NCBI RefSeq assembly: GCF_000759025.1
Contig: NZ_JPOS01000075.1
Coordinates: 124,001 to 188,000, forward strand
From: Phaeodactylibacter xiamenensis
GTDB lineage: Bacteria > Bacteroidota > Bacteroidia > Chitinophagales > Saprospiraceae
Direction of reading: 5' to 3'
Length of the DNA stretch: 64,000 nucleotides
The notes beneath the pieces were generated by a model. That model worked only from the letters and a program-made list of their open reading frames with translations, did not search any database and was not told the origin of the DNA. The stretch's first letter is position 1, and each line of letters starts with the position of its first letter. Below are positions 1 through 64,000 of the stretch, one piece after another. A program made the translations under genes and the position numbers.

Positions 1-2
1 CC

Positions 3-1076
3 TTTGTGGATTATAATGCAGACGGGCTTTTGGACCTGGTGGTGGGTACGGTTGGCGCTTTTGAGCCCTTTGGCGAACGGGACACTCGTCTTTATCTCTT
101 TGAAAATACCGGTACTGCCCAATCTCCTGCCTTCGAGCTGGTTGATGAGGACTACCTGGGGCTTTCCGTTTTCAACTCTTACACCAATTTTGCTCCCACT
201 TTCGGCGATTTGGATGGTGATGGTGATGAAGACATACTGGTGGGAGAGGTGCTGGGCCGCCTTTTTTATGCTGAGAATATCGCAGGTGCCGGCAATCCGA
301 TGGTTTTCGGCCCCTGGCAGTACGAGTACATGGATATAGATGTGGGCAGCCTCTCCGTGCCCCAAATCATTGACCTGGACCGGGATGGGCTGCCCGATCT
401 GGTTATCGGTGAGCGGACCGGCAATATCAATTTCTTCAAGAATATTGGAACGGCTGGCGAGCCCTTGTTTGATGCTGACCCGGACGCCGCCCCGAATATC
501 CTTGCGCTGGGCAATATCAACACGGCCATCCCTGGCAGCATTTCAGGCTACTCTGCGCCGCAGATTATTGATCAGCAGGGGACCTATGTTTTGGTGACAG
601 GCACAGAAGCCGGGCAGCTTGAAGTCTACAACAATATCGAGGGCAACCTGTCCGGCACCTTTGACCTGGATTCCGAGCGCATGGGCGATGTCCGCGTTGG
701 GATTCGTACCCGTCCTGCCATAGCTGATATTGACAAAGATGGTAAGCTGGAAATGATCGTGGGCAACGAGCGTGGCGGTTTAAACGCCTTCCAAACCAAC
801 CTTTGGTTGGACAGTACCTCTCCGGTGGCAGAACCGGGCTGGGCAAGTCGGGTACAGGTATTCCCCAACCCGGCACGGCACGTACTTCATGTGCAGCTGG
901 GGCAGGAGATTCAGGCTTCACTGGAGCTCATCAGTGCGGCCGGGCAGGTGGTTGCAACCGTGCAAAGCCAGGAAGCTACGGCACTATTGCCCCTGCAGGC
1001 TATTCCGGCCGGCATCTACTTTTTGCAGATAACAGCTGAAGGGCAGCGCGCTGTTCGGAAAGTAGTAGTCTGGTAA
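3..1076 (+). CDS. FG-GAP/VCBS-repeat protein with T9SS C-terminal sorting domain (5' partial)
   Basis: The reading frame is already open at the left edge (residues FVDYNADGLLDL precede the first possible start), so the N-terminus lies outside the window. The visible part holds several FG-GAP/VCBS-type calcium-binding repeats of the form D-x-D-x-D-G-x-x-D (for example DLDGDGDEDILVG, DLDRDGLPDLVIG, DIDKDGKLEMIVG), which form an extracellular beta-propeller. The last ~75 residues (from VFPNPARHVLHV to KVVVW) are a typical type A T9SS sorting domain, so the protein is expected to be exported through the Por secretion system and anchored or released at the cell surface. Ligand unknown. It converges on truA with a 10-bp gap. 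Confidence 0.85.
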   Translation, partial: FVDYNADGLLDLVVGTVGAFEPFGERDTRLYLFENTGTAQSPAFELVDEDYLGLSVFNSYTNFAPTFGDLDGDGDEDILVGEVLGRLFYAENIAGAGNPMVFGPWQYEYMDIDVGSLSVPQIIDLDRDGLPDLVIGERTGNINFFKNIGTAGEPLFDADPDAAPNILALGNINTAIPGSISGYSAPQIIDQQGTYVLVTGTEAGQLEVYNNIEGNLSGTFDLDSERMGDVRVGIRTRPAIADIDKDGKLEMIVGNERGGLNAFQTNLWLDSTSPVAEPGWASRVQVFPNPARHVLHVQLGQEIQASLELISAAGQVVATVQSQEATALLPLQAIPAGIYFLQITAEGQRAVRKVVVW

Positions 1077-1086
1077 CGCGCCCCGG

Positions 1087-1866
1087 CTACGCTTCAAAAT
1101 TCAATTGAACCCTGGGCGGCTTATCAATGTAGGGGTAGGTTACTTTGGAAAGGTACAAACCCTCCGGATAAGCAGAACGCAAGGGGCGGGGCGGGTTGTG
1201 GTCACGCAGAGGCTGCAGGAAGTCATCCAGTGTAATCTGCTCCCAGCCTACCTCAAGCAGTCGGTGCACCAGAATGCGGATCATGCCTCTCAGAAAGCGG
1301 TTGGCAGTAAACTGCAGGCGTATCCGGGTCTGGTCTGGATTAGCAAAAATACGGACATCGCGCAGGTGGCAAATCGTGGTATTGTGCCGGTCGGGCGTCA
1401 GACAGTACGCATGGAAGTCCTTAAATTGTAAAAGTTGTGCTGCTGCGGCCTGCATACGGCCTACATCCGGTGGTTTCCGCAGGTACAGGGCGCTAAGCTC
1501 GCCCAGGAAGGCCTGCTTGCGGGTATTCAAAAGATAGTCGTACTGCCGGTCGGTGGCATCATAGCGGGCGTGGGCTCTGGGATGTACCGGTATGATATCA
1601 AAAATGGAAATCGTGGCCGGTAAATTCTTATTGAGGATGAACTTGAAATCGGTTCGCAGTTCCTCCGGTGTATCGAAATGAGCAAAATACTGGCTGGCAT
1701 GTACCTGCGCGTCAGTGCGTCCACAGCCTATGAGTGAAATTTCATGCTTCAGGATACGTTGGAGAACCCCCTCCATTACCCCCTGCACGGTACGCACTTC
1801 ACCCGGCTGCTGCTGCCAGCCCCGGAAATTATAACCCTGATATGCAAAGTGCAGAAAGTACCGCAT
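1087..1866 (-). CDS. truA: tRNA pseudouridine synthase A
   Basis: TruA isomerises uridines 38-40 in the anticodon stem-loop of tRNAs. The catalytic aspartate sits in the signature GCGRTDAQVHA near residue 55; the usual Gly after the Asp-Ala is Gln here, a tolerated change. About 259 residues, the normal family length. An in-frame upstream ATG at 1887 would add seven residues, but MRYFLHFAYQG is the typical family N-terminus, so 1866 is preferred. Divergent from the nuclease gene. Confidence 0.93.
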   Translation of the reverse strand: MRYFLHFAYQGYNFRGWQQQPGEVRTVQGVMEGVLQRILKHEISLIGCGRTDAQVHASQYFAHFDTPEELRTDFKFILNKNLPATISIFDIIPVHPRAHARYDATDRQYDYLLNTRKQAFLGELSALYLRKPPDVGRMQAAAAQLLQFKDFHAYCLTPDRHNTTICHLRDVRIFANPDQTRIRLQFTANRFLRGMIRILVHRLLEVGWEQITLDDFLQPLRDHNPPRPLRSAYPEGLYLSKVTYPYIDKPPRVQLNFEA

Positions 1867-1917
1867 GGAAATGGACGTTTTCCGCAAATGTAGCCAAACT
1901 GAAATGGTAAAGAATTG

Positions 1918-1925
1918 TAACTTTG
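1918..1925 (+). promoter_or_regulatory. Bacteroidota -7 promoter box TAACTTTG
   Basis: The octamer TAACTTTG matches the Bacteroidota sigma-A -7 consensus TAnnTTTG. It lies 16 bp before the ATG at 1941, giving a very short leader and supporting that ATG as the start of the nuclease gene. No clear -33 TTG is seen at the expected distance, so the call rests on one box. Confidence 0.5.
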
Positions 1926-1940
1926 GTAAAAAATGAGACT

Positions 1941-3185
1941 ATGTTCCGCTCCCTACTCTTCCTGATCTTACTTTTCCCGGCTTTGCTGCAGGCTCAAAAC
2001 CTGGACGAACAACTCCGCGCTGTAGAGGCTGAACTGGCTGCCCTGGAGGCTCAAAAGAAAGTCCTCAACGAGCGGCGGGAAGGCATTAAGCTGGAGCGCA
2101 TTCAGCATGACCTTCAAGCTATCGGGCTACCCTCCGAAGATTACATTATGCATTCAGCCATGGCATTGGAGTATGCCGAGGCGCACGAACAGGCCGCCTG
2201 GGTAGCGCATATTATCCTGCCGGACGTCACTTCCGGCAACGTAGGCCGAACGAATGATTTCCGGCCTGACCCCAAAGTGGCAACCGGTACAGCGGTGGAG
2301 GAAGATTATTTCCTTAAATATCTGCAAGCAGACAGTACCTATGAGTACGATGGGTTTGGGTATGACCGGGGCCACCTGGCACCCTCTGCTGATTTCCGGT
2401 GGTCCGAAAAGGCCCTTTCCGAGAGTTATTACTACTCCAATATGTCGCCTCAGGTTGCGGAATTCAACCGGGAGGCCTGGGCAGAGCTCGAAGCCCTGTT
2501 GCGGGGCTACCTGTATGAAAACCCGGGCGTGCAGTTGTATGTCGTTACAGGCCCGGTACTGGAGCCGGATTTGCCGGTGATCGAGCGTTCTGTCAACAAG
2601 GTATCCATTCCGGAGCGGTACTTCAAAGTAGCGCTTGATTTGAAAAACGGGCGCGGGATTGGCTTCATTATGCCCAATGAAAAGATTAGCTATCCGCTGG
2701 AGAGCTTTGCTGTCTCTATAGATCAGGTGGAGGCCGTGACGGGGTTGGATTTTTTCAATAAGTTGCCTGAAGTCCAGGAAAATGCCCTGGAGCAAATCCT
2801 TGATAAAAGCGCATGGATCCCGGAACTGGCTGGTGGAGACGTGGAGCCTTTATTTCCACCCGACTTGCCACCCAATCATTTTAATACGGTACAAAGCCGG
2901 CAGTATATGGGCAAGGGAATGGAGATTAATGTATGCGGCACAGTTGTAAGCACCCGTTACAGCCGCAGCGGCAATCTTTGGCTGAATATCGATAAGCGCT
3001 TCCCCAACCAGATTTTTTCCGTTTTTATCCGCAAAAAGGACCTGCCCAATTTTTCATTCGATCCACAGATCGTTCTGGCCAACAAGAAAGTCTGTTTTCG
3101 TGGGGAGGTGGAGAATTTCAGTGGTACGCCCACGATGAACATCCACCTGGAGGAAGCCATACAGATTGGGGTGCCGGGGCAATAG
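1941..3185 (+). CDS. secreted non-specific DNA/RNA endonuclease (NUC1/DRGH family)
   Basis: A signal peptide (MFRSLLFLILLFPALLQAQ) is followed by a short Glu/Lys/Ala coiled coil (about residues 20-60) and a beta-beta-alpha-metal nuclease domain. The catalytic motif YDRGHLAPSADF is at about residues 141-152, with the general-base histidine in DRGH; downstream YYYSNMSPQVAEFNREAW supplies the metal-binding Asn. The last ~110 residues look like an additional OB-fold-like domain (inference from alternating strands). Probable extracellular or periplasmic degradation of nucleic acid. The in-frame ATG at 1923 would put a charged extension before the signal peptide and overlap the promoter box, so 1941 is chosen. 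Confidence 0.88.
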   Translation: MFRSLLFLILLFPALLQAQNLDEQLRAVEAELAALEAQKKVLNERREGIKLERIQHDLQAIGLPSEDYIMHSAMALEYAEAHEQAAWVAHIILPDVTSGNVGRTNDFRPDPKVATGTAVEEDYFLKYLQADSTYEYDGFGYDRGHLAPSADFRWSEKALSESYYYSNMSPQVAEFNREAWAELEALLRGYLYENPGVQLYVVTGPVLEPDLPVIERSVNKVSIPERYFKVALDLKNGRGIGFIMPNEKISYPLESFAVSIDQVEAVTGLDFFNKLPEVQENALEQILDKSAWIPELAGGDVEPLFPPDLPPNHFNTVQSRQYMGKGMEINVCGTVVSTRYSRSGNLWLNIDKRFPNQIFSVFIRKKDLPNFSFDPQIVLANKKVCFRGEVENFSGTPTMNIHLEEAIQIGVPGQ

Positions 3186-3186
3186 C

Positions 3187-3600
3187 TTATTCGAAGCGGT
3201 CGGGGAAGTGCTCCCGAAGCACCCGGAGCAAATCCTCTTCGGTCAGTGGCTTATTAAGAAAACCGGAAAAATTGGGCAGGCGCTCTGCGCGTTCCCGGTC
3301 TTTGCTGAAAACGGAGGTGGTTAGCATCACAATGACTACTGCTTTTTGCGCCTCATCGGGCAATTGCTTGTAGGCTTCGAGAAACTCCCATCCATTCATG
3401 CGGGGCATGTTGATGTCGAGAAAGATGAGGTCAGGCGGCAGCTTGCCGGCTTCGCCCAGGAGGTATTCTATAGCGGCCTTGCCATCGGGCTGGTCTACAA
3501 TGGTTTCTGCGACTTGTGCTTCGGAGATAATGAGTTTGTGCAGGTAATTGTCGGCCTCATTATCATCAACCAGCAGTATCTTATTCAGCTTTTGAGTCAT
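3187..3600 (-). CDS. single-domain response regulator (Rcp1-like)
   Basis: A 137-residue stand-alone receiver domain. Acidic pocket in LVDDNEADNYL, phospho-acceptor Asp in LIFLDINMPRMNG, conserved Thr/Ser in MLTTS and Lys in LNKPL. No output domain. The ATG at 3600 has a good ribosome-binding site (AAAGGAGG just upstream) and lies inside the end of the kinase gene, overlapping it by 20 bp, which predicts translational coupling and a dedicated kinase-regulator pair. The insertion between the phospho-site and Lys is typical of phytochrome-type regulators. It ends one base from the nuclease stop codon on the other strand. Confidence 0.9.
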   Translation of the reverse strand: MTQKLNKILLVDDNEADNYLHKLIISEAQVAETIVDQPDGKAAIEYLLGEAGKLPPDLIFLDINMPRMNGWEFLEAYKQLPDEAQKAVVIVMLTTSVFSKDRERAERLPNFSGFLNKPLTEEDLLRVLREHFPDRFE

Positions 3601-6600
3601 ATCCTCCTTTTTTAAGGTTGAAAAAGAATATAGTACCCTGTCCTTCTGTCGATTCCAACCAGATTTGCCCATGGTGCATCTCTACGATCTTCTTGCATTG
3701 AGCCAGTCCGATGCCTGTTCCCTCGTAGTCGTTCGACCCGTGGAGACGCTGAAAAATAGTAAAAATTTTACTTTGATACTTTGGGTCAATACCGATACCG
3801 TTGTCCTTTACCGAAAACTGCCAGTAATTCTGTTTTTCAGTTGCATGAATTTCTATCACAGGCTCCTCACCGGGTTTGTGGAATTTGATGGCATTGCTGA
3901 TCAGATTTTGGAAGAGCTGCCGTAATTCCACCTTATAGCCCTGAAGGGTAGGCAGGTGGTTTACCTTGATCTTTGCCTGGTTTTTGCTGATGCTGGAGTT
4001 CAGGTCCTGCAGTATCTCCTGCAGCAGCACATTGCAATCAACCGTGCTGACGCGGCGGTCGCTTCCAATCTGACTGTATTCCAGCAGTCCTTTAATGAGG
4101 TTGCTCATGCGCAGGGAAGCATCGCCAATGAAGTTGAGAAACTGCTGGCCATCCGCTCCCAGCTGATCGTTAAACCGTTGGTTGAGCAGGCCGGAATAGC
4201 TCCGTATAGTACGCAGCGGCTCCTGTAAGTCATGGGAAGCCACATAGGCGAACTGTTCCATCTCCTTGTTCTTCACTTTTAGCTCCTGGGCAAACTTTTG
4301 AATTTCCTCAAGTTTTCGCTGTTCCGTGATGTTCTGAAAAATACCATGCCAAACCACCTTTCCATCGGGCTTTTGCTCCGGTTGGGAAATAGCCCGGTTC
4401 CAGTGCACTTCATCATTGGGATGAATAGTACGGTAATCAGCGAAGTATGGAGTCAGGTTTTTCCTGGATTGTTCGATCTTTTCAAGAAGGCCGGGCAGGT
4501 CCTCCGGATGAATGACCGAAAACCCTAATTCAGGTTGGGCTTTCAACAAGGCAGGGGTCAGGTTTTCGTGCAAGTCGTGAATGCCTTCGCTCATAAACGG
4601 GAAAGTAATTTTCCCTTCCGCATCCATTTCCATCTGGAAGATTGCACCTGGCACGCTCGCGGTTAGCTTAGCAAGTTGTTCCTGACTGGAGCGCAGTTTT
4701 TGGTCGTTTTTGGCCCGGGTAAGGGTATTCACCAGGACTTCGCTGAAAAGCTTAAGCAGCTTGAGTTCTTCTTCCGAGTAGTCGTGGACTTGTTTTACAG
4801 AATCAAAGCCCACACAGCCCAGGCATTCATTTTCCCGCATCATGGGCACTGTCAGCAGGCTTTTGATCTGCTGCCGCTGAAGGTCAGTCTTAGCGGTGCT
4901 TTCCTCCATCCTTGAGATATCGGGGATGATAAAGTTTTTACCCTCTACGTGGAGATTTATCAATACTCTATATTCCTCTATCGGGATATCCTGCAGGCTG
5001 TCTTTTACGGGCTCAATGGAATCGGCACACCACTCATGGGTATTGGAGGCTGTATTTTTCTCGAAGTCGTACTGTATCACATAAACCCGGTCCGCATTGA
5101 CGAATTGCCCAATCTCTTTGAGGGAAGCCTGAATACGGTCGTCCATTTCCTCAATAGGGAAGTTGATGTATTCCGTGGCAATATTCATGAGCTTTTCCTG
5201 CATCTTTACCTGTTCCTCCAGTTCGGCAGCAGCGTGTTTAATGGTGGTAATATCCTGAAAAATACCTTGTATTTTTACGACTTTATCTCCTCGGATTATG
5301 GGCATTCCTGTTGCCCGAACCCATTTGCGGTTACCCTTGGCAGATCTGAATTTAAAGGTATGGTCAAACTTCGTTCGCTGTTTCAGTACCCGGTAAAATT
5401 CAGATTTAAGCTTTTTCTGATCGTCGGGATGGATAAACTGAATTTTTGTATCTTGATTTTTTAAAAAGTCATAAGATACTTCATGAATCCTGTAAACCTC
5501 GTCTGTCCAATAAGTCGATCCCGTTTTTAAGTCATGTACCCAGCCACCTACTTTGGCAATCTGTTGGGTTTCGTTGAGGATGGAGGTGGTAGCTTCTAAC
5601 TCGAGTTCAGCATTTTTTCGCTCCGAAATATTCCGGATGAGAAAGGTTAACCGGTTACTGTCAGGGTTAAAGCTGTATTTGGTTTCTACCCAGCAGATTT
5701 CACCTTCCCTGTAAAGGAGCCGGTGCTCCAGGGAGCCCTTTACCTGAGTTTCGGTAAGGGCATTTTTCAGAAAATTTTTGAATTGTTCCTGATCATCGGG
5801 TGCGCAAAAGGAGGAAATGAATTGTCCTTCTGACTCCTGCAGGTGGTGCCCAAAGTTGGTTTCCCAGCTTTTTGAAGCATATAAAATACGACCATTGAAA
5901 TCAGTACTTAGGACCACATCTCCTGATTGCTCAATCAGGAGTTTGTACTCGTTCTGGATTTTTTTTTGATCGGAGATGTCATAACCAATGCAAAGGATAC
6001 TATCCGGTTGCCCATCCACGGTGGTTTGAAGGGAAAAATTCCATTTATTGGTTCGAAAGCTTCCGTCTTTTTGAGGTTTCCGAAGTTCTACCTCGAAGGT
6101 TTTCCCAGGATTCTGTATGCATCGACTGACGGTATTAATGCACTTCTGATGGTCTGCTGAGTGAATAGAAAGTAATGAATCTTCACCAATTGAAATATGC
6201 GGGAGCCAGTCAATGTCGTTTTTGTATGTATCATTAAAATACGTGTACCTTCCTGATAAATCCGTTATTACAAGGTAAAGTCCGGAATTGCCAAGAATAG
6301 CATCTAGCCGATTGTTTTCCTGCGAAAGCCGGATTTCAGTTTCCTTGAGTTTGGTGATATTGTTGTGCGCCCCCAGCATTCTGGTAGGGTGCCCGTTCTT
6401 GTCCCGTATGGCCATGCCCCGGCATCTCACCCAAACGGTGTACCCTTTTTTGTGCCGGTAACGGACTTTCTGATCATAGGGATGGGAGGGATCTGCCAGG
6501 TGGGCGGCCAGGTTTTGTTTGGCCAGTTCAAGGTCATCCGGGTGGATGAGGCTTTGCCACGCACTGACCTTGTGAGGCATCTCCCCGGGGCCGTAGCCCA

Positions 6601-6772
6601 GCGTTGTCCAGAACTTTGGGCTCATCCACTCCTCTTCGGGATTGCTGAGGTCCCAATACCATATTCCATCCAGGGAAGCTTCCTGCAGAAACTCGAATAC
6701 ATTTGGGTCGGACTGAATGAGGTTATATAACTCTTGTTTGAGGTAGTGGTCTTCCATGGCCTTTATAATCAA
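3581..6772 (-). CDS. multi-PAS/GAF sensor histidine kinase
   Basis: A 1063-residue cytoplasmic kinase with no clear membrane segment. Order of domains by eye: PAS about 20-145, PAS 150-270, PAS 275-390, PAS 395-515, GAF 530-690, PAS 705-815, HisKA about 840-905 with the phospho-accepting His in ASHDLQEPLR, and HATPase about 950-1055 with N box NLISNAIKFHKP, G1 VKDNGIGID and G2 GTGIGLAQCKKI. The HDLQEPLR H-box is that of bacteriophytochrome-like kinases, matching the Rcp1-type regulator encoded directly downstream. Signals sensed are unknown; soluble PAS stacks suggest internal redox, light or metabolite cues (inference). Confidence 0.92.
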   Translation of the reverse strand: MIIKAMEDHYLKQELYNLIQSDPNVFEFLQEASLDGIWYWDLSNPEEEWMSPKFWTTLGYGPGEMPHKVSAWQSLIHPDDLELAKQNLAAHLADPSHPYDQKVRYRHKKGYTVWVRCRGMAIRDKNGHPTRMLGAHNNITKLKETEIRLSQENNRLDAILGNSGLYLVITDLSGRYTYFNDTYKNDIDWLPHISIGEDSLLSIHSADHQKCINTVSRCIQNPGKTFEVELRKPQKDGSFRTNKWNFSLQTTVDGQPDSILCIGYDISDQKKIQNEYKLLIEQSGDVVLSTDFNGRILYASKSWETNFGHHLQESEGQFISSFCAPDDQEQFKNFLKNALTETQVKGSLEHRLLYREGEICWVETKYSFNPDSNRLTFLIRNISERKNAELELEATTSILNETQQIAKVGGWVHDLKTGSTYWTDEVYRIHEVSYDFLKNQDTKIQFIHPDDQKKLKSEFYRVLKQRTKFDHTFKFRSAKGNRKWVRATGMPIIRGDKVVKIQGIFQDITTIKHAAAELEEQVKMQEKLMNIATEYINFPIEEMDDRIQASLKEIGQFVNADRVYVIQYDFEKNTASNTHEWCADSIEPVKDSLQDIPIEEYRVLINLHVEGKNFIIPDISRMEESTAKTDLQRQQIKSLLTVPMMRENECLGCVGFDSVKQVHDYSEEELKLLKLFSEVLVNTLTRAKNDQKLRSSQEQLAKLTASVPGAIFQMEMDAEGKITFPFMSEGIHDLHENLTPALLKAQPELGFSVIHPEDLPGLLEKIEQSRKNLTPYFADYRTIHPNDEVHWNRAISQPEQKPDGKVVWHGIFQNITEQRKLEEIQKFAQELKVKNKEMEQFAYVASHDLQEPLRTIRSYSGLLNQRFNDQLGADGQQFLNFIGDASLRMSNLIKGLLEYSQIGSDRRVSTVDCNVLLQEILQDLNSSISKNQAKIKVNHLPTLQGYKVELRQLFQNLISNAIKFHKPGEEPVIEIHATEKQNYWQFSVKDNGIGIDPKYQSKIFTIFQRLHGSNDYEGTGIGLAQCKKIVEMHHGQIWLESTEGQGTIFFFNLKKGGYDSKAE

Positions 6773-6889
6773 GAAACTTACTGGTAAAGGGGGGCACCAG
6801 TACTGGAGGTTCTGTGCAAATACTGATTAAATATAGGTAGGTTTCTTCATTAGTTGAGTCGAACAGCAATGATTTTGCTACAAGGCAGG

Positions 6890-8134
6890 TTACTTTTTTT
6901 TCTTTTTCCGCTTTTGCCCTGCCTCCAGGTCTTCTATTTCGGAAAGGATGTCTTCCAAACTCAGCCCGGCATCTTCCGAAAGCAGGCGGGTATTTTCGTA
7001 TTCTCCCCGCTCCACATCCAGAATCTTTATGGCTTTGCCAATATAGCCTTCAATGGCTTCCAGGAGCTCCGTTTCATTGGGGCTGCAAAAACTAAGCGCC
7101 TGCCCGCGGGCCTTCCCCCGGCCCGTCCGCCCCACGCGGTGCACATAGTTTTCCGCCTGCTCCGGCAAATCGTAATTGATAACGTATGTGACATCAGGAA
7201 TGTCAATACCCCGGGCACTTACATCAGTGGCAATCAGCACGCGAATCGCTCCTTCCCGGAATTGCTGCAAAACGGCGGAACGGTCTTGCTGATCCTTATC
7301 ACTGTGAATAGTCAGGGCCTTAATACCTACCCGCTCCATGGCTTTGGAGACCCGCTCGGCGCGGACTTTGGTGCGGACGAAGACCAGAATTTTACTGTCC
7401 GGGTTTTCTTTGATGATCCGCTCCAGGAAAAAGCGCTTGTCATCCATTTCTATCGCCGCCACATAGTGGTCCACATTTTTGGAAACCGGGTCCTTCGGCG
7501 AAATCTGAATGCGGATCGCCTGCTGATTGATTAGCGCATAGGCCATTTTTTTGATGTGCAGGTTGATCGTGGCCGAGAAGAAGAGGGTCTGCCGTTTAAC
7601 GGGCAGTTTGCGGTGCAGGTCGCTAATGTCCTGCAAAAAGCCCAGGTCCAGCATGTGGTCGGCTTCATCAAGCACCAGAATTTGAATGCGTTCGGGCCGC
7701 AGGTGCCCCTGACTGATCAGGTCGAAAAACCGTCCGGGAGTGGCCACGAGCACGTCCACGCCTTTTTTAAGGGCCTCAATCTGAGGTTCCTGGTCCACGC
7801 CCCCAATGAGCGCCATGGTTTTAACGAGCGTATGGGCGCCCAGGTCCTGAAAAACCTTGGCTACCTGAAGGGCCAGCTCGTGGGTGGGGGTCATGACCAG
7901 ACAGCGCATCCCATCATCTCTGCGAGCCTGCTGTTTTTGTACATGCAGTTTGTGCAGGATAGGTATGGCAAAGGCGGCGGTCTTCCCTGTCCCGGTCTGA
8001 GCAACGGCCAGCACGTCCTCTCCTTTGAGAATCCCGGGGATGGACTTGTACTGAATATCGGTGGGCCGTTTAAGCCCGGCTTTTTCAATCCCTTTTTGTA
8101 GCTGTGGATGTAGGTTGTAGTCCTTAAACTTCAT
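6890..8134 (-). CDS. DEAD-box ATP-dependent RNA helicase (RhlE-like)
   Basis: A 414-residue two-RecA-domain helicase that unwinds RNA duplexes during ribosome assembly or mRNA decay. Motifs in order: Walker A AQTGTGKT, Ia PTHELA (His instead of the usual Arg), ATPGR, Walker B VLDEADHM, SAT, then ARGIDIPDVTYVINYD and HRVGRTGR in the second domain. The C-terminus is a short basic tail ending in six to seven lysines, common for RhlE-type proteins and likely used for RNA contact. Single gene; the region upstream to the next gene (8135-8291) holds no other ORF. Confidence 0.93.
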   Translation of the reverse strand: MKFKDYNLHPQLQKGIEKAGLKRPTDIQYKSIPGILKGEDVLAVAQTGTGKTAAFAIPILHKLHVQKQQARRDDGMRCLVMTPTHELALQVAKVFQDLGAHTLVKTMALIGGVDQEPQIEALKKGVDVLVATPGRFFDLISQGHLRPERIQILVLDEADHMLDLGFLQDISDLHRKLPVKRQTLFFSATINLHIKKMAYALINQQAIRIQISPKDPVSKNVDHYVAAIEMDDKRFFLERIIKENPDSKILVFVRTKVRAERVSKAMERVGIKALTIHSDKDQQDRSAVLQQFREGAIRVLIATDVSARGIDIPDVTYVINYDLPEQAENYVHRVGRTGRGKARGQALSFCSPNETELLEAIEGYIGKAIKILDVERGEYENTRLLSEDAGLSLEDILSEIEDLEAGQKRKKKKK

Positions 8135-8291
8135 GTACTGCCTGTTTGACTTCGAAGGTACAATAAAAACTATTGGATTTCATGCCCCGGCTGTCCTGTA
8201 GTGTATGTCATGCCGCCGTCAGCTCTGATCCTGTGATTGTGGAAAACCCCGAAGAAGGCCTATTTTACCTTTCTAAACGAAAAAGCACCTT

Positions 8292-11200
8292 ATGCAAATG
8301 ATTCAAAAGTTAAGCTGGCTGTTGGTTTTCAGCCTCAGCGTTTTATCCTTTCCATTAGTTGGTCAGAATATCGACCTGGACCACTTTGAAGCCCTCGCCC
8401 CCCGCAGTATCGGCCCGGCAGGCATGAGCGGGCGGGTCACTACGATTGATGTAGTTAATGCTCAGCCCAACCGCATCTACATCGGCACCGCATCGGGCGG
8501 TGTCTGGTACTCCGGCAGCGGCGGTATCAAATGGGAGCCTGTATTCGAAGACGCACCTCTGCAGTCCATCGGCGCCCTGGCCATCAACCAAAATAACCCC
8601 GATGAAATTTGGGTGGGCACCGGGGAAGGCAACCCCCGGAACTCCCACAACAGCGGTGCGGGCATTTTCAAATCCATCGATGGAGGTAAGAACTGGAAGC
8701 GGATGGGGCTGGAGCACACCCGCACCATCCACCGTATCATCATCCACCGCGACAACCCGGAGGTGGTGTACGCCGCTGCACTGGGCTCCGCCTGGGGCCC
8801 GAACCCGGAGCGGGGTGTTTTCCGGACCGAAGACGGAGGGGAAACCTGGGAAAAAGTCTTGTTTGTCAATGACTACACGGGCTGCGCTGATCTGGTAGTG
8901 GATCCCTCCAACCCCAACAAGCTGATTGCTGCCATGTGGGAATTTGGGCGTAAACCCTGGTTTTTTAATTCCGGCGGCGAAGGCTCCGGTCTCTACGTAT
9001 CTTTTGACGGTGGAGACAGCTGGGAAGAACGGACCTCAGAGGATGGCCTGCCAAAAGGAGACCTCGGGCGCATGGGGCTGGCGATTGCCCCTTCCAAGCC
9101 CAGTATCGTCTATGCGTTGATTGAAGCGAAGAAGAATGGGTTCTATAAATCCACCGATGGCGGTTTCAAGTGGAAGCTGGTCTCCACCGAAGATATTGGC
9201 AACCGCCCCTTCTACTACGCTGATATCTTTGCTGACCCTCAGAATGAGAACCGGATATTCAACCTCTGGTCTTATCTGTCCAAGTCAGAAGACGGCGGCA
9301 AGACTTTTGAGCTGTTCGGCCGGGGCACCCACCCTGACCACCACGCCTTCTGGGTTCACCCCGACAACCCTGCGTACATGATCGAAGGCAATGACGGCGG
9401 GCTGAATATCAGCCACGACGGCGGTGACACCTGGCGCTTTGTGCAAACCCTGCCCCTGGCGCAGTTTTACCACATTAGCGTGGATATGGACATCCCCTAC
9501 AACATTGCCGGGGGCATGCAGGACAACGGTTCCTGGGTGGGGCCCAGCTCAGTTTGGGAGTACGGCGGCATTCAGAATACCGATTGGCAGGAGGTTTACT
9601 TTGGTGATGGCTTTGATGTGGTCTTCCGGCCCGATAACAACCGTTACGTATACGCTATGTCACAGGGCGGCAATGTGTCCTACATCGACCGGGAGACAGG
9701 CAAAAGCCGTTTCGTCAAGCCGGTACATCCGGAAGGGGAGGAGTTGCGCTTCAACTGGAATGCGGCGATCGCACAAAACCCCTTTCACGATTGCGGCATC
9801 TACTTCGGCAGTCAGTATGTGCACAAAAGCATGGACTGCGGCCTGACCTGGGCAATCATCTCTCCCGACCTCACCACCAACGATTCCACCAGGCAGCGGC
9901 AGTTTGAAAGCGGCGGGCTGACCATTGATGACACCCGGGCGGAGAACTTTACCACTATTCTGGCTATCGCTCCCAGTCCGGTGGACGAAGACGTGATCTG
10001 GGTGGGCACAGATGACGGTCACCTGCAGCTCACCCGCGACGGCGGCAAGAGCTGGACAGAGCTGAGCAGCCGTCTGCCCGGTGCCCGCCCCGGCAGCTGG
10101 ATTCCCTACATCGAAGTTTCACAAAGCAATGCCGGTGAAGCCTTTGTCATCGTCAACGATTACCGCCGCAACGACTGGCGACCGATGGCTTATCATACGA
10201 CCGACTTTGGGGCAACCTTTGAGCGAATTGCAGATGAAGATCAGGTGGAAGGGCACGCGCTGTCTATCGTGCAGGACCCCGACGCGCCCAATCTGCTGTG
10301 GCTGGGCACAGATTACGGATTATACTTCAGCCTGAACGGCGGAGGAGACTGGCAGCAGTGGGATCAGGGCTTTCCGGCCACACCGGTACGTGACCTCAAA
10401 ATCCATCCCAGGGACAAAGATTTGATTATCGGTACTTTCGGGCGTTCGGCCTGGGTACTGGACGACACCCGCCCGATGCAGGAGGTGGCCAGTACAGAAG
10501 GCGGCGTTCTACAGGATACGTTCCGCACCTTCCCGGTCCCCGATGCTTATCTGGCTAATTACAAAAGCTACGAAGGCTCTCATTTTCCGGCAGATGGGGA
10601 GTTCAGTGGGAAAAACCGCTCGCCTTACGCCCGGATTACCGTTTGGCAAAAGCCAGCTGAAGAAGAAGCTGAAGAGGAGAAAGAAAAAACAGATAAGCAG
10701 GAGGCTGAAGCGGACACTCAGGAGCAGGGCCGGAAGCTTGGCAAGAAAGCCCAAATCGTCGTGCTGAATATGGCAGGGGACACCATTCGCCGGTTTTCAG
10801 AAAAGCTTAAGCCCGGTATGAACCGCTTTACCTGGGACCTGCGCACCGAAGGTGTGCGATTCCCCTCCCGGCGGGCTGCCAAGCCCGACAGCGATCCACC
10901 ACGCGGGCATCAGGTGCTCCCCGGTGAATACAAGCTGGTCATCAGCAGTGGAGACTTTGCCGATTCCACAAAGGTAGAGGTACATGCTGATCCGAGACTG
11001 GACGTTGATTTGGCGGATTTGGGGGCAGAGCACGCGGCTTATGAAGTGTTTTATGAGATGGTGGAAGAAGCCGAAGAAGCTTTTACTCGTCTTCAGGAAG
11101 CTCAAAAAACCATCAAAAGGGTAAACGAAGCGCTGGTCCATGCACCAGACAGTACGCTTAAGGCAATAAAAGAGCAAGGCAAGGTCTTACGGGACAGCAT

Positions 11201-11468
11201 CACGCAGCTGGAAGAGTTGTATATGTTACCGGAGGACTTCAAAGGTATCCGGCGGTCCACTGGCCTGCTCAACAGCACTTTATACGGCGTATATTCCTAC
11301 CTGGAAGGCGTACAGGGAGCCTTATCGCCTATGGGCAGGATGAAGCTGGACCAGGCAAAAGCACAGGTCAGGGAAGTAACCGGTAGGATAGACAGATTTT
11401 TTGTCAGCGACTTCGCTGCTTACCGCAAAACGGTGGAAGCCGTGCCCTTCTCGCTCTTCAAAGAGTAG
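8292..11468 (+). CDS. secreted BNR/VPS10-sortilin-like repeat protein
   Basis: A signal peptide (about residues 1-25, ending SFPLVGQ) is followed by a long beta-propeller region with at least eight Asp-box/BNR motifs S-x-D-G-G-x-x-W (SIDGGKNW, TEDGGETW, SFDGGDSW, STDGGFKW, SHDGGDTW, TRDGGKSW and others). Around residues 795-825 there is a very acidic/lysine-rich segment, then a C-terminal part with an FlgD-like strand (RFTWDLRTEG) and a helical stretch. Proteins of this architecture and length (~1050 aa) are widespread in Bacteroidota and often labelled glycosyl hydrolase or sortilin-like, but no catalytic function is established. No T9SS sorting domain at its end, so it probably stays periplasmic or is surface-exposed by another route. 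Confidence 0.85.
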   Translation: MQMIQKLSWLLVFSLSVLSFPLVGQNIDLDHFEALAPRSIGPAGMSGRVTTIDVVNAQPNRIYIGTASGGVWYSGSGGIKWEPVFEDAPLQSIGALAINQNNPDEIWVGTGEGNPRNSHNSGAGIFKSIDGGKNWKRMGLEHTRTIHRIIIHRDNPEVVYAAALGSAWGPNPERGVFRTEDGGETWEKVLFVNDYTGCADLVVDPSNPNKLIAAMWEFGRKPWFFNSGGEGSGLYVSFDGGDSWEERTSEDGLPKGDLGRMGLAIAPSKPSIVYALIEAKKNGFYKSTDGGFKWKLVSTEDIGNRPFYYADIFADPQNENRIFNLWSYLSKSEDGGKTFELFGRGTHPDHHAFWVHPDNPAYMIEGNDGGLNISHDGGDTWRFVQTLPLAQFYHISVDMDIPYNIAGGMQDNGSWVGPSSVWEYGGIQNTDWQEVYFGDGFDVVFRPDNNRYVYAMSQGGNVSYIDRETGKSRFVKPVHPEGEELRFNWNAAIAQNPFHDCGIYFGSQYVHKSMDCGLTWAIISPDLTTNDSTRQRQFESGGLTIDDTRAENFTTILAIAPSPVDEDVIWVGTDDGHLQLTRDGGKSWTELSSRLPGARPGSWIPYIEVSQSNAGEAFVIVNDYRRNDWRPMAYHTTDFGATFERIADEDQVEGHALSIVQDPDAPNLLWLGTDYGLYFSLNGGGDWQQWDQGFPATPVRDLKIHPRDKDLIIGTFGRSAWVLDDTRPMQEVASTEGGVLQDTFRTFPVPDAYLANYKSYEGSHFPADGEFSGKNRSPYARITVWQKPAEEEAEEEKEKTDKQEAEADTQEQGRKLGKKAQIVVLNMAGDTIRRFSEKLKPGMNRFTWDLRTEGVRFPSRRAAKPDSDPPRGHQVLPGEYKLVISSGDFADSTKVEVHADPRLDVDLADLGAEHAAYEVFYEMVEEAEEAFTRLQEAQKTIKRVNEALVHAPDSTLKAIKEQGKVLRDSITQLEELYMLPEDFKGIRRSTGLLNSTLYGVYSYLEGVQGALSPMGRMKLDQAKAQVREVTGRIDRFFVSDFAAYRKTVEAVPFSLFKE

Positions 11469-11494
11469 TGTTGAAGGCTTGAGCCAGAAAAGGA

Positions 11495-11546
11495 GAAGCC
11501 CGTCGGTGACCACTTCGTATTGCGTATATCAGACCGGCGGGGCTTC
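11495..11546 (+). terminator. stem-loop terminator with conserved loop, downstream of the BNR gene
   Basis: A 13-14 bp stem (GAAGCCCGTCGGT with ACCGGCGGGGCTTC, few mismatches) is followed by TTTT, as expected for an intrinsic terminator between two convergent genes. The loop carries the word CCACTTCGTATTGCGTATAT, which recurs exactly in a second hairpin at 60396-60438 that has an unrelated stem. Confidence 0.7.
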
Positions 11547-11572
11547 TTTTCGTTCAGGAATACTGCGGGAAG

Positions 11573-12277
11573 TTACTTTTTGGTGCGCTTTCCGCCTTTG
11601 AGCTCCTTTTGAAGCAGCTCCAGTTTTTCCCATTCTCCAGCGTTCGCCAGTTTGGCCTGCTCCATCCAGGTTGCCGGATCGTGCATTTTGTAGCGAGGGC
11701 CAGCTGTGTTCAGTACTTCCTGGACTTTTGTCTTTTTTGCAGTGGCGAGGTCATTGAATGTCTTGATGCCTGCTTCGGCCAGCAGGGTAGCGATTTTAGG
11801 GCCAATGCCTTCAATTTTTTTGAGGTCATCGGTTGCTGTCTTCTTTGCTGCAGTTTTCTTAGGCGCCGCTTTTTTGGCAGGTGCTGCCTTCTTGGCTGCC
11901 ACTTTTACCGGTGCCGCTTTTTTGGCAGGCGCCGCTTTTTCAGCTTTGGCAGGAGCCGCCTTAGGCTGTTCTTCCAGCACTACTACAGAGTTTTCGATGC
12001 CAAAGTAAGGAGAAGGGATGTACCCGTCAGCCTGATGGTCATTTTCCCAGTACGCTTCGTCAATCAGGTAGCGGAACTGGTACTGACGGCCGGTTTCCAG
12101 CTCGAGTACGGCTTTGTACTCGTCCTTCGCGGCTTTCATTTTTGTAGCAGACTCCGGGCTCCAGTTGTTGAAGTCACCGAGAAGTTTTACTTCCTTAGCG
12201 CCGTTTACGGCGTGGGCAGGCAGGCTGAAGGTTACCTTGCAGGCTGGCTTAGTTTTCAGATACTGTTTCTTAAGCAT
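11573..12277 (-). CDS. CBM48-like carbohydrate-binding domain fused to helix-hairpin-helix DNA-binding-like domain
   Basis: 234 residues in three parts. Residues about 8-95 resemble a glycogen-binding early-set (CBM48) domain (KVTFSLPAHAV, VKLLGDFNNWSP, YQFRYLIDEAYWEND). Residues about 105-145 are an Ala/Lys/Pro-rich linker of PAKKAA-type repeats. Residues about 150-200 form a helix-hairpin-helix/DUF4332-like unit (LKKIEGIGPKIATLLAEAGI). The pairing suggests a soluble protein that could bridge an alpha-glucan and nucleic acid or another protein, but its role is unknown. Two-box promoter at 12319-12349. It converges with the BNR gene. Confidence 0.78.
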   Translation of the reverse strand: MLKKQYLKTKPACKVTFSLPAHAVNGAKEVKLLGDFNNWSPESATKMKAAKDEYKAVLELETGRQYQFRYLIDEAYWENDHQADGYIPSPYFGIENSVVVLEEQPKAAPAKAEKAAPAKKAAPVKVAAKKAAPAKKAAPKKTAAKKTATDDLKKIEGIGPKIATLLAEAGIKTFNDLATAKKTKVQEVLNTAGPRYKMHDPATWMEQAKLANAGEWEKLELLQKELKGGKRTKK

Positions 12278-12318
12278 GGTTATAAGTTTTTTGATAGTGT
12301 TTGGTTTACACTAAGGTG

Positions 12319-12349
12319 CAAAGCTATTACAAAAATAGCTTTAATTCAA
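12319..12349 (-). promoter_or_regulatory. Bacteroidota-type promoter, TTG-N20-TAGCTTTG
   Basis: Reading the minus strand, TTGA at 12349-12346 is followed after 19 bases by TAGCTTTG at 12326-12319, matching the Bacteroidota TTG/TAnnTTTG promoter in both boxes and spacing. It lies about 40 bp upstream of the CBM48-HhH gene start at 12277. Confidence 0.65.
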
Positions 12350-12827
12350 TGCCTGTACAAAGATAATTGCCTGATTATCAATAGCCGCTTGTCTGAGCTG
12401 GACAACAAAGGCATGGTCAGTAGAGGCAGGCTCGGAACAAAAAGTGCAGATTCTTAGCTTACTCCGTTTTCTTTTTTTAGGCGACCGCTCCTTTCCGAAT
12501 TTACTACGGTTTTAAAAAAGTGGATTTAGCCCGGGCATTTCGGCCAAAAAATATTTTCTTATTTGGATTTTTTTTATTTAACTTTACGGTTGTCTTAACG
12601 ACCCAAACGATAGTACACTACACAAAAACTCACCGGCTTCAAAGCCATTCCCTTTACCTACGACACTTAAAGGCTATTCATTTAGCCTCCTGTAATAGAC
12701 TATACACCCTTGATTTTGCGGGAAAAGCGCCTAAAACCCAACACAATAGCGCTTACAGCCTGAGATGTAATTCCCCTGTGCCAATTGACGGGCTGTTGTT
12801 TTACGCAAATTATAATCCACCTGCTAC
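12350..12827. other. AT-rich intergenic stretch left of the IS630 element
   Basis: No convincing gene. A plus-strand ORF opening with GTG at 12520 runs into the insertion sequence, but it has no recognisable domain and an irregular composition, so it is not called. The stretch is clearly more AT-rich than its neighbours. Confidence 0.5.
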
Positions 12828-12856
12828 TAGTGCCTCCGGCACTAGAAAAGCGTATT

Positions 12857-13507
12857 TTATTTCTTTCGGTCAAAGCCTTGGAATTTCCACTTCAGAGGCT
12901 TTGCCAGATAGGAATTGTAATATTCGGTAAAGTTTTCGATTCTGGCTATCAAGCTTTCAATAGAATCGAAGCTTTGATGATTAAGTGCTTTTCGCTGAAG
13001 GTGCCCAAACCAGTTTTCGATGGGATTGAGCCATGAACAGTGCTTAGGCGTGAAAAGAAATCGAATGGCATGATGGTCAACTTCGAGGAAAGCTTTACGA
13101 GTGCTCTTTGATTTGAGTACCCCACTTTTGCCTTTAACGCCCAAGTCTCCCACATAACCAATTTGAGAAGCCACCCACTCGACCAAAGATGCTGACATAT
13201 GGGTGTTGAGCTGGTCAACAAGAAAGACGGCCTGTTGGCCTTCCTGCAACACAGCAGTAGTACGCTGAATAAAGCATAGAAAGTCCAGTTCGGTACGAGT
13301 AGGATGAATGCGGTAACTGATTAGTTGTCCGGTAGCGACATCCTGAGCCGCCATCAGCGTGGTAGTGCCATGGCGTTTGTATTCATACTCTACACGCCGG
13401 TCTCTGCCTGGCCTAAGAGGCTGGCTCTTACGCTCTAATGCCTGGATGCCTGTTTTCTCGTCTACACTGAACAGGCGTATGTCCTTGTTCAGCCCTGAGA
13501 TGACCAA
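12857..13507 (-). CDS. IS630 transposase, C-terminal DDE part
   Basis: Carries the catalytic DDE triad of IS630 transposases: Asp in FSVDEKTG, Asp in VFLVDQLNTH and Glu in SWLNPIENWFGHLQ. The frame actually stays open upstream to the end of the first half (VRPHKNRYWLFPHIDDW is encoded between 13507 and 13610), so the GTG at 13507 is not a natural start. The full enzyme needs a frame change at the A7 run (13611-13617). Confidence 0.88.
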   Translation of the reverse strand: MVISGLNKDIRLFSVDEKTGIQALERKSQPLRPGRDRRVEYEYKRHGTTTLMAAQDVATGQLISYRIHPTRTELDFLCFIQRTTAVLQEGQQAVFLVDQLNTHMSASLVEWVASQIGYVGDLGVKGKSGVLKSKSTRKAFLEVDHHAIRFLFTPKHCSWLNPIENWFGHLQRKALNHQSFDSIESLIARIENFTEYYNSYLAKPLKWKFQGFDRKK

Positions 13508-13589
13508 TAGGATTAGCTTGCAGATCGTTCGTACCCGTTGGGCGAAGGCCTCCCAATCGTCGATGTGGGGGAAGAGCCAATAACGGTTC

Positions 13590-14138
13590 TTATGCGGACG
13601 TACCTCCCGATTTTTTTAAAATGTTCCTCACATGACTGGGGGAAATCTTATCTACTATTTTTTGTTCCATGGCCATTTGGGCGAGCGTGTCTCTAGTCCA
13701 GGCCCCTTGAGGAAGCCCATAATCAGAGGGCTTTTTACACGCCAGAGCGACAATTTGTTCCTTTTGCGCTTGAGTGATGCGTGGCTTCACCCCGCTACGT
13801 GCACGGTCAGAAAGGACTAAATCCATTTGTTTGCCTAGTTCATGGTCGCTGATTGGTTTTCCAGCGCAATCCACTTCCAGGGCTTCGAGCCGCCCCTGAT
13901 TGTCTGCCCATCGAGTATACCAGCGTATGCCTACATCCGCACGCAGCCCTAGGTCCTTAGCTGAGCTAAAGGCACTTTTGCCCTCTAGCATACCGTGGAG
14001 GAGAGCATAGCGTTGATGCAGCCGATGGCTAAGATGACCTTGCTTTAGGCGTTTGCTTACCAACGAACGCTGTCTTGGACTTGCTTCTAAGGGTGGGAGT
14101 GCTTTTGCCATACTTGAATTATCTTTATGATTGAGCAT
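13590..14138 (-). CDS. IS630 transposase, N-terminal helix-turn-helix part
   Basis: 182 residues with the paired helix-turn-helix DNA-binding region of IS630 transposases (HRLHQRYALLHGMLEGKSAFSSAKDLGLR and a second HTH around GAWTRDTLAQMAMEQ). It ends at a stop 20-odd bases after TTA AAA AAA TCG; reading one base further on (+1) after the A7 tract joins it to the DDE half. Either programmed slippage or a disabling indel. Confidence 0.85.
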   Translation of the reverse strand: MLNHKDNSSMAKALPPLEASPRQRSLVSKRLKQGHLSHRLHQRYALLHGMLEGKSAFSSAKDLGLRADVGIRWYTRWADNQGRLEALEVDCAGKPISDHELGKQMDLVLSDRARSGVKPRITQAQKEQIVALACKKPSDYGLPQGAWTRDTLAQMAMEQKIVDKISPSHVRNILKKSGGTSA

Positions 14139-14393
14139 AAAGATAATTCAAATACTATAATCTAGTGCCGGAGGCACTAGTTAAAACTGAAGCTGTAGCT
14201 GTTGTGCTGTAGCTAAAGTGCCCGCGCATGCGTGCCATGCCGGTAAAAGTCAGTCCTGCCTACGGGTCAGGGGCTGCACTAAGAAGTATTCTGCCTGCTT
14301 AGCGGCGAGGCCAACAACGATCTGGAGCTGAACAATACTACTTAAACCTAAGAACTCCAGCAGACACTATGAAATAATTTTAGCCGCTAATTC

Positions 14394-14428
14394 ACGGATG
14401 CCTGTCTTGCGCAGTGCATCCGTTTTTT
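14394..14428 (+). terminator. intrinsic terminator (plus strand)
   Basis: Perfect 8-bp stem ACGGATGC/GCATCCGT followed directly by T6. No intact plus-strand gene precedes it, so it may belong to a gene lost or displaced when the IS element arrived (inference). Confidence 0.65.
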
Positions 14429-14450
14429 AGTCCAACCCACTGTAAAAGCT

Positions 14451-14489
14451 ATGCCCCCGCATCCTCTTTGAAGTAAGGTGCAGGGGCAT
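14451..14489 (-). terminator. hairpin downstream of the C1 peptidase gene
   Basis: Stem ATGCCCCCGCA with TGCAGGGGCAT (one mismatch) about 30 bp past the peptidase stop codon. On the minus strand it is followed by only a short T run, so termination is plausible rather than certain. Confidence 0.5.
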
Positions 14490-14519
14490 ATTATCCGTTA
14501 CCGGTAACCCGTATGGCGC

Positions 14520-15707
14520 TTACATGCTAAGCTTTTTGCGCAGGCTTGCCGGTATACCTTCCTTATGGAGCAGGAACGACAGGGTCTTGTAGCGCACGTA
14601 GTTTTTGCTCACGTACAGATAACCTTCGTAATCATTGCCCGTGCCCCAGGAGTTCTTCACGAGGTACCACTCCTTGCCGTTTTGATCTTTGGAGATGCCC
14701 ACAATCTGCATGCCGTGGTCATCCGTGGTGGTATAGTTGTCGTAAGCTTCCTGACGCATTTCCACTGTGATTGCAGCTTCCGGCTTAGGGCCATTGAAGA
14801 GTTGTTCCCGCTCTTCGGCAGCCATATCGGCGTAATCCTGCTCGGGCACAAACGCAATACCATTCTTCCAGGAGAAGTACTTCTCGCTTACATCTGCTGC
14901 CCAGGAAATGGAGTACCCATTCTTCAGGGCGTGGTCAATAATCGTGATCATGTCTTCCATAGCCACGTTGTACGACTCCCCGTAGGTCCAGTTGTCCGGT
15001 ACCAGTATGACACACTTTTCGTATAGAGGGTGGTGAGACCAGCTTGTGACCTGCACATAGTCCCCGGCCTCTACGCCCACAACTTCCTCTGCAAAGGACT
15101 TCGGGGTGTAGGTCTTGCCCATATACTCAAACGATTCCGGGTGTTCGCCCAGGTAAACATCCAGGACCTTATTGTAGGCTTCTTTCCAGACCGGAGAAAG
15201 TCGTTTGTTCTTATTCGCAATGACGGCATCAAGCATCCCCTTGAGAATGGCTTCCATTTCGCCGTGGCGGTTGTAATCGTAACCGTAGTTCAGGCCGGCG
15301 TAGGCAGACTGAGGCACAGCGCCGTACTTGCCGTACATATCGATCACATCCGGCAAGGCACCGCCCTGCCCGAAGTTCAGGTTGCCATGCAGGCGCACAT
15401 AGCGGTCTGCTTTTTCTTCGTAGGTATTGCGCACGGTGAACATCTCCGCCAGGTCTACCGGTTCTTTGCCCATGCGGATCATTTCGGACTCCAGAAAGGA
15501 GTTAGAGCTGTAGCTCCAACAGGTGCCGGATGCGCCCTGATTTTTCACAGAGGTGCGCTCCAGGTCCACCACCGGTGTCCACTGGAAGCCGGCTTTGGCA
15601 TTTTCACTTTGATTATCTTTTACCTTGTTGATGAGGTCTACCTGAGCGCCCGCAGGCAGAGCCAGCAGAAAGGCGAACAGGATAATCAGGATTGGATTGA
15701 GCTTCAT
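14520..15707 (-). CDS. C1-family (bleomycin hydrolase-like) cysteine peptidase, exported
   Basis: A signal peptide (ALPAGAQ end at about residue 22) precedes a papain-fold domain. Catalytic Cys in NQGASGTCWSYSSNSFLESE, His in DDHGMQIVGIS and Asn in LVKNSWGTGNDYEGY. 395 residues with the insertions typical of aminopeptidase C/bleomycin hydrolase relatives in Bacteroidota. Unlike cytosolic PepC it is predicted to act in the periplasm or outside. Monocistronic. Confidence 0.88.
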   Translation of the reverse strand: MKLNPILIILFAFLLALPAGAQVDLINKVKDNQSENAKAGFQWTPVVDLERTSVKNQGASGTCWSYSSNSFLESEMIRMGKEPVDLAEMFTVRNTYEEKADRYVRLHGNLNFGQGGALPDVIDMYGKYGAVPQSAYAGLNYGYDYNRHGEMEAILKGMLDAVIANKNKRLSPVWKEAYNKVLDVYLGEHPESFEYMGKTYTPKSFAEEVVGVEAGDYVQVTSWSHHPLYEKCVILVPDNWTYGESYNVAMEDMITIIDHALKNGYSISWAADVSEKYFSWKNGIAFVPEQDYADMAAEEREQLFNGPKPEAAITVEMRQEAYDNYTTTDDHGMQIVGISKDQNGKEWYLVKNSWGTGNDYEGYLYVSKNYVRYKTLSFLLHKEGIPASLRKKLSM

Positions 15708-15807
15708 GATTTATCTTTTGATGTTTCGGCGAAAAATAAGGAAATCTGCCGAAAAGACCTATGCATTTGCTTACCCCGCCCGCCTGTAAGCATCCGCTGC
15801 GGCTTAC

Positions 15808-16623
15808 TTATGCTACTGCTTCCATCTCTTCTGACAAGGGGACTTTCGATTCCAAATCACATTCTTCATGCATGACAATGGTTGCGGCTACAGCTGCAAT
15901 GAGCGGGGCGACCACCGGGCCCAGTACCGGCACCCAGAAAAGCAACCGGACAACGATGCCGATTGCGAGGTTGATGCCCAGGTTCTCTTTGGCTTGTTTA
16001 AAGCTTTCATTTATGCTCAGGCCGTACTGTTCCTGATAATTGTCCACCACCGAAAAGCCAAGGAAGAAGGCTTCAATCACAAAAAGAAATCCCGGTTTCA
16101 GGAAGTCCAGGAATTCAAAAACCCCGAAGAAAACCTTGACCGGTATGGCCACGAGCAGTGTCATCAGCCAGGCAAATCCACTGACGATCAGCATACGGAT
16201 CTGCGCATTTAGAAAATCGCCAAATGCGGCCTTGCTGTCCCTGCCTGCAATAAGCCGGAGGGTCTGACGGGAGGCATGGAAAATGATGACCTCCAGCAGG
16301 ACGAGCATGAGGAAGCGGCTACCGCTGTCCGTCAGAAAGCCGATACTGTTGTCGTAAAGATTTTGGGCAAAAGAGGTCACTCCGGAAAAAGACAGCGCTA
16401 TGGCATTCTCGTTGAAGCCTTCGAAGAATTCCAGAGCATCGCCAATCATATTGAGCCCCACAAGGATAGCCACAAAAGTAAGGATACGGGAAAACCAGCC
16501 ATAAGTCCAGAATCCTTCCCACACACGCTCTTTGAGAATAAACCGCACGGCAGCCGGAAAACTCACTACCGTATACCGGAATTGCTCTGCCTCTTCTTTA
16601 TAGTCGATGTCTTTCCACTTCAT
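15808..16623 (-). CDS. EI24-like integral membrane protein
   Basis: About 271 residues with four to six hydrophobic helices (around IRTFVAILVGLNMI-type segment, FLMLVLLEVIIFHA, MLIVSGFAWLMTLLVAI, FLFVIEAFFLGFS, LAIGIVVRLLFWVPVLGPVVAPLIAAVAATIV). The last block, with a soluble amphipathic stretch before an NLG...P..GP..AP motif, resembles the EI24/CysZ family, but function is not established. The ATG at 16623 (MKWKDIDYKEE) is preferred over 16713, whose extra 30 residues look unnatural. Confidence 0.65.
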   Translation of the reverse strand: MKWKDIDYKEEAEQFRYTVVSFPAAVRFILKERVWEGFWTYGWFSRILTFVAILVGLNMIGDALEFFEGFNENAIALSFSGVTSFAQNLYDNSIGFLTDSGSRFLMLVLLEVIIFHASRQTLRLIAGRDSKAAFGDFLNAQIRMLIVSGFAWLMTLLVAIPVKVFFGVFEFLDFLKPGFLFVIEAFFLGFSVVDNYQEQYGLSINESFKQAKENLGINLAIGIVVRLLFWVPVLGPVVAPLIAAVAATIVMHEECDLESKVPLSEEMEAVA

Positions 16624-16848
16624 GGTGCCGGGTTTGAAAGAAGTGTAAATTACAGAACAATCGGTCAACAAAAAAAGGTTTTCGCTGAAAGTGGCACGCT
16701 TTTGGACCAACAACCCAACCCTTTTGGGCCGGGCATACGACTCACACCATATACCTGTTACGGATGGCCTACCTTAAGTATCGTAAGGGGCGTTTCAGGC
16801 CATAGGCTGCGAGGCAATTCATCAACAGTAAACTAAACCGAAACCATT

Positions 16849-18354
16849 ATGCATAAGTATCTTGTATTATTTCTGGCTACTGCCCTGCTTTGGGGATGTT
16901 CTTTAGACGAAAGCGATGAGCCCGGGCGGTACAGCGACAGTACCCTTATAAACGGTGTTAACGGAGCAGGAGGGCCTTACATTAACTATGATGTTACCGG
17001 TGAGCAGTACGCCGAAATCATCGAAAACCCCTTCATCGCCACTGCCGAAGAACCCACTTCCACCTTCTCCATTGATGCGGACGGCGCTTCCTACAGCAAT
17101 GCCCGCCGTTTTCTGACCGATGGCATTATGCCGCCCCCGGATGCTTTGCGTACCGAGGAGCTCATCAATTACTTCGACTACGACTACCCCCAGCCTGAGG
17201 GCCCAGACCCGATCGGGCTAAACGGAGAAGTCAGCCGTTGTCCCTGGGCGCCGGCCCATATACTGGTCCGTATTGGCATAAAGGGTCAAACCATTGAGGA
17301 GGAGGATATCCCGCCTTCCAACCTGGTTTTTTTAATTGACGTTTCCGGTTCCATGGCGAGTGCAAGGAAACTGCCGCTTTTGCAGGAAGCCTTCAAACTA
17401 CTGGCACAGGAGCTTACTGCCGAAGACCGTGTCGCTATCGTCACCTATGCCGGACAGGCGGGTGTGGCTTTGCCTTCCACGGCAGGGGATCAGACCGAGA
17501 CGATTATCAACGCCATCGAAGGGCTGACCTCCGGTGGCAGCACTGCGGGCGCTGATGGCATCAACACGGCTTACGAAATTGCCCTGGATAACTACATTGA
17601 AGAAGGCAATAACCGGGTAATACTGGCTACCGATGGCGATTTCAATGTGGGGCCATCGAGTACAGAGGAATTGGTACAACTCATTGAAGAGAAGCGGGAG
17701 CAGGGCGTCTTCCTGACCGTCCTGGGCTTCGGTACCGGCAATTTAAACGATCAGCTCATGGAGCAAATCGCCAACAACGGGAATGGCACTTACGAATACA
17801 TTGACAATCAGCAACAAGCGGAGAAAGTCCTGGTGGCGGAGCTCGGCAAGCTATATACTGTAGCCAAAGACGTAAAAGTCCAGGTCACCTTCAACACGAA
17901 TTTGGTAGAAGCCTATCGTTTGATCGGCTACGAAAACCGTTTACTGGACAACGAAGACTTTGAGGACGATGAAGCAGACGGAGGTGAGATCGGTTCCGGG
18001 CAGGCCATTACAGCACTTTACGAAATCAAGCCAGCCGGTGGTGGTGGGAGCAGCTTTGGCGTGCCTACATTTACCATCGAATTCCGGTACAAAGACCCCA
18101 CTTCGGATGTTAGCCAGCTGATCTTTTTAGACATCCCTGATCAAAGCGCAACCTTTGATCAGGCATCTGAGCATATGCGGTTTGCGGCTGGGGTAGCCAG
18201 TTTTGGGCTGCTAATGCGGGATTCAGAATACAAAGGGCAAACCAGTTATGATGAGATTTATAACTGGTGCTCCGGTGCAATGACTTACGACCCGGGCGGG
18301 TACCGGCAGGAATTGTTAGAACTCATTGAAAAAGCGAATGAACTTAGTGACTAA
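16849..18354 (+). CDS. VWA-domain lipoprotein (YfbK-like)
   Basis: 501 residues. Lipoprotein signal with the lipobox LLWGC (Cys at 16). Residues about 55-125 match the N-terminal domain found before VWA in this family (PTSTFSIDADGASYSNARRF). The von Willebrand A domain at about 155-340 has an intact MIDAS (DVSGSMAS, Thr in SGGSTAG region, DGDFNVG). The C-terminal ~150 residues match the DUF3520-type tail. Likely an envelope-anchored adhesion or assembly factor. Its stop codon interlocks with that of the kinase on the other strand (CTAA, 18351-18354). Confidence 0.88.
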   Translation: MHKYLVLFLATALLWGCSLDESDEPGRYSDSTLINGVNGAGGPYINYDVTGEQYAEIIENPFIATAEEPTSTFSIDADGASYSNARRFLTDGIMPPPDALRTEELINYFDYDYPQPEGPDPIGLNGEVSRCPWAPAHILVRIGIKGQTIEEEDIPPSNLVFLIDVSGSMASARKLPLLQEAFKLLAQELTAEDRVAIVTYAGQAGVALPSTAGDQTETIINAIEGLTSGGSTAGADGINTAYEIALDNYIEEGNNRVILATDGDFNVGPSSTEELVQLIEEKREQGVFLTVLGFGTGNLNDQLMEQIANNGNGTYEYIDNQQQAEKVLVAELGKLYTVAKDVKVQVTFNTNLVEAYRLIGYENRLLDNEDFEDDEADGGEIGSGQAITALYEIKPAGGGGSSFGVPTFTIEFRYKDPTSDVSQLIFLDIPDQSATFDQASEHMRFAAGVASFGLLMRDSEYKGQTSYDEIYNWCSGAMTYDPGGYRQELLELIEKANELSD

Positions 18355-20318
18355 TCGCCTACGGGCACTTCAAAGAAAAAAGTAGTGCCCTTGCCTTCTA
18401 CGCTTTCAAAACCGATGCTGCCACCCAGCAGCTCCAGGTAGCGGTGCACGATATTCAGGCCCAGCCCGGTGCCTTGGATATTGACGGCATTATCGGCCCG
18501 GAAGAAGCGGCTGAACAAGTGTTTTTGGTCGCTCTCCGGGATGCCGATGCCCTCGTCCCGCACCTTAACTTTGAGCGTGCCTTGCTCAAGCCGGGCCGTC
18601 AGCCATACAGTCGAGCCGGGATCGGAATATTTGATGGCATTCGACAGCAGGTTGAGCATGATGTTTTTGAGGATTTTTTTATCGATCATCACCTCCTCGC
18701 CCAGGCCCTCGAAGTCCCGGACCACGCTTTGTTCTTTTTTCAAAAGGACATGCACATCATCAACGGACTCTTCGAGCAATTCCGGCAGGCTGACCGGAGA
18801 TGGCACATTGCTGATTTTACCCTCTTCCAGTTTGCTCAGGGAGAGGAAATCGCCCAGGATGCCGGTCAGGTTGGTTACGGCAGACTGAATGCGGCGCAGG
18901 TGTTTTTCGCGTTTGGGCTGTTGGGTAGTATCCGTGTATAGCTTGACCAGTTCAGAGGAAGAAGCAATGGTCGTAAGGGGGGTACGGAATTCGTGTGAAG
19001 CCATAGAGACGAAGCGCGATTTGAGTTCGCTCAGTTCTTTTTCCCGTTCGAGTGCTTGTCGCAGTTCCTCCTCGTTTTGCCTGAGGGCTTCCTCTGCGGC
19101 CCGCCTTTCCTTGATTTGCTCTTCCAGTTTGAGGTTGGACTGAAGGAGTTTGTTGACCACCTCGGTCAGCTTTTCCGTTCGTTCTTCGACCTTTTGCTCC
19201 AGCTCCCGGTTAAGATTGATGATCTCTTCTTTAGCCTTATGTTCTTCGGTCAGGTCGTGGATCACACCGGTGAACAGCAGCCCAACCTCTGTTTCAATGC
19301 GGCTGACCCCAAGCCGGAAAGGGAATAGTTCGCCGTTTTTGCGTTTTCCCTGTACTTCCCGGCCCACGCCAATAATTTGCCCTTCGCCAGTAGCCATATA
19401 GTTTTGGAGGTAGCCATCGTGGGCACTGCGGTGGGGCTCCGGCATGAGCATGCTTATGTTTTGCCCAAGCATTTCCTCAGCCTGGTATCCAAATAGCTGG
19501 CTTGTGGCTTCATTAGTCATTTGAATCTGGCCCCGGTGGTCAATAATGATGATACCGTCCACAGCATTGCCAATTATTGCTTCCAGGGTGTTGCGGCTCT
19601 CCTTTAAGGCGCGGGCATTTACATTTTGCTGGGTGATATCCTGCAAGAGGACTAAAATAATGCTTCCATCTAAAGTGGGGATGAGACTGGTGGTCGCTTT
19701 GAGGCAGACCGGTTGGCCATCCGGAGTAGTCAGGTGTACCTGAAAGGATTGTTCCTGGTCCCATCGGATGCCGGAGAGCTGGGTTTTAAGCTTTTGGCTC
19801 AAGACGCTGTCCGGATGGAGTACTTCCGCTTCTGTAGGCACATTTATCAGGTCGAGCAGCCGCTGATTACAGGTGAGCGGCATTTGCTGATCGAGGTTAT
19901 AAATCACGAGGCCAGTAGGGATCCACTCAAACATATGACGGTAGAGCTCCAGCCCTTTGGTTATAGAGTCACGGAGGTGGAGGACTAAAAAATAAAGGCT
20001 CTGCTCCTGTTCCCATCCCCCCCTGAGGGTATAGGCTACGGTATGGGCATATTCTTCGTGCTCAATGGTCGTTAGGCCATGCTGTTCTTGCGCAGAGAAC
20101 GCCTCGGGTATCTCAAGGACAGGTATGAAATCACGGATATTTTTGCCTTTCACGGATTGGGCATCTACACCAAGGATACGGGCAGCAGAGGCATCTACGC
20201 CAAGTATAAGCCCATCCGGGCGGACGGTAGCCAAACCGCTTATTTGCTGGCTCATAAAGCGCTCAAAGAGAAGCGGCGTTCGATGTGATGGTTGACTATG
20301 GTTGGGTGTATCTGACAT
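18351..20318 (-). CDS. PAS-domain sensor histidine kinase
   Basis: 655 residues, no membrane segment seen. Three PAS-like regions at about 15-120, 125-235 and 245-360; the third is FixL-like (AVDGIIIIDHRGQIQMTNEA, EMLGQNISMLMPEPHRSAHDGYL). A long coiled coil at about 365-430 leads into HisKA (His in ASHEFRTPLTTI) and HATPase (NLLSNAIKYSDPGS, VRDEGIGIPESD, GTGLGLNIVHRYLE). It is divergent from a small gene and a stand-alone receiver (20848-21204), a plausible partner. Confidence 0.9.
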   Translation of the reverse strand: MSDTPNHSQPSHRTPLLFERFMSQQISGLATVRPDGLILGVDASAARILGVDAQSVKGKNIRDFIPVLEIPEAFSAQEQHGLTTIEHEEYAHTVAYTLRGGWEQEQSLYFLVLHLRDSITKGLELYRHMFEWIPTGLVIYNLDQQMPLTCNQRLLDLINVPTEAEVLHPDSVLSQKLKTQLSGIRWDQEQSFQVHLTTPDGQPVCLKATTSLIPTLDGSIILVLLQDITQQNVNARALKESRNTLEAIIGNAVDGIIIIDHRGQIQMTNEATSQLFGYQAEEMLGQNISMLMPEPHRSAHDGYLQNYMATGEGQIIGVGREVQGKRKNGELFPFRLGVSRIETEVGLLFTGVIHDLTEEHKAKEEIINLNRELEQKVEERTEKLTEVVNKLLQSNLKLEEQIKERRAAEEALRQNEEELRQALEREKELSELKSRFVSMASHEFRTPLTTIASSSELVKLYTDTTQQPKREKHLRRIQSAVTNLTGILGDFLSLSKLEEGKISNVPSPVSLPELLEESVDDVHVLLKKEQSVVRDFEGLGEEVMIDKKILKNIMLNLLSNAIKYSDPGSTVWLTARLEQGTLKVKVRDEGIGIPESDQKHLFSRFFRADNAVNIQGTGLGLNIVHRYLELLGGSIGFESVEGKGTTFFFEVPVGD

Positions 20319-20536
20319 TTCTGCTTAAACGTTACCGGAGCGTAAATATAAACGCCTGTGGGTAAAAAGCCAATACCGGAGCACTTTATATCAGAAACTG
20401 TTATTAATGGCAGTGTCCGGAATCAAGCTTGCCGAAGGGGGCAGGCTGATATAATTCAAATACCTACCTGACTTATGTCAGAAGTACCGTACGGCCTTTT
20501 TGTGCACCTTGCTGCCAGATTAAAAACCGAAGGAGC

Positions 20537-20800
20537 ATGAATAAGATATTAGTACTAGGCTTGGGCAATAGTCGCCACCGGCAGCTTTTCCGGCAGCTGG
20601 AAGACGTTGTCCGGGAGCTGGACCTGACTGCTCCGATAGAACAGGTGATGGACGTAGAGACGATCCTGGCCTCAGGCGTCAGTTCCATACCTGCCATTAT
20701 TGTGAACGGCAAGGTCTTTTTTGACGGCAAAACCAATCCAACACGAGCAGAACTTCGACGCCTTTTTTTAAGCGTTTTAGCCAGCCCCAGTGAGCATTAG
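20537..20800 (+). CDS. thioredoxin-fold small protein lacking the redox cysteines
   Basis: 87 residues matching the layout of the MTH895-like 'thioredoxin_3' family: beta strand KILVLGLG, helix, DVETILASGVSSIPAIIVNGKVFFDG with the cis-Pro in SIPA, then a C-terminal helix. At the position where the family has C-x-x-C there is GNSRHRQ, so there is no cysteine at all in the protein. It may serve as a binding fold rather than a redox enzyme. Starts with a good GGAG Shine-Dalgarno (AAGGAGC) eight bases before the ATG. Confidence 0.72.
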   Translation: MNKILVLGLGNSRHRQLFRQLEDVVRELDLTAPIEQVMDVETILASGVSSIPAIIVNGKVFFDGKTNPTRAELRRLFLSVLASPSEH

Positions 20801-20847
20801 CTACGGGGGGGCACTTCCATTTTTCAACTTGGCCATAAAGGAGTTCA

Positions 20848-21204
20848 ATGAAGAAAATATTGCTGGTGGAAGACACGCCTACGATCCGGGAAAACCTTAC
20901 CGAGTACCTGGAACTAAGCGGTCATGATGTAGTAGTGGCAACCAACGGGCAGGAGGGCTGGGCTTTCCTGCAGGCGGAACAGCCGGACCTCGTCATCTGC
21001 GATGTGAAAATGCCGTTACTGAACGGATTCGAAATTAAAGAACGCGCCAATCAGGACAGCGCGCTTAAAGACATTCCCTTTATCTTCCTGTCTGCAGCGG
21101 CTCAGAAAGTGGATGTCGCCAGAGGGCAAACCCTCGGGGCAGTCGCTTACCTGACTAAGCCTTTTGATATGAAGGACCTGCTGAGCTGGGTAGACAAAGT
21201 TTAA
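20848..21204 (+). CDS. stand-alone response regulator receiver
   Basis: 118-residue CheY/PleD-like receiver without output domain. Acidic residues in LVEDTPTIRENL, phospho-acceptor Asp in LVICDVKMPLLNG, Ser in FLSAAAQ, Lys in LTKPFDMKD. AAAGGAG ribosome-binding site before the ATG. It probably receives phosphate from the kinase at 18351-20318 (inference from adjacency). Its TAA overlaps the stop of the next, convergent gene in a shared TTAA. Confidence 0.88.
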   Translation: MKKILLVEDTPTIRENLTEYLELSGHDVVVATNGQEGWAFLQAEQPDLVICDVKMPLLNGFEIKERANQDSALKDIPFIFLSAAAQKVDVARGQTLGAVAYLTKPFDMKDLLSWVDKV

Positions 21205-21671
21205 GGTTTTAGTATCGCTTGCAGGTCGGCAGGAGAGTAGGCAACGGACTTCAGGGTCTTGTTGTCTTCCTTCCGGTAGACCAGAAAGCGCCCGTCCTCC
21301 TCCACGACATAGCTGTCGAAGCCACGCTCGGTTTTATAGTAGGCCATCGTCTGCTCTGCTTCCTCCCGGGTACTGCAGGCCTTGCTCATGTTGGAACGCT
21401 GCACCTCCTCAAACAGGGCTTTGAACTTATCCGCCAGCCCAAATTCCAGGATGGCTCCCGAAAGCACGTACTGAATGTCACAAAGCGCATCGGCGATTTC
21501 CGTAAGATCGCGGTCGGCAATAGCCTGTTCCAGCTCCCTGACTTCTTCTGCCAGCAGACTGACCCGGAGCTTGCAGCGGGTTTCATCCGGAATGGTGGGC
21601 TCCGGCTCAATGGGGTGCTTAAAAGTACGGTGGAAGGCAGCAACCTGCCGAAGTGCATCTGGGTGGTCCAT
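21201..21671 (-). CDS. MazG-like/PRA-PH-type nucleotide pyrophosphohydrolase
   Basis: 156 residues. The all-alpha NTP pyrophosphohydrolase signature is visible as LLAEEVRELEQAI followed by EIADALCDIQYVL, giving the ExxE...ExxD metal-binding set. The family hydrolyses non-canonical or excess (d)NTPs to monophosphate and pyrophosphate. The ~55-residue tail (YKTERGFDSYVVEEDGRFLVYRKED) is the extension seen in Bacteroidota phosphoribosyl-ATP pyrophosphohydrolase-like proteins. Confidence 0.82.
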   Translation of the reverse strand: MDHPDALRQVAAFHRTFKHPIEPEPTIPDETRCKLRVSLLAEEVRELEQAIADRDLTEIADALCDIQYVLSGAILEFGLADKFKALFEEVQRSNMSKACSTREEAEQTMAYYKTERGFDSYVVEEDGRFLVYRKEDNKTLKSVAYSPADLQAILKP

Positions 21672-21802
21672 ATCGTCTGATTTTGCCCAAAAGTATTATT
21701 TTTCGGGCAACTTTCCGGAGCGCCCTGCCCAATCTCCGAATATTAGTTTGGCTTTGAAAACAATTAATAGGCTTTCGCGCTTCCATATTGGCGTAAGTCG
21801 AC

Positions 21803-21810
21803 TAATTTTG
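21803..21810 (+). promoter_or_regulatory. Bacteroidota -7 promoter box TAATTTTG
   Basis: TAATTTTG fits TAnnTTTG and sits 36 bp before the proposed TTG start of arginine decarboxylase. A -33 element at the right distance is not evident. Confidence 0.45.
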
Positions 21811-21846
21811 CGCTGTTTTTGTCCAATTATCATTAAACCAGAAGCA

Positions 21847-23250
21847 TTGGCTGCAACCAACCGATACTTTGACCTCATCGATCAGACCTTCTACTTCCCG
21901 CAGGAGGGCTTTGATCTGGAAGATGGCAACCTGTTGTTCAACGGGGTCCCGCTTCGTTACCTCATTCAGAAATACGGCACTCCCCTTAAGCTGACGTATT
22001 TGCCCAAAATTGGTTCGCAGATCAAAAAAGCCCGGAATATGTTTACCCGGGCTATGAAGGCAATGGGCTACCGTGGCAAGTACCACTATTGCTACTGCAC
22101 CAAAAGCAGCCACTTCAGCCATGTGCTCAATGAGGTGTTGCGGCATGGCGTGGAGATAGAAACCTCCTCGGCATTCGATATTGACCTCATCCGCCGCCTG
22201 CACAAGCGGGGCCGGCTGCAGAAGGAAACCATTATCGTTTGCAACGGCTTTAAAACCCGGGGCTATCTCGAGCGCATCGCTGCCCTTATCAACGATGGCT
22301 TTGAGAATGTCATTCCGGTCTGCGATAATATGGCGGAGCTGGACTTCTACGAGCAGCACGTGAAAGGAGTCTGCAAAATTGGCTTGCGCGTGGCTACAGA
22401 AGAGGAGCCCAACTTTGAGTTTTATACCTCCCGCCTCGGCATCCGGCACGCGGATGTCCTGCGCTTTTTTGAGGAGCGTGTTAAGAACAACGATAAGTTC
22501 CAGCTCAAAATGCTCCACTTTTTTGTGGACACGGGTATCAAGGACTCCCTCTACTACTGGGGCGAACTGAAGAAAGCCATCAAATTGTACTGCGAGCTGA
22601 AGCGCAACAGTCAGGACCTCAAAGCTATCAATATCGGTGGGGGAATGCCCATCCGCAATTCTCTGGGCTTTGAGTTCGATTACAAATACATGGTCAAGGA
22701 AATCGTAGGCCTCATTTCACAGGCCTGCGAGGAAGAGGAAATCCCGGAGCCGGATATCTTCACCGAATTTGGGAAGTATACGGTAGGGGAAAGCGGCGCG
22801 ACCATCTTCTCTGTCCTCGGTCAAAAGCTACAGAACGATTCCGAGATGTGGTACATGATCGACAACTCTCTCATGACTACGCTGCCCGACACCTGGGGCA
22901 TCAGCGAGCGGTTCATCCTCCTGCCCATCAACAAATGGTATAACGACTACCGACGGGTAAACATCGGAGGGCTGAGCTGCGACAATTCCGACTACTACAA
23001 CTCTGAGGTGCACGAAAGCCAGGTTTACCTGCCGGCCTTCCCTTCCACCGATGAGGAGCCGCTTTACCTGGGCTTCTTCCACACCGGAGCCTATCAGGAT
23101 TCGATCAGCGGGTACGGGGGCATCAAGCATTGCCTGATCCCTTCGCCCAAGCATATTTTGGTGTACAAGGACGATCAGGGGAATCTCGTGGACGAGCTCT
23201 ATCAGGCGGAGCAAAGCCCGGAAGCCATGCTGAAAATCCTGGGCTATTAA
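21847..23250 (+). CDS. speA: biosynthetic arginine decarboxylase
   Basis: About 467 residues of a fold-III PLP enzyme that converts arginine to agmatine, the entry to polyamine synthesis. The pyridoxal lysine is in KYHYCYCTKSSHF; the glycine-rich phosphate-binding loop is INIGGGMPIRN and the second substrate-binding region is GGLSCDNSDYYN. The Bacteroidota family begins with NRYFDLIDQTFYFPQEGF-like residues, so the start must lie near 21847. No ATG or GTG exists there in frame: TTG at 21847 is the best candidate. The open frame upstream of it is antisense to the MazG-like gene and is not real. Links functionally to the speD/speE cluster at 35-39 kb. Confidence 0.85.
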   Translation: MAATNRYFDLIDQTFYFPQEGFDLEDGNLLFNGVPLRYLIQKYGTPLKLTYLPKIGSQIKKARNMFTRAMKAMGYRGKYHYCYCTKSSHFSHVLNEVLRHGVEIETSSAFDIDLIRRLHKRGRLQKETIIVCNGFKTRGYLERIAALINDGFENVIPVCDNMAELDFYEQHVKGVCKIGLRVATEEEPNFEFYTSRLGIRHADVLRFFEERVKNNDKFQLKMLHFFVDTGIKDSLYYWGELKKAIKLYCELKRNSQDLKAINIGGGMPIRNSLGFEFDYKYMVKEIVGLISQACEEEEIPEPDIFTEFGKYTVGESGATIFSVLGQKLQNDSEMWYMIDNSLMTTLPDTWGISERFILLPINKWYNDYRRVNIGGLSCDNSDYYNSEVHESQVYLPAFPSTDEEPLYLGFFHTGAYQDSISGYGGIKHCLIPSPKHILVYKDDQGNLVDELYQAEQSPEAMLKILGY

Positions 23251-23253
23251 GTC

Positions 23254-24906
23254 TTAAAGTGAAACGCCCCGCTTCCAGGGGATGAAGTCATCCTGCTGCA
23301 GCTGCATGGCCTTTGGGTCTGTTTCCCCGTTGGCTACCTCGATGATGAGCTCCAGCAGGGCTTCGCCTTTTGACACCAGGTTGTCTTCACCGGTGATGAT
23401 GGTGCCCGCATCGATATCGATCAGGTCAGGCATACGCCTGGCTAGTGCCGTATTCGTGGACATTTTGAGGGTGGGCGCTACAGGGTTGCCGGTGGGGGTG
23501 CCCAGCCCGGTGGTAAATACAATGATATTCGCTCCGGAGCCCGCCAGCCCGGTCGTGCTTTCCACGTCATTGCCCGGTGTGCACAGCAGGTTGAGCCCGG
23601 GCGTGACCGCCTGCTCCGTATAGTCGAGCACCGCCGTAACCGGTGAGGAGCCTCCTTTCTTCGCTGCCCCTGCGGACTTGATCGCGTCTGTGATCAACCC
23701 ATCCCGGATATTGCCCGGTGAGGGGTTCATATCAAAACCGGACCCCACCTCTGCTGCCCGGCGGGCGTAGGTTTGCATAAGGTCGTAAAACTTTTGTGCG
23801 GTCTGCTCATCCCGGCAGCGGTTCAGCAGCTCCTGTTCCACACCGTTCAGTTCCGGAAATTCAGACAGAATAGCGGTACCGCCCAGGGCTACCAGTATAT
23901 CTGAGGCATGCCCAAGCGCCGGATTGGCAGAAATACCGGAGAAGCCGTCCGAGCCGCCGCACTCCAGCCCAAGGGTGAGTTTACTCAACGGTGCAGGTTG
24001 TCGCCGGGCTCTGTTAGCCTGAATCAGGCCCACGAAAGTTTGCTTAACGGCTTCGGCTATGAAGTGCCGTTCGGACTGACTTTGCTGTTGCTCAAGGATA
24101 AAAAGCGGGCGGCTGTAATGAGGCGCCATACGTTGCAGGGCTTCCCGGAGGTGCGCGGGCTGTGCGTGCTGACAACCCAGGCTCAACACCGTTGCACCGG
24201 CTACATTGGGGTGGGCGATGTAGCCAGCCAGCAGCTGACAGAGCGCTGTTGCATCCTCTCTTGTGCCCCCACATCCCGCCTGATGCGTCAGAAACTTAAT
24301 GCCATCCACCTGAGGAAACACCCGATCTTCCTTCAGAGCAGCGCCCTCACGGATGATCTCCTCCTGCAAGAGGGCGGCTTCATTGGCCCCCGACCGGTAG
24401 GCTTCCACGAGGCGGCGGGTGTCTACGGCAAACTGACGCTCCGTTACGTAGCCCAGTTCTGCCGTCATAGCTTCCCGTATGACCTGTATGTTTCGGTTTT
24501 CACAAAAAACCAGCGGAATGACCAGCCAGAAATTACGGGTGCCGACCCGCCCGTCTTCCCGGTGGAATCCCCGGAAGGTCCGCCCTTCAAAGCGGGAAAT
24601 GTCCGGTTTTTTCCATTCGGTGGAACGTTCTGCCAGGGTAAAATCTTCAGCAGCGTGTATGAGGTTTTCCGTGGTAATCTTTCCACCCGCAGGAATATCC
24701 CGGGTGGTCTTGCCCACAAGTACACCGTACATATATACTGCTTCGCCGGCTGATAGTGGCTGCAGGGTGAATTTGTGCTTGGCGGCAATGGGTTCTGCCA
24801 GCATAACCGGCCCTGTGGGGGTATCCAGTTGTTGGGCTTCAGCGAGGTCACGCAGCGCGACGCCCACATTATCTTTCGGATGGATGATCAAAAACGGGTC
24901 GTGCAT
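23254..24906 (-). CDS. uxaA: altronate dehydratase (UxaA family)
   Basis: 550 residues. An N-terminal SAF domain (about 1-95) is fused to the catalytic UxaA/GarD region. Conserved pieces include GRVGTRNFW, HQAGCGGTRED, SLGCQHAQ, LECGGSDGFSGISANPALG and FTTGLGTPTGNPVAPTLK, with the cysteines and histidine expected to bind iron or manganese. It dehydrates D-altronate to 2-keto-3-deoxygluconate. Start at 24906 (MHDPFLIIHPKDN); the longer frame to 24987 overlaps dctM and is rejected. Last gene of the uronate operon, 10 bp after dctM. Confidence 0.9.
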   Translation of the reverse strand: MHDPFLIIHPKDNVGVALRDLAEAQQLDTPTGPVMLAEPIAAKHKFTLQPLSAGEAVYMYGVLVGKTTRDIPAGGKITTENLIHAAEDFTLAERSTEWKKPDISRFEGRTFRGFHREDGRVGTRNFWLVIPLVFCENRNIQVIREAMTAELGYVTERQFAVDTRRLVEAYRSGANEAALLQEEIIREGAALKEDRVFPQVDGIKFLTHQAGCGGTREDATALCQLLAGYIAHPNVAGATVLSLGCQHAQPAHLREALQRMAPHYSRPLFILEQQQSQSERHFIAEAVKQTFVGLIQANRARRQPAPLSKLTLGLECGGSDGFSGISANPALGHASDILVALGGTAILSEFPELNGVEQELLNRCRDEQTAQKFYDLMQTYARRAAEVGSGFDMNPSPGNIRDGLITDAIKSAGAAKKGGSSPVTAVLDYTEQAVTPGLNLLCTPGNDVESTTGLAGSGANIIVFTTGLGTPTGNPVAPTLKMSTNTALARRMPDLIDIDAGTIITGEDNLVSKGEALLELIIEVANGETDPKAMQLQQDDFIPWKRGVSL

Positions 24907-24916
24907 TTTAGTTTTT

Positions 24917-26203
24917 TTAGTAGCCAAATACTTCGGGCAGCCACAGGGAAAGCCCCGGTACATAGGTGACAATGAGCAGCGCAACAATCATGGCAATAAA
25001 CAGCGGCAGCAGCGGTTTGACGACTTTCTGAATGCTTGTGCCGGCTACACCGACGCCCACAAACAATACCGATCCCACCGGAGGCGTGCACAGCCCAATG
25101 GAAAGGTTCAGTACCATGATGATCCCGAAGTGGACCGGGTCCATACCCATTTCCTGCACCACCGGCAGAAAAATGGGCGTGAAGATGAGCACCGCCGGCG
25201 TCATGTCCATAAATACGCCCACAAACAGCAGGATCAAATTGATAATCAGGAGGATCACCACCGGGCTGTCGCTCACCGATAGCAGCAGTGCGGTAATCTG
25301 CTGGGGGATATTCTCAAATGCCATAATCCAGGACATGCTCATGGACGTACCAATGAGCAGCATCACAATCGCTGTGGTACTGACCGCGTGCAGCAGGATG
25401 TCCGGCATGTCAGTTGCCTTAAACTCCTGGTACCAGAAGCCCAGGACAAGGCAGTACAGGACTGCCACGGCAGAAGCCTCAGTTGCTGTAAAAATACCCA
25501 CCACAATCCCCCCGATCACGATAACCAGCAACAGCAGGCTGGGCAGGGCATCCAGAAAAGTCCGGGCAACTTCCCGCAGCTGACTCCGTTCGCCCACGGG
25601 GTAGCCTTTCCGTTTGGCCCAGACCCCAGCGACAATCATGAGGAACAGGCCGGTAAGGATTCCCGGCAGGTACCCGGCCAGGAAAAGTGCCGCAATCGAA
25701 GCCCCACCACTGGCCAGGGAATAAACAATCAGGATATTACTGGGAGGAATCGTCATGCCGGTGGTCGCGGAAGTGATATTCACAGCTGCACCAAAGGATT
25801 TGTCATAGCCTTCGTCTTCCATACGCTTCCCCATAAATCCACCAATCGCGGAAGCGGCTGCTACTGCCGAACCAGAGATGGCCCCAAAAAGCATGGCAGC
25901 GATGATATTCACATGTGCCAGCCCACCGGGCAGGGCGCCCACCAGCGTTTTGGCGAAATCAATCAGCCTGCGGGCAATCCCACCCCGGTTCATCAATTGC
26001 CCGGCCAGGATGAAAAACGGAATAGCCAGCAGGGCAAAGCTGTCGAGCCCTGTGGCCATACGCTGAGCCACAGTAGTGAAAGCCGGCATAGCCGGTATGC
26101 TGACCAGCATGGTAAACAGGCTGGAAATGCCAATACTCCAGGCAATGGGGACCCCAATGCCCAGCAAAATCAGAAAGGATAAGACCAGAATAAGGACTTC
26201 CAT
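24917..26203 (-). CDS. dctM: TRAP transporter large permease (DctM)
   Basis: 428 residues, about 12 hydrophobic segments. Typical large-subunit features: SIGISSLF start region, FFILAGQLMNRGGIARRL, GAISGSAVAAASAIG, TSATTGMTIPPSNILIVYS and PVHFGIIMVLNLSIGLCTPPVG. It drives sodium-dependent uptake of the substrate delivered by the binding protein; the operon context says hexuronate or a related sugar acid. Confidence 0.92.
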   Translation of the reverse strand: MEVLILVLSFLILLGIGVPIAWSIGISSLFTMLVSIPAMPAFTTVAQRMATGLDSFALLAIPFFILAGQLMNRGGIARRLIDFAKTLVGALPGGLAHVNIIAAMLFGAISGSAVAAASAIGGFMGKRMEDEGYDKSFGAAVNITSATTGMTIPPSNILIVYSLASGGASIAALFLAGYLPGILTGLFLMIVAGVWAKRKGYPVGERSQLREVARTFLDALPSLLLLVIVIGGIVVGIFTATEASAVAVLYCLVLGFWYQEFKATDMPDILLHAVSTTAIVMLLIGTSMSMSWIMAFENIPQQITALLLSVSDSPVVILLIINLILLFVGVFMDMTPAVLIFTPIFLPVVQEMGMDPVHFGIIMVLNLSIGLCTPPVGSVLFVGVGVAGTSIQKVVKPLLPLFIAMIVALLIVTYVPGLSLWLPEVFGY

Positions 26204-26212
26204 AGGGTGTCT

Positions 26213-26680
26213 TTAGGCCTGAGCTTCGGCTGGGGCACCGCGCTCAGCGAGTTTGTAATAGATGATGAGTAGCCCGCTCACGGGGACAATACTGTAGACC
26301 ACAGAAAGCGGCACCTGCAAGGCAGCGGAATATTGCCCAAGCTTGTAGGTGATGTAGACCAGGCGGGCACCACCAGCCACCAAAACCGTGGCGGCAAAGC
26401 CTGCCACCAGCAGGCGGATGGCCCACTGCAACCGCTGTTTAGCTGCGCCTTCCAGTCGTTCCGGCAGGATGTCGATAGCCAGGTGCTGATTTTGACCGGC
26501 TACATAAGCTGCACCCAGCAAACCAATCCAAATCAGCAGAAAACGGGCCAGCTCCTCTGTCCAGGGGCTTTGCGAGCCCACAATATAGCGGGTGAAGACC
26601 CCCCAAAGCACATCCACGGTCATGACAGCCATGAGCAAGGCCAGGAAATAGCCTACATACTTATTGATGTTGTTTCGCAT
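26213..26680 (-). CDS. dctQ: TRAP transporter small permease (DctQ)
   Basis: 155 residues with four membrane helices and the family motif WTEELARFLLIWIGLLGAA. Its ATG overlaps the stop of dctP (TAATG), and dctM follows after 9 bp, so the three transporter genes are translated as a unit. Confidence 0.9.
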   Translation of the reverse strand: MRNNINKYVGYFLALLMAVMTVDVLWGVFTRYIVGSQSPWTEELARFLLIWIGLLGAAYVAGQNQHLAIDILPERLEGAAKQRLQWAIRLLVAGFAATVLVAGGARLVYITYKLGQYSAALQVPLSVVYSIVPVSGLLIIYYKLAERGAPAEAQA

Positions 26681-27660
26681 TACTGTACGGCTTGAATTTG
26701 CTGAATCAGTTCGTAAATTTCGGGGTCATCCTTGTAGCGCTCGTAGATGTCTTCCACGCGTGCTGCAAAGGGAGACTTATCGGGGTAGTTGATTTGCACA
26801 CCCGCGGCTTTGACCGCATCAAGGGCTTCCTGCTCTGAGGCGGCCCAGACTTTCCGCTGGTATTCTACGGAAGCATCCGCTGCTTCCTGCAGCCAGGTTT
26901 GTTCCTGTGCGGTCAGGCGCTCCCAGGTATTGGTGCCGATCAGCATCACATCGGGTACGGTGCTGTGCTCATCAATGGAGTAGTACTTGCAAACCTCATA
27001 GTGGCGGGAAGTATAAAAGCTGGGTGGGTTATTCTCCGCTCCGTCCACTACGCCCTGCTGCAGTGCAGTGTACAATTCACCAAAGGAAATTGGGGTAGGG
27101 GCGCCGCCCAGTGCCTTGACCATTTGCATGGCGGTCTGACTGTTCATCACGCGGACCTTCAGCCCATCGAGGTCATCCGGCGAATTAATAGGACGGTCTT
27201 TGGTATAGAAACTCCGGCTGCCGGCGTCGTAAAAACAAACACCCCGGAGCCAGTAGTTCTGGGCTTCCAGCAGAAGGCCTTTGCCGATAGGGCCGTTTAA
27301 GACCGCCCAGGCATGTTCGTCGTCCCGGAACAGATAAGGCAGGCCGAGCACCTTCATCCGGGGCGCAAAATTCTCCAAAACCGCAGCCGATACTTTTGTC
27401 ATGCCCAGGCTGCCAATCTGTAGCAACTCCAGGCACTGCCGCTCGGAGCCCAGTTGGCCACTGGGGTAAATGTCAATGCGCATCTGCCCGTTGGACCGCT
27501 CTGCAACCTGCTCAGCAAAATAGACCATGCCCTTGTGGACGGGGTGGGAAATGTCCAGCCCGTGCGCCAGTTTGATGGCGGTCACGGAGTCCTGCTGACT
27601 ACAGCCACTAATGAAGATCAACGCCACAGGAAGTAGCACTAATTGTAGAAATAGCTTCAT
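26680..27660 (-). CDS. dctP: TRAP transporter substrate-binding lipoprotein (DctP)
   Basis: 326 residues. Lipobox in FISGCSQQ (Cys about 20), then the DctP fold: KLAHGLDISHPVHKGMVYFAE, the substrate carboxylate-binding Arg in DGLKVRVMNSQTA, GELYTALQQGVVDGAENNP. Being a lipoprotein it is tethered to the inner membrane rather than free. Its ATG overlaps the stop of kdgA (ATGA). Substrate inferred as glucuronate/galacturonate from neighbours. Confidence 0.9.
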   Translation of the reverse strand: MKLFLQLVLLPVALIFISGCSQQDSVTAIKLAHGLDISHPVHKGMVYFAEQVAERSNGQMRIDIYPSGQLGSERQCLELLQIGSLGMTKVSAAVLENFAPRMKVLGLPYLFRDDEHAWAVLNGPIGKGLLLEAQNYWLRGVCFYDAGSRSFYTKDRPINSPDDLDGLKVRVMNSQTAMQMVKALGGAPTPISFGELYTALQQGVVDGAENNPPSFYTSRHYEVCKYYSIDEHSTVPDVMLIGTNTWERLTAQEQTWLQEAADASVEYQRKVWAASEQEALDAVKAAGVQINYPDKSPFAARVEDIYERYKDDPEIYELIQQIQAVQ

Positions 27661-28334
27661 GTCTGCTTCGGCTTTACTTCCTGAATGGTGTCGAGGGTGG
27701 CCCTGACATCGGCGGTCAGTTGGTCAAAGTCCCCACTTTTGAGCACCGACTTGGTGATCAGTTTGGAGCCCATGCCTACGCAGGTCACCCCGGCATCAAA
27801 CCAGGACTTTAGGTTGTCCGGATCGGGCGAAACGCCGCCGGTAGGCATGATGCTGGTCCAGGGGCAGGGGCCTTTGATGGCTTTCACAAATCCTGGTCCG
27901 AGCGTGCTGCCCGGGAAGACTTTCACAATCTCCGCTCCCAGTTCTTCCGCCCTTGCAATCTCCGTAAGGCTGCCACAGCCGGGCGACCAGAGGACCTTCC
28001 GCCGGTTGCAAACGATAGCAATATCTTCCCGTAGTACCGGGGTGACGACAAAGTTCGCGCCCAGTTGCAGGTACAAACTGGCGGTACCGGCGTCCGTCAC
28101 CGAGCCTACGCCCAGCATCATGCCCGGCAATTCCTTCAGGGCATATTTATTCAACTCCTGAAAGACCTCATGGGCGAAGTCGCCCCGGTTGGTAAATTCC
28201 AGTATGCGGGCACCCCCATCGTAGCAGGCCTTGAGGACCTTTTTGCACAATTCGATGTCATTATGATAAAACAGCGGGACCAGGCCGGTTTCCGCCATCG
28301 TCACCGCTACCTCTATTCTTGAATATCTGGCCAT
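27657..28334 (-). CDS. kdgA: 2-keto-3-deoxy-6-phosphogluconate aldolase
   Basis: 225 residues, class I aldolase. Schiff-base Lys in EIVKVFPGSTLG, with GVGSVTDAGTA and MPTGGVSPD completing the active site. Cleaves KDPG to pyruvate and glyceraldehyde-3-phosphate. Start at 28334 (MARYSRIEVAV); the longer frame to 28421 crosses the hairpin at 28370-28398. Confidence 0.92.
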   Translation of the reverse strand: MARYSRIEVAVTMAETGLVPLFYHNDIELCKKVLKACYDGGARILEFTNRGDFAHEVFQELNKYALKELPGMMLGVGSVTDAGTASLYLQLGANFVVTPVLREDIAIVCNRRKVLWSPGCGSLTEIARAEELGAEIVKVFPGSTLGPGFVKAIKGPCPWTSIMPTGGVSPDPDNLKSWFDAGVTCVGMGSKLITKSVLKSGDFDQLTADVRATLDTIQEVKPKQT

Positions 28335-28369
28335 GAAAGGTTTGTTTTTTCTCTGTTGCTTACAAAAGT

Positions 28370-28398
28370 GTTTGGTCGCGCACGGGGCGCAACCAAAC
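28370..28398 (-). promoter_or_regulatory. palindromic hairpin between kdgK and kdgA
   Basis: GTTTGGT...ACCAAAC arms with an inner GCGC/GCGC pair form a near-perfect hairpin in the only sizeable gap (101 bp) of the uronate operon. It could be a processing or attenuation site that sets kdgK/kdgA ratios, or an operator; the sequence does not decide. Confidence 0.45.
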
Positions 28399-28435
28399 AA
28401 CCAAAGTAGTGTATGAAACATAATTCTTTTTCCGG

Positions 28436-29473
28436 TTAGCGGCTCACCCGTCCGGAAGCATCTCCCTGCATCAGTTTCCTGACCTCGGCAACCGTAACCA
28501 AATTGGCGTCTCCATAAATGGTATGTTTGAGGCAGGAAGCGGCTACCGCGAAGTCGAGCGCCCGCTGATCATCATCCGGATACGTCAGCAGCCCGTAAAT
28601 CAGGCCGCCCATAAAGCTGTCGCCACCACCTACGCGGTCCACGATATCCGTAATTTGATAGGTTGGCGCTTCGAAGAGGGTTTTTCCATCGTACAGCACC
28701 CCAGACCAGGTGTTGTGAGAAGCACTAATGGAGCCCCGCAGGGTAATGATTGCTTTTTTGCACCGAGGGAAACGCTCCATCAGCTGCTGGCAAACCGAGA
28801 TATAAGCTTGTGCATCAATGGTGTCCCCTTTAGTGACATCCACGCCTTCGGGCTCAATTCCAAAGTGCTTTTCGGCATCTTCCTCGTTGCCCAGGATGAC
28901 GTCACAGCCCGCCACGAGTTCAGGCATAACCTCATCGGGTTTTTTTCCGTATTTCCATAGGTTTTTCCGATAATTGAGGTCAGTGGAGACGGTAATGCCC
29001 ATACGATTAGCTGTTTGTACCGCTTCCAGGCAGGCGTCGGCCGCGCCCTGAGAAATGGCCGGGGTGATGCCGGTCCAGTGGAACCACTGCGCATCCTGAA
29101 AGACTGTTTCCCAGTCAATCATGCCTTTTTCGATAGTAGCCATGCCGGAGTGAGCCCGGTCATAGACCACCTTGCTGCCGCGGGCCACCGCACCAATTTC
29201 CAGAAAGTAAATGCCCAGCCGTTCACCACCACGGGCAATATGTTGCGTGCCCACATTGCGCTTACGCATTTCCATCAGGGCGCACTCCCCAATATCATTG
29301 TCCGGCAGTCGGGTGACAAACTCAGTCGGGAGCCCGTAGTTGGCCAGAGATACGGCCACATTCGACTCTCCACCACCGTAGATCACGTCGAAGGAGCTGG
29401 CCTGAGACAAGCGCCGGTAGCCAGGAGGCGTCAGGCGCAACATAATTTCACCAAAGGTGACGATCTTTTTCAT
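28436..29473 (-). CDS. kdgK: 2-keto-3-deoxygluconate kinase (PfkB family)
   Basis: 345 residues from MKKIVTFGEIMLRL. PfkB signatures: GGGESNVAVSLA near the N-terminus and the anion hole/catalytic base region DRVGGGDSFMGGLIYGLL near the C-terminus. Phosphorylates KDG to KDPG, feeding the aldolase. A further upstream ATG (29485) exists but is less typical. Confidence 0.9.
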   Translation of the reverse strand: MKKIVTFGEIMLRLTPPGYRRLSQASSFDVIYGGGESNVAVSLANYGLPTEFVTRLPDNDIGECALMEMRKRNVGTQHIARGGERLGIYFLEIGAVARGSKVVYDRAHSGMATIEKGMIDWETVFQDAQWFHWTGITPAISQGAADACLEAVQTANRMGITVSTDLNYRKNLWKYGKKPDEVMPELVAGCDVILGNEEDAEKHFGIEPEGVDVTKGDTIDAQAYISVCQQLMERFPRCKKAIITLRGSISASHNTWSGVLYDGKTLFEAPTYQITDIVDRVGGGDSFMGGLIYGLLTYPDDDQRALDFAVAASCLKHTIYGDANLVTVAEVRKLMQGDASGRVSR

Positions 29474-29487
29474 TTGATTTAGCAACT

Positions 29488-30912
29488 TTAGAAGTTAAAG
29501 TAATTTTTCGCATTGTGGTAGCAGATGTCCGCTACGATTTTGCCCAGCCACTCGACGTCATTGGGCAATTGTCCGTTGTGGACATCCCTGCCAATCAGGT
29601 TGCAAAGGATGCGCCGGAAGTATTCGTGGCGTGGGAAGGACAAGAAGCTGCGGCTATCTGTGAGCATGCCGATGAAGCAGCTGAGCAGACCAAGGTTGGA
29701 CAGGGCATTCATCTGCTTTTCCATACCGTCTTTCTGATCAAGGAACCACCAGCCGGAGCCAAACTGCATCTTTCCGCGCACGCTGCCGTCGTTGAAATTC
29801 CCCGCCATGGTGGCGAAGATTTCATTGTCCGCCGGGTTGAGGTTGTAGAGAATGGTCCTGGGCAATTGATCGCTGCGGTCGAGGGTGTCGAACAGCCGGG
29901 ATAGCCCCTGTGCCTGCTTCCAGTCGCCCATGCTGTCGAAGCCGGTATCCGGCCCCAGTTGTTGCATCATGCGGGAGCTATTGTTGCGCAGGGCGCCCAG
30001 GTGCAGTTGCCACACCCATCCTTTCTGATGATAGAGTTTACCTAGCTCGGTCAGCACAGCCGTGCGGTATTTGGCGCAAGCCTCCGGAGACAATTCCATA
30101 CCGGAACGCTTGTCTGCAAAGGCCTGCCGGGCTTCTGCCATCGTCCACTCCACTGCATCCACGCACTCCAGCCCATGATCGGCCAGCCGGCAGCCCCGGT
30201 CATGGAAATACTGAATGCGTGATTCGAGCACCGACAGCAACTGATCCAGGGTCTGAATATCTGCACCCGCTAACGCTTCCAGTTTGTTGATATAGTCGTT
30301 AAAGGTTGCTTTTTCAATCAGGATGGCTTTATCGGGGCGGAAGGCCGGCAGCATGCGCAAATCACCGTCAGCGTCTGCCATTTGCTCGTGGTGAGCCAGG
30401 TCGTCCACGGGGTCATCTGTAGTGCAGACCAGCTCTACGTTCTGCTGCCTGAGCAATCCACGGGCGCTGTGGGAAGCTTGCTGCAACTGTTCAGTAGTGA
30501 TATCGTAGACTTCATCCGCCACATCCGGATGGAGCAGGTCGGTCACCCCGAAGTATCGCTGCAGCTCCAGGTGGGTCCAGTGGTAGAGCGGGTTGCGCAT
30601 GGTATAGGGCACAGTTTTGGCCCAGGCGCGGAACTTCTCCCGGTCCGGCGCATCACCGGTGATAAAGCGCTCATCCACGCCGAGGGTCCGCATGGCCCGC
30701 CATTTGTAGTGGTCTCCGTCCAGCCAAACCTTGGTGATATTGGCAAACTGTGCATCTTTGGCGATGGCGTCCGGTGGCAGGTGGTTATGGTAATCGATGA
30801 TGGGTTGCACTTTGGCGTAATCGTGGTAAAGTGCACAGGCGACTTGATTTTCCAGCAGGAAATCTTCGTTCAGAAAAGGCTTGATCCGCTGTTGCGTAAT
30901 AGTTGATGACAT
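29488..30912 (-). CDS. uxaC: glucuronate/galacturonate isomerase
   Basis: 474 residues, full family length. Metal-dependent amidohydrolase fold; the N-terminal YHDYAKVQPIIDYHNHLPPDAIAKD contains the HxH of the family, with HLGALRNNSSRM and SDSRSFLSFPRHEYFRR further on. Converts D-glucuronate to fructuronate and D-galacturonate to tagaturonate. Five bases after uxuA. Confidence 0.94.
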   Translation of the reverse strand: MSSTITQQRIKPFLNEDFLLENQVACALYHDYAKVQPIIDYHNHLPPDAIAKDAQFANITKVWLDGDHYKWRAMRTLGVDERFITGDAPDREKFRAWAKTVPYTMRNPLYHWTHLELQRYFGVTDLLHPDVADEVYDITTEQLQQASHSARGLLRQQNVELVCTTDDPVDDLAHHEQMADADGDLRMLPAFRPDKAILIEKATFNDYINKLEALAGADIQTLDQLLSVLESRIQYFHDRGCRLADHGLECVDAVEWTMAEARQAFADKRSGMELSPEACAKYRTAVLTELGKLYHQKGWVWQLHLGALRNNSSRMMQQLGPDTGFDSMGDWKQAQGLSRLFDTLDRSDQLPRTILYNLNPADNEIFATMAGNFNDGSVRGKMQFGSGWWFLDQKDGMEKQMNALSNLGLLSCFIGMLTDSRSFLSFPRHEYFRRILCNLIGRDVHNGQLPNDVEWLGKIVADICYHNAKNYFNF

Positions 30913-30917
30913 TGGCG

Positions 30918-32090
30918 CTAATAATTTAGAGTTTGCAATAATCCGTACTCCAGCCCTCGCAGTTCGGCCAGCCCTCTGAGCCGACCGATGGCAGAATAAC
31001 CGGGATTGACTTTTTTGCCGAGGTCGTCCAGCATCTGATGCCCATGGTCCGGGCGCATCGGAATGGAGCGCTCCCGGCTTTGCTGCAGCCGGACAATTTT
31101 TTTCATTACTTCGTACATATTTGTGCTTCCCGCAAGATGGTCATCTTCGTAGAAACTGCCGTCCTGCTCTCTCCGCACATTCCGGAGGTGGAAAAAGTGG
31201 ATGCGTTGGCCAAACTGCTCAATCATAGCCGGGAGGTCATTATCTGCCCGGGCACCATAGGAACCGGTGCAGAAGCAAAGCCCATTGTTGGGGTGGTCTA
31301 CACCTGCCAGAATCGCCGCTGCATCCTCCGCTGTGCTCACAATACGGGGCAGGCCGAGGATAGGAAAGGGCGGGTCATCAGGATGGATGGCCAGAAAAAC
31401 GCCCGCCTCAGCCGCTGTTGGTGTAATGGCGCTCAGGAAGTCAATCAGGTTTTGCCGGTATTCCTGTGGCTTAATATCCTGATACAGGGCGACCTTACGG
31501 CGCAGGGCTGCGAGATCATAGCCTTCATCTGTGCCCGGGAGCCCGGCAATGAGGGTACTGATCAACTCCTCTTTTTCGGAAGCTTTCATTTGCCCGAAGT
31601 AGCCTCTGGCCCGCTGCAGCTGTTTGCTGTCGTAATTTTGTACCGCTTTGGGCCGCTCGAGGATGAAAAGATCAAAAGCCGCCAGCGCAGTTGCATCGTA
31701 GCGCAGGGCACGGGATCCGTCCGCTACTTTGTAATGCAAATCGGTACGGGTCCAGTCGAGGACCGGCATAAAGTTGTAAGTCACCACCGGAATACCACAA
31801 GCCCCCAGGTTGCGCAGGGTTTGCTGGTAGTTTTCGGTATAGCGTTTCCAGTCGCCGGTTTTGCGCTTGACCTCATCGTGCACGGGCACGCTTTCCACGA
31901 CCGACCAGGTCAGCCCGGCGGCCTCAATCTTTGCCTGATGGGCCCGAATGGCTTCCACCGGCCACACTTCACCAATCGGGATGTGGTGCAGGGCACTTAC
32001 AATACCGGTTGCTCCGGCCTGCCTGATATCCGAAAGGCTTACCGGGTCCTGATCACCAAACCATCGCCAGGTTTGTTCCAACTGCTTCAT
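30918..32090 (-). CDS. uxuA: mannonate dehydratase
   Basis: 390 residues. Characteristic regions: QTWRWFGDQDPVSL, TGIVSALHHIPIGEVW, TYNFMPVLDWTRTDL, FCTGSYGARADNDL and MRPDHGHQMLDD. Dehydrates D-mannonate to KDG. First gene of the operon; its upstream region (32091-32365) should hold the main promoter but shows only weak matches to the consensus. Confidence 0.94.
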   Translation of the reverse strand: MKQLEQTWRWFGDQDPVSLSDIRQAGATGIVSALHHIPIGEVWPVEAIRAHQAKIEAAGLTWSVVESVPVHDEVKRKTGDWKRYTENYQQTLRNLGACGIPVVTYNFMPVLDWTRTDLHYKVADGSRALRYDATALAAFDLFILERPKAVQNYDSKQLQRARGYFGQMKASEKEELISTLIAGLPGTDEGYDLAALRRKVALYQDIKPQEYRQNLIDFLSAITPTAAEAGVFLAIHPDDPPFPILGLPRIVSTAEDAAAILAGVDHPNNGLCFCTGSYGARADNDLPAMIEQFGQRIHFFHLRNVRREQDGSFYEDDHLAGSTNMYEVMKKIVRLQQSRERSIPMRPDHGHQMLDDLGKKVNPGYSAIGRLRGLAELRGLEYGLLQTLNY

Positions 32091-32365
32091 GGGTGCATTT
32101 TAGGAATGTGATATTTGTTACTTTCTTAGGGGTCCGTCCTATCTTTACCTGTAACCTTACGGATAAAGATAAAGACTCTAAATTTACAGCTTAGCAGCTT
32201 TTGCCTTGATAATGCCCAAAACCCGCCCGATGGTTGGTTTTGTTCCTCATCAAAGCAAAATCCAATTGAAAAACTTATTTTTCGAGAAGCCCTTACCAGA
32301 CGAAGCTTAAACTTTGAAAGGGATTTCCTATTAGTTAGGTAAATAAATGATCAAAAAGCAGTTTA

Positions 32366-34042
32366 ATGTCAGCAGTGCGATTTAGAGTAGGCGGCGTACC
32401 GGAACATTTCAATTACCCGTGGTATATGGCGGGAGATGATCATCCAAAATTTGAATGGGTGGTACAGCCCGGCGGCACCGGTGCGATGTGCGAAGGGCTG
32501 CGGAGTGGTGCATTGGATATTGCCCTTCTGTTGACGGAAGGGGCGGTGGCTGACCTGCACAAGGGCAACCCCAGCCAAATTATAGGGACCTACGTGTCCA
32601 GCCCACTCACCTGGGGCATACATGTTGCGGCTGGCAGCCCTTATCAGTCGGTGGAAGACCTGGAGGGCAAAGTCTTTGGCATCAGCCGGTACACTTCCGG
32701 TTCTCACCTGATGGCTTACGTCAACGCCCGGCAGCTGGACTGGGATACGAGCGCGCTGCAGTTTGAGGTGGTCGGTAATTTCGAAGGGGCCCGCCAAGCC
32801 ATGCAGGAGGGCCGCATTGATGCCTTCATGTGGGAAAAATACACCACCAAGCCTACTGTGGACAGCGGAGAATGGCGCCGCCCGGGCGTATGCGTGACGC
32901 CCTGGCCCTGCTTTGTACTCGTGGCCCGGGAGGAGATTGTTGAACAGTATCAGCCCGAATTGCTGGAGCTTATGCATGATATCCGGCAGCGACTAGATCA
33001 TACGGACCGGACGGAAAAACTGAGGTTCATCAGTGATCATTTTAAATTGCAGCCCGAAGACGTAGCCGATTGGTATAGTCAGACCACCTGGAGCTGCGCC
33101 CCGGCGATTGCAGCCTCGGAGCTGGAAAAAGTACAGCACGACCTGCAAGCCCTGGGCATTATTGATGCGCCGGTCCCGCCCCGTCAGCTTTGCGCGCCCT
33201 TCGTAACCTTTGCCGAAGAAAACCTTTCCTCCGTAATGTACAACTGGCGGGTAGAAAGTGTCTACAAAAAACTGGAGGAGGAAGGCCTGGCGGAAGGCCG
33301 GCTGCAATTAAGCGACCTGCTCGGGCTCGGGCACCTGGACCAATACCACTACCTTGGAGCTGAAGCTTGTTATGAAGTGGCGGAAGCATTGAGTTTGGAA
33401 GACAGCGACTATGTCTACGATGTCGGCAGCGGGGTAGGGGGTACCGCCAGGGTACTGGCCGATTGCAGCGGCTGCCGCGTCCTTGGCGTGGAATTACAAC
33501 CAGAGCTGTGCCGTTTGTCCACGGAGCTGACCCGGAGGGCAGGGCTTTCAGACCGGGTGGAATTCCGGGCAGGCGATCTGCTGAATTACGATTGGGAAGG
33601 AACATTCGACCACTTCATTTCCCTCCTGGTCTTCCTGCATGTACCAGACCGGGCCAAAGTGCTGGCACATTGCCATAAAGCTCTGAAACCCGGCGGGCGG
33701 TTTTTTATTGAGGACTTTGTGGTCCGTAATCCACTGAGTACCAAGGAAGCCCGACAGCTAAAGGAAACCGTGAGCGCTCAGTCTGTCAGTAACACTGAAG
33801 TGTACCTTCAGGCATTGGAGCAGGCGGGCTTCACAGACTTAAAAGTCGTAGAAATGGACACCCTTTGGCGGGAATGGACCCGTAAACGGTTTGATGAATT
33901 CAAAGGCAATCAGGCAGCCCACCGTTCATTCTACGGGGAGGCTCTTTTTGAGAACCGCCTGTCTTTTTATCAAACGATTGCCGATCTATTCGCCGGGGGC
34001 AATCTCGGAGGCGTCCGGATTACCGGGCGGAAGAAATCCTAA
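32366..34042 (+). CDS. fusion of NMT1/SsuA-like substrate-binding fold and SAM-dependent methyltransferase
   Basis: 558 residues. Residues 1 to about 270 match a cytoplasmic type-2 periplasmic-binding-protein fold (VGGVPEHFNYPWYMA, QPGGTGAMCEGLRSGALDIALLLTEGA, SRYTSGSHLMAYVNA, DAFMWEKYTTKPTVDSGEWRR). There is no signal peptide. Residues about 320-558 are a class I methyltransferase: HLDQYHYLGAEACYEVAE lead-in as in sarcosine/dimethylglycine-type enzymes, motif I YDVGSGVGGTAR (351-362), acidic motif II ELQPE, and KPGGRFFIEDF. The binding-fold half is found on its own in other Bacteroidota; here it is joined to an enzyme, suggesting that one ligand is both sensed/held and methylated. oxyR starts three bases later. 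Function unknown. Confidence 0.82.
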   Translation: MSAVRFRVGGVPEHFNYPWYMAGDDHPKFEWVVQPGGTGAMCEGLRSGALDIALLLTEGAVADLHKGNPSQIIGTYVSSPLTWGIHVAAGSPYQSVEDLEGKVFGISRYTSGSHLMAYVNARQLDWDTSALQFEVVGNFEGARQAMQEGRIDAFMWEKYTTKPTVDSGEWRRPGVCVTPWPCFVLVAREEIVEQYQPELLELMHDIRQRLDHTDRTEKLRFISDHFKLQPEDVADWYSQTTWSCAPAIAASELEKVQHDLQALGIIDAPVPPRQLCAPFVTFAEENLSSVMYNWRVESVYKKLEEEGLAEGRLQLSDLLGLGHLDQYHYLGAEACYEVAEALSLEDSDYVYDVGSGVGGTARVLADCSGCRVLGVELQPELCRLSTELTRRAGLSDRVEFRAGDLLNYDWEGTFDHFISLLVFLHVPDRAKVLAHCHKALKPGGRFFIEDFVVRNPLSTKEARQLKETVSAQSVSNTEVYLQALEQAGFTDLKVVEMDTLWREWTRKRFDEFKGNQAAHRSFYGEALFENRLSFYQTIADLFAGGNLGGVRITGRKKS

Positions 34043-34045
34043 ACG

Positions 34046-34993
34046 ATGACACTGACCCAACTAGAGTACATCATTGCGGTAGACAATGAAAAGAGCTTTG
34101 CAAAAGCGGCCAAATCCTGCCGGGTGACGCAGCCAACCCTGAGCATGCAGGTGAAGAAACTGGAGGAAGACCTCGGTGTACTGCTTTTCGACCGCTCCAA
34201 GAAGCCCATTTTGACTACGGACATCGGGCAGCGCATCGTCAGTCAGGCCCGGACCATCATCCGGGAAACGAGCCGCATACCGGAACTAATCCGGGAGGAA
34301 CAGGAAATGGTGAAAGGCGAGCTTAGGGTGGGCGTTATCCCGACCCTTGGCCCTTATCTGCTGCCGATGTTCCTGCCCCACTTTATGCAGGCCTATCCAG
34401 ATGTTCAACTACATATTCAGGAGTTGCTGTCGCACGAAATCATGGACCGCCTCAGAGCCGATCAACTTGATGTGGGCTTGCTGGTCACGCCCATTCGCTC
34501 CGATGGCTTCACGGAAATTCCGCTGTTTTACGAGACCTTTGTGGTGTATATGTCCACCTCCCATCCGCTAACCGACAAGGACCGGATCGATTTTGAGGAC
34601 CTCAACATAGAGGATATGTGGTTGCTGCAGGAAGGCCACTGTTTCCGCTCTCAGGTCGTCAACATCTGCAGTGAGCAGCAGGAACAGCATACGCAGCGGG
34701 GGTTACGCTTCGAAAGTGGCAGCCTGGAAACCCTCCGCCGCATTGTGGAACGGCAGTATGGCTACACCCTGCTGCCGGAACTGGCCACCCTGGAGCTTTC
34801 CGAAGAACTGTACAACAAGCACGTCCGTACCTTCCGCAATCCCCAACCGGTACGGGAAGTCAGTATTGTCCTGAGGCGCAGTTTTATGAAGCGCCGGCTG
34901 GTTGACCTCCTGCAAAAAGCCATTTTGGAGGCCGTACCGGATATTCTGAAGAATAGCAAGCGTGGAAGGAAGGTAGAGTGGGAGGGGTATTGA
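34046..34993 (+). CDS. oxyR: OxyR-type hydrogen-peroxide-responsive LysR regulator
   Basis: 315 residues. LysR helix-turn-helix at 1-60 (SFAKAAKSCRVTQPTLSMQVKKLEEDLG) and effector domain with the peroxide-sensing pair in LLQEGHCFRSQVVNIC: Cys199 and Cys208 by count, identical in spacing and numbering to Escherichia coli OxyR. It should activate catalase/peroxiredoxin genes on oxidation. Three-base gap after the fusion gene implies co-transcription, so the methyltransferase fusion may be tied to oxidative stress (inference). Confidence 0.9.
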   Translation: MTLTQLEYIIAVDNEKSFAKAAKSCRVTQPTLSMQVKKLEEDLGVLLFDRSKKPILTTDIGQRIVSQARTIIRETSRIPELIREEQEMVKGELRVGVIPTLGPYLLPMFLPHFMQAYPDVQLHIQELLSHEIMDRLRADQLDVGLLVTPIRSDGFTEIPLFYETFVVYMSTSHPLTDKDRIDFEDLNIEDMWLLQEGHCFRSQVVNICSEQQEQHTQRGLRFESGSLETLRRIVERQYGYTLLPELATLELSEELYNKHVRTFRNPQPVREVSIVLRRSFMKRRLVDLLQKAILEAVPDILKNSKRGRKVEWEGY

Positions 34994-34994
34994 T

Positions 34995-35369
34995 TTACAA
35001 CCCTTTCCCCCGCTCATACAGCTTCCAGTCCGCCGTTTCCGCCCGGAAAGCCTGAATAAGGTATTCAATACCCGCCTCCAGGTCAATCTCCCCGCAGGTA
35101 AAAATATCAACCGCAGCGTACCGGTGCTCCGGCCAGGTATGCAGCGTCAGGTGGCTCTCCTGAATAATGACGACCCCGGAAATACCGTAGGGCGAGAATT
35201 GATGAAAATTGGAAGTCACCACCGTTGCTCCCATAAGTTCTGCAGCGGCTTTCAGGAACTCTTCCAGCTCCCCTTCCGCCTTGAGGGGCTCCGCCGGGCA
35301 TTGGTAGAGCTCGAGCAGTACGTGTCTGCCCAGAGCTTGAGTAACGGGAAGTTGGATAGGCCGGGTCAT
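34995..35369 (-). CDS. speD: S-adenosylmethionine decarboxylase proenzyme
   Basis: 124 residues, the small prokaryotic class. Self-cleavage and pyruvoyl formation occur at the Ser in ESHLTLHTWPEHRYAAVDIFTCG. Makes decarboxylated AdoMet, the aminopropyl donor for SpeE. Start 35369 (MTRPIQLPV); the longer frame overlaps the preceding gene and is rejected. 28 bp after the ATP-grasp gene. Confidence 0.92.
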   Translation of the reverse strand: MTRPIQLPVTQALGRHVLLELYQCPAEPLKAEGELEEFLKAAAELMGATVVTSNFHQFSPYGISGVVIIQESHLTLHTWPEHRYAAVDIFTCGEIDLEAGIEYLIQAFRAETADWKLYERGKGL

Positions 35370-35397
35370 AAGGCTTGGTGGTTTTTTTCGGATGAAG

Positions 35398-36594
35398 TCA
35401 GGTCGAAATATAATGGCCGACAAATTCAGCGTCGTCATCAACGATGAGGCCATCCTGCCGCCGGAAACAAAGCGCACAGGCTTCTCCGCCCGCGATGTAA
35501 ACGCTGGGCTGATAGCGGTCGCCATCACTGTCTACATTAAACGGAGCAAGTTGCTGATAAATGCGTGGCAGGTCGCCATAATCGCCATCGTTTTCCGCAA
35601 TGGACTGCGGGCTGCCATCAAACAGGCGCACGTTGTCACCAGTCCGGCCGTAGATGGGCTTTTCCGCATAGCGGTGGTCCGGGAAATCCGCTGCGCTCCG
35701 GCTCGCCTTTAGCATAGCCGGGTGCAATCCGCCTAATTCTTCCAGCAGTGGCAGCAAGGCTTTGGACTGCAGCAGCATGCTGTACGCCGGATTGAGAATG
35801 ACACACAGATCCCGCTTAATGATTTGCGTAAGCAGGCTCATCAGCTCCGGCTCCTCGTAGGCAATGAATTCCCAGGGCGCCATTTTGAATACAAAATCGT
35901 AGCGGAGGTATTCATCGGGCTCGACTTCCAGGAAGATGCCCTCTTCTTCTGAGAAAATAACTTCCTCCATCGGGGCGCGGTGGACCTCTTCGAATCCCGC
36001 CTGTTTCGCTGCCATTTCGATGACATCCAGGTTGAGCCAGTCTTCTTCGTGCCCCAGCCCGATAAGCAGCAGGTTGGCGGGCCGGTTAGGATAGCGCTGC
36101 AGGATTTTTTGCAGCCCCTTCACCAGTCCGGTACGCAGGTGGTTCCACTGCCGTGCATTTTTGCGTTCGCGCCTCGGGAGCAACTCCAGCATCATCGGCT
36201 GCACGCTGAGGGTTTCGGGCATAAGTGAGAGGGTATCCCCGTTGAATTCCAGCATTTTCAGAGGCACATCGTCCAGTCCGCCCGCGAAGTCAAAGCGGCC
36301 GACCAGGTGATTGCCCCATTCCCGTCGCAGGGAGTAGTCGACGGCCTCGACTGCATTGGGTGGTATGCCCGCTGCTTCCCAGAGTTCCTGCTCGCCAACT
36401 TTCCGGATGGCGAGCAACAGGCGTTCGTACAGCTCACCGGCCGGCTGGCTGAAGGCAGCGATCTCGTTATCAGCTAACCGGAGCAGCTCCGGGGCGAAGT
36501 AGTCGTGGTTGTCCCCTTCGATAAACCACTCCAGGCCTCGTTTGCGGAGCTGCTTCGGGCTGAGCCGCCCTGTTTCAGTCAGGCGCCTATCCAC
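35398..36594 (-). CDS. glutathionylspermidine synthase-like ATP-grasp ligase (YgiC-like)
   Basis: About 398 residues of the GspS C-terminal synthetase family: LEWFIEGDNHDYFAPELL, LKMLEFNGDTLSLMPE, WEFIAYEEPELMSLL, KPIYGRTGDNV, and the ending VYIAGGEACALCFRRQDGLIVDDDAEFVGHYI. It lacks the amidase half of E. coli Gsp, as do the YgiC/YjfC relatives. The best start is GTG at 36594, whose first codons overlap the stop of the upstream lipoprotein (GTGGATAG); the ATG at 36675 would add a proline-rich extension within the lipoprotein gene. Sits with speD and near speE, so a polyamine-conjugating role is likely. Confidence 0.85.
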   Translation of the reverse strand: MDRRLTETGRLSPKQLRKRGLEWFIEGDNHDYFAPELLRLADNEIAAFSQPAGELYERLLLAIRKVGEQELWEAAGIPPNAVEAVDYSLRREWGNHLVGRFDFAGGLDDVPLKMLEFNGDTLSLMPETLSVQPMMLELLPRRERKNARQWNHLRTGLVKGLQKILQRYPNRPANLLLIGLGHEEDWLNLDVIEMAAKQAGFEEVHRAPMEEVIFSEEEGIFLEVEPDEYLRYDFVFKMAPWEFIAYEEPELMSLLTQIIKRDLCVILNPAYSMLLQSKALLPLLEELGGLHPAMLKASRSAADFPDHRYAEKPIYGRTGDNVRLFDGSPQSIAENDGDYGDLPRIYQQLAPFNVDSDGDRYQPSVYIAGGEACALCFRRQDGLIVDDDAEFVGHYIST

Positions 36595-37135
36595 CGGACG
36601 AACGGGTTGAGCGGGAACCTCCGTAGCCAGACTTCCCTTTGGAAGGGCGGGAAGAAGTGGTGCGGGAAGTCGCATTGCGGAAGCGGGTGCCAGTGGTGCT
36701 GCTCACCCGCTGATAAGTAGACTGGTTGACATACGCACTGGGGCGCGGGCGGAAACTGCTCCGGCTCCGGCCCAGCATATAGCCCATCATACCGTAGGAG
36801 ACGATGCTGAACATGGAACTATGCCGCCGGTAATGATGGTGACGGTGGTGTGTGGTATCCTGTGCCGCCTGCGCCAAGGTACTGTCGTTCATCATTTGCT
36901 GCATTTCACTCAGCGGAATGGTGTCTGTGGTATTATCGGCATATTTGGCGATGATGGCGCTGGCGCTTTTGCTTTCCACCATTTGTTCGTCCTCGATCTT
37001 GAATTCGCCTTCGCTGACCTCCCGCACGGTGGTCACAATACCGGCATCCTGATCAACGCGCTGAGCGCCGCCGCATCCGGAAAGGATAAGCGCTAACATC
37101 AGGGCACTGGCAAAGGCAGTAGTATGTTTTCTCAT
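36587..37135 (-). CDS. YgiB-like lipoprotein
   Basis: 182 residues. Lipobox LILSGCGG (Cys about 21). The middle is acidic and polar, then HHRHHHYRRHSS, a glycine/methionine-rich short hydrophobic stretch, and an Arg/Ser/Thr/Gly-rich low-complexity tail. Overlap with the ATP-grasp gene by 8 bp mirrors the ygiB-ygiC gene pair of enterobacteria, though sequence similarity cannot be checked here. First gene of the minus-strand operon. Confidence 0.75.
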   Translation of the reverse strand: MRKHTTAFASALMLALILSGCGGAQRVDQDAGIVTTVREVSEGEFKIEDEQMVESKSASAIIAKYADNTTDTIPLSEMQQMMNDSTLAQAAQDTTHHRHHHYRRHSSMFSIVSYGMMGYMLGRSRSSFRPRPSAYVNQSTYQRVSSTTGTRFRNATSRTTSSRPSKGKSGYGGSRSTRSSGG

Positions 37136-37236
37136 ATTTTCAGGTATAGGGTTACAAAATAGGGCATTGCTTTTATACAGAGCCTGTATCTTAGCACGCT
37201 GTAAATGATTGTATCGTTAAAAGTAGAGAAAAGTCC

Positions 37237-38796
37237 ATGCCCTTCCAAAAAAATCGCGCTGAGAAAACCGTCCTGGGGATTGCCATTTTCATTGCCGGGC
37301 TGTGCTCTATCATTTACGAACTGTTGATCAGCACCACTTCTTCCTATTTTTTGGGCGACAGTATCACGCAGTTTTCGCTCACCATCGGGTTTTATATGGC
37401 TGCCATGGGATTGGGTTCTTACCTGAGCCAATGGTTTCCGGAAGAGCGCCTGGCCGCCTGGTTTATCGGCGTGGAGGGCCTGCTGGGGCTGGTAGGCGGG
37501 GCGAGCGTGCCGCTGCTGTATTTTTTCTTTACCCGGGTTTCACCGGAGGCCTATCAGGGGCTGGTGTTGGGATTAACTGTAGTCATCGGGGTGCTCACCG
37601 GCTTTGAAATTCCCCTGCTGGCGCGCATTATGAAAAAGTACTACCCGCTGCGGGAGAACCTGGCCAATGTGATGTCGCTGGATTACTTTGGGGCCTTGCT
37701 GGCGACGCTGCTGTTTCCGTTTTTGCTCTTGCCGTTTTTTGGGCTATTCCGGAGCTCGGTGTTTTTTGGGCTGGTCAATATAAGTCTGGGGGTTTTCATC
37801 CTGCTCTATTTTGCGGGCCGCTTGCCCCGGTCGCTGGTCCGTGGGATGTTTGGCGTCACCTTAGGCATCAGCCTGGTTTTCGGCATCCTGCTTTACCAGG
37901 CACAACCCCTGCTGGAAGACTGGGACAGCCGTTCCTACCCGCACCGTATCGTGTACAGCGAGCGCACGCCTTACCAACAGTTGACGGTGACTAAAAACCG
38001 GTCGGACGTCCGCCTGTACATCAACCGGGTCATCCAATTTTCTTCCGTCGATGAGTACCGCTATCACGAGGCCCTGGGCATCATCCCTCTGGAAGCCGCC
38101 CCTTATCAGGAGCAGGTCCTTATTTTAGGTGGGGGAGAAGGGCTGCTGGCGCGGGAGGTGCTCAAGCATCCCGGCGTAAAACAGGTGACCATCGTTGATC
38201 TGGACCCGGCTGTCTTCCGCCTCGGTCGGGAGCAGCCCTACATTCGCGAGCTGAACGAAGGCGTGCTGGACCATCCAAAGGTGCAGACCATAGCCCAGGA
38301 CGCCAGTCAGTTCCTGGCAGAAACCGAAAACTACTACGATCTTATCCTGGTAGATTTGCCTGACCCCTCCAATGAAGCCGTGGCCCGTCTTTACAGTACC
38401 TGGTTTTTCGGTATGGCCAGGAACCGCCTTACGGCAAATGGGGTGTTAGCCACGCAGGCCACCAGCCCCTTTCACACCCGCGATGCCTTCTGGTGCATTG
38501 TGGAGACCTTGCAGGCGACCGGCTTCCGGCACGTACTGCCCTATCATACCTACGTCCCCTCCTTTGGCGACTGGGGCTTTGTGCTGGCCGGAGCGCAGCC
38601 GCTTGCCATTACGTCCTTCCGCACTAACCTGCCCGTGCGCTATCTGGACGGGGAGGTCGTGGAGGCCATGCTTCATTTCCCCGACGATTCCGCCCGCCCT
38701 TCCGGCCTGGAGCCCAACCGTCTGGACCAGCCTGCTTTGCTGGATTACTACCTGGAGGATTGGGAGAAGTGGAGCCGGGAGGTGGTGGTGGAGTGA
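37237..38796 (+). CDS. speE: membrane-bound spermidine synthase (polyamine aminopropyltransferase)
   Basis: 519 residues. About seven membrane helices occupy residues 12-210; a soluble SpeE domain follows (about 230-500) with YQQLTVTKNRSDVRLYINRVIQFSS, dcAdoMet-binding LILGGGEGLLAREVLKH and VTIVDLDPAV, and the catalytic Asp in LILVDLPDPSN. Transfers an aminopropyl group from decarboxylated AdoMet to a diamine. Divergent from the YgiB-like/ATP-grasp/speD operon over a 101-bp gap. It is the last gene before the repeat-rich region begins. Confidence 0.9.
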   Translation: MPFQKNRAEKTVLGIAIFIAGLCSIIYELLISTTSSYFLGDSITQFSLTIGFYMAAMGLGSYLSQWFPEERLAAWFIGVEGLLGLVGGASVPLLYFFFTRVSPEAYQGLVLGLTVVIGVLTGFEIPLLARIMKKYYPLRENLANVMSLDYFGALLATLLFPFLLLPFFGLFRSSVFFGLVNISLGVFILLYFAGRLPRSLVRGMFGVTLGISLVFGILLYQAQPLLEDWDSRSYPHRIVYSERTPYQQLTVTKNRSDVRLYINRVIQFSSVDEYRYHEALGIIPLEAAPYQEQVLILGGGEGLLAREVLKHPGVKQVTIVDLDPAVFRLGREQPYIRELNEGVLDHPKVQTIAQDASQFLAETENYYDLILVDLPDPSNEAVARLYSTWFFGMARNRLTANGVLATQATSPFHTRDAFWCIVETLQATGFRHVLPYHTYVPSFGDWGFVLAGAQPLAITSFRTNLPVRYLDGEVVEAMLHFPDDSARPSGLEPNRLDQPALLDYYLEDWEKWSREVVVE

Positions 38797-39179
38797 GCAA
38801 GGCCTTGCTGCGCTTCGGAACTGTAAAACGCTTAATGTAAAATGCAAAAGTGGCGAGCGTTGCCGTGGGGTCAATCCTGGGTTGAGCTGGGCTTTGGCGG
38901 TCGGTGGGTGTTATGGTTTTATGGTGTTATGGTCCCTCCTTCGCCTTGAGGCTCTGGCGGGTGCTTTGGTATTTTGGTTTTATGGTGTTTTGGTTTAATC
39001 TGTGCGTGGGTGCTTCCCCTTTCTCTGAGCGCAGAAGCTGATGCGAAGGCGTTAGGGGACTGAGGGGCAGCGTGGGTAATGGGGTGTTTTGGTTTTATGG
39101 TGTTGTGGTCTTTCCTTTGCTTTGAGGCTTCGGCGGTCGGTGGGTTTTATGGTTGGGCAGGTTGAATGAGGGCTGGGCG

Positions 39180-39315
39180 GTTAGGGTATACTTTAAGCGT
39201 AGGCTTGGCCTGGGCATATGCCCTAACTTTTGGGTGTGGGATGTGCGACGCTCTACGAGGTCGGAAACCTGGAAGGAGTTTGGGGTGAGTAATATTCGAC
39301 GCTCTGCGAGGTCGG
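39180..39315 (+). repeat. composite repeat A, copy 1
   Basis: Stem-loop GTTAGGGTATAC...ATGCCCTAAC followed by two direct boxes CGACGCTCTACGAGGTCG and CGACGCTCTGCGAGGTCG about 50 bp apart. Confidence 0.85.
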
Positions 39316-39322
39316 TTGGGCG

Positions 39323-39476
39323 GTTAGGGTATACTTTGAGCGTAGGCTTGCCCTGGTAGTATGCCCTAACTTGCGGGTGGGGTATTTGTTAAAACCAAGG
39401 AAAAGTGCGACGCTCTACGAGGTCGGAAAACGCGATGAGGTTTGGAGTGACTAATCTTCGACGCTCTACGAGGTCG
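39323..39476 (+). repeat. composite repeat A, copy 2
   Basis: Same stem-loop plus double CGACGCTCTACGAGGTCG box; follows copy 1 after seven bases. Confidence 0.85.
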
Positions 39477-39712
39477 ATTGGGTTACGGGGGTTCATGTCT
39501 TCGGCGGTCAGAGGGTATTGTGGTTACCTGGTGTTGTGGTCCCTCCTTCGCTTTGAGGCTCTGGCGGGTGCTTTGGTATTTTGGTTTTATGGTGTTTTGG
39601 TTTAATCTGTGCGTGGGTTCTTCCCCTTTAGGGGATTGAGGGGCAGCGTGGGTAATGGGGTTTTATGGTCCCTCCTTCGCCTGAGGGCTACGGCGGGCGG
39701 TGAGGCTGGGCG

Positions 39713-39916
39713 GTTAGGGTATACTTTAAGCGTTGGCTTGGCTTGGGCGTATGCCCTAACTTTTGGGTGTGGGATGTGCGACACTCTACGAGGTCGGTAA
39801 GCGGGAAGCGGTTTGGGGTGACTAATATTCGACGCTATGCGAGGTCGGTGGTTGGGCTGCTGGGGTACACTTTGAGCGTTGGCTGCTTTGGGAGTGTGCT
39901 CCAGCTTGTGGGTAGG
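39713..39916 (+). repeat. composite repeat A, copy 3 (full length)
   Basis: First stem-loop, double box, then second stem-loop GCTGGGGTACACT...AGTGTGCTCCAGC. This is the complete ~200-bp form. Confidence 0.85.
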
Positions 39917-40440
39917 AAAAATGGTTAAAGGGAAAAGGATAAAGGTTAAATGGGCGAGCGTTGCCGTGTGTGCAGTCCTGAGTTGAGCTGGGCTTTGGCG
40001 CCATCCATTTAAAAAGGGAAAGGGAGAACTTCCACCCCCGACCCCCGCCAGGACAGGAATGGTTTTGTATTAGTTGATGTTATGTAGCGGGGGGCTGCCT
40101 TCGCTCTTGCTTCAGCAAACGGAGCACGAGCGTTGCCGTGGGTTCAGTCCTGGGCTACCAGCCTTCGCCTAGGGCTTCGGCTGGCGGGGAGCGCAGTGCT
40201 GGTCAGTCGGTCTGACTGGAGGCGGTCGCATTTCGGCCGTTGCTCCGGGTGGGAGACGGTATGGCGCCTGACCTCAACCTCAACTTCTTTGGGGACTGCC
40301 CAGGATCAAACTCAGCCTCGGCTGGGTATTGGAAAGGCTGGGGCTGACCACTTGCTTCATTACCCCACCTGTTGCGTTTTTAAAGCACTATTTCGTATAC
40401 CAGAAATCAGGTATTTTTGGTTTTTTAAAGCATAATGAGC

Positions 40441-41047
40441 AACATTGTTTTGGAGTTGTCGTAAATTAGAAATGATAAAACGGTGAAACAGAGAGCTATG
40501 CCATTTTTGTGCTTAGCCCTTTTACTTCGACCGATAATTCCCAAAAACACCGGTTACCATGAAACCCATTATTTTTTACCTTCCTGCAAATATCCATCTT
40601 GTTTACCTGTGCATCCTTCAAATCAGGTAAAGGGAAGGAAAACCCTTTGATTTTTAATCTGCCTTTTCCTTAATACTCCTGATTTTTCTGTTTGATAGCA
40701 TCTTTGCCCCTAAAGCATAGGTCCGGAAGTGAAAACGCACCGTGCGGTCAGGGCAACCGAAAGCGAAAACACCCTCCATTTATTACTGAGTATTAAGACC
40801 GTCTCATTTCCAGCATAACAGTCTCTGCCTTACTGTTCGTTAGCGCAGTTGGGCTCTACTCCTTTGTGCATATTCCCCCCTATGCCCGGTGCAGCGTATT
40901 TACAAGTGCCCTTTAATATACGGGTGAGCCTTGTACTTAGGCTGTTACAGGGGAGCAGTATCATGTAAATTATGAATGCAAGCACGGCTGGCCTGAGGTA
41001 AGCCGTTGCCTGTAATATTATTACTTAAACCATCGAAACCCATTTTT
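40441..41047. other. non-repetitive intergenic region upstream of the metalloprotease gene
   Basis: About 600 bp, free of the repeat modules and more AT-rich. No convincing ORF. It should contain the promoter of the protease gene, but no clear TAnnTTTG with a spaced TTG was found. Confidence 0.5.
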
Positions 41048-43996
41048 ATGAGACCGATTTTTCTATTGCTGTTATTCGGATTCTGTACCATGCCGGCTTT
41101 TGGACAGGAGCAAAAGCCCACCTTCGACTTATTTGGTGACGCCAAACCCGAACCGGCTGAGAAAACGTACAAACAAGTTACGGACGGGACGCTGCTCACC
41201 ATTGATCTGGAGGAACTGAAAGCCCTGCATGAGGCTGCCCCAAGCCATTTTAGCATAGACCTGCCGCAAGCCGATGGCAGCAGCCTGGTACTGCACCTGG
41301 GGAAAGTCAATATTTTTGCTAAAGACTTCAAAGTGGAGACCAGTTTAGGCAACCGAATAGAAGATGTTGACCTTGGAGTCCATTATAAAGGTGTGGTTGC
41401 TGGGCATGCGTCTTCCTCACTGGTGACCGTCAGTGTCTATGAGCAGCAACTCGTAGCCTTGTTCAGTGATGGCCGGAATAACTATGAACTCGCCAAGCTA
41501 AAAAGCGAAGCGGACCGCTACATCCTTTTCAGGACTGCTGACCTGGAGGAGCGGTTGAAAGAACAGTTGCTTCAGTTCGAATGCCATATCGAAACAGAGG
41601 GCAGAGACCTGCCGGAGTATACCGAAGACCAACTCTTTGGCGTCAGCGACTCCAGAGGTGGCTGCCAGGTCATACAAGTCTACCTGGTGGCTGACTTTTC
41701 CTACTACACCGTTTGTGGCTCAGATCTTACGGAGACAACCAACCGGCTGACTGCTGTTTTTGCGCAGACCATGAATATTTACACTGCGGAGAACATCAAT
41801 ATGGTCATGTCCGGAATTTTTGTCTGGCAAACCGAGGATAATGCCTTTGAAGAAGATTCAAGTGCGGCATTTCAGCGCAATCAGTTCAGGGATTATTACA
41901 ACACAACTGGTGCCGGCTGGCCGGGTGACCTGGCACAGCTGATTTCCGGCACTACCGTTTCGGCTACCGGAGGTGGGGGTATTGCCTTTTTTGATGGGCT
42001 CTGCACCTCTGATTCCTACGCACTGACCAGAGCGGGCGGCAGTTCTCCAATACTGGATTGGACCATGTATTCCCGCTTTGTAAAAGTGCTGACGCATGAG
42101 ATCGGGCATAACCTGAATTCCCGCCACACCCATGCCTGCGTTTGGAATGGCGATAATACGACCATAGACGACTATGGGAATGTAAGCCCTGGTGGTAATC
42201 CGTATGAAGATGCGGAAGGAGGGGCCTGCCTGGAGGAGCCCTACAAGCTTAATGTCTTCCCCACTATTATGAGCTACTTCGATAGCCGTAACCACGGTAC
42301 ATTCAACATGACCAACGGTATGGGGACACAGCCCGGCAATGTGATGCGCGATTATGTGATGAATGCCGGTTGCCTGGATGATGGCAGCAATGTCCCACCC
42401 GTAGCCCGGTGCCAGGATGTAACGGTACAGCTTGATGTGAATGGCAATGGCTCCACCACGGCAGCAGCAGTCGATGATGGTTCCTACGATGCCTGTGGAG
42501 GCCTGCAGCCCCTGGTCCTCAGCCAAACCAGCTTTACCTGTGCCGAAGTTGGCGAGAATACAGAGTTCCTGACGATTACCGATCTTGATGGGAATATCAG
42601 CTACTGTTTCCTGACGGTCACCGTTGAAGATAATATTCCACCCTCTGCCCAATGCCAAAATGTAACGGTGCAACTCGACGCAAACGGCAATGGCTCTACT
42701 ACTGCAGCTGCTGTAAACAACGGTTCCAGCGATGCCTGTGGTATTCAGTCTGTTTCCCTCAGCCAGACCAGTTTTGGCTGCGCAGAGGTGGGCAGTAACC
42801 TGGAAACCCTTACTGTGGTCGATGTCAATGGTAATCTAAGCACCTGCAATACGACAGTGACGGTGGAAGACAACATCAAGCCAGTTCCGGTCTGCTTTGA
42901 CCCCACAGTAGAACTGCAGCCCAATGGCCTGTACACGTTGCTGCAAAGCGACATTTACGATGCCATCAACAGCAGCGACAACTGCAGTATCGCTTCCGTA
43001 GATTTTCCAGGTGTCACCTATACCTGTGATGACGCTTACCAGACCTTCCCTGTAGTGGTAACGATTGAGGACCCCAGCGGCAATACCGGCCAATGTACCG
43101 CCATGGTTACCGTGGAAATCGGTACCGCCCTGCCCCCGGAATGGACCGCCAACGACATCGGTGATCAGGGTGATGGCAGCTTTTATGAATATGACCCATG
43201 TATCAATGACAACCCTGATCTTGGCGACTTCACCATTGGCACTGGAGGCTATAACCTCATTCCTCAGGATTCCGATAACCTGGCTTTTGCCAGCGTACCT
43301 CTTTGCGGCGATGGTGGTATTCAGGCCCGCATCCGGGACGTTGTTGGCGGCTACGCCGGGCTGATGATCCGGGAAAGCAGCGACCCGGGTTCCAAGATGT
43401 ATGCGGTCTATTCCAATCTGACGAATCTGCTGCGGAGGGAAATCCGTTACACTCAAAACGGGCCAAGGAGCAGCAATACTTCCTATGCCTCCTTTCCTGA
43501 GTGGTTGCGCCTGACCCGTCAGGGTGATCTCATCCGGGCGTTTTACCGCAACAGCAGCGGTGGCAGTTGGGTGCTCTTTCGTCAGGCCTACCTGCCCATG
43601 TCGAACTGTGTGGAAATGGGGCTGGCGGTCTTCTCTACCGACCCGTTTGGCAATGCAACCGCCGTTATTGGCGAAGTGCGCTACCTGAGTCAGGGCGGCA
43701 GCCTTGTGATGCCCAACACGATGGAGTGGACAGCGGAATCAGCTCCGGTTACCAAAGCCGGCATTCTGCCTAATCCGGTCCGGGATGCGTTTACCCTGCA
43801 ATTTAGCCGGCCCCTTGCTGCGGAAGGTCAGGCGACACTCCTCAACGAGTTTGGGCAGCGGATTACCCAGCAGCCTATAATGGAGGGGGAGACGGAGCTG
43901 GACTGGAATGCTGCGTCACTGCCCGCCGGGCTTTATTTCCTGGAGGTCTTCACGGAGGATGGTTACCGGGAGGTGCTGAAGGTGGTGCGGCAGTAG
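41048..43996 (+). CDS. secreted metzincin metalloprotease with T9SS sorting domain
   Basis: 982 residues from the ATG at 41048 (signal peptide MRPIFLLLLFGFCTMPAFGQ). A propeptide-like region is followed by a reprolysin/M12-like domain with the zinc motif HEIGHNLNSRH and Met-turn TIMSYFDSR. Then two tandem ~80-residue HYR/Ig-like repeats (each starting with ARCQ/AQCQ-x-VTVQLD-NGNGSTTAAAV) and a third, diverged one, a laminin-G-like/LamGL-type beta domain, and a ~75-residue type A T9SS sorting domain (GILPNPVRDAFTLQF to LKVVRQ). Expected at the cell surface or in the medium. The longer frame from 41006 precedes the signal peptide and is rejected. Confidence 0.9.
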   Translation: MRPIFLLLLFGFCTMPAFGQEQKPTFDLFGDAKPEPAEKTYKQVTDGTLLTIDLEELKALHEAAPSHFSIDLPQADGSSLVLHLGKVNIFAKDFKVETSLGNRIEDVDLGVHYKGVVAGHASSSLVTVSVYEQQLVALFSDGRNNYELAKLKSEADRYILFRTADLEERLKEQLLQFECHIETEGRDLPEYTEDQLFGVSDSRGGCQVIQVYLVADFSYYTVCGSDLTETTNRLTAVFAQTMNIYTAENINMVMSGIFVWQTEDNAFEEDSSAAFQRNQFRDYYNTTGAGWPGDLAQLISGTTVSATGGGGIAFFDGLCTSDSYALTRAGGSSPILDWTMYSRFVKVLTHEIGHNLNSRHTHACVWNGDNTTIDDYGNVSPGGNPYEDAEGGACLEEPYKLNVFPTIMSYFDSRNHGTFNMTNGMGTQPGNVMRDYVMNAGCLDDGSNVPPVARCQDVTVQLDVNGNGSTTAAAVDDGSYDACGGLQPLVLSQTSFTCAEVGENTEFLTITDLDGNISYCFLTVTVEDNIPPSAQCQNVTVQLDANGNGSTTAAAVNNGSSDACGIQSVSLSQTSFGCAEVGSNLETLTVVDVNGNLSTCNTTVTVEDNIKPVPVCFDPTVELQPNGLYTLLQSDIYDAINSSDNCSIASVDFPGVTYTCDDAYQTFPVVVTIEDPSGNTGQCTAMVTVEIGTALPPEWTANDIGDQGDGSFYEYDPCINDNPDLGDFTIGTGGYNLIPQDSDNLAFASVPLCGDGGIQARIRDVVGGYAGLMIRESSDPGSKMYAVYSNLTNLLRREIRYTQNGPRSSNTSYASFPEWLRLTRQGDLIRAFYRNSSGGSWVLFRQAYLPMSNCVEMGLAVFSTDPFGNATAVIGEVRYLSQGGSLVMPNTMEWTAESAPVTKAGILPNPVRDAFTLQFSRPLAAEGQATLLNEFGQRITQQPIMEGETELDWNAASLPAGLYFLEVFTEDGYREVLKVVRQ

Positions 43997-44631
43997 GTTA
44001 GATTTTGTTTTTTAGGTTGGAACTGCAGTTCGGGCTTGACCTGGGCTGCAGTTTTTTTTGTGCCTGGGGCAAAGGGGATGTGCGACACTCTCCGAGGTCG
44101 AAAGAACGAGAGGAGGTTGGGGTGACTAATATTCGACGCTCTACGAGGTCGGTGGTTGGGCTGCTGGGGTACACTTTGAGCGTAGGCTGCTCTGGGGAGT
44201 GTGCTCCAGCTTGTGGGTGGGGAGGGGGTTTTGGTATTGTGGTCCCTCCTTCGCCTTGAGGCTCTGGCGGGTGCTTTGGTATTTTGGTTTTATGGTGTTT
44301 TGGTGTTGAGCGTTGCCGGGTTGGAAATGTAAAATTGACAAGCGTTGCCGGTCGGGGTGACTTGGGTTTTTACATTTCGTACCTACGGCACGAGGCAAAG
44401 GTTGGTCTTTAGAAGTTACCTACATTTTGCCCCTATGGGGCATGGGCTGTTGCAGGGCTGCCGGGTGGGGGGCGCAAATCGGATGTTGCGGCTCCTCCGC
44501 AGGGAGCGGCAATGAATTGTCGCCGCATGGAAGACCGCGCTTAGTCCTCAACCTGAACCTTGACGTGGCCTTGCCCGGGACGAATCTTAACCTCGCCTGG
44601 GCTTGGGCTACCCTGCCAAGGAGGCACCCCA
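43997..44631 (+). repeat. repeat-rich intergenic region 2
   Basis: Contains composite repeat A copy 4 (44080-44222), the GGTCCCTCCTTCGCC/TTTTGGTTTTATGG module (about 44240-44305), and a B repeat (44371-44443: TTTCGTACCTACGGCACGAG ... TTTTGCCCCTATGGGGCAT). No gene. Confidence 0.8.
44080..44222 (+). repeat. composite repeat A, copy 4 (lacks first stem-loop)
   Basis: Double box (first one CGACACTCTCCGAGGTCG) and the second stem-loop GCTGGGGTACACT...AGTGTGCTCCAGC. Confidence 0.85.
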
Positions 44632-46002
44632 TCAACCCACCTGCCCAAACCGGTTCTCCCATACCATCCACCGGCCCCGGGTGAAGTCGGGCACCGGCTG
44701 CGGCTGACTACCGGAGGCCACGGACTGCTCCGAAAGGGGAGTGATGGCCAGCCAGGTGGCGGCATCGTACACATCGATAGGTGGTGGGGTGTTATTTCGG
44801 GCGCTGAGGACGAAATCATTGACCAGGAACCAGTCCATGCCGCCATGGCCGGCGCCTTCGGCATCATCGGCGTGCTTTTGCCAGAGCGGATGGTCGTACT
44901 TTTTCAGGTAGCTTGCTGCCGGTTCCCACTGATGGCCGGGGCTGCTGCCCTCCAGGTGGATGGAATCATTGACATCCATCCATAAGCCTTTGGTGCCCTG
45001 TACCCGGAAGCCCAGAGAGTAGGGGCGGGGCAGATTGGTATCGTGGCTGATGATGATGCTTTCGCCCTTGGCGGTTTTGACAACGGTGGTGATGATATCG
45101 CCCAATTCAAACCGGACTTGTGCATTCGGGTGATCGGGCCCGCCTTTGGGGTGGTTGACGATGTACTCGTGCAGCCCCCGTGACTTGGTGGACGTGGAAG
45201 TCAGGTACAACAGCCGGTTGCCCCGGTTGATGTTGATGTACTGGGCGACCGGGCCAATGCCGTGAGTAGGGTAGAGGTCGCCATTGCGGTGGACGGAGTG
45301 GCGGGTGCGCCAGCGGGCTTCACTGAAGGCTTTTTCTCCAAATTCCACGCCGCTGTTGTAGGCGGTCTCTCCGTCGTTGAACTTCACTCCGCGCAGGTCA
45401 TGCTGATAGCCGCACTCCAGGTGTACGAGTTCTCCGAAGAGGTCCTGGCGCACCATATTCAGCACCGCCATCACATCGCGGCGGTAGCAGACGTTTTCCA
45501 GAAAAAAGAGGGGCGTACCGGTTGCTTCGTGCGTATTGACCAGTTGCCAGCATTCGTCGATGGAGAAGGCACCGCTGACTTCCATTCCTACGTACTTTCC
45601 GGCCTGCATGGCGGCAACGGCCTGTGGGGTATGCCAGCGCCATGGAGTGGCGATGAGGACGGCATCTACGGTATCATCTTCGAGCAGTTCGAGGTAAGCC
45701 TGTTCTCCCTTGTACACCTTTGGAGCTTTGATGTCGTGCTTTTTGAAGAGGTCGAGGGTACGCTTTATCATCCGGTCGTCGATATCGCAGATGGCGGTTA
45801 CGGTGCTGTCGCTGCGGCGCAGGAGGAGGTCGATATGGGATTGCCCGCGCAGCCCGCTGCCGATGATGCCGACGCGCAGGAGGTCACGCTCTTTTTTGGG
45901 AAGGGGCGCAAAGCCGGGTGCGGAGAGGGGTAATCCGGCCAGGCCGGCGCTGGCGAGGGTGGACTTTTGGAGGAAGTCGCGGCGGTTGAGTTTGTCGCTC
46001 AT
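44632..46002 (-). CDS. GH109-like Gfo/Idh/MocA oxidoreductase, Tat-exported
   Basis: 456 residues. Twin-arginine signal NRRDFLQKSTLASAG. Rossmann NAD-binding motif VGIIGSGLRGQSHIDLL. The central piece HRNGDLYPTHGIGPVAQYININRG and the EVSGAFSIDECWQLV segment are characteristic of GH109 alpha-N-acetylgalactosaminidases, which use NAD in hydrolysis. Could equally act on another amino sugar. Export of a bound-NAD enzyme in folded form fits the Tat route. Its minus-strand 3' end abuts repeat material. Confidence 0.82.
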   Translation of the reverse strand: MSDKLNRRDFLQKSTLASAGLAGLPLSAPGFAPLPKKERDLLRVGIIGSGLRGQSHIDLLLRRSDSTVTAICDIDDRMIKRTLDLFKKHDIKAPKVYKGEQAYLELLEDDTVDAVLIATPWRWHTPQAVAAMQAGKYVGMEVSGAFSIDECWQLVNTHEATGTPLFFLENVCYRRDVMAVLNMVRQDLFGELVHLECGYQHDLRGVKFNDGETAYNSGVEFGEKAFSEARWRTRHSVHRNGDLYPTHGIGPVAQYININRGNRLLYLTSTSTKSRGLHEYIVNHPKGGPDHPNAQVRFELGDIITTVVKTAKGESIIISHDTNLPRPYSLGFRVQGTKGLWMDVNDSIHLEGSSPGHQWEPAASYLKKYDHPLWQKHADDAEGAGHGGMDWFLVNDFVLSARNNTPPPIDVYDAATWLAITPLSEQSVASGSQPQPVPDFTRGRWMVWENRFGQVG

Positions 46003-46307
46003 GGCTATGTGGGTTGGTTTTTGGCAAGGTAGGGAATTTTTGGTGTTGTGGGGTTTGGGTTGTTAGGTTTTATGGGGTTTGAAGTGCTGGCCTTGGTTTT
46101 TTGCGGTGGTTGGGGGAAATGTACCCATACGGGCTTTGCTACGCTTAGAAACAGCAAAATTCTTAATGTAACCCATACGGGCCTTCGGAAATGCTCTGCC
46201 CGCTGAAGTAGATATGAAGGAGGGTAAAAGTGGCGAGTGTTGCCGTGGATTCAGTCCTGGGCTACCAGCCTTCGCTTAGGGCTTCGGCTAGCGGGGCGCG
46301 GAGTGCC

Positions 46308-46480
46308 GTTAGGGTATACTTTGAGGGTTGGCGGTTCCGGGGAGTATGCCCTAACTTGCGGGTGGGGGAGGTGCGACGCTCTACGAGGTCGAAAAATCTG
46401 GATGAGGTTTGGGGTGAGTAATGTTCGACGCTCTGCGAGGTCGGTTGGCTTGGCTGCTGAGGTACACTTTGAGCGTTGGC
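46308..46480 (+). repeat. composite repeat A, copy 5
   Basis: First stem-loop, double box, and a second stem-loop whose right half is replaced by an AGGTTG-rich stretch. Confidence 0.8.
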
Positions 46481-46632
46481 TGGGGCGGTGCCGGGCTTTT
46501 CCTGGGGGAGGTTGAGGTTGGTCTGTGGCGGGGTCTCTGCGAGGTTGAGGTTGAGAGCCGGGCGATGGCTTCCTGGACCGACCGTAGACGGTCTCCTGCC
46601 TGGGGGCGAGGGTTGGTCTTCGGGGGCGTGCC

Positions 46633-46830
46633 GTTAGGGTATACTTTGAGCGTTGGCGGCTCGGGGGAGTATGCCCTAACTTGCGGGTGGGGGAGGTGCG
46701 ACGCTCTACGAGGTCGTAAAATCTGGAAGAGGTTTGGGGTGACTAATATTCGACGCTCTACGAGGTCGGTTGGCTTGGGCGTTAGGGTATACTTTGAGCC
46801 CTGGCTGCTCCGGGGAGTATGCCCTAACTT
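46633..46830 (+). repeat. composite repeat A, copy 6
   Basis: First stem-loop and double box, but followed by a second copy of the GTTAGGG-type stem-loop instead of the GCTGGGG-type one, showing that modules recombine. Confidence 0.82.
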
Positions 46831-47251
46831 TTGGATGAGCCTCGCTTGGCTGTCTCTTTGCAAGGTTGAGGTTGGTCTTTGGCGGGGTCTTTGTGAGGTT
46901 GAGGGCCAGGCGGGGTCTTCTTGGGTTGGTCTGCCGGGGTGGTGGCTTGGGGGCGAGCAGTGCCGGTCGGTGTGCCGTCAGGAGGCGGTCGCAAAGCGGC
47001 CGTGCCCCTGGGTGACGCCGCCTGGTGCTCAACCTTAACCTTAGCCTCAACCTTAGCTGGGGCGGTACCGGGCTTTTCCTGGGGGAGGTTGAGGGCCGGG
47101 GTATGGCTGCCTGGGCCGACCGTTTGCGGTCTCCTGCCGGGGGGCAAGCGTTGCTGGTCGGAGTGGCTGGGGAATCAGAAGGCTGGGGGAAGGGACCTTC
47201 TTCGTCGGGACTTCGTCGGTTGCGGAATCTTAGGTTTCGAGTGAAAGCGTT

Positions 47252-48442
47252 CTAATAAAGAAAGCCAAAAAGCCACAATGGGATTCGGTTCTGGTAGCCA
47301 AATTCTATGTTGTCTAATGCAAGGAAACCCGAAGCGTCGGGCAGTTGTCGGCCGGGTTTGCCGGGGCCACCAATTTCGAAGAGGTGTTGCCCGTCCACGA
47401 GGAAGTCACCTGTTTTGGGGTAACTAAGCTTGTGCTGGTAGGCGAGCTGATTGGCAAAGTAGGTTTCCCGGATGGTACCGGTATCGGGCTGGGAAGGGCG
47501 CAAGGTGTAGGCGAGGTTGGTATTGTCAAGGTAGACTTTATCGGGCTTTTGCAGGCGGCTGATGCCTTTGCCTTCCCGGTACAAATGGCGGGTAAGCCCG
47601 CATTCTGACAGGTGGTGCAGATAGGCGAGCAGGGTTTCCCTGTTGATGCCAATCTTGTTGCTTAGGGCGCTGATGTTGGGCTTGAATGGGGCGGATTCTG
47701 CGATGATAAGGAGTAATTGCCGGAGCTTGTGAATCCATGCGACGTCCACTCTTCTAAGCTGGGGCAATTCAATTTCCAAAATAAGGTTGACTACCTCGGT
47801 CAGGCGTTGAGGGTATAATGTTGGTACTTCTTTGAAAAAGGGGTAATAACCTGTCTTTAGGTAGTCCTTAAAGTAAGCCAGGGGCCGGATCTTTTGAACG
47901 ATCTCACTGGCAATCGTTTCGTGCCCGCTCAAAAGATCCTGAAGGGTTAATCTGGGGAAGGGCTGGCTCTGTGAGAAGTGCAGGTATTCCCGGAAGGACA
48001 GCCCCTGCATTTCATAGACTACCGCCCGTCTGCTTAGATCAGCTCTTGCGTTTAGAATTTCGAGGAGGGAGGAGCCGGTGAAGATGACATACAATTCAGG
48101 ATAATCATCATAGATGTTTTTTATTTCCCGGGACCAGTCCGGGTATTTATGCACTTCGTCAATAAAGAGGTAACGGCCGCCCTCTTTAGCGAACTGATCG
48201 GCAAGTGCGGTTAGGCGGTGGTCTGCAAACCATAGGTCGTCCATACTCACATAAAGGGCCTTGTGGTTGTGGTCAAGCAGGGTTTTTATCCGTTGTAGCA
48301 GCAGGGTAGTTTTCCCTGCTCCGCGTGCGCCTTTTATTCCAATAAGGCGAGTTTCCCAAGTGATGTCCTGCATCAGGCTTCGCTGAAAATCCATGGGCAG
48401 GTGCAGGAGCTTTTTCCGGAATTTCTCGGTTAAGTATTGCAT
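47252..48442 (-). CDS. AAA ATPase with DUF4143-like C-terminal domain
   Basis: 396 residues from MQYLTEKFRKKLL. Walker A IKGARGAGKTTLLL, Walker B GRYLFIDEVHKYPDW, sensor FTGSSLLEILN. The second half has a winged-helix-like region (ISALSNKIGINRETLLAYLHHLSECGL) and a PD-(D/E)XK-like end (YFANQLAYQH, DFLVDGQHLFEIGG). This family is common, mobile and of unsettled function, sometimes linked to defence or toxin-antitoxin loci. The ATG at 48460 (MVQPSIMQ) is an alternative start; the ORF further upstream to 48598 runs into repeats. Confidence 0.85.
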   Translation of the reverse strand: MQYLTEKFRKKLLHLPMDFQRSLMQDITWETRLIGIKGARGAGKTTLLLQRIKTLLDHNHKALYVSMDDLWFADHRLTALADQFAKEGGRYLFIDEVHKYPDWSREIKNIYDDYPELYVIFTGSSLLEILNARADLSRRAVVYEMQGLSFREYLHFSQSQPFPRLTLQDLLSGHETIASEIVQKIRPLAYFKDYLKTGYYPFFKEVPTLYPQRLTEVVNLILEIELPQLRRVDVAWIHKLRQLLLIIAESAPFKPNISALSNKIGINRETLLAYLHHLSECGLTRHLYREGKGISRLQKPDKVYLDNTNLAYTLRPSQPDTGTIRETYFANQLAYQHKLSYPKTGDFLVDGQHLFEIGGPGKPGRQLPDASGFLALDNIEFGYQNRIPLWLFGFLY

Positions 48443-49875
48443 GATTGATGGTTGTACCATGCAATATAAATTTTTTCTGCTGGATTCGACCAGTAAAATT
48501 GATTTTTGATCACTTTTGAAAGGAAGGAATGCACAACCTTTCCGTGGGGAACGAGGATAAGGTTGGTCTTGGCGAGGATGAGGATACCGACTCTGCACAA
48601 GGCTGCGTCAGCCGGAGAAGGGTTGGGGAGTTTAGGGTTTAGGGGGGCGAGTGGCGCCGTGGGGTTGGTTTTGGGTTTTGTGGTGTTTTCCCGCCGTCGC
48701 CTGTGGCTTTGGCGGGCGGTGGGTTTTATGGTGTTGCAGCCTCGCCCGGCGCACTTCTTTCGCCGGGCGTGCTTGTTGGGTTGTCTTGGGTTTCGAGCGT
48801 TGCCGGTCGGTGTGACGCTGCTTTCACATGCTGTACCTACGGCACAGGGCGTTGGGTTGGCTTGGAGGTTACTGACATTTTGCCCCTAACGGGGCAGTGC
48901 CGGTCGCTGGGTCTGCGGGAGGCGGTCGCAAAGCGACCGTTGCTTTTGGAGGGAGCTGGCGGGTGCTTCTCTGTCTGTGGGAGCTTAAGCAGGGGCGGAA
49001 ACCTTAACCTTGGCTGGGCTTTGCCCTGGACCAACCTCAACCTTAGCCCTGCCCGGGGAGAGGCTAAGGTTGGTCTGTGGAGGGTCTTGGCGAGGATGAG
49101 GTTGTCGACTCTGCACAAGGCTACGTCGGCCGGAGAAGAGCCAGGCGATGGCTGCCTGGTCCGACCGTTTGCGGCCTTTTGCCGGGGGGCGAGGGTTGGT
49201 CTTCGGGGGCGTGCCGTTAGGGTATACTTTGAGCGTTGGCGGCTCCGGGAAGTATGCCCTAACTTGCGGGTGGGGGAGGTGCGACGCTCTGCGAGGTCGA
49301 AAAATCTGGAAGAGGTTTGGGGTGACTAATATTCGACGCTCTACGAGGTCGGGTGGCTTGGGCTGCTGGGGTACACTTTGAGCGTTGGCTGCTTTTGGGA
49401 GTGTGCTCCAGCTTGTGGGTGGGGAGGTTGAAGTTTAGGGGTTAGGGGTTAGGGTTTAGGGGCGAGCGTTGCCGGTCGGTTGGTCTTGGGATTTGGGCGG
49501 TGCCGGTGGGTGTGGCTGGGCTTTCACATTTCGTACCTACGGCACGAGTCGACGGGCGGTCTTGGGTGTTACCGACATTTTGCCCCTATGGGGCATGGGC
49601 TGTGGTTTGGAACTGCAAAACAGAGAAATGTACCCATACGGGCCTTGCTGCGCTTCGGAAATGTAAAACTGAAAAATGTAAAAGTGGCGAGCGTTGCCGT
49701 TGGTGCGGTCTTGGGGCGAGCGTTGCTGGTCGGTGGGTCTTCAGGAGGCGGTCGCAAAGCGGCCGTGGCACTGGGGGGCGCAGGCTGGTCCTTAACCTCA
49801 ACCTCAACCTCAACCTTGTCAGGGCTGTGCTCTGGACCAAGCTCAGCCTCCCCTGTCCGCCCTGCGCACCCAGCC
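48443..49875 (+). repeat. repeat-rich intergenic region 4
   Basis: Contains the GCCCGGCG...CGCCGGGC hairpin (about 48747-48772), diverged B repeat (48821-48897), a perfect-stem CGGTCGCAAAGCGACCG hairpin (about 48922), composite repeat A copy 7, a TTAGGGG-rich patch (about 49436-49460), B repeat (49521-49598), CCCATACGGGCC words and the CGGTCGCAAAGCGGCCG hairpin (about 49748). Repeats reach to within a few bases of the manC stop. No gene. Confidence 0.8.
49216..49420 (+). repeat. composite repeat A, copy 7 (full length)
   Basis: First stem-loop, double CGACGCTCTNCGAGGTCG box with the usual AATCTGGAAGAGGTTTGGGG spacer, second stem-loop. Confidence 0.88.
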
Positions 49876-50940
49876 CTACTTATCCACCAAATGCTTAATC
49901 TCCTGCTCTCTGGACTTGGGCCAGATGAGGAGGACATCGCCTTCGTCAACCACGATGTAGTCGTCCAGGCCGCCGATGACGAGGCGCTTGCCTTTGGGGG
50001 CGCGGACGAGGGTGTCTTGGGTGTCGATCAGCTGTATGGGGCTGCCTTGTGCGACATTGCTTTGGTCGTCTTTAGGGCTTTCGGCGTGGAGGGAGGCCCA
50101 GGTGCCGAGGTCTGACCAGCCGAAGTCGCTGGGGATGGTGAAGACGTTGCCGGCTTTTTCCATAATGGCGTAGTCTACAGAGATGGAGGGGGTGGTGGGG
50201 TAGGCCTCATCGATGAAGGCCTGCTCCTGTGGGGTGTTGTAGTGGGGGGCGCCGGCGCCGAGGATGCGGTGGATCTCGGGGGCGTTTTCGGCGAAAGCCT
50301 TCAGTAGGCTGCTGACGCGCCAGACGAAGATGCCGGCATTCCAGAGGTAGTTGCCGCTATCGAGGTATTGCTGGGCAGTGGGGCGGTCGGGCTTTTCGCG
50401 GAAGGCTTTGACGGATTTGGGCTGGTTGCTGTCGCCGGGGACTTTGGGGTCGATTTCGATGTAGCCGTAGCCGGTATCGGGGCGGGTGGGGGTGATGCCG
50501 AGGGTGAGCAGGGCGTCGTTGGCAGCGGTGAAGGCGAGCCCTTGCTGCAGGGTTTCCACGAAAGTGTCTTCTTTGAGGATGATGTGGTCGCTGGGGGCGA
50601 CGACGAGGTTGGCGTCCGGGTTGAGGGCCTGCAGCTTGAAGGCGGTGTAGGCGATGCAGGGGGCGGTGTTGTTGCGGGAGGGCTCGGTGAGGATCTGATT
50701 GTCGGTGAGCTCCGGCAGGTGTTCTTTGACGAGCCCGGCGTATTGCTTGTTGGTGACGATAAAGATGTTGGAGGCGGGGCAGAGCTTCAGGAAGCGCTCG
50801 AAGGTGAGGCGGATGAGGGACTTACCGACGCCGAGGATGTCGAGGAATTGCTTTGGGCGTTCTTCCCGGCTGGCGGGCCAGAAGCGGCTGCCGATGCCGC
50901 CTGCCATAATGGCTACGTAGGTGTTGCTGTTGTTGGGCAT
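49876..50940 (-). CDS. manC: mannose-1-phosphate guanylyltransferase
   Basis: 354 residues. Nucleotide-binding signature AGGIGSRFWPASREERPKQFLDI at the N-terminus, LVVAPSDHIILKED, and GTWASLHAESPKDD near the end. It has only the guanylyltransferase domain, not the fused phosphomannose isomerase. Makes GDP-mannose for capsule, LPS or exopolysaccharide. The next gene upstream on the same strand is a Wzi/RemB-like outer-membrane protein, although a 1.7-kb repeat block separates them. Confidence 0.92.
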   Translation of the reverse strand: MPNNSNTYVAIMAGGIGSRFWPASREERPKQFLDILGVGKSLIRLTFERFLKLCPASNIFIVTNKQYAGLVKEHLPELTDNQILTEPSRNNTAPCIAYTAFKLQALNPDANLVVAPSDHIILKEDTFVETLQQGLAFTAANDALLTLGITPTRPDTGYGYIEIDPKVPGDSNQPKSVKAFREKPDRPTAQQYLDSGNYLWNAGIFVWRVSSLLKAFAENAPEIHRILGAGAPHYNTPQEQAFIDEAYPTTPSISVDYAIMEKAGNVFTIPSDFGWSDLGTWASLHAESPKDDQSNVAQGSPIQLIDTQDTLVRAPKGKRLVIGGLDDYIVVDEGDVLLIWPKSREQEIKHLVDK

Positions 50941-51157
50941 GCGTTTTTGTTTTAGTGGGGATGAGTTAATGGGGGTGTTGTGGTGGTTTGTTTTGTTGGT
51001 GGGACGAATATAAGGGTTTTTGGGTTTTTTGGGTGGGTCTGGGGTGGTAAAGGTTTAAGTTTAGAGTTTAGAGTTTAGGGGGGCGAGCGTTGCCGTTGGT
51101 TCAGTCCTGGGCTACCAGCCTTCGCCTGGGGCTTCGGCGGGCGGGGCGCGGCGTGCC

Positions 51158-51360
51158 GTTAGGGTATACTTTGAGGGTTGGCTGCTCTGGGGAGTATGCC
51201 CTAACTTGCGGGTGGGGGAGGTGCGACGCTCTACGAGGTCGTAAAATCTGGAAGAGGTTTGGGGTGACTAATATTCGACGCTCTACGAGGTCGGTTGGCT
51301 TGGGCTGCTGGGGTACACTTTGAGCGTGGACTGCTTTTGGGAGTGTGCTCCAGCTTGTGG
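51158..51360 (+). repeat. composite repeat A, copy 8 (full length)
   Basis: Almost identical to copy 7 along its whole length, including the flanking B repeat that follows in both places. Confidence 0.88.
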
Positions 51361-51455
51361 GTGGGGAGGTTGAAGTTTAAGGGTTAGGGTTTAGGGGCGA
51401 GCGTTGCCGGTCGGTTGGTCTTGGGATTTGGGCGGTGCCGGTGGGTGTGGCTGGG

Positions 51456-51940
51456 CTTTCACATTTCGTACCTACGGCACGAGGCTACGGGCGGTCTTGG
51501 GTGTTACCGACATTTTGCCCCTATGGGGCATGGGCTGTGGTTTGGAACTGCAAAACAGAGAAATGTACCCATACGGGCCTTGCTGCGCTTCGGAAATGTA
51601 AAATATAAAATGCAAAAGTGACAGGCGTTTCCGGTCGGTGTGTCTCCGGGCTTTCACATTTCGTACCTACGGCACGAGGCTACGGGCGGTCTTGGGTGTT
51701 ACCGACATTTTGCCCCTATGGGGCATGGGCTGTGGTTTGGAACTGTAAAACAGAGAAATGTACCCATACGGGCCTTGCTGCGCTTCGGAAATGTAAAATA
51801 TAAAATGCAAAAGTGACAGGCGGTGCCGGTCGGTGTGTCTCCGGGCTTTCACATTTCGTACCTACGGCACGAGGCTATGGGCGGTCTTGGGTGTTACCTA
51901 CATTTTGCCCCTATGGGGCATGGGCTGTGGTTGGTCTGCC
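51456..51940 (+). repeat. 195-bp tandem repeat, about 2.5 units
   Basis: The word CTTTCACATTTCGTACC recurs at 51456, 51651 and 51846, exactly 195 bp apart, with the intervening B repeat, CCCATACGGGCC word and AAATATAAAATGCAAAAGTG spacer repeated almost unchanged. Confidence 0.88.
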
Positions 51941-52079
51941 GGGTGCGGTGGCTTGGGGGCGAGCGTTGCCGGTTGCTTGGTCTGCCGGGGCGGTGGCTTG
52001 GGGGCAAATATTACATTTTCTTTTCCTGGATGAAAAGAAACAAAAATTCCCGGTTATACCGGGATGCATCGTTCTTAAC

Positions 52080-52246
52080 GGGAAAATCGCGAAGGAGCGG
52101 CTCGTGCCTACAAACTCGCCTTGGTGCAGGGCGGGTTAAGGGTGCGTGGTGAATAGCATGATGCTGGTTTTTCAGGTGATTGGGCGTTTGGGCTCAAACA
52201 GTGTATCCACGTCACTGCGTGAACGCCGCTCCTCCGCGATTTTCCC
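52080..52246. repeat. MITE-like element with 21-bp inverted ends
   Basis: GGGAAAATCGCGAAGGAGCG at 52080 is mirrored, with one mismatch over 21 bp, by the sequence at 52226-52246. The right part (52190-52283) is shared with 57106-57202 (GGGCTCAAA-AGTGTATCCACGTCACTGCGTG and onward), where the left arm is missing. No coding capacity. Confidence 0.6.
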
Positions 52247-52674
52247 TAAACGCTGCAATGCCGGGGGCCAGGCTGGGTCTTCCTGGTGGTGGCTGCCGGG
52301 GCGGTGGCTTGGGGCGAGCGCTGCCGGTCGGTGGGTCGTCAGGAGGCGGTCGCAAAGCGGCCGTGGCTTTGGGTGACGTCGCCTGGTGCTCAACCTTAAC
52401 CTTAGCCTCAACCTTGGCTGGGACAGTGCCGGGCTTTTCCTGGGGGAGGTTGAGGTTGGTCTTCTGTGCTTGGTCTGCCGGGGCGGTGGCTTGGTGGCGA
52501 GCGTTGCCGGTCGGTTGGTCTCGGGCTGCCGGTCGGTGGGTCGCCGGGAGGCGGTCGCAAAGCGGCCGTGGCCTTGGGGGGCGGCGCCTGGTGCTCAACA
52601 TTAGCCTTAACCTCGGCTGGGCTAGCCTGGGGCCACCCCAGACCTAGATAGGTCTTGCCCGGGGCCTCCCGGCC

Positions 52675-54276
52675 TCAAAAGTCCTGATAAGAAGTGTAGA
52701 GGTTGGTACGCAGGCCAAAGTATGCCCAGCGGCTGTCGGGGAAGCCGCCGACTTCGCTGGTCTCGGTGCGGGACTGATAGCCGGCGTGGACTTCGAGGTT
52801 GTAAAGGGGGTTGATGGTGAAGGCGGCCTCGGCGCGCAGGTAGGTGAGGTCGCCGAGGTTGCCTTGTACGGCGAAGACGCCGGTGTCGGCAGAGCGGATG
52901 TCGAAGGACTTGAAGATGTCGCCGCCCCAGTTCTCGCCGGGGGCATCGCGGCCGGTACGGCCCTGGTGGTAGGCGGCCAGGAAGCTCCAGCGGCCAATAC
53001 GGTAGTGGGCACGGACGAGCATTTCCTCAAAATTGGCGCCCCAGGGGTGGGCGAGGGGCTGCTGATAGTGGCCCCAGTTGGTGAGGATCTCCCGGTGGGC
53101 GTAGATGTGGGGGCGGGCGATGTTGTACTCGGCGCGGAGGAAGAGGTTGCGGATGCCAAAGGCGTCGCCCCATTTCAGCCCGGCCTGCCAGGCCATCATG
53201 TTGAGCCAGCTGCCTTCGCTCCAGTTGAAGACGGCGGAGGAGGTGAACTCGTCCATCGCCATTTGGCCGTAAGCCAGTATGCCATTCTTAAAGTGGTAGG
53301 AGGCCTGAAGGCCCATGAGGGTGTTGCCGCCGGCGAAGCCTTGTGCGAACTCCACGGGGCGGTAAAGGATGACGGGGTTGAGGAAGCTGGGGTCGAAGCC
53401 GTAGCGGTTGAGCTCGTCGCCCCACATGATGCCTTCGAAGAGCCCGAGGTTGAAGCGCTTGCCGATATTGGCGCTCAGGTAGTGCATGGACATGTACTTC
53501 TTGGCGAAGATGTTGCCGACCATCACGCTGTCGCGGAGGTCGTTCATAATGGCCCAGGTGTTGACGTAGCGGAATTTCCAGAAGGTGGTCTCGATGCGGA
53601 AGTAGGGGTAGTTGACGCCGTTGTCGGACATCAGCAGGGAGCGGTAGCCTTCGCCGATGAACTGCTTGCCGTGGCCGAGGCGGAAGTGGAAGTTGGGGGT
53701 GGGCGTGTAGGCGACTTCCCCGGCGGCGTAGGCGTAGTCGCGGGCGTTTTCCCCAAAATTTTTGGAGAGCCAGTAGCCGGGCACTACGCCCCGGTTTTGG
53801 CGCACGAAGGCCTGTACGTGCATGGGCAGGCGGGCCTGGGTTTCCACCAAAGTGGTATAGGCGGAGACTTTGCCGAGCTGCAGTTCGAGGCGGGCGCCGC
53901 GGCTGTTGCGGTAGGTGTAGTCGAAGTCGCCTTCGCTGTCCTGCCCGCCGCGGAAGTATACCACGGGGTTGAGGGTGAAGTAGTGGTCTTTGCCCCGGGA
54001 GTGGATGAAGTCTTCGTACAGGGCTTTGCGTTCTACCCAGTCCCAGAGCCCGCCTTTTTTGACGATGGTGTCGGGCAGGAGGTCGCCTTTGCGGCTGTAG
54101 GGGTCTACTTCGTCCCGCCTCCAGGGGCGGATGGCGGTGTGGAGCTGATGGGTGTCGCGCAGGAGGGCGTTTTCGTGCCAGTAGCGTTCCTGGGGGTTGA
54201 GCTGCAGGAGCTGGTATTGGGCGTAGGTGAGGGTGGGGAGGAGGAGTAGGAGGTATAGTAGGATGTGGGCTTTCAT
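52675..54276 (-). CDS. outer-membrane beta-barrel protein (Wzi/RemB-like)
   Basis: 533 residues. Signal peptide MKAHILLYLLLLLPTLTYAQ, then a run of alternating amphipathic strands rich in Tyr, Phe and Trp (for example FHFRLGHGKQFIGEGYRSLLMSDNG, YLSANIGKRFNLGLFEGIMWGDE), ending in aromatic residues. The layout resembles the capsule-assembly Wzi family and RemB gliding proteins of Bacteroidota. May hold polysaccharide at the surface; manC lies downstream. Exact family not certain. Confidence 0.75.
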   Translation of the reverse strand: MKAHILLYLLLLLPTLTYAQYQLLQLNPQERYWHENALLRDTHQLHTAIRPWRRDEVDPYSRKGDLLPDTIVKKGGLWDWVERKALYEDFIHSRGKDHYFTLNPVVYFRGGQDSEGDFDYTYRNSRGARLELQLGKVSAYTTLVETQARLPMHVQAFVRQNRGVVPGYWLSKNFGENARDYAYAAGEVAYTPTPNFHFRLGHGKQFIGEGYRSLLMSDNGVNYPYFRIETTFWKFRYVNTWAIMNDLRDSVMVGNIFAKKYMSMHYLSANIGKRFNLGLFEGIMWGDELNRYGFDPSFLNPVILYRPVEFAQGFAGGNTLMGLQASYHFKNGILAYGQMAMDEFTSSAVFNWSEGSWLNMMAWQAGLKWGDAFGIRNLFLRAEYNIARPHIYAHREILTNWGHYQQPLAHPWGANFEEMLVRAHYRIGRWSFLAAYHQGRTGRDAPGENWGGDIFKSFDIRSADTGVFAVQGNLGDLTYLRAEAAFTINPLYNLEVHAGYQSRTETSEVGGFPDSRWAYFGLRTNLYTSYQDF

Positions 54277-54469
54277 TGCTTTGAGTGGTTTTGGGGGTGA
54301 AGGTAGGGGTTTTTTGGGTTTTGTTTTGGTCTTGGGGTGGGTCTTGAGAGGTAAAGGTTTAAGTTTAGAGTTTAAAGTTTAAAGTTTAGAGGGGCGAGCG
54401 GTGCCGTTGGTTCAGTCCTGGGCTACCAGCCTTCGACTGGAGCTTCGGCGGGCGGGGCGCGGAGTTGCC

Positions 54470-54660
54470 GTTAGGGTATACTTTGAGCGTTGGGCTGCTC
54501 CGGGAAGTATGCCCTAACTTGCGGGTGGGTGATTTTAAAACTAAAGAAGAGTGCGACGCTCTACGAGGTCGTAAAATCTGGATGAGGTTTGGGGTGACTA
54601 ATATTCGACGCTCTACGAGGTCGGGTGGCAGTGCCGTTAGGGTATACCTTGAGCGTTGGC
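54470..54660 (+). repeat. composite repeat A, copy 9
   Basis: First stem-loop, a GATTTTAAAACTAAAGAAGAG insert-like spacer, double box, then the beginning of another GTTAGGG stem-loop. Confidence 0.82.
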
Positions 54661-54950
54661 GGCTCTGGTGCCAGGCTTTTCCTGGGGAAGGTTGAGGTTG
54701 GTCTGTGGCGGGGTCTTTGCGAGGATGCTGACTCCCCATACGGGCCAGTGTTGGCGCTCAGCTACGTCAGCCGGAGAAGGATGAGGGTCAGGGCGGGGTC
54801 TTCGGGGCTGGGTCTACCGGGGCGGTGTCTTGGGGTGAGCGTTGCCGGTGGGTAGGTCGTCAGGAGGCGGTCGCAAAGCGGCCGGGGCCTTGGAGGACGC
54901 TGGTGGGCCCTCAACCTCAACCTTAACCTCAGCCTTAACCTTAGCCTTGG

Positions 54951-55137
54951 CTGCTCCGGGAAGTATGCCCTAACTTGCGGATGGGAAGGGTGCGACGCTC
55001 TGCGAGGTCGAAAAATCAGGATGAGGTTTGGGATGACTAATATTCGACACTCTGCGAGGTCGGTTGGCTTGGGCTGCTGGGGTATACTTTGAGCGTTGGC
55101 TGCTTTTGGGAGTGTGCTCCAGCTTGTGGGTGGGGAG
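54951..55137 (+). repeat. composite repeat A, copy 10
   Basis: Begins in the right arm of the first stem-loop (CTGCTCCGGGAAGTATGCCC) directly after an AACCTY run, the same junction as in the 331-bp tandem array at 61-62.7 kb; then double box and second stem-loop. Confidence 0.85.
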
Positions 55138-55224
55138 GTTGAAGTTTAGGGGTTAGGGTTTAGGGGCGAGCGTTGCCGGTCGGTTGGTCTTGGGATTTGG
55201 GCGGTGCCGGTGGGTGTGGCTGGG

Positions 55225-55607
55225 CTTTCACATTTCGTACCTACGGCACGAGGCTACGGGCGGTCTTGGGTGTTACCGACATTTTGCCCCTATGGGGCAT
55301 GGGTTGTGGTTTGGAACTGCAAAACAGAGAAATGTACCCATACGGGCCTTGCTGCGCTTCGGAAATGTAAAACGCGAAATGCAACCCATACGGGCCTTCG
55401 GAAATGTAAAAGTGGCGAGCGTTGTCGTTGGTGCAGTCTTGGGGCGAGCGTCGCTGGTCGGTGTGGCGCTATTTTTTGTGACGGAAAAGTTAGAATCTCC
55501 ACCCCCGACCCCTGCCAGGATGGGAATGGTTTTGTGTTGGGTATTGGTGTATAGCAGGGGACCTGCCGTCGCTATTGCTTTGGCAGGCAGGGCACGAGCG
55601 GTGCCGA
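55225..55607 (+). repeat. left long direct repeat flanking the toxin-antitoxin islet
   Basis: Matches 57341-57723 closely over 383 bp, in the same orientation: B repeat, CCCATACGGGCCTTGC words, GTGACGGAAAAGTTAGAATC and the CCACCCCCGACCCC module. Confidence 0.85.
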
Positions 55608-55700
55608 TTGGGTGGTCTTGGGATTCGAGCAGTGCCGGTCGGTGTGGCAGGCACGCCCGGCGCACTCGCTGTTCGACGTAGTTTGAAACGCCAGTATACA

Positions 55701-55770
55701 TCCATACGGACAAGTCCATACGGACAAGTCCATACGGACAAGTCCATACGGACAAGTCCGTACGGATAAA
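55701..55770 (+). repeat. 14-bp tandem repeat, five units
   Basis: Four perfect units of TCCATACGGACAAG and a fifth diverged one (TCCGTACGGATAAA). The core CCATACGG is close to the CCCATACGGGC word of the dispersed repeats. Confidence 0.92.
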
Positions 55771-55807
55771 TTATGGGGAGTCGGTCCCTTCGCCGGGTGG
55801 CTTACTC

Positions 55808-56239
55808 CTATTCTTCTTCATCAATCAAATATTTTAGGTGTCTGTATTGATTCGAATTTACTGTTTTTATCAGAAGTGCGCTCTCAAACGATACTTTGTC
55901 AAGCATCTTCACGAGTTCTGATTTCAATTTGGGTAAATAATTCTTGATGATATCAAATGAGATATTTGGGTCTATGCTTCTGTAATCGTGGGCAATCCTG
56001 TTCCTCAATTTTGATATTTCGGGCCAAGGTATACCCTTATGTTCTTCTTTTAGGTTATTGTCTATTTTCTTAACTTCTTCGCCAATTACCAATAGAAGTA
56101 TTTGGCTGGCATTGAAATTCATTTGTTCATTTGCCTCAAAGAAACGATCTGGGTCTTCAAAAGATTCGGTGTATAAAAATATCTTCTCGATTGACTCGAG
56201 GATCGTCATTATGTATGTAAAATTCTTCTTCTCATACAT
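55808..56239 (-). CDS. hepT: HepT-family toxin of a HepT-MntA pair
   Basis: 143 residues, mostly helical. The HEPN RNase motif R-x4-H-x-Y is intact as RNRIAHDY near residue 80. Overlaps the nucleotidyltransferase gene by 8 bp. In characterised pairs, MntA inactivates HepT by adding AMP to the motif tyrosine. The gene is strikingly AT-rich compared with everything around it, indicating horizontal gain. Confidence 0.88.
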   Translation of the reverse strand: MYEKKNFTYIMTILESIEKIFLYTESFEDPDRFFEANEQMNFNASQILLLVIGEEVKKIDNNLKEEHKGIPWPEISKLRNRIAHDYRSIDPNISFDIIKNYLPKLKSELVKMLDKVSFESALLIKTVNSNQYRHLKYLIDEEE

Positions 56240-56531
56240 AAATCACCGTTTTGTCGATTTCATCCTCAATAATTGGGTTGACATATTCGTGGTTGACCAA
56301 ATCTATCGTCTCAACTTCTAATAATTCTTTGATGTATTCTTCCAATTCATAGCTCTCTTTAAAGCCTAACCTTATACCCTCTTTGAGATCATAAATCAAA
56401 TCTATATCGCTCTCATTGTGAAAAGTATTGGTCGAGTAACTTCCAAAAAGACCTATTCGGGATATGTTAAACCTTTTCTCCAAGGTCTCCCTGTTCTCTC
56501 TTATTTTATTGATTATCTGGTTCCTATCCAT
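56232..56531 (-). CDS. mntA: MntA-family nucleotidyltransferase antitoxin
   Basis: 99 residues. Minimal nucleotidyltransferase with GLFGSYSTNTFHNESDIDLIYDL, i.e. the GS-x10-DxD metal- and ATP-binding motif. Antitoxin partner of the overlapping hepT. Upstream of it by 22 bp ends a truncated PIN gene. Confidence 0.88.
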   Translation of the reverse strand: MDRNQIINKIRENRETLEKRFNISRIGLFGSYSTNTFHNESDIDLIYDLKEGIRLGFKESYELEEYIKELLEVETIDLVNHEYVNPIIEDEIDKTVIYV

Positions 56532-56553
56532 TTGGTTCTAGTCTTTTGGAGAA

Positions 56554-56763
56554 CTATAAAATCTTTAAAAGATATTCTAACGTTTCTTCCTCTGATGCTT
56601 TTGATTTCTTAAGTATTCTTTCTTTATGCTTAAATATTTCACCTATCAAAAAATTGGGAGCGTAATACTTATCCTGGCTATTCAGAATTTTATCTCGGGT
56701 TAAGGAACGCTGCACCCTAAAGGCTGAAAATACAATATTTGAATCGACGATTACTTTTCTCAT
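56554..56763 (-). pseudogene. truncated PIN-domain toxin
   Basis: 69 residues. The first catalytic Asp (VIVDSNIVFSAF) and the mid-domain Glu (FLIGEIFKHKERI) are present, but the C-terminal half of a PIN domain (~60 residues with the remaining acidic residues) is missing: the frame stops and mntA begins 22 bp later. Likely a remnant after deletion. Overlaps its antitoxin-like neighbour by 4 bp. Confidence 0.7.
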
Positions 56764-56984
56764 TGTTCCGATTTGGGGATAAACCTATCTTTATTTGATT
56801 GCCACCAGTCACCTTTGATCTCTTCTCCCAAATCTTCTATTTCCTTTCCAAAATTAACTTTATCAGCTAAAGCTTCCAGTCTTAGGTTCTCGAGAAACTG
56901 GAGTAAAGCGTCTTTGTTTATTGATTTTTTGTCAATGCTAATTATAAATCGGTCTTCTGAAGAATCAAGTGTTACCGTTTTCAT
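56760..56984 (-). CDS. probable antitoxin of the PIN module
   Basis: 74 residues from MKTVTLDSSEDRF (an ATG at 57002 is also possible). Short, charged, with a central helix and a tryptophan-containing C-terminus; no recognised DNA-binding motif, but size, AT-rich composition and the 4-bp overlap with the PIN gene identify it as the antitoxin-like partner. Confidence 0.65.
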   Translation of the reverse strand: MKTVTLDSSEDRFIISIDKKSINKDALLQFLENLRLEALADKVNFGKEIEDLGEEIKGDWWQSNKDRFIPKSEQ

Positions 56985-57002
56985 ATCTCTGGTTTTGATC
57001 AA

Positions 57003-57832
57003 AATTACTTCCTTTAAACAAGTTTCTGATTCTTTTGGTTTCTGAATATAATATTAAGGATTTTTAGTTATGTGTTGTATTTGTTGTAACGATGTTTATC
57101 CGATAGGGCTCAAATAGTGTATCCACGTCACTGCGTGGCCGTCGTCTGCCTGCGATTTTCCCTAAAGGCTGCAATGCCGGGGGCCAGGCGGGGTCTTCTT
57201 GGCGGGGTCTGCCGGGGGTATGGCTTGGGGGCGAGCGTTGCCGGTGGGTGAGGCTGTCTCGCCCGGCGCTCTCCTTTCGCCGGGCGTGCTCGTTGGGGTG
57301 GTCCTGGAATACTAGCGTTGCCGGTCGGTGGGTCTCCGGGCTTTCACATTTCGTACCTACGGCACGAGGCATGGGTTGGTCTTTGGAGTTACCGACATTT
57401 TGCCCCTATGGGGCATGGGCTGTGGTTTGGAACTGCAGAACAGAGAAATGTACCCATACGGGCCTTGCTGCGCTTCGGAAATGTAAAACGCGAAATGCAA
57501 CCCATACGGGCCTTCGGAAATGTAAAAGTGGCGAGCGTTGTCGTTGGTGCAGTCTTGGGGCGAGCGTCGCTGGTCGGTGTGGCGCTATTTTTTGTGACGG
57601 AAAAGTTAGAATCTCCACCCCCGACCCCCGCCAGGATGGGAATGGTTTTGTGTTGTTTATTGGTGTATAGCGGGGGACCTGCCTTCGCTCTTGCTTTGGC
57701 AGGCAGGGCACGAGCGGTGCCGTTGGTGCGGTCTTGGGGCGAGCAGTGCTGGTCGGTTGGTCGTCAGGAGGCGGTCGCAAAGCGGCCGTTGCCTTGGGTG
57801 ACGCTGGCTGGTCCTTCTCCGTCCGACGTAGC
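57003..57832 (+). repeat. repeat-rich intergenic region 7
   Basis: After ~100 bp of AT-rich islet sequence come the half MITE-like block (57106-57202), the GCCCGGCG...CGCCGGGC hairpin (about 57260-57290), the right long direct repeat and a CGGTCGCAAAGCGGCCG hairpin (about 57770). No gene. Confidence 0.8.
57341..57723 (+). repeat. right long direct repeat flanking the toxin-antitoxin islet
   Basis: Second copy of the 383-bp block at 55225-55607, 2116 bp away, same orientation. Confidence 0.85.
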
Positions 57833-57836
57833 TTAA

Positions 57837-59476
57837 CCCGGATTATTCACGGCAAGGCATAAAAAAAGGGTATAAGTTCTTATATTAGAGTTGCTTAGGC
57901 TTCAAAAAATATAAAAACTCCATACCCAAAAATGAGTAATAAAAATACGGCTTTTTATCAGAATAAAAAACAATACACCTTCGATTTTTCGGGCCAGGAA
58001 ACCAGCTCAGATGGAGGCTTTAGCCTTCTGTACAAACTGGCGAGAAGATCAAAATTGATCAAAGCGTTCAGTGAGCAGGTCCCCGACCGGCGCGACCCTG
58101 AGCTGATCACTTACAGTGTTGAAGAGCTGATAATGCAACGGGTAATGCTGCTGGCTTGCGGTTACGAAGATTGTAATGATGTAGATTACCTCAAGGAAGA
58201 CCCCTTGCTGAAAGCTCTAATGGATAACGGCTTGTGTTCTCAACCAACGCTGAGCCGCCTGGAAAACAGCCTGAACATGGGCGCCGTGTACCGGCTGGCT
58301 GAGTGGTGGGTTGACCGGTATGTGGCTAGTTTGCCCACTGATAAAGAGTATGTGATCATTGATGTGGATTGTACCGACGACCCTACCCATGGAGATCAGC
58401 AGGGCAGTTTGTTTCACGGCTACTACTGGCAGTGGATGCTCAATGAGCTGTTTTATATAGATGGGGAAACGGGGCAAATCATCCTGCCGGTATTGCGCCC
58501 CGGCAACGTACACTCCAATAAATGGAATGACAGGTTTTTGCGGGTAATCGCCAGGAAAATCCGCCAGCGCTTTGGGGATATTCAAATCATCGTCCGGGCT
58601 GATGGCGGCTTTTCCTGCCCTGGTTTTTATGAGGTAGTGGAGGAGCAAGACCTTGATTTTTGCATTGGCCTTACATCTAACCCCCGCCTGAAAGCGGCGG
58701 TCCGGAAATCTTATGACTGGGTCAATAAGCACTATGGGCAAAAGGGGGCCCGGCATCAAAAGTTTGTAGGGCCCTTCAGTTACCAGGCTGATTCCTGGGA
58801 TAACCCTCAGCAAGTATATGCCAAAATTGAATCGACGGGCAAAGGCATGAATCTGCGTTTTATCGTTAGCAACTTTGCCGACGACGATGCCGAAGAGCTA
58901 TACAAAGATTTTTATGTGCAACGCGGAGAGGCCTCTGAAAACCGGATCAAGGAAGTGAAGAACATGTGTTTTTCAGACCGGCTCAGTTGCCATCGTTTCA
59001 GTGCCAACTTCTTCCGGCTTATGCTGTCGTGCCTGGCTTATGAGTTGTTGCGCAATTTACGGGGACTGATCCGAAAAACGGCTCATGCCAAAGCCTGGGC
59101 CTGGTCGGTACAGTCTATCCGGCTATATCTGCTAAAAGTAGCTGCCCAGGTTCATGAAACGGTTCGCAGGATACACATTCGTTTTTCGCGAGCCTTTTCC
59201 CAACAGAACCTGTTCCGAGAAGTGATGATGCAGTGTTAGTGGCTCGCCAGCCAGGGGTCAACAAGGAGGGGGGTTTTTCTACAGGGGGCAAGCCCTGGAG
59301 GGAAGGCTATGCCCTTGGCTCATCATTTTCGGCTTTTTTCCGGCAAAATGAGAAAAAATTCTTGGCGAAGGAAAATTTAATTCTATTCCAACCGGGAGCC
59401 AAGGAGTAGTTTTGATAAAATCAGCGCGGCATGGAGTTAAAATTTAATTTCAACTCCATGCCGTGAATAATCCGGG
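57837..59476 (+). mobile_element. IS1380-family insertion sequence with TTAA target duplication
   Basis: Perfect inverted ends CCCGGATTATTCACGG (57837-57852 and complement of 59461-59476), flanked on both sides by TTAA (57833-57836, 59477-59480). One transposase gene inside. About 1.64 kb, intact by appearance. Confidence 0.9.
57932..59239 (+). CDS. IS1380-family transposase
   Basis: 435 residues of a DDE transposase. Catalytic Asp candidates in VIIDVDCTDDPTHG and IIVRADGGFSCPGFYE, Glu in RGEASENRIKEVKN; the YYWQWMLNELFYIDGETGQ stretch is typical of the family. ATG at 57932 preceded by an AT-rich leader inside the left end. No frameshift seen, so probably active. Confidence 0.93.
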   Translation: MSNKNTAFYQNKKQYTFDFSGQETSSDGGFSLLYKLARRSKLIKAFSEQVPDRRDPELITYSVEELIMQRVMLLACGYEDCNDVDYLKEDPLLKALMDNGLCSQPTLSRLENSLNMGAVYRLAEWWVDRYVASLPTDKEYVIIDVDCTDDPTHGDQQGSLFHGYYWQWMLNELFYIDGETGQIILPVLRPGNVHSNKWNDRFLRVIARKIRQRFGDIQIIVRADGGFSCPGFYEVVEEQDLDFCIGLTSNPRLKAAVRKSYDWVNKHYGQKGARHQKFVGPFSYQADSWDNPQQVYAKIESTGKGMNLRFIVSNFADDDAEELYKDFYVQRGEASENRIKEVKNMCFSDRLSCHRFSANFFRLMLSCLAYELLRNLRGLIRKTAHAKAWAWSVQSIRLYLLKVAAQVHETVRRIHIRFSRAFSQQNLFREVMMQC

Positions 59477-59564
59477 TTAAGCGTAGTCGGAAACCTCAAC
59501 CTTAGCCCTGCCCTTGCCCCTGCCGAGGCCATCCTCCCCGGGGCAGCCCCAAGCCCAGGCTTAG

Positions 59565-60023
59565 CTATCCTTCCCCAACCTCCTTATCTTCGACCAGCCA
59601 TTGGTGGAGAAGGAGGCGGGCTTTTGCGGCTGTTTCCTCCGTGAGGTAGAGGCTGATGACGAGCTCCGGGATGGGGGCATCGCGCAGGGCAGGATCGGTG
59701 GGGTGGGGGCGTTGGTCTGGGTCCATCTCGGGCGTAGGCCAGGTATCGGTATAGTGGCTGAAGAGCGCGCCTTGTAAGTCTGCCGGATCGTATTGCAGGA
59801 TACGGATGAGCTTGTGACGTTCCGGAACGTAGGCATCGAAAATCGGATTGCCATCGGCTATGGGCTGCCCATTGCCGGACTGATTGTTGTAGAAAGGGTG
59901 GTGGGTCAGCCCGTGCGGCTGTAGCAACTGACGGACTTCGGATGCCCAAAACTGTTCGGCTTGCTTGTAGACGGTGGCGTCGGAAAGGAAGCTGCGGAAT
60001 AGTGGATTTACAAGAGTCGCCAT
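59565..60023 (-). CDS. hypothetical protein
   Basis: 152 residues, unrecognised. Soluble, acidic C-terminus, with clear protein-like composition (VYKQAEQFWASEVRQLLQPHGLTHHPFYNNQSG, PVPELVISLYLTEETAAKARLLLHQW-type helical end). Overlaps the preceding small membrane protein by 16 bp, so the two are probably an operon. Confidence 0.55.
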   Translation of the reverse strand: MATLVNPLFRSFLSDATVYKQAEQFWASEVRQLLQPHGLTHHPFYNNQSGNGQPIADGNPIFDAYVPERHKLIRILQYDPADLQGALFSHYTDTWPTPEMDPDQRPHPTDPALRDAPIPELVISLYLTEETAAKARLLLHQWLVEDKEVGEG

Positions 60024-60373
60024 AGGACAATAGTTATAATGAGTAGAATAGATACAAAAGCGGTGCCGCTCCAGACTTCAATGTCGATCCGGATGCTCCG
60101 GTTTTGACGGTTGTTGAAACTTCTGCGGACTGGGGCGTCTATGCCGCCTTCGGTTTGGTCAATGAAGCGTTCGGCTTCTTCAAAAGGGCGCTCGCGCAGG
60201 GCCTGGTCTGCCGGACTAAGCCTGTTGCGCAGCCTCTTCAGTAGGGATAACCCCTTTTCTTTGCTTAATGGTTCCGTTTGCGACCAGCTTTCGCTGGCTT
60301 CCAGGCCGCCGCCCTGGGCTTGTATGCTGACGATTAAGTGGTTTGCCACAGCAAACCTACTCAATGTCAGCAT
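60008..60373 (-). CDS. hypothetical tail-anchored membrane protein
   Basis: Up to 121 residues. One hydrophobic helix at the very C-terminus (WSGTAFVSILLIITIVLWRLL) and a charged cytoplasmic part. The only ATG (60373) lies inside a long hairpin (60324-60373), so the first ~17 codons are doubtful and the true start may be a downstream GTG/TTG or may have been lost. Confidence 0.45.
   Translation of the reverse strand: MLTLSRFAVANHLIVSIQAQGGGLEASESWSQTEPLSKEKGLSLLKRLRNRLSPADQALRERPFEEAERFIDQTEGGIDAPVRRSFNNRQNRSIRIDIEVWSGTAFVSILLIITIVLWRLL
60324..60373. repeat. long two-part hairpin
   Basis: Outer arms ATGCTGAC/GTCAGCAT and inner arms GGTTTGC/GCAAACC with loop CACA; the bases between also largely pair (ATTAAGT with ACTCAAT). 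Overlaps the 5' end of the tail-anchored protein ORF. Confidence 0.7.
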
Positions 60374-60395
60374 TTACGCTGGGAAGTGGCTTGCT

Positions 60396-60438
60396 CCGAT
60401 GTCGCAAACCACTTCGTATTGCGTATATGCGACCTCGG
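60396..60438 (+). repeat. stem-loop with conserved loop, second copy
   Basis: Stem CCGATGTCGCA/TGCGACCTCGG (one mismatch) around the same loop word CCACTTCGTATTGCGTATAT as at 11495-11546; TTTTC follows shortly downstream. Confidence 0.75.
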
Positions 60439-60663
60439 TGTGCTTTTCTCGGCATGAGAAAGTGTTTTAAAGGTGAATAATGGTCGCAAGTGTGGGTTTG
60501 AAATTGGGTGACAGACCGCTCTGTGTTGAGCTTTTTTGGGCCTGATAAGGACAAATATACAAACTTGTTACATTTAATGCAACTATTTTAAAGTTTCATG
60601 TATTTTTTGAATTTTCTTCTCCCATGCTATGCCGTAATTTTGTCAGGAATCATAAATCAGGTA

Positions 60664-60867
60664 ATGCGGCGGTATAACAGGATTAAGGCGGTATTGGCAG
60701 ACAAGCAAAAGTCTAGCAAGTGGTTAGCGGAGGAGGTGGGTCGGAGCCGTGCTACAGTCTCGCGTTGGTGCTCCAATCACGTACAGCCGCCATTGGAGGT
60801 CTTGTACGAGGTGGCGGATGCCCTGGAGGTGGATGTCCGGGAGTTGCTGGTGCCTAATAAGAAGTAA
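60664..60867 (+). CDS. small XRE/Cro-type transcriptional regulator
   Basis: 67 residues from MRRYNRIKAVLADK. Whole protein is one helix-turn-helix domain: KSSKWLAEEVGRSRATVSRWCSNHVQPPLEVLYEVADALEVDVRELL. The ATG at 60664 is chosen over 60598, whose extra residues are hydrophobic and not part of the domain. No partner gene; target unknown. Confidence 0.85.
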   Translation: MRRYNRIKAVLADKQKSSKWLAEEVGRSRATVSRWCSNHVQPPLEVLYEVADALEVDVRELLVPNKK

Positions 60868-60911
60868 GGATTTCCGGAAATGGCTTTAACCGGGTGAAAT
60901 AGCGCCGTGCC

Positions 60912-61090
60912 GTTAGGGTATACTTTGAGCCCTGGCTTCCCCGTGAAGTATGCCCTAACTTATGGGTGGGTGATTTTAAAACTAAGGAAAGGTGCGACGC
61001 TCTAAGAGGTCGAAAAATCTGGATGAGGTTTGGGATGACTAATATTCGACACTCTGCGAGGTCGGTTGGCTGGGCGTTAGGGTATACTTT
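60912..61090 (+). repeat. composite repeat A, copy 11
   Basis: First stem-loop, GATTTTAAAACTAAGGAAAG spacer as in copy 9, double box, leading straight into the next GTTAGGG stem-loop. Confidence 0.85.
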
Positions 61091-61099
61091 GAGGGTTGG

Positions 61100-62705
61100 C
61101 TGCTCCGGGAAGTATGCCCTAACTTGCGGGTGGGAAAGGTGCGACGCTCTGCGAGGTCGAAAAATCAGGATGAGGTTTGGGATGACTAATATTCAACGCT
61201 CTTCGAGGTCGGTATGCTTGGGCTGCTGGGGTACACTTTGAGCGTGGACTGCTCTGGGAGTGTGCTCCAGCTTGCGGGTGGGGAGGTTGAAGTTTAGGGG
61301 TTAGGGTTTAGGGGGTGAGCGTTGCCGGTCGGTTGGTCGCCAGGAGGCGGTCGCAAAGCGGCCGTGCCCGTGGAGGACGCTGGTGGGCCCTCAACCTCAA
61401 CCTCAGCCTCAACCTTAGCCTTGGCCTTGGCTGCTCCGGGAAGTATGCCCTAACTTGCGGGTGGGAAAGGTGCGACGCTCTACGAGGTCGAAAAATCAGG
61501 ATGAGGTTTGGGATGACTAATATTCAACGCTCTTCGAGGTCGGTATGCTTGGGCTGCTGGGGTACACTTTGAGCGTGGACTGCTCCGGGAGTGTGCTCCA
61601 GCTTGCGGGTGGGGAGGTTGAAGTTTAGGGGTTAGGGTTTAGGGGGTGAGCGTTGCCGGTCGGTTGGTCGCCAGGAGGCGGTCGCAAAGCGGCCGTGCCC
61701 GTGGAGGACGCTGGTGGGCCCTCAACCTCAACCTCAGCCTCAACCTTAGCCTTGGCCTTGGCTGCTTCGGGAAGTATGCCCTAACTTGCGGGTGGGAAAG
61801 GTGCGACGCTCTACGAGGTCGAAAAATCAGGATGAGGTTTGGGATGACTAATATTCGACGCTCTTCGAGGTCGGTTGGCTGGGCTGCTGGGGTACACTGT
61901 GAGCGTGGACTGCTCCGGGAGTGTGCTCCAGCTTGCGGGTGGGGAGTTTGAAGTTTAGGGGTTAGGGTTTAGTGGCGAGCGTTGCCGGTGGGTAGGTCGC
62001 CAGGAGGCGGTCGCAAAGCGGCCGGGGCCTTGGAGGACGCTGGTGGGCCCTCAACCTCAACCTCAGCCTCAACCTTAGCCTTGGCCTTGGCTGCTCCGGG
62101 AAGTATGCCCTAACTTGCGGGTGGGAAAGGTGCGACGCTCTACGAGGTCGAAAAATCAGGATGAGGTTTGGGGTGACTAATATTCGACGCTCTTCGAGGT
62201 CGGTATGCTTGGGCTGCTGGGGTACACTTTGAGCGTGGACTGCTCCGGGAGTGTGCTCCAGCTTGCGGGCGGTGGGTGTTGTGGTCCCTCCTTCGCCTTG
62301 GGGCTACGGCGGGTGCTTTGGTATTTTGGTTTTATGGTGTTATGGCGGGGCAGGCTCGCCCGGCGCACTTCTTTCGCCGGGCGTGCTAGTTGGGAGGGTC
62401 CTGGATTTTGAGCGTTGCCGGTCGGTAGGTCGCCAGGAGGCGGTCGCAAAGCGGCCGGGGCCTTGGAGGACGCTGGTGGGCCCTCAACCTCAACCTTAGC
62501 CTTAACCTCAGCCTTAACCTTGGCTGCTCCGGGAAGTATGCCCTAACTTGCGGGTGGGGAAGGTGCGACGCTCTACGAGGTCGAAAAATCAGGATGAGGT
62601 TTGGGATGACTAATATTCGACGCTCTTCGAGGTCGGTATGCTTGGGCTGCTGGGGTACACTTTGAGCGTGGACTGCTCCGGGAGTGTGCTCCAGCTTGGG
62701 GGTGG
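61100..62705 (+). repeat. 331-bp tandem array of composite repeat A units (about 4-5 units)
   Basis: The junction word TGCTCCGGGAAGTATGCCC (TGCTTCGGG in one) recurs at about 61101, 61432, 61763, 62092 and 62524, i.e. spacings of 331, 331, 329 and 432 bp. Each unit holds the right arm of stem-loop 1, double box, stem-loop 2, TTAGGGGTTAGGGTTTAGGG patch, CGGTCGCAAAGCGGCCG hairpin and an AACCTY run. The last unit has an inserted GGTCCCTCCTTCGCC/GCCCGGCG module. Near-identity of units implies recent expansion. Confidence 0.9.
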
Positions 62706-62710
62706 GAATA

Positions 62711-63361
62711 TTACCCCCTATTCTTGTGAGGGGCAATACTCAAATAAGGGTTGTCATAAATGTTGATGGGGAGGGCACGGAAGGGGAGCTGCTGCTGCCA
62801 GGCGATGTAGTTGAAGCTGAGCTGGTCGCGGCGGCTGTGCTGCTGGTAGAAATGCCACCACGCATTGCTGAATTGAATGACGGCTGCATGGTGGTGCTGC
62901 CGGGCTATAAGGCCACAGGCGGCCAGGCCCTGATGCGGTGGGTAGTTTTGGGTGCGAATGGTATCTACGGTCTTTTGGATGAGGACGGGGTCGTCTTTGT
63001 GGTGGCGGGTACACCAATCGGCTTCTTCGTATATGCAGTCGCGGTAGGGATGGCGGAATAGGACGAAGGGGGATTGCCGGAGGGCTTCCCGGAATAAGCT
63101 TAGGATGGCAGAGCCGGTGAATTGCATATTGGCGTCGTGCCAAATGCTGGTGGGGTAGTGGGGGAGGAAAAGGTGGGGCAGGAGCTTGGGCAGACGGGAG
63201 GCGCGGATAGGGTCCTGGTGCAGGGGCGGGCAGGAGATGATCTGATACTGATCGCTCTGCAGGGGCTGATCGGTAAAGCAGAGGTAGTCCACTCCCGGGA
63301 AATCGGGCTGCGGGCGCAGGGTGTCGTAGGGGCTGAATATGGCGGTGTACAGGGTGAGGAT
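62711..63361 (-). CDS. TOD1/MUCI70-like glycosyltransferase (DUF616)
   Basis: About 216 residues. Family landmarks in order: LYTAIFSPYDTLRPQPD, VDYLCFTDQPL, DPIRASRLPKLLPHLFL, SIWHDANMQFTG, FRHPYRDCIYEEADWC, GLAACGLIARQHH and RRDQLSFNYIAW. The GTG at 63292 falls inside the conserved domain, so translation must begin further upstream, but no ATG, GTG or TTG exists in frame there; ATC at 63361 or CTG at 63352 are the only near-starts. Repeat material begins about 40 bp further on, so the natural 5' end may have been replaced. Probable cell-surface or polysaccharide glycosylation. Confidence 0.75.
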   Translation of the reverse strand: MLTLYTAIFSPYDTLRPQPDFPGVDYLCFTDQPLQSDQYQIISCPPLHQDPIRASRLPKLLPHLFLPHYPTSIWHDANMQFTGSAILSLFREALRQSPFVLFRHPYRDCIYEEADWCTRHHKDDPVLIQKTVDTIRTQNYPPHQGLAACGLIARQHHHAAVIQFSNAWWHFYQQHSRRDQLSFNYIAWQQQLPFRALPINIYDNPYLSIAPHKNRG

Positions 63362-63844
63362 GGGAAAAAGAGACTTTAGATTGCTGGGGCTTTGATGTTT
63401 TTGGCCGAGCGTTGCCGGCCGATGTGGCTTAGGGAATCAGAACGCCGGGGGCGCTCCCTTCCCCCGGCGTTCTGTAAGCAGTGCCCCGCTGGTGTGGCCT
63501 TGGCTTTCACATTTCGTACCTACGGCACGAGGCAAGTAGTAGTCTTGGGGGTTACCTATATTTTGCCCCTAGCGGGGCACTGGCTGCGGCGGGTCTGCCG
63601 GGGGCGCTCCCTTCCTCCGGCGTTCTGTAAGCAGTGCCCAGCTGGTGTGGCTTTGGCTTTCACATTTCGTACCTACGGCACGAGGCAAGTAGTAGTCTTG
63701 GGGGTTACCTATATTTTGCCCCTAGCGGGGCATTGGCTGCGGCGGGCTCCGCAAAGCAGGCGTGGCGGCTCCTCCATAGGGAGCGGCAATTAATTGTCGC
63801 CGTATAGAAGGCTGCGCTTCGGACCAACCTGAACCCTAGCTGCC
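63362..63844 (+). repeat. repeat-rich intergenic region 9 with 153-bp tandem duplication
   Basis: GAGCGTTGCCGG start, then two 153-bp units (GGGGGCGCTCCCTTC at 63447 and 63600), each with a B repeat whose hairpin loop is TAGC (GCCCCTAGCGGGGC). No gene. Confidence 0.82.
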
Positions 63845-64000
63845 CTAGTACGCCTTGCTCCTCGCTGCTGCCTTTTCCTCTTCCCGACGGGTGGAAAGCC
63901 TGCCGCTGCGGTAGCTGTTGAGCTGAAGGATTTTCTTTTTGTCCTCACGCTTTCGGTTGACGGCGCGGTGGAAGTACAGGGTGCCAAGGCTGGCGCTGAG
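63845..64000 (-). CDS. C-terminal end of an unrecognised protein (partial)
   Basis: An open frame entering from the right edge and ending at TAG 63845-63847. The 51 visible residues are very basic (RAVNRKREDKKKILQLNSY, STRREEEKAAARSKAY), like a cytoplasmic tail. No family can be named. Confidence 0.5.
   Translation of the reverse strand, partial: LSASLGTLYFHRAVNRKREDKKKILQLNSYRSGRLSTRREEEKAAARSKAY

Follow-up and report, generated by a model that had tools for sequence, protein, structure and literature searches.

An approximately 100-kb domain of the Phaeodactylibacter xiamenensis genome, extending from C75:162.8 kb to C77:~4.2 kb, combines intergenic gaps filled with hairpin repeats in a single orientation and a strand bias in the base composition of its genes. 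It includes the last 25 kb of the window, that is, the whole 64,000-nucleotide stretch analysed. The asymmetry is visible in the sequence itself, and with regard to its cause, we infer that the domain may be a place where the replication-strand asymmetry of the chromosome is locally amplified and one-way hairpin repeats accumulate, the lagging-strand template being over-exposed as a single strand. This reading is tentative and falls somewhat short of an even chance.

Organisation of the repeat mosaic

Between positions 38797 and 63844, eleven module words are found in 127 copies on the + strand and none on the - strand. The one-way mosaic that a sequence-only reading had described in these gaps is thus real, as is its orientation opposite to most genes; the claimed absence of modules from the first 38.8 kb of the window holds but for a single stray module-word match. 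Genome-wide, +/- orientation counts of 50/1, 28/0 and 16/0 were obtained, and a mosaic at C3:31 kb is also on +, contig C3 being placed on neither replichore. By eye, single-gap mosaics elsewhere in the genome have the same internal polarity. Rfam gave only three matches, each far below the gathering score, and hence no known RNA family. G4-type motifs number seven on +, hardly more than in mononucleotide shuffles (mean 2.7, maximum 6).

Composite units occur in near-tandem copies and measure about 331, 195 and 153 bp (Table 1). Family D3 has five copies (86-100%), four of which lie within 60871..62710. These units have plainly been duplicated locally, which would by itself result in one orientation.

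Table 1. Repeat-filled gaps, modules and genes of the domain within the window.
Feature	Position	Strand	Content or composition
Gap speE-to-metalloprotease	38797..41005	+	g, T/Q words, 3 H1 + 1 H2 hairpins, d repeats, Z, R
Gap metalloprotease-to-GH109	43997..44631	+	d d H2 Q T T g B1 B2
GH109/Gfo-Idh-MocA family gene	44632..46002	-	four-fold skew -0.42 on coding strand
Gap GH109-to-AAA ATPase	46003..47251	+	P words, H1/d composites, R, AACCTY
Gap ATPase-to-GMP	48599..49875	+	K hairpin, B, R, A composite, P
Module A example	49216..49412	+	H1 hairpin, two d repeats, H2 hairpin
Mannose-1-phosphate guanylyltransferase-like gene (GMP)	49876..50940	-	four-fold C 0.82, G 0.09 (skew -0.80)
Gap GMP-to-outer-membrane-type gene	50941..52674	+	1734 bp; A composite, R, 3 B copies spaced 195 bp
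Module B example	51459..51544	+	two hairpins
Further module B copies	44370, 49524, 51849, 55228, 57344, 63507, 63660	+	
Outer-membrane-type gene	52675..54276	-	four-fold C 0.79, G 0.12 (skew -0.73)
Gap	54277..55807	+	A, R, B, P, Z modules and short tandem repeats
Gap up to IS element	57070..57931	+	g, K, B, P, Z, R modules
DDE transposase (DDE_Tnp_1_4)	57932..59239	+	four-fold skew 0.07
~330-bp composite unit, near-tandem copies	60871..62710	+	H1-d-d-H2-g-R-AACCTY; family D3
TOD1/MUCI70 glycosyltransferase-like gene	62711..63292	-	four-fold C 0.68, G 0.16
Two B-containing units, 153-bp spacing	63293..63845	+	family D16, 97%

Strand bias of the genes

The strand bias reaches the coding genes, a feature that the sequence-only reading had missed: whichever strand they are on, domain genes lean towards G on +, some strongly, some not. 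Six reverse ORFs have four-fold coding skews of -0.80, -0.73, -0.72, -0.53, -0.53 and -0.48, all beyond -0.45, the lowest value of the 388 ORFs outside, and two forward ORFs (0.43 and 0.50) lie at the 99th percentile; these counts take in all ORFs of at least 200 aa inside and outside, some probably spurious, with skew sampled from part of the 7.87 Mb genome. Over all ORFs of this length, without hand selection, the strand effect amounts to 0.372 and 0.251 in the two pieces of the domain, and ranges from -0.086 to 0.148 in 20 other stretches. Small samples elsewhere yielded up to 0.186 at C80, with one reverse gene only, and -0.216 at C85, where the ORFs are probably antisense. Further candidate skew domains at the starts of C78 and C85 were discarded as probable antisense ORFs of repetitive secreted-type proteins (by eye).

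The difference between + and - genes in the domain is -0.371 for C, +0.310 for G, +0.063 for T and -0.002 for A, as calculated from 10 reverse and 7 forward hand-picked genes, omitting AAA ATPases, toxin-antitoxin-type genes, transposases, a Wzc-like gene, DUF genes, the metalloprotease and others. Outside the domain, the same replichore gives C -0.070, G +0.056, T +0.023 and A -0.009; the other replichore mirrors C (+0.089) and T (-0.050), but not G (-0.004). For the hand-picked genes, the chromosome skew is therefore amplified about five-fold for G and C, and by a factor of about three for T and for purine-ending codons. At four-fold sites, G is gained mainly at the expense of C and T rises little (10 reverse and 4 or 7 forward picked genes), unlike the outcome of plain cytosine deamination.

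The domain surrounds a surface-polysaccharide gene cluster, the polysaccharide genes being on the reverse strand, and its right edge is sharp, between C77:4.2 and 5.1 kb. The head-on polysaccharide cluster at C76:5-35 kb has low GC and no strong skew. The metalloprotease, AmtB, a glutamine synthetase-like gene and an M20 peptidase lie inside the domain with skew near background. The DDE transposase is probably a late insertion. The outer-membrane-type gene, which has no Pfam or NCBIfam match, owes its designation to our own reading.

Module B and the other modules

Module B carries ACAT or close variants 5' of each hairpin in most aligned copies. In sampled stretches of the genome, and with exact duplicates dropped, 44 distinct copies were counted on eight contigs (C75, C76, C39, C10, C81, C54, C83 and C80), 14 of them on C54. 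Their stems are paired in 97.1% of 526 cells, and 67 cells are changed on both sides; shuffles gave 19.7 such cells and sliding gave 0-18. Both-side changes affect 6 of the 12 pairs (shuffle mean 4.1), and further pair types do not exceed shuffles, 471 of 500 being at least as high. On C54, relatives of module B are arrayed with a period of about 308 bp around a Y1_Tnp gene (1.2e-27), whose product is over the IS200 model cut-off; the alignment of module B to this array scores 68, and shuffles reach 24 at most. The IS200 model matches three transposases, and REP_Tyr_transpos also matches one of them, below its cut-off. The family is present in both orientations at C54, C83 and C80, and on + only in the domain.

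From its sequence, its covarying hairpins and the relatives arrayed around the Y1 transposase gene, module B is a REP-like member of a dispersed two-hairpin family. The sequence-only reading had set the repeats apart from ordinary REP elements, which fails for module B, and had proposed looking for a RAYT-type or other transposase elsewhere in the genome; the IS200/IS605-like Y1 gene at C54 is such a gene.

For modules A, g, K and R, no transposase was found. In module A, H1 and H2 can be told apart by stem positions that are changed on both sides (by eye, 24 copies). A link of the d repeat to the flank of a C22 transposase is not supported, the alignment scoring 18 against a shuffle maximum of 32. 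Integron attC core sites read RYYYAAC...GTTRRRY, whereas the ends of H1, GTTAGGG...CCCTAAC, show the reverse arrangement (by eye), and no integron integrase was detected among 40 scanned proteins (38 from the domain or next to it, one being a 51-aa fragment), which cover part of the domain's genes.

Comparison with relatives

The modules are found again at the syntenic locus of the congener G002, and the two genomes have modules, gene order and skew in common, the ORF comparison relating four of our own pieces to C24/C25 of G002 only. The counterpart of the speE-to-metalloprotease gap measures 4056 bp and holds many of these modules, the metalloprotease-to-GH109 gap keeps the module order of G002 as far as B1, and composite units are common to different gaps and to G002, in which one g copy is reversed. 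In G003, the pair homologous to the GMP and outer-membrane-type genes is about 40 bp apart (by eye) versus 1734 bp here. On the MAG contig JANSXW010000216.1, modules adjoin orthologous genes with about 90% DNA identity. A contig search with CGACGCTCTRCGAGGTCG returned at least 115 stretches, mostly from unrelated genomes, the query being too unspecific; among the matches listed, four or more module words occur in L171 only, and the Saprospiraceae MAG L093 has the d word only.

The four-fold skew of GMP is -0.80 here and -0.82 in G002, +0.18 in G003 and -0.25 in G005; three more distant relatives range from -0.60 to -0.67 with near-even flanks. The bPH_2 gene has a skew of 0.50 here, 0.55 in G002 and 0.45 in G004, and of 0.08 and 0.12 in G003 and G005. 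Strong hypermutation was rejected since synonymous divergence from G002, 0.248 over 6 domain genes, exceeds only slightly the 0.190 over 14 outside genes, all gene pairs being hand-picked.

Chromosome replication and known systems

Two sign changes of the four-fold strand effect were located, one near a dif candidate (C83:170261), the other between C18 and C20. From these sign changes, the + strand is the leading strand at the locus, its sequence thus being that of the lagging-strand template, in agreement with the replication-strand link suggested earlier. The domain bias has the same sign as the chromosome's weak replication-strand skew. The locus was rejected as replication terminus, as the dif candidate sits on C83 and not on the domain contigs; 20-kb stretches sampled beside it have ordinary composition.

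The domain resembles REP/BIME/REPIN systems with Y1 transposases (RAYT, TnpA-REP) in its short imperfect palindromes, mostly intergenic, its paired hairpins and mosaics, and the array of module B relatives around a Y1 gene. The available text of PMC3733652 describes Thauera GTAG-1 REP arrays adjoining exopolysaccharide genes. In contrast to REP elements, no GTAG or CGTC foot is seen in the module B alignment, ACAT preceding most hairpins; the domain repeats do not alternate in orientation, the transposases match the IS200 model, and modules A, g, K and R are without a known transposase. As for IS200/IS605 elements (IS608, ISDra2), orientation follows replication, but the domain elements are non-coding repeats and not IS copies, and we only infer their insertion. 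For IS608-type elements, the available text of PMC5371812 reports insertion into the lagging-strand template and a preference for termination sites, perhaps via longer ssDNA exposure at stalled forks.

The bias shares its sign with chromosome-wide GC skew, and on the same replichore its spectrum is similar though not identical; however, it is local, several-fold stronger and has at least one sharp edge. KOPS are polar leading-strand motifs made of short words; the domain repeats share the leading-strand bias but are long modules, and domain and dif candidate are on different contigs.

Origin of the domain

In the reading that we prefer, over-exposure of the lagging-strand template, this strand would stay single-stranded longer at the locus, possibly owing to fork slowing at the long reverse-strand (head-on) polysaccharide cluster and at hairpin-/G-rich repeats. 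The exposed strand would undergo substitutions biased towards G (and T) and would be a preferred target of Y1 'peel-and-paste' elements, leading to uniform orientation; slippage, template switching or unequal recombination at direct repeats may then multiply the composite units. A broader proposal, doubtful on balance, is that of a conserved locus where chronic exposure of this template polarises both substitutions and hairpin-element orientation over about 100 kb, a 'replication-polarised evolution zone'; no description of such a domain is among the literature matches listed.

Under local duplication only, an unlikely alternative, a few REP-like insertions would have been the seeds, and their copies would have moved from gap to gap through direct-repeat recombination, gene conversion or template switching, orientation being kept and gene skew being a separate matter. 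The near-tandem units, the composites common to several gaps and to G002 and the polarity of single-gap mosaics elsewhere are in line with it, but it leaves unexplained the synonymous-site strand bias in neighbouring genes and the agreement of its sign with replication skew. Selection on genes and gaps for a polar G-rich leading-strand signal (similar to KOPS or Chi, and serving a translocase or recombination enzyme) appears improbable: the repeats are one-way, leading-strand and G-rich, and GGTGG occurs 220 times on + and 52 on - in the domain (301/246 in the rest of C75) and GCTGGTGG 8 and 0 times (10/4), yet a codon-shuffle test of 12 hand-picked domain genes revealed no dominant polar motif (best z 6.2, for CTTT and CCAAA; GGTGG 82 versus 60 expected, z 4.5), and the position and ordinary surroundings of the dif candidate also speak against it.

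We regard as just as improbable an old integrated replicon or island with strongly one-sided replication, of which the skew would be a relic. The sharp right edge and the transposase genes inside the domain would suit such an origin, whereas domains of relaxases, conjugation proteins or site-specific integrases are absent from the 40 scanned proteins, the skew of the G003 and G005 orthologues is ordinary, and genes with background skew lie among the others. An assembly or binning artefact is hardly credible. Although C75 and C76 end inside the domain, the same contig carries 160 kb of ordinary sequence, G002 shares modules, gene order and skew, and modules lie by orthologous genes on the MAG contig; the artefact limited to one contig that the sequence-only reading had considered is therefore set aside.

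Replication-strand asymmetry is usually taken as chromosome-wide, whereas at this locus it would be several times stronger and have a sharp edge. A domain of this kind, with ordinary orthologues in relatives and one-way hairpin repeats, would represent a natural system for the causes of strand bias, in which ssDNA exposure, head-on transcription and selection are testable candidates, and it could show whether single-strand transposable elements mark such places.

A one-way, REP-like repeat mosaic

In the 7.87-Mb assembly of P. xiamenensis (164 contigs), a small vocabulary of modules fills the gaps from the speE stop codon (38796) through the end of the window (C75:124001-188000), as the sequence-only reading had described. 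Eleven module words gave 127 matches on the + strand and none on the - strand of this part, which bears out the claim that all copies face one way; the first 38.8 kb, said to be devoid of modules, are so except for a single match, on the - strand. A search without preset words likewise recovered repeat families, 40-300 nt long and present in up to 23 copies. By eye, H1 and H2 of module A appear to be divergent versions of one hairpin. The mosaic continues to the end of contig C75 (190,783) and on C76 (43-63 kb), nearly all words again being on +; exceptions are AACCTY runs and one short GAGCGTTGC match on - at C76:9.3 kb. We consider the repeats of the whole ~100-kb domain (C75:162.8 kb to C77:~4.2 kb) to be a REP-like mosaic with unusual polarity, and local duplication surely contributes to their uniform orientation.

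Module B was aligned from 44 distinct copies on eight contigs, exact duplicates being dropped. The copies form two hairpins, with ACAT 5' of most, and 97.1% of alignment cells pair. Both-side changes occur in 67 cells, against 19.7 in shuffles and 0-18 with the partner slid, counts that are generous because the copies are related; the number of further pair types did not exceed shuffles. Three Y1_Tnp genes occur in the genome; each matches the IS200 family model, and none scores up to the REP-transposase cut-off. The one on C54 sits within a ~308-bp-period array of B relatives (alignment score with module B 68, shuffled maximum 24), a possible source of the B family, and the other two are associated with different hairpins, confined to their own contigs. 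Module B thus resembles REP/BIME elements in its paired hairpins and in relatives arrayed at a Y1_Tnp gene, but differs in its orientation, since domain copies are all on + whereas relatives at C54, C83 and C80 occur in both orientations. The earlier preference for something other than ordinary REP elements does not hold for module B, which is REP-like; the proposed search for a transposase elsewhere turned up a gene amid relatives of B and none that goes with module A, g, K or R.

Conservation in related genomes

In the congener G002, gene order is kept, split over its contigs C25 and C24: speE, metalloprotease, a GH109/Gfo-Idh-MocA family gene and a mannose-1-phosphate guanylyltransferase-like gene (GMP), then M20 peptidase, bPH_2 genes and onwards. 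Protein identity is 77-97% for the left-hand genes (over 533/996 residues for the metalloprotease) and mostly >90% for the right-hand ones. Many modules are common to the G002 gaps with relative orientation kept, apart from one reversed g copy and one reversed H1-arm match, and gap lengths differ (4056 vs 2209 bp and 6413 vs 3873 bp, G002 vs P. xiamenensis). On MAG contig JANSXW010000216.1, one-strand modules come after genes for AmtB and glutamine synthetase that show ~90% DNA identity; the d repeat is also matched in a Saprospiraceae MAG. Searching relatives, as had been suggested, thus recovered the modules in G002 and on this MAG contig, and together with the gene order in G002 this rules out an artefact limited to one contig. 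In G003, ~40 bp separate the homologue of the outer-membrane-type gene from GMP, vs 1734 bp of modules in P. xiamenensis (by eye). The C76-C77 join is bridged by G002:C24, and we infer the C75-C76 join from contig order and composition.

Inside the domain, the reverse strand carries a low-GC cluster that includes glycosyltransferases, asparagine-synthase-like genes, the ATPase of an ABC transporter and a Wzz/Wzc-like gene (a match under Pfam cut-offs), and that is adjoined by GDP-mannose dehydratase, epimerase and GMP; three of ten scanned cluster genes had no family match. A T9SS-type sorting domain was found just below its Pfam cut-off; like the d-repeat match in a Saprospiraceae MAG, it suggests Bacteroidota.

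Locations and properties of individual features (P. xiamenensis unless stated)
Feature	Location	Strand	Property
Domain gene	C76:52543	-	four-fold C 0.82, G 0.13
Domain gene	C76:63442	+	four-fold G 0.54, C 0.22
Domain gene	C77:2662	+	four-fold G 0.59, C 0.20
Two overlapping ORFs (L026)	C77:17530-19151	+	outside domain; coding skew 0.42 and 0.45; ~97% conserved in G002
ccatacggacaagt-like unit	window 55697-55765		short tandem array (by eye)
HepT-like gene, adjoining nucleotidyltransferase-like stretch	window 55808-56530		low-GC; MNT-HepT type toxin-antitoxin pair within mosaic (by eye)
DDE transposase (DDE_Tnp_1_4)	window 57830-59475		inverted ends, apparent TTAA both sides; interrupts mosaic (by eye)
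Hairpin array	C54, L221:16663-19581		~308-bp period; paired opposite hairpins enclosing Y1 transposase
GMP gene of G003	G003:C8, L186:765-850		GGAAGTC-like heptamer repeats, apparently in-frame; not seen in P. xiamenensis (by eye)

Strand bias in genes and replication

The surprising part is a strand bias in the genes themselves, which points to a DNA-level, replication-signed process. Several reverse-strand domain genes are C-rich at four-fold degenerate sites (0.82 C, 0.09 G in GMP; 0.79 C, 0.12 G in the outer-membrane-type gene) and some forward ones are G-rich. Among 388 outside ORFs of at least 200 aa, coding skew averages -0.044 (s.d. 0.161, range -0.45 to 0.67). Six domain ORFs fall below this range and, of the known forward domain genes, the two with the strongest skew lie at the 99th percentile. 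Skew is ordinary in the domain's metalloprotease (-0.12), AmtB (0.11), GS-like gene (0.05), M20 peptidase (0.06) and transposases (0.07, 0.09, -0.14). Orthologues of GMP (+0.18 in G003, -0.25 in G005) and bPH_2 (0.08 and 0.12 in G003/G005, vs 0.45 in G004) show that position matters. Strong GMP skew alone is not unique, because among 26 relatives measured it also occurs in G010 (-0.67), G011 (-0.63) and G034 (-0.60), with flanks at -0.01 to -0.10.

Between C20 and C83:170 kb, the stretches sampled show a mostly positive four-fold strand effect, which is close to zero at C83:50-110 kb (0.020, 0.005). Past C83:170 kb the effect is negative, if weakly so on C90 and C98; it is negative on C10, C12 and C18 too, and ambiguous on C2. 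It passes from 0.068 to -0.059 (few genes) across the sole exact dif-like site, C83:170261, which is weak evidence, a reversed control pattern having given 15 hits with <=1 mismatch. This sign pattern makes + the leading strand of the domain, where most genes are therefore oriented head-on; the replichore comparison agrees with the replication-strand bias initially suggested, domain copies lying on +. Single-gap mosaics on C26 and C39 (strand effect positive), C37 (between positive contigs) and C3 (replichore not assignable) are also on +, as are two degenerate H1-like words on C78. The near-absent effect at C75:1-160 kb (0.023, -0.006), vs 0.085-0.148 on C77-C79 of the same replichore, possibly reflects a recent inversion.

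In 17 picked domain genes, the + minus - vector is C -0.371, G +0.310, T +0.063 and A -0.002, vs C -0.070, G +0.056, T +0.023 and A -0.009 in 278 outside ORFs of the same replichore, that is, about five times as large for C and G, and three- to four-fold for T and at NNY and NNR sites. In the other replichore, C and T are mirrored and G is not. Without gene picking, the strand effect in two domain pieces is 0.372 and 0.251.

Possible causes

Strong hypermutation is ruled out, as synonymous divergence is 0.248 inside the domain vs 0.190 outside. The enclosed cluster is not itself strongly skewed, which we take as a sign of recent acquisition and which also speaks against transcription in it as the direct cause. 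Codon-preserving shuffles revealed no dominant word in domain genes. The domain holds 15 three-G quadruplex motifs on + and 2 on -, vs 1 and 3 in C75:1-162 kb, but in the left part of the domain the 7 observed barely exceed the 6 that mononucleotide shuffles reach. One study supports insertion of Y1 elements into the lagging-strand template and a preference for termination sites, perhaps owing to longer ssDNA exposure at stalled forks (PMC5371812). Exposure of the lagging-strand template as ssDNA may underlie both the gene skew and the one-way repeats, and such insertion behaviour would tie repeat polarity and gene skew to one cause.
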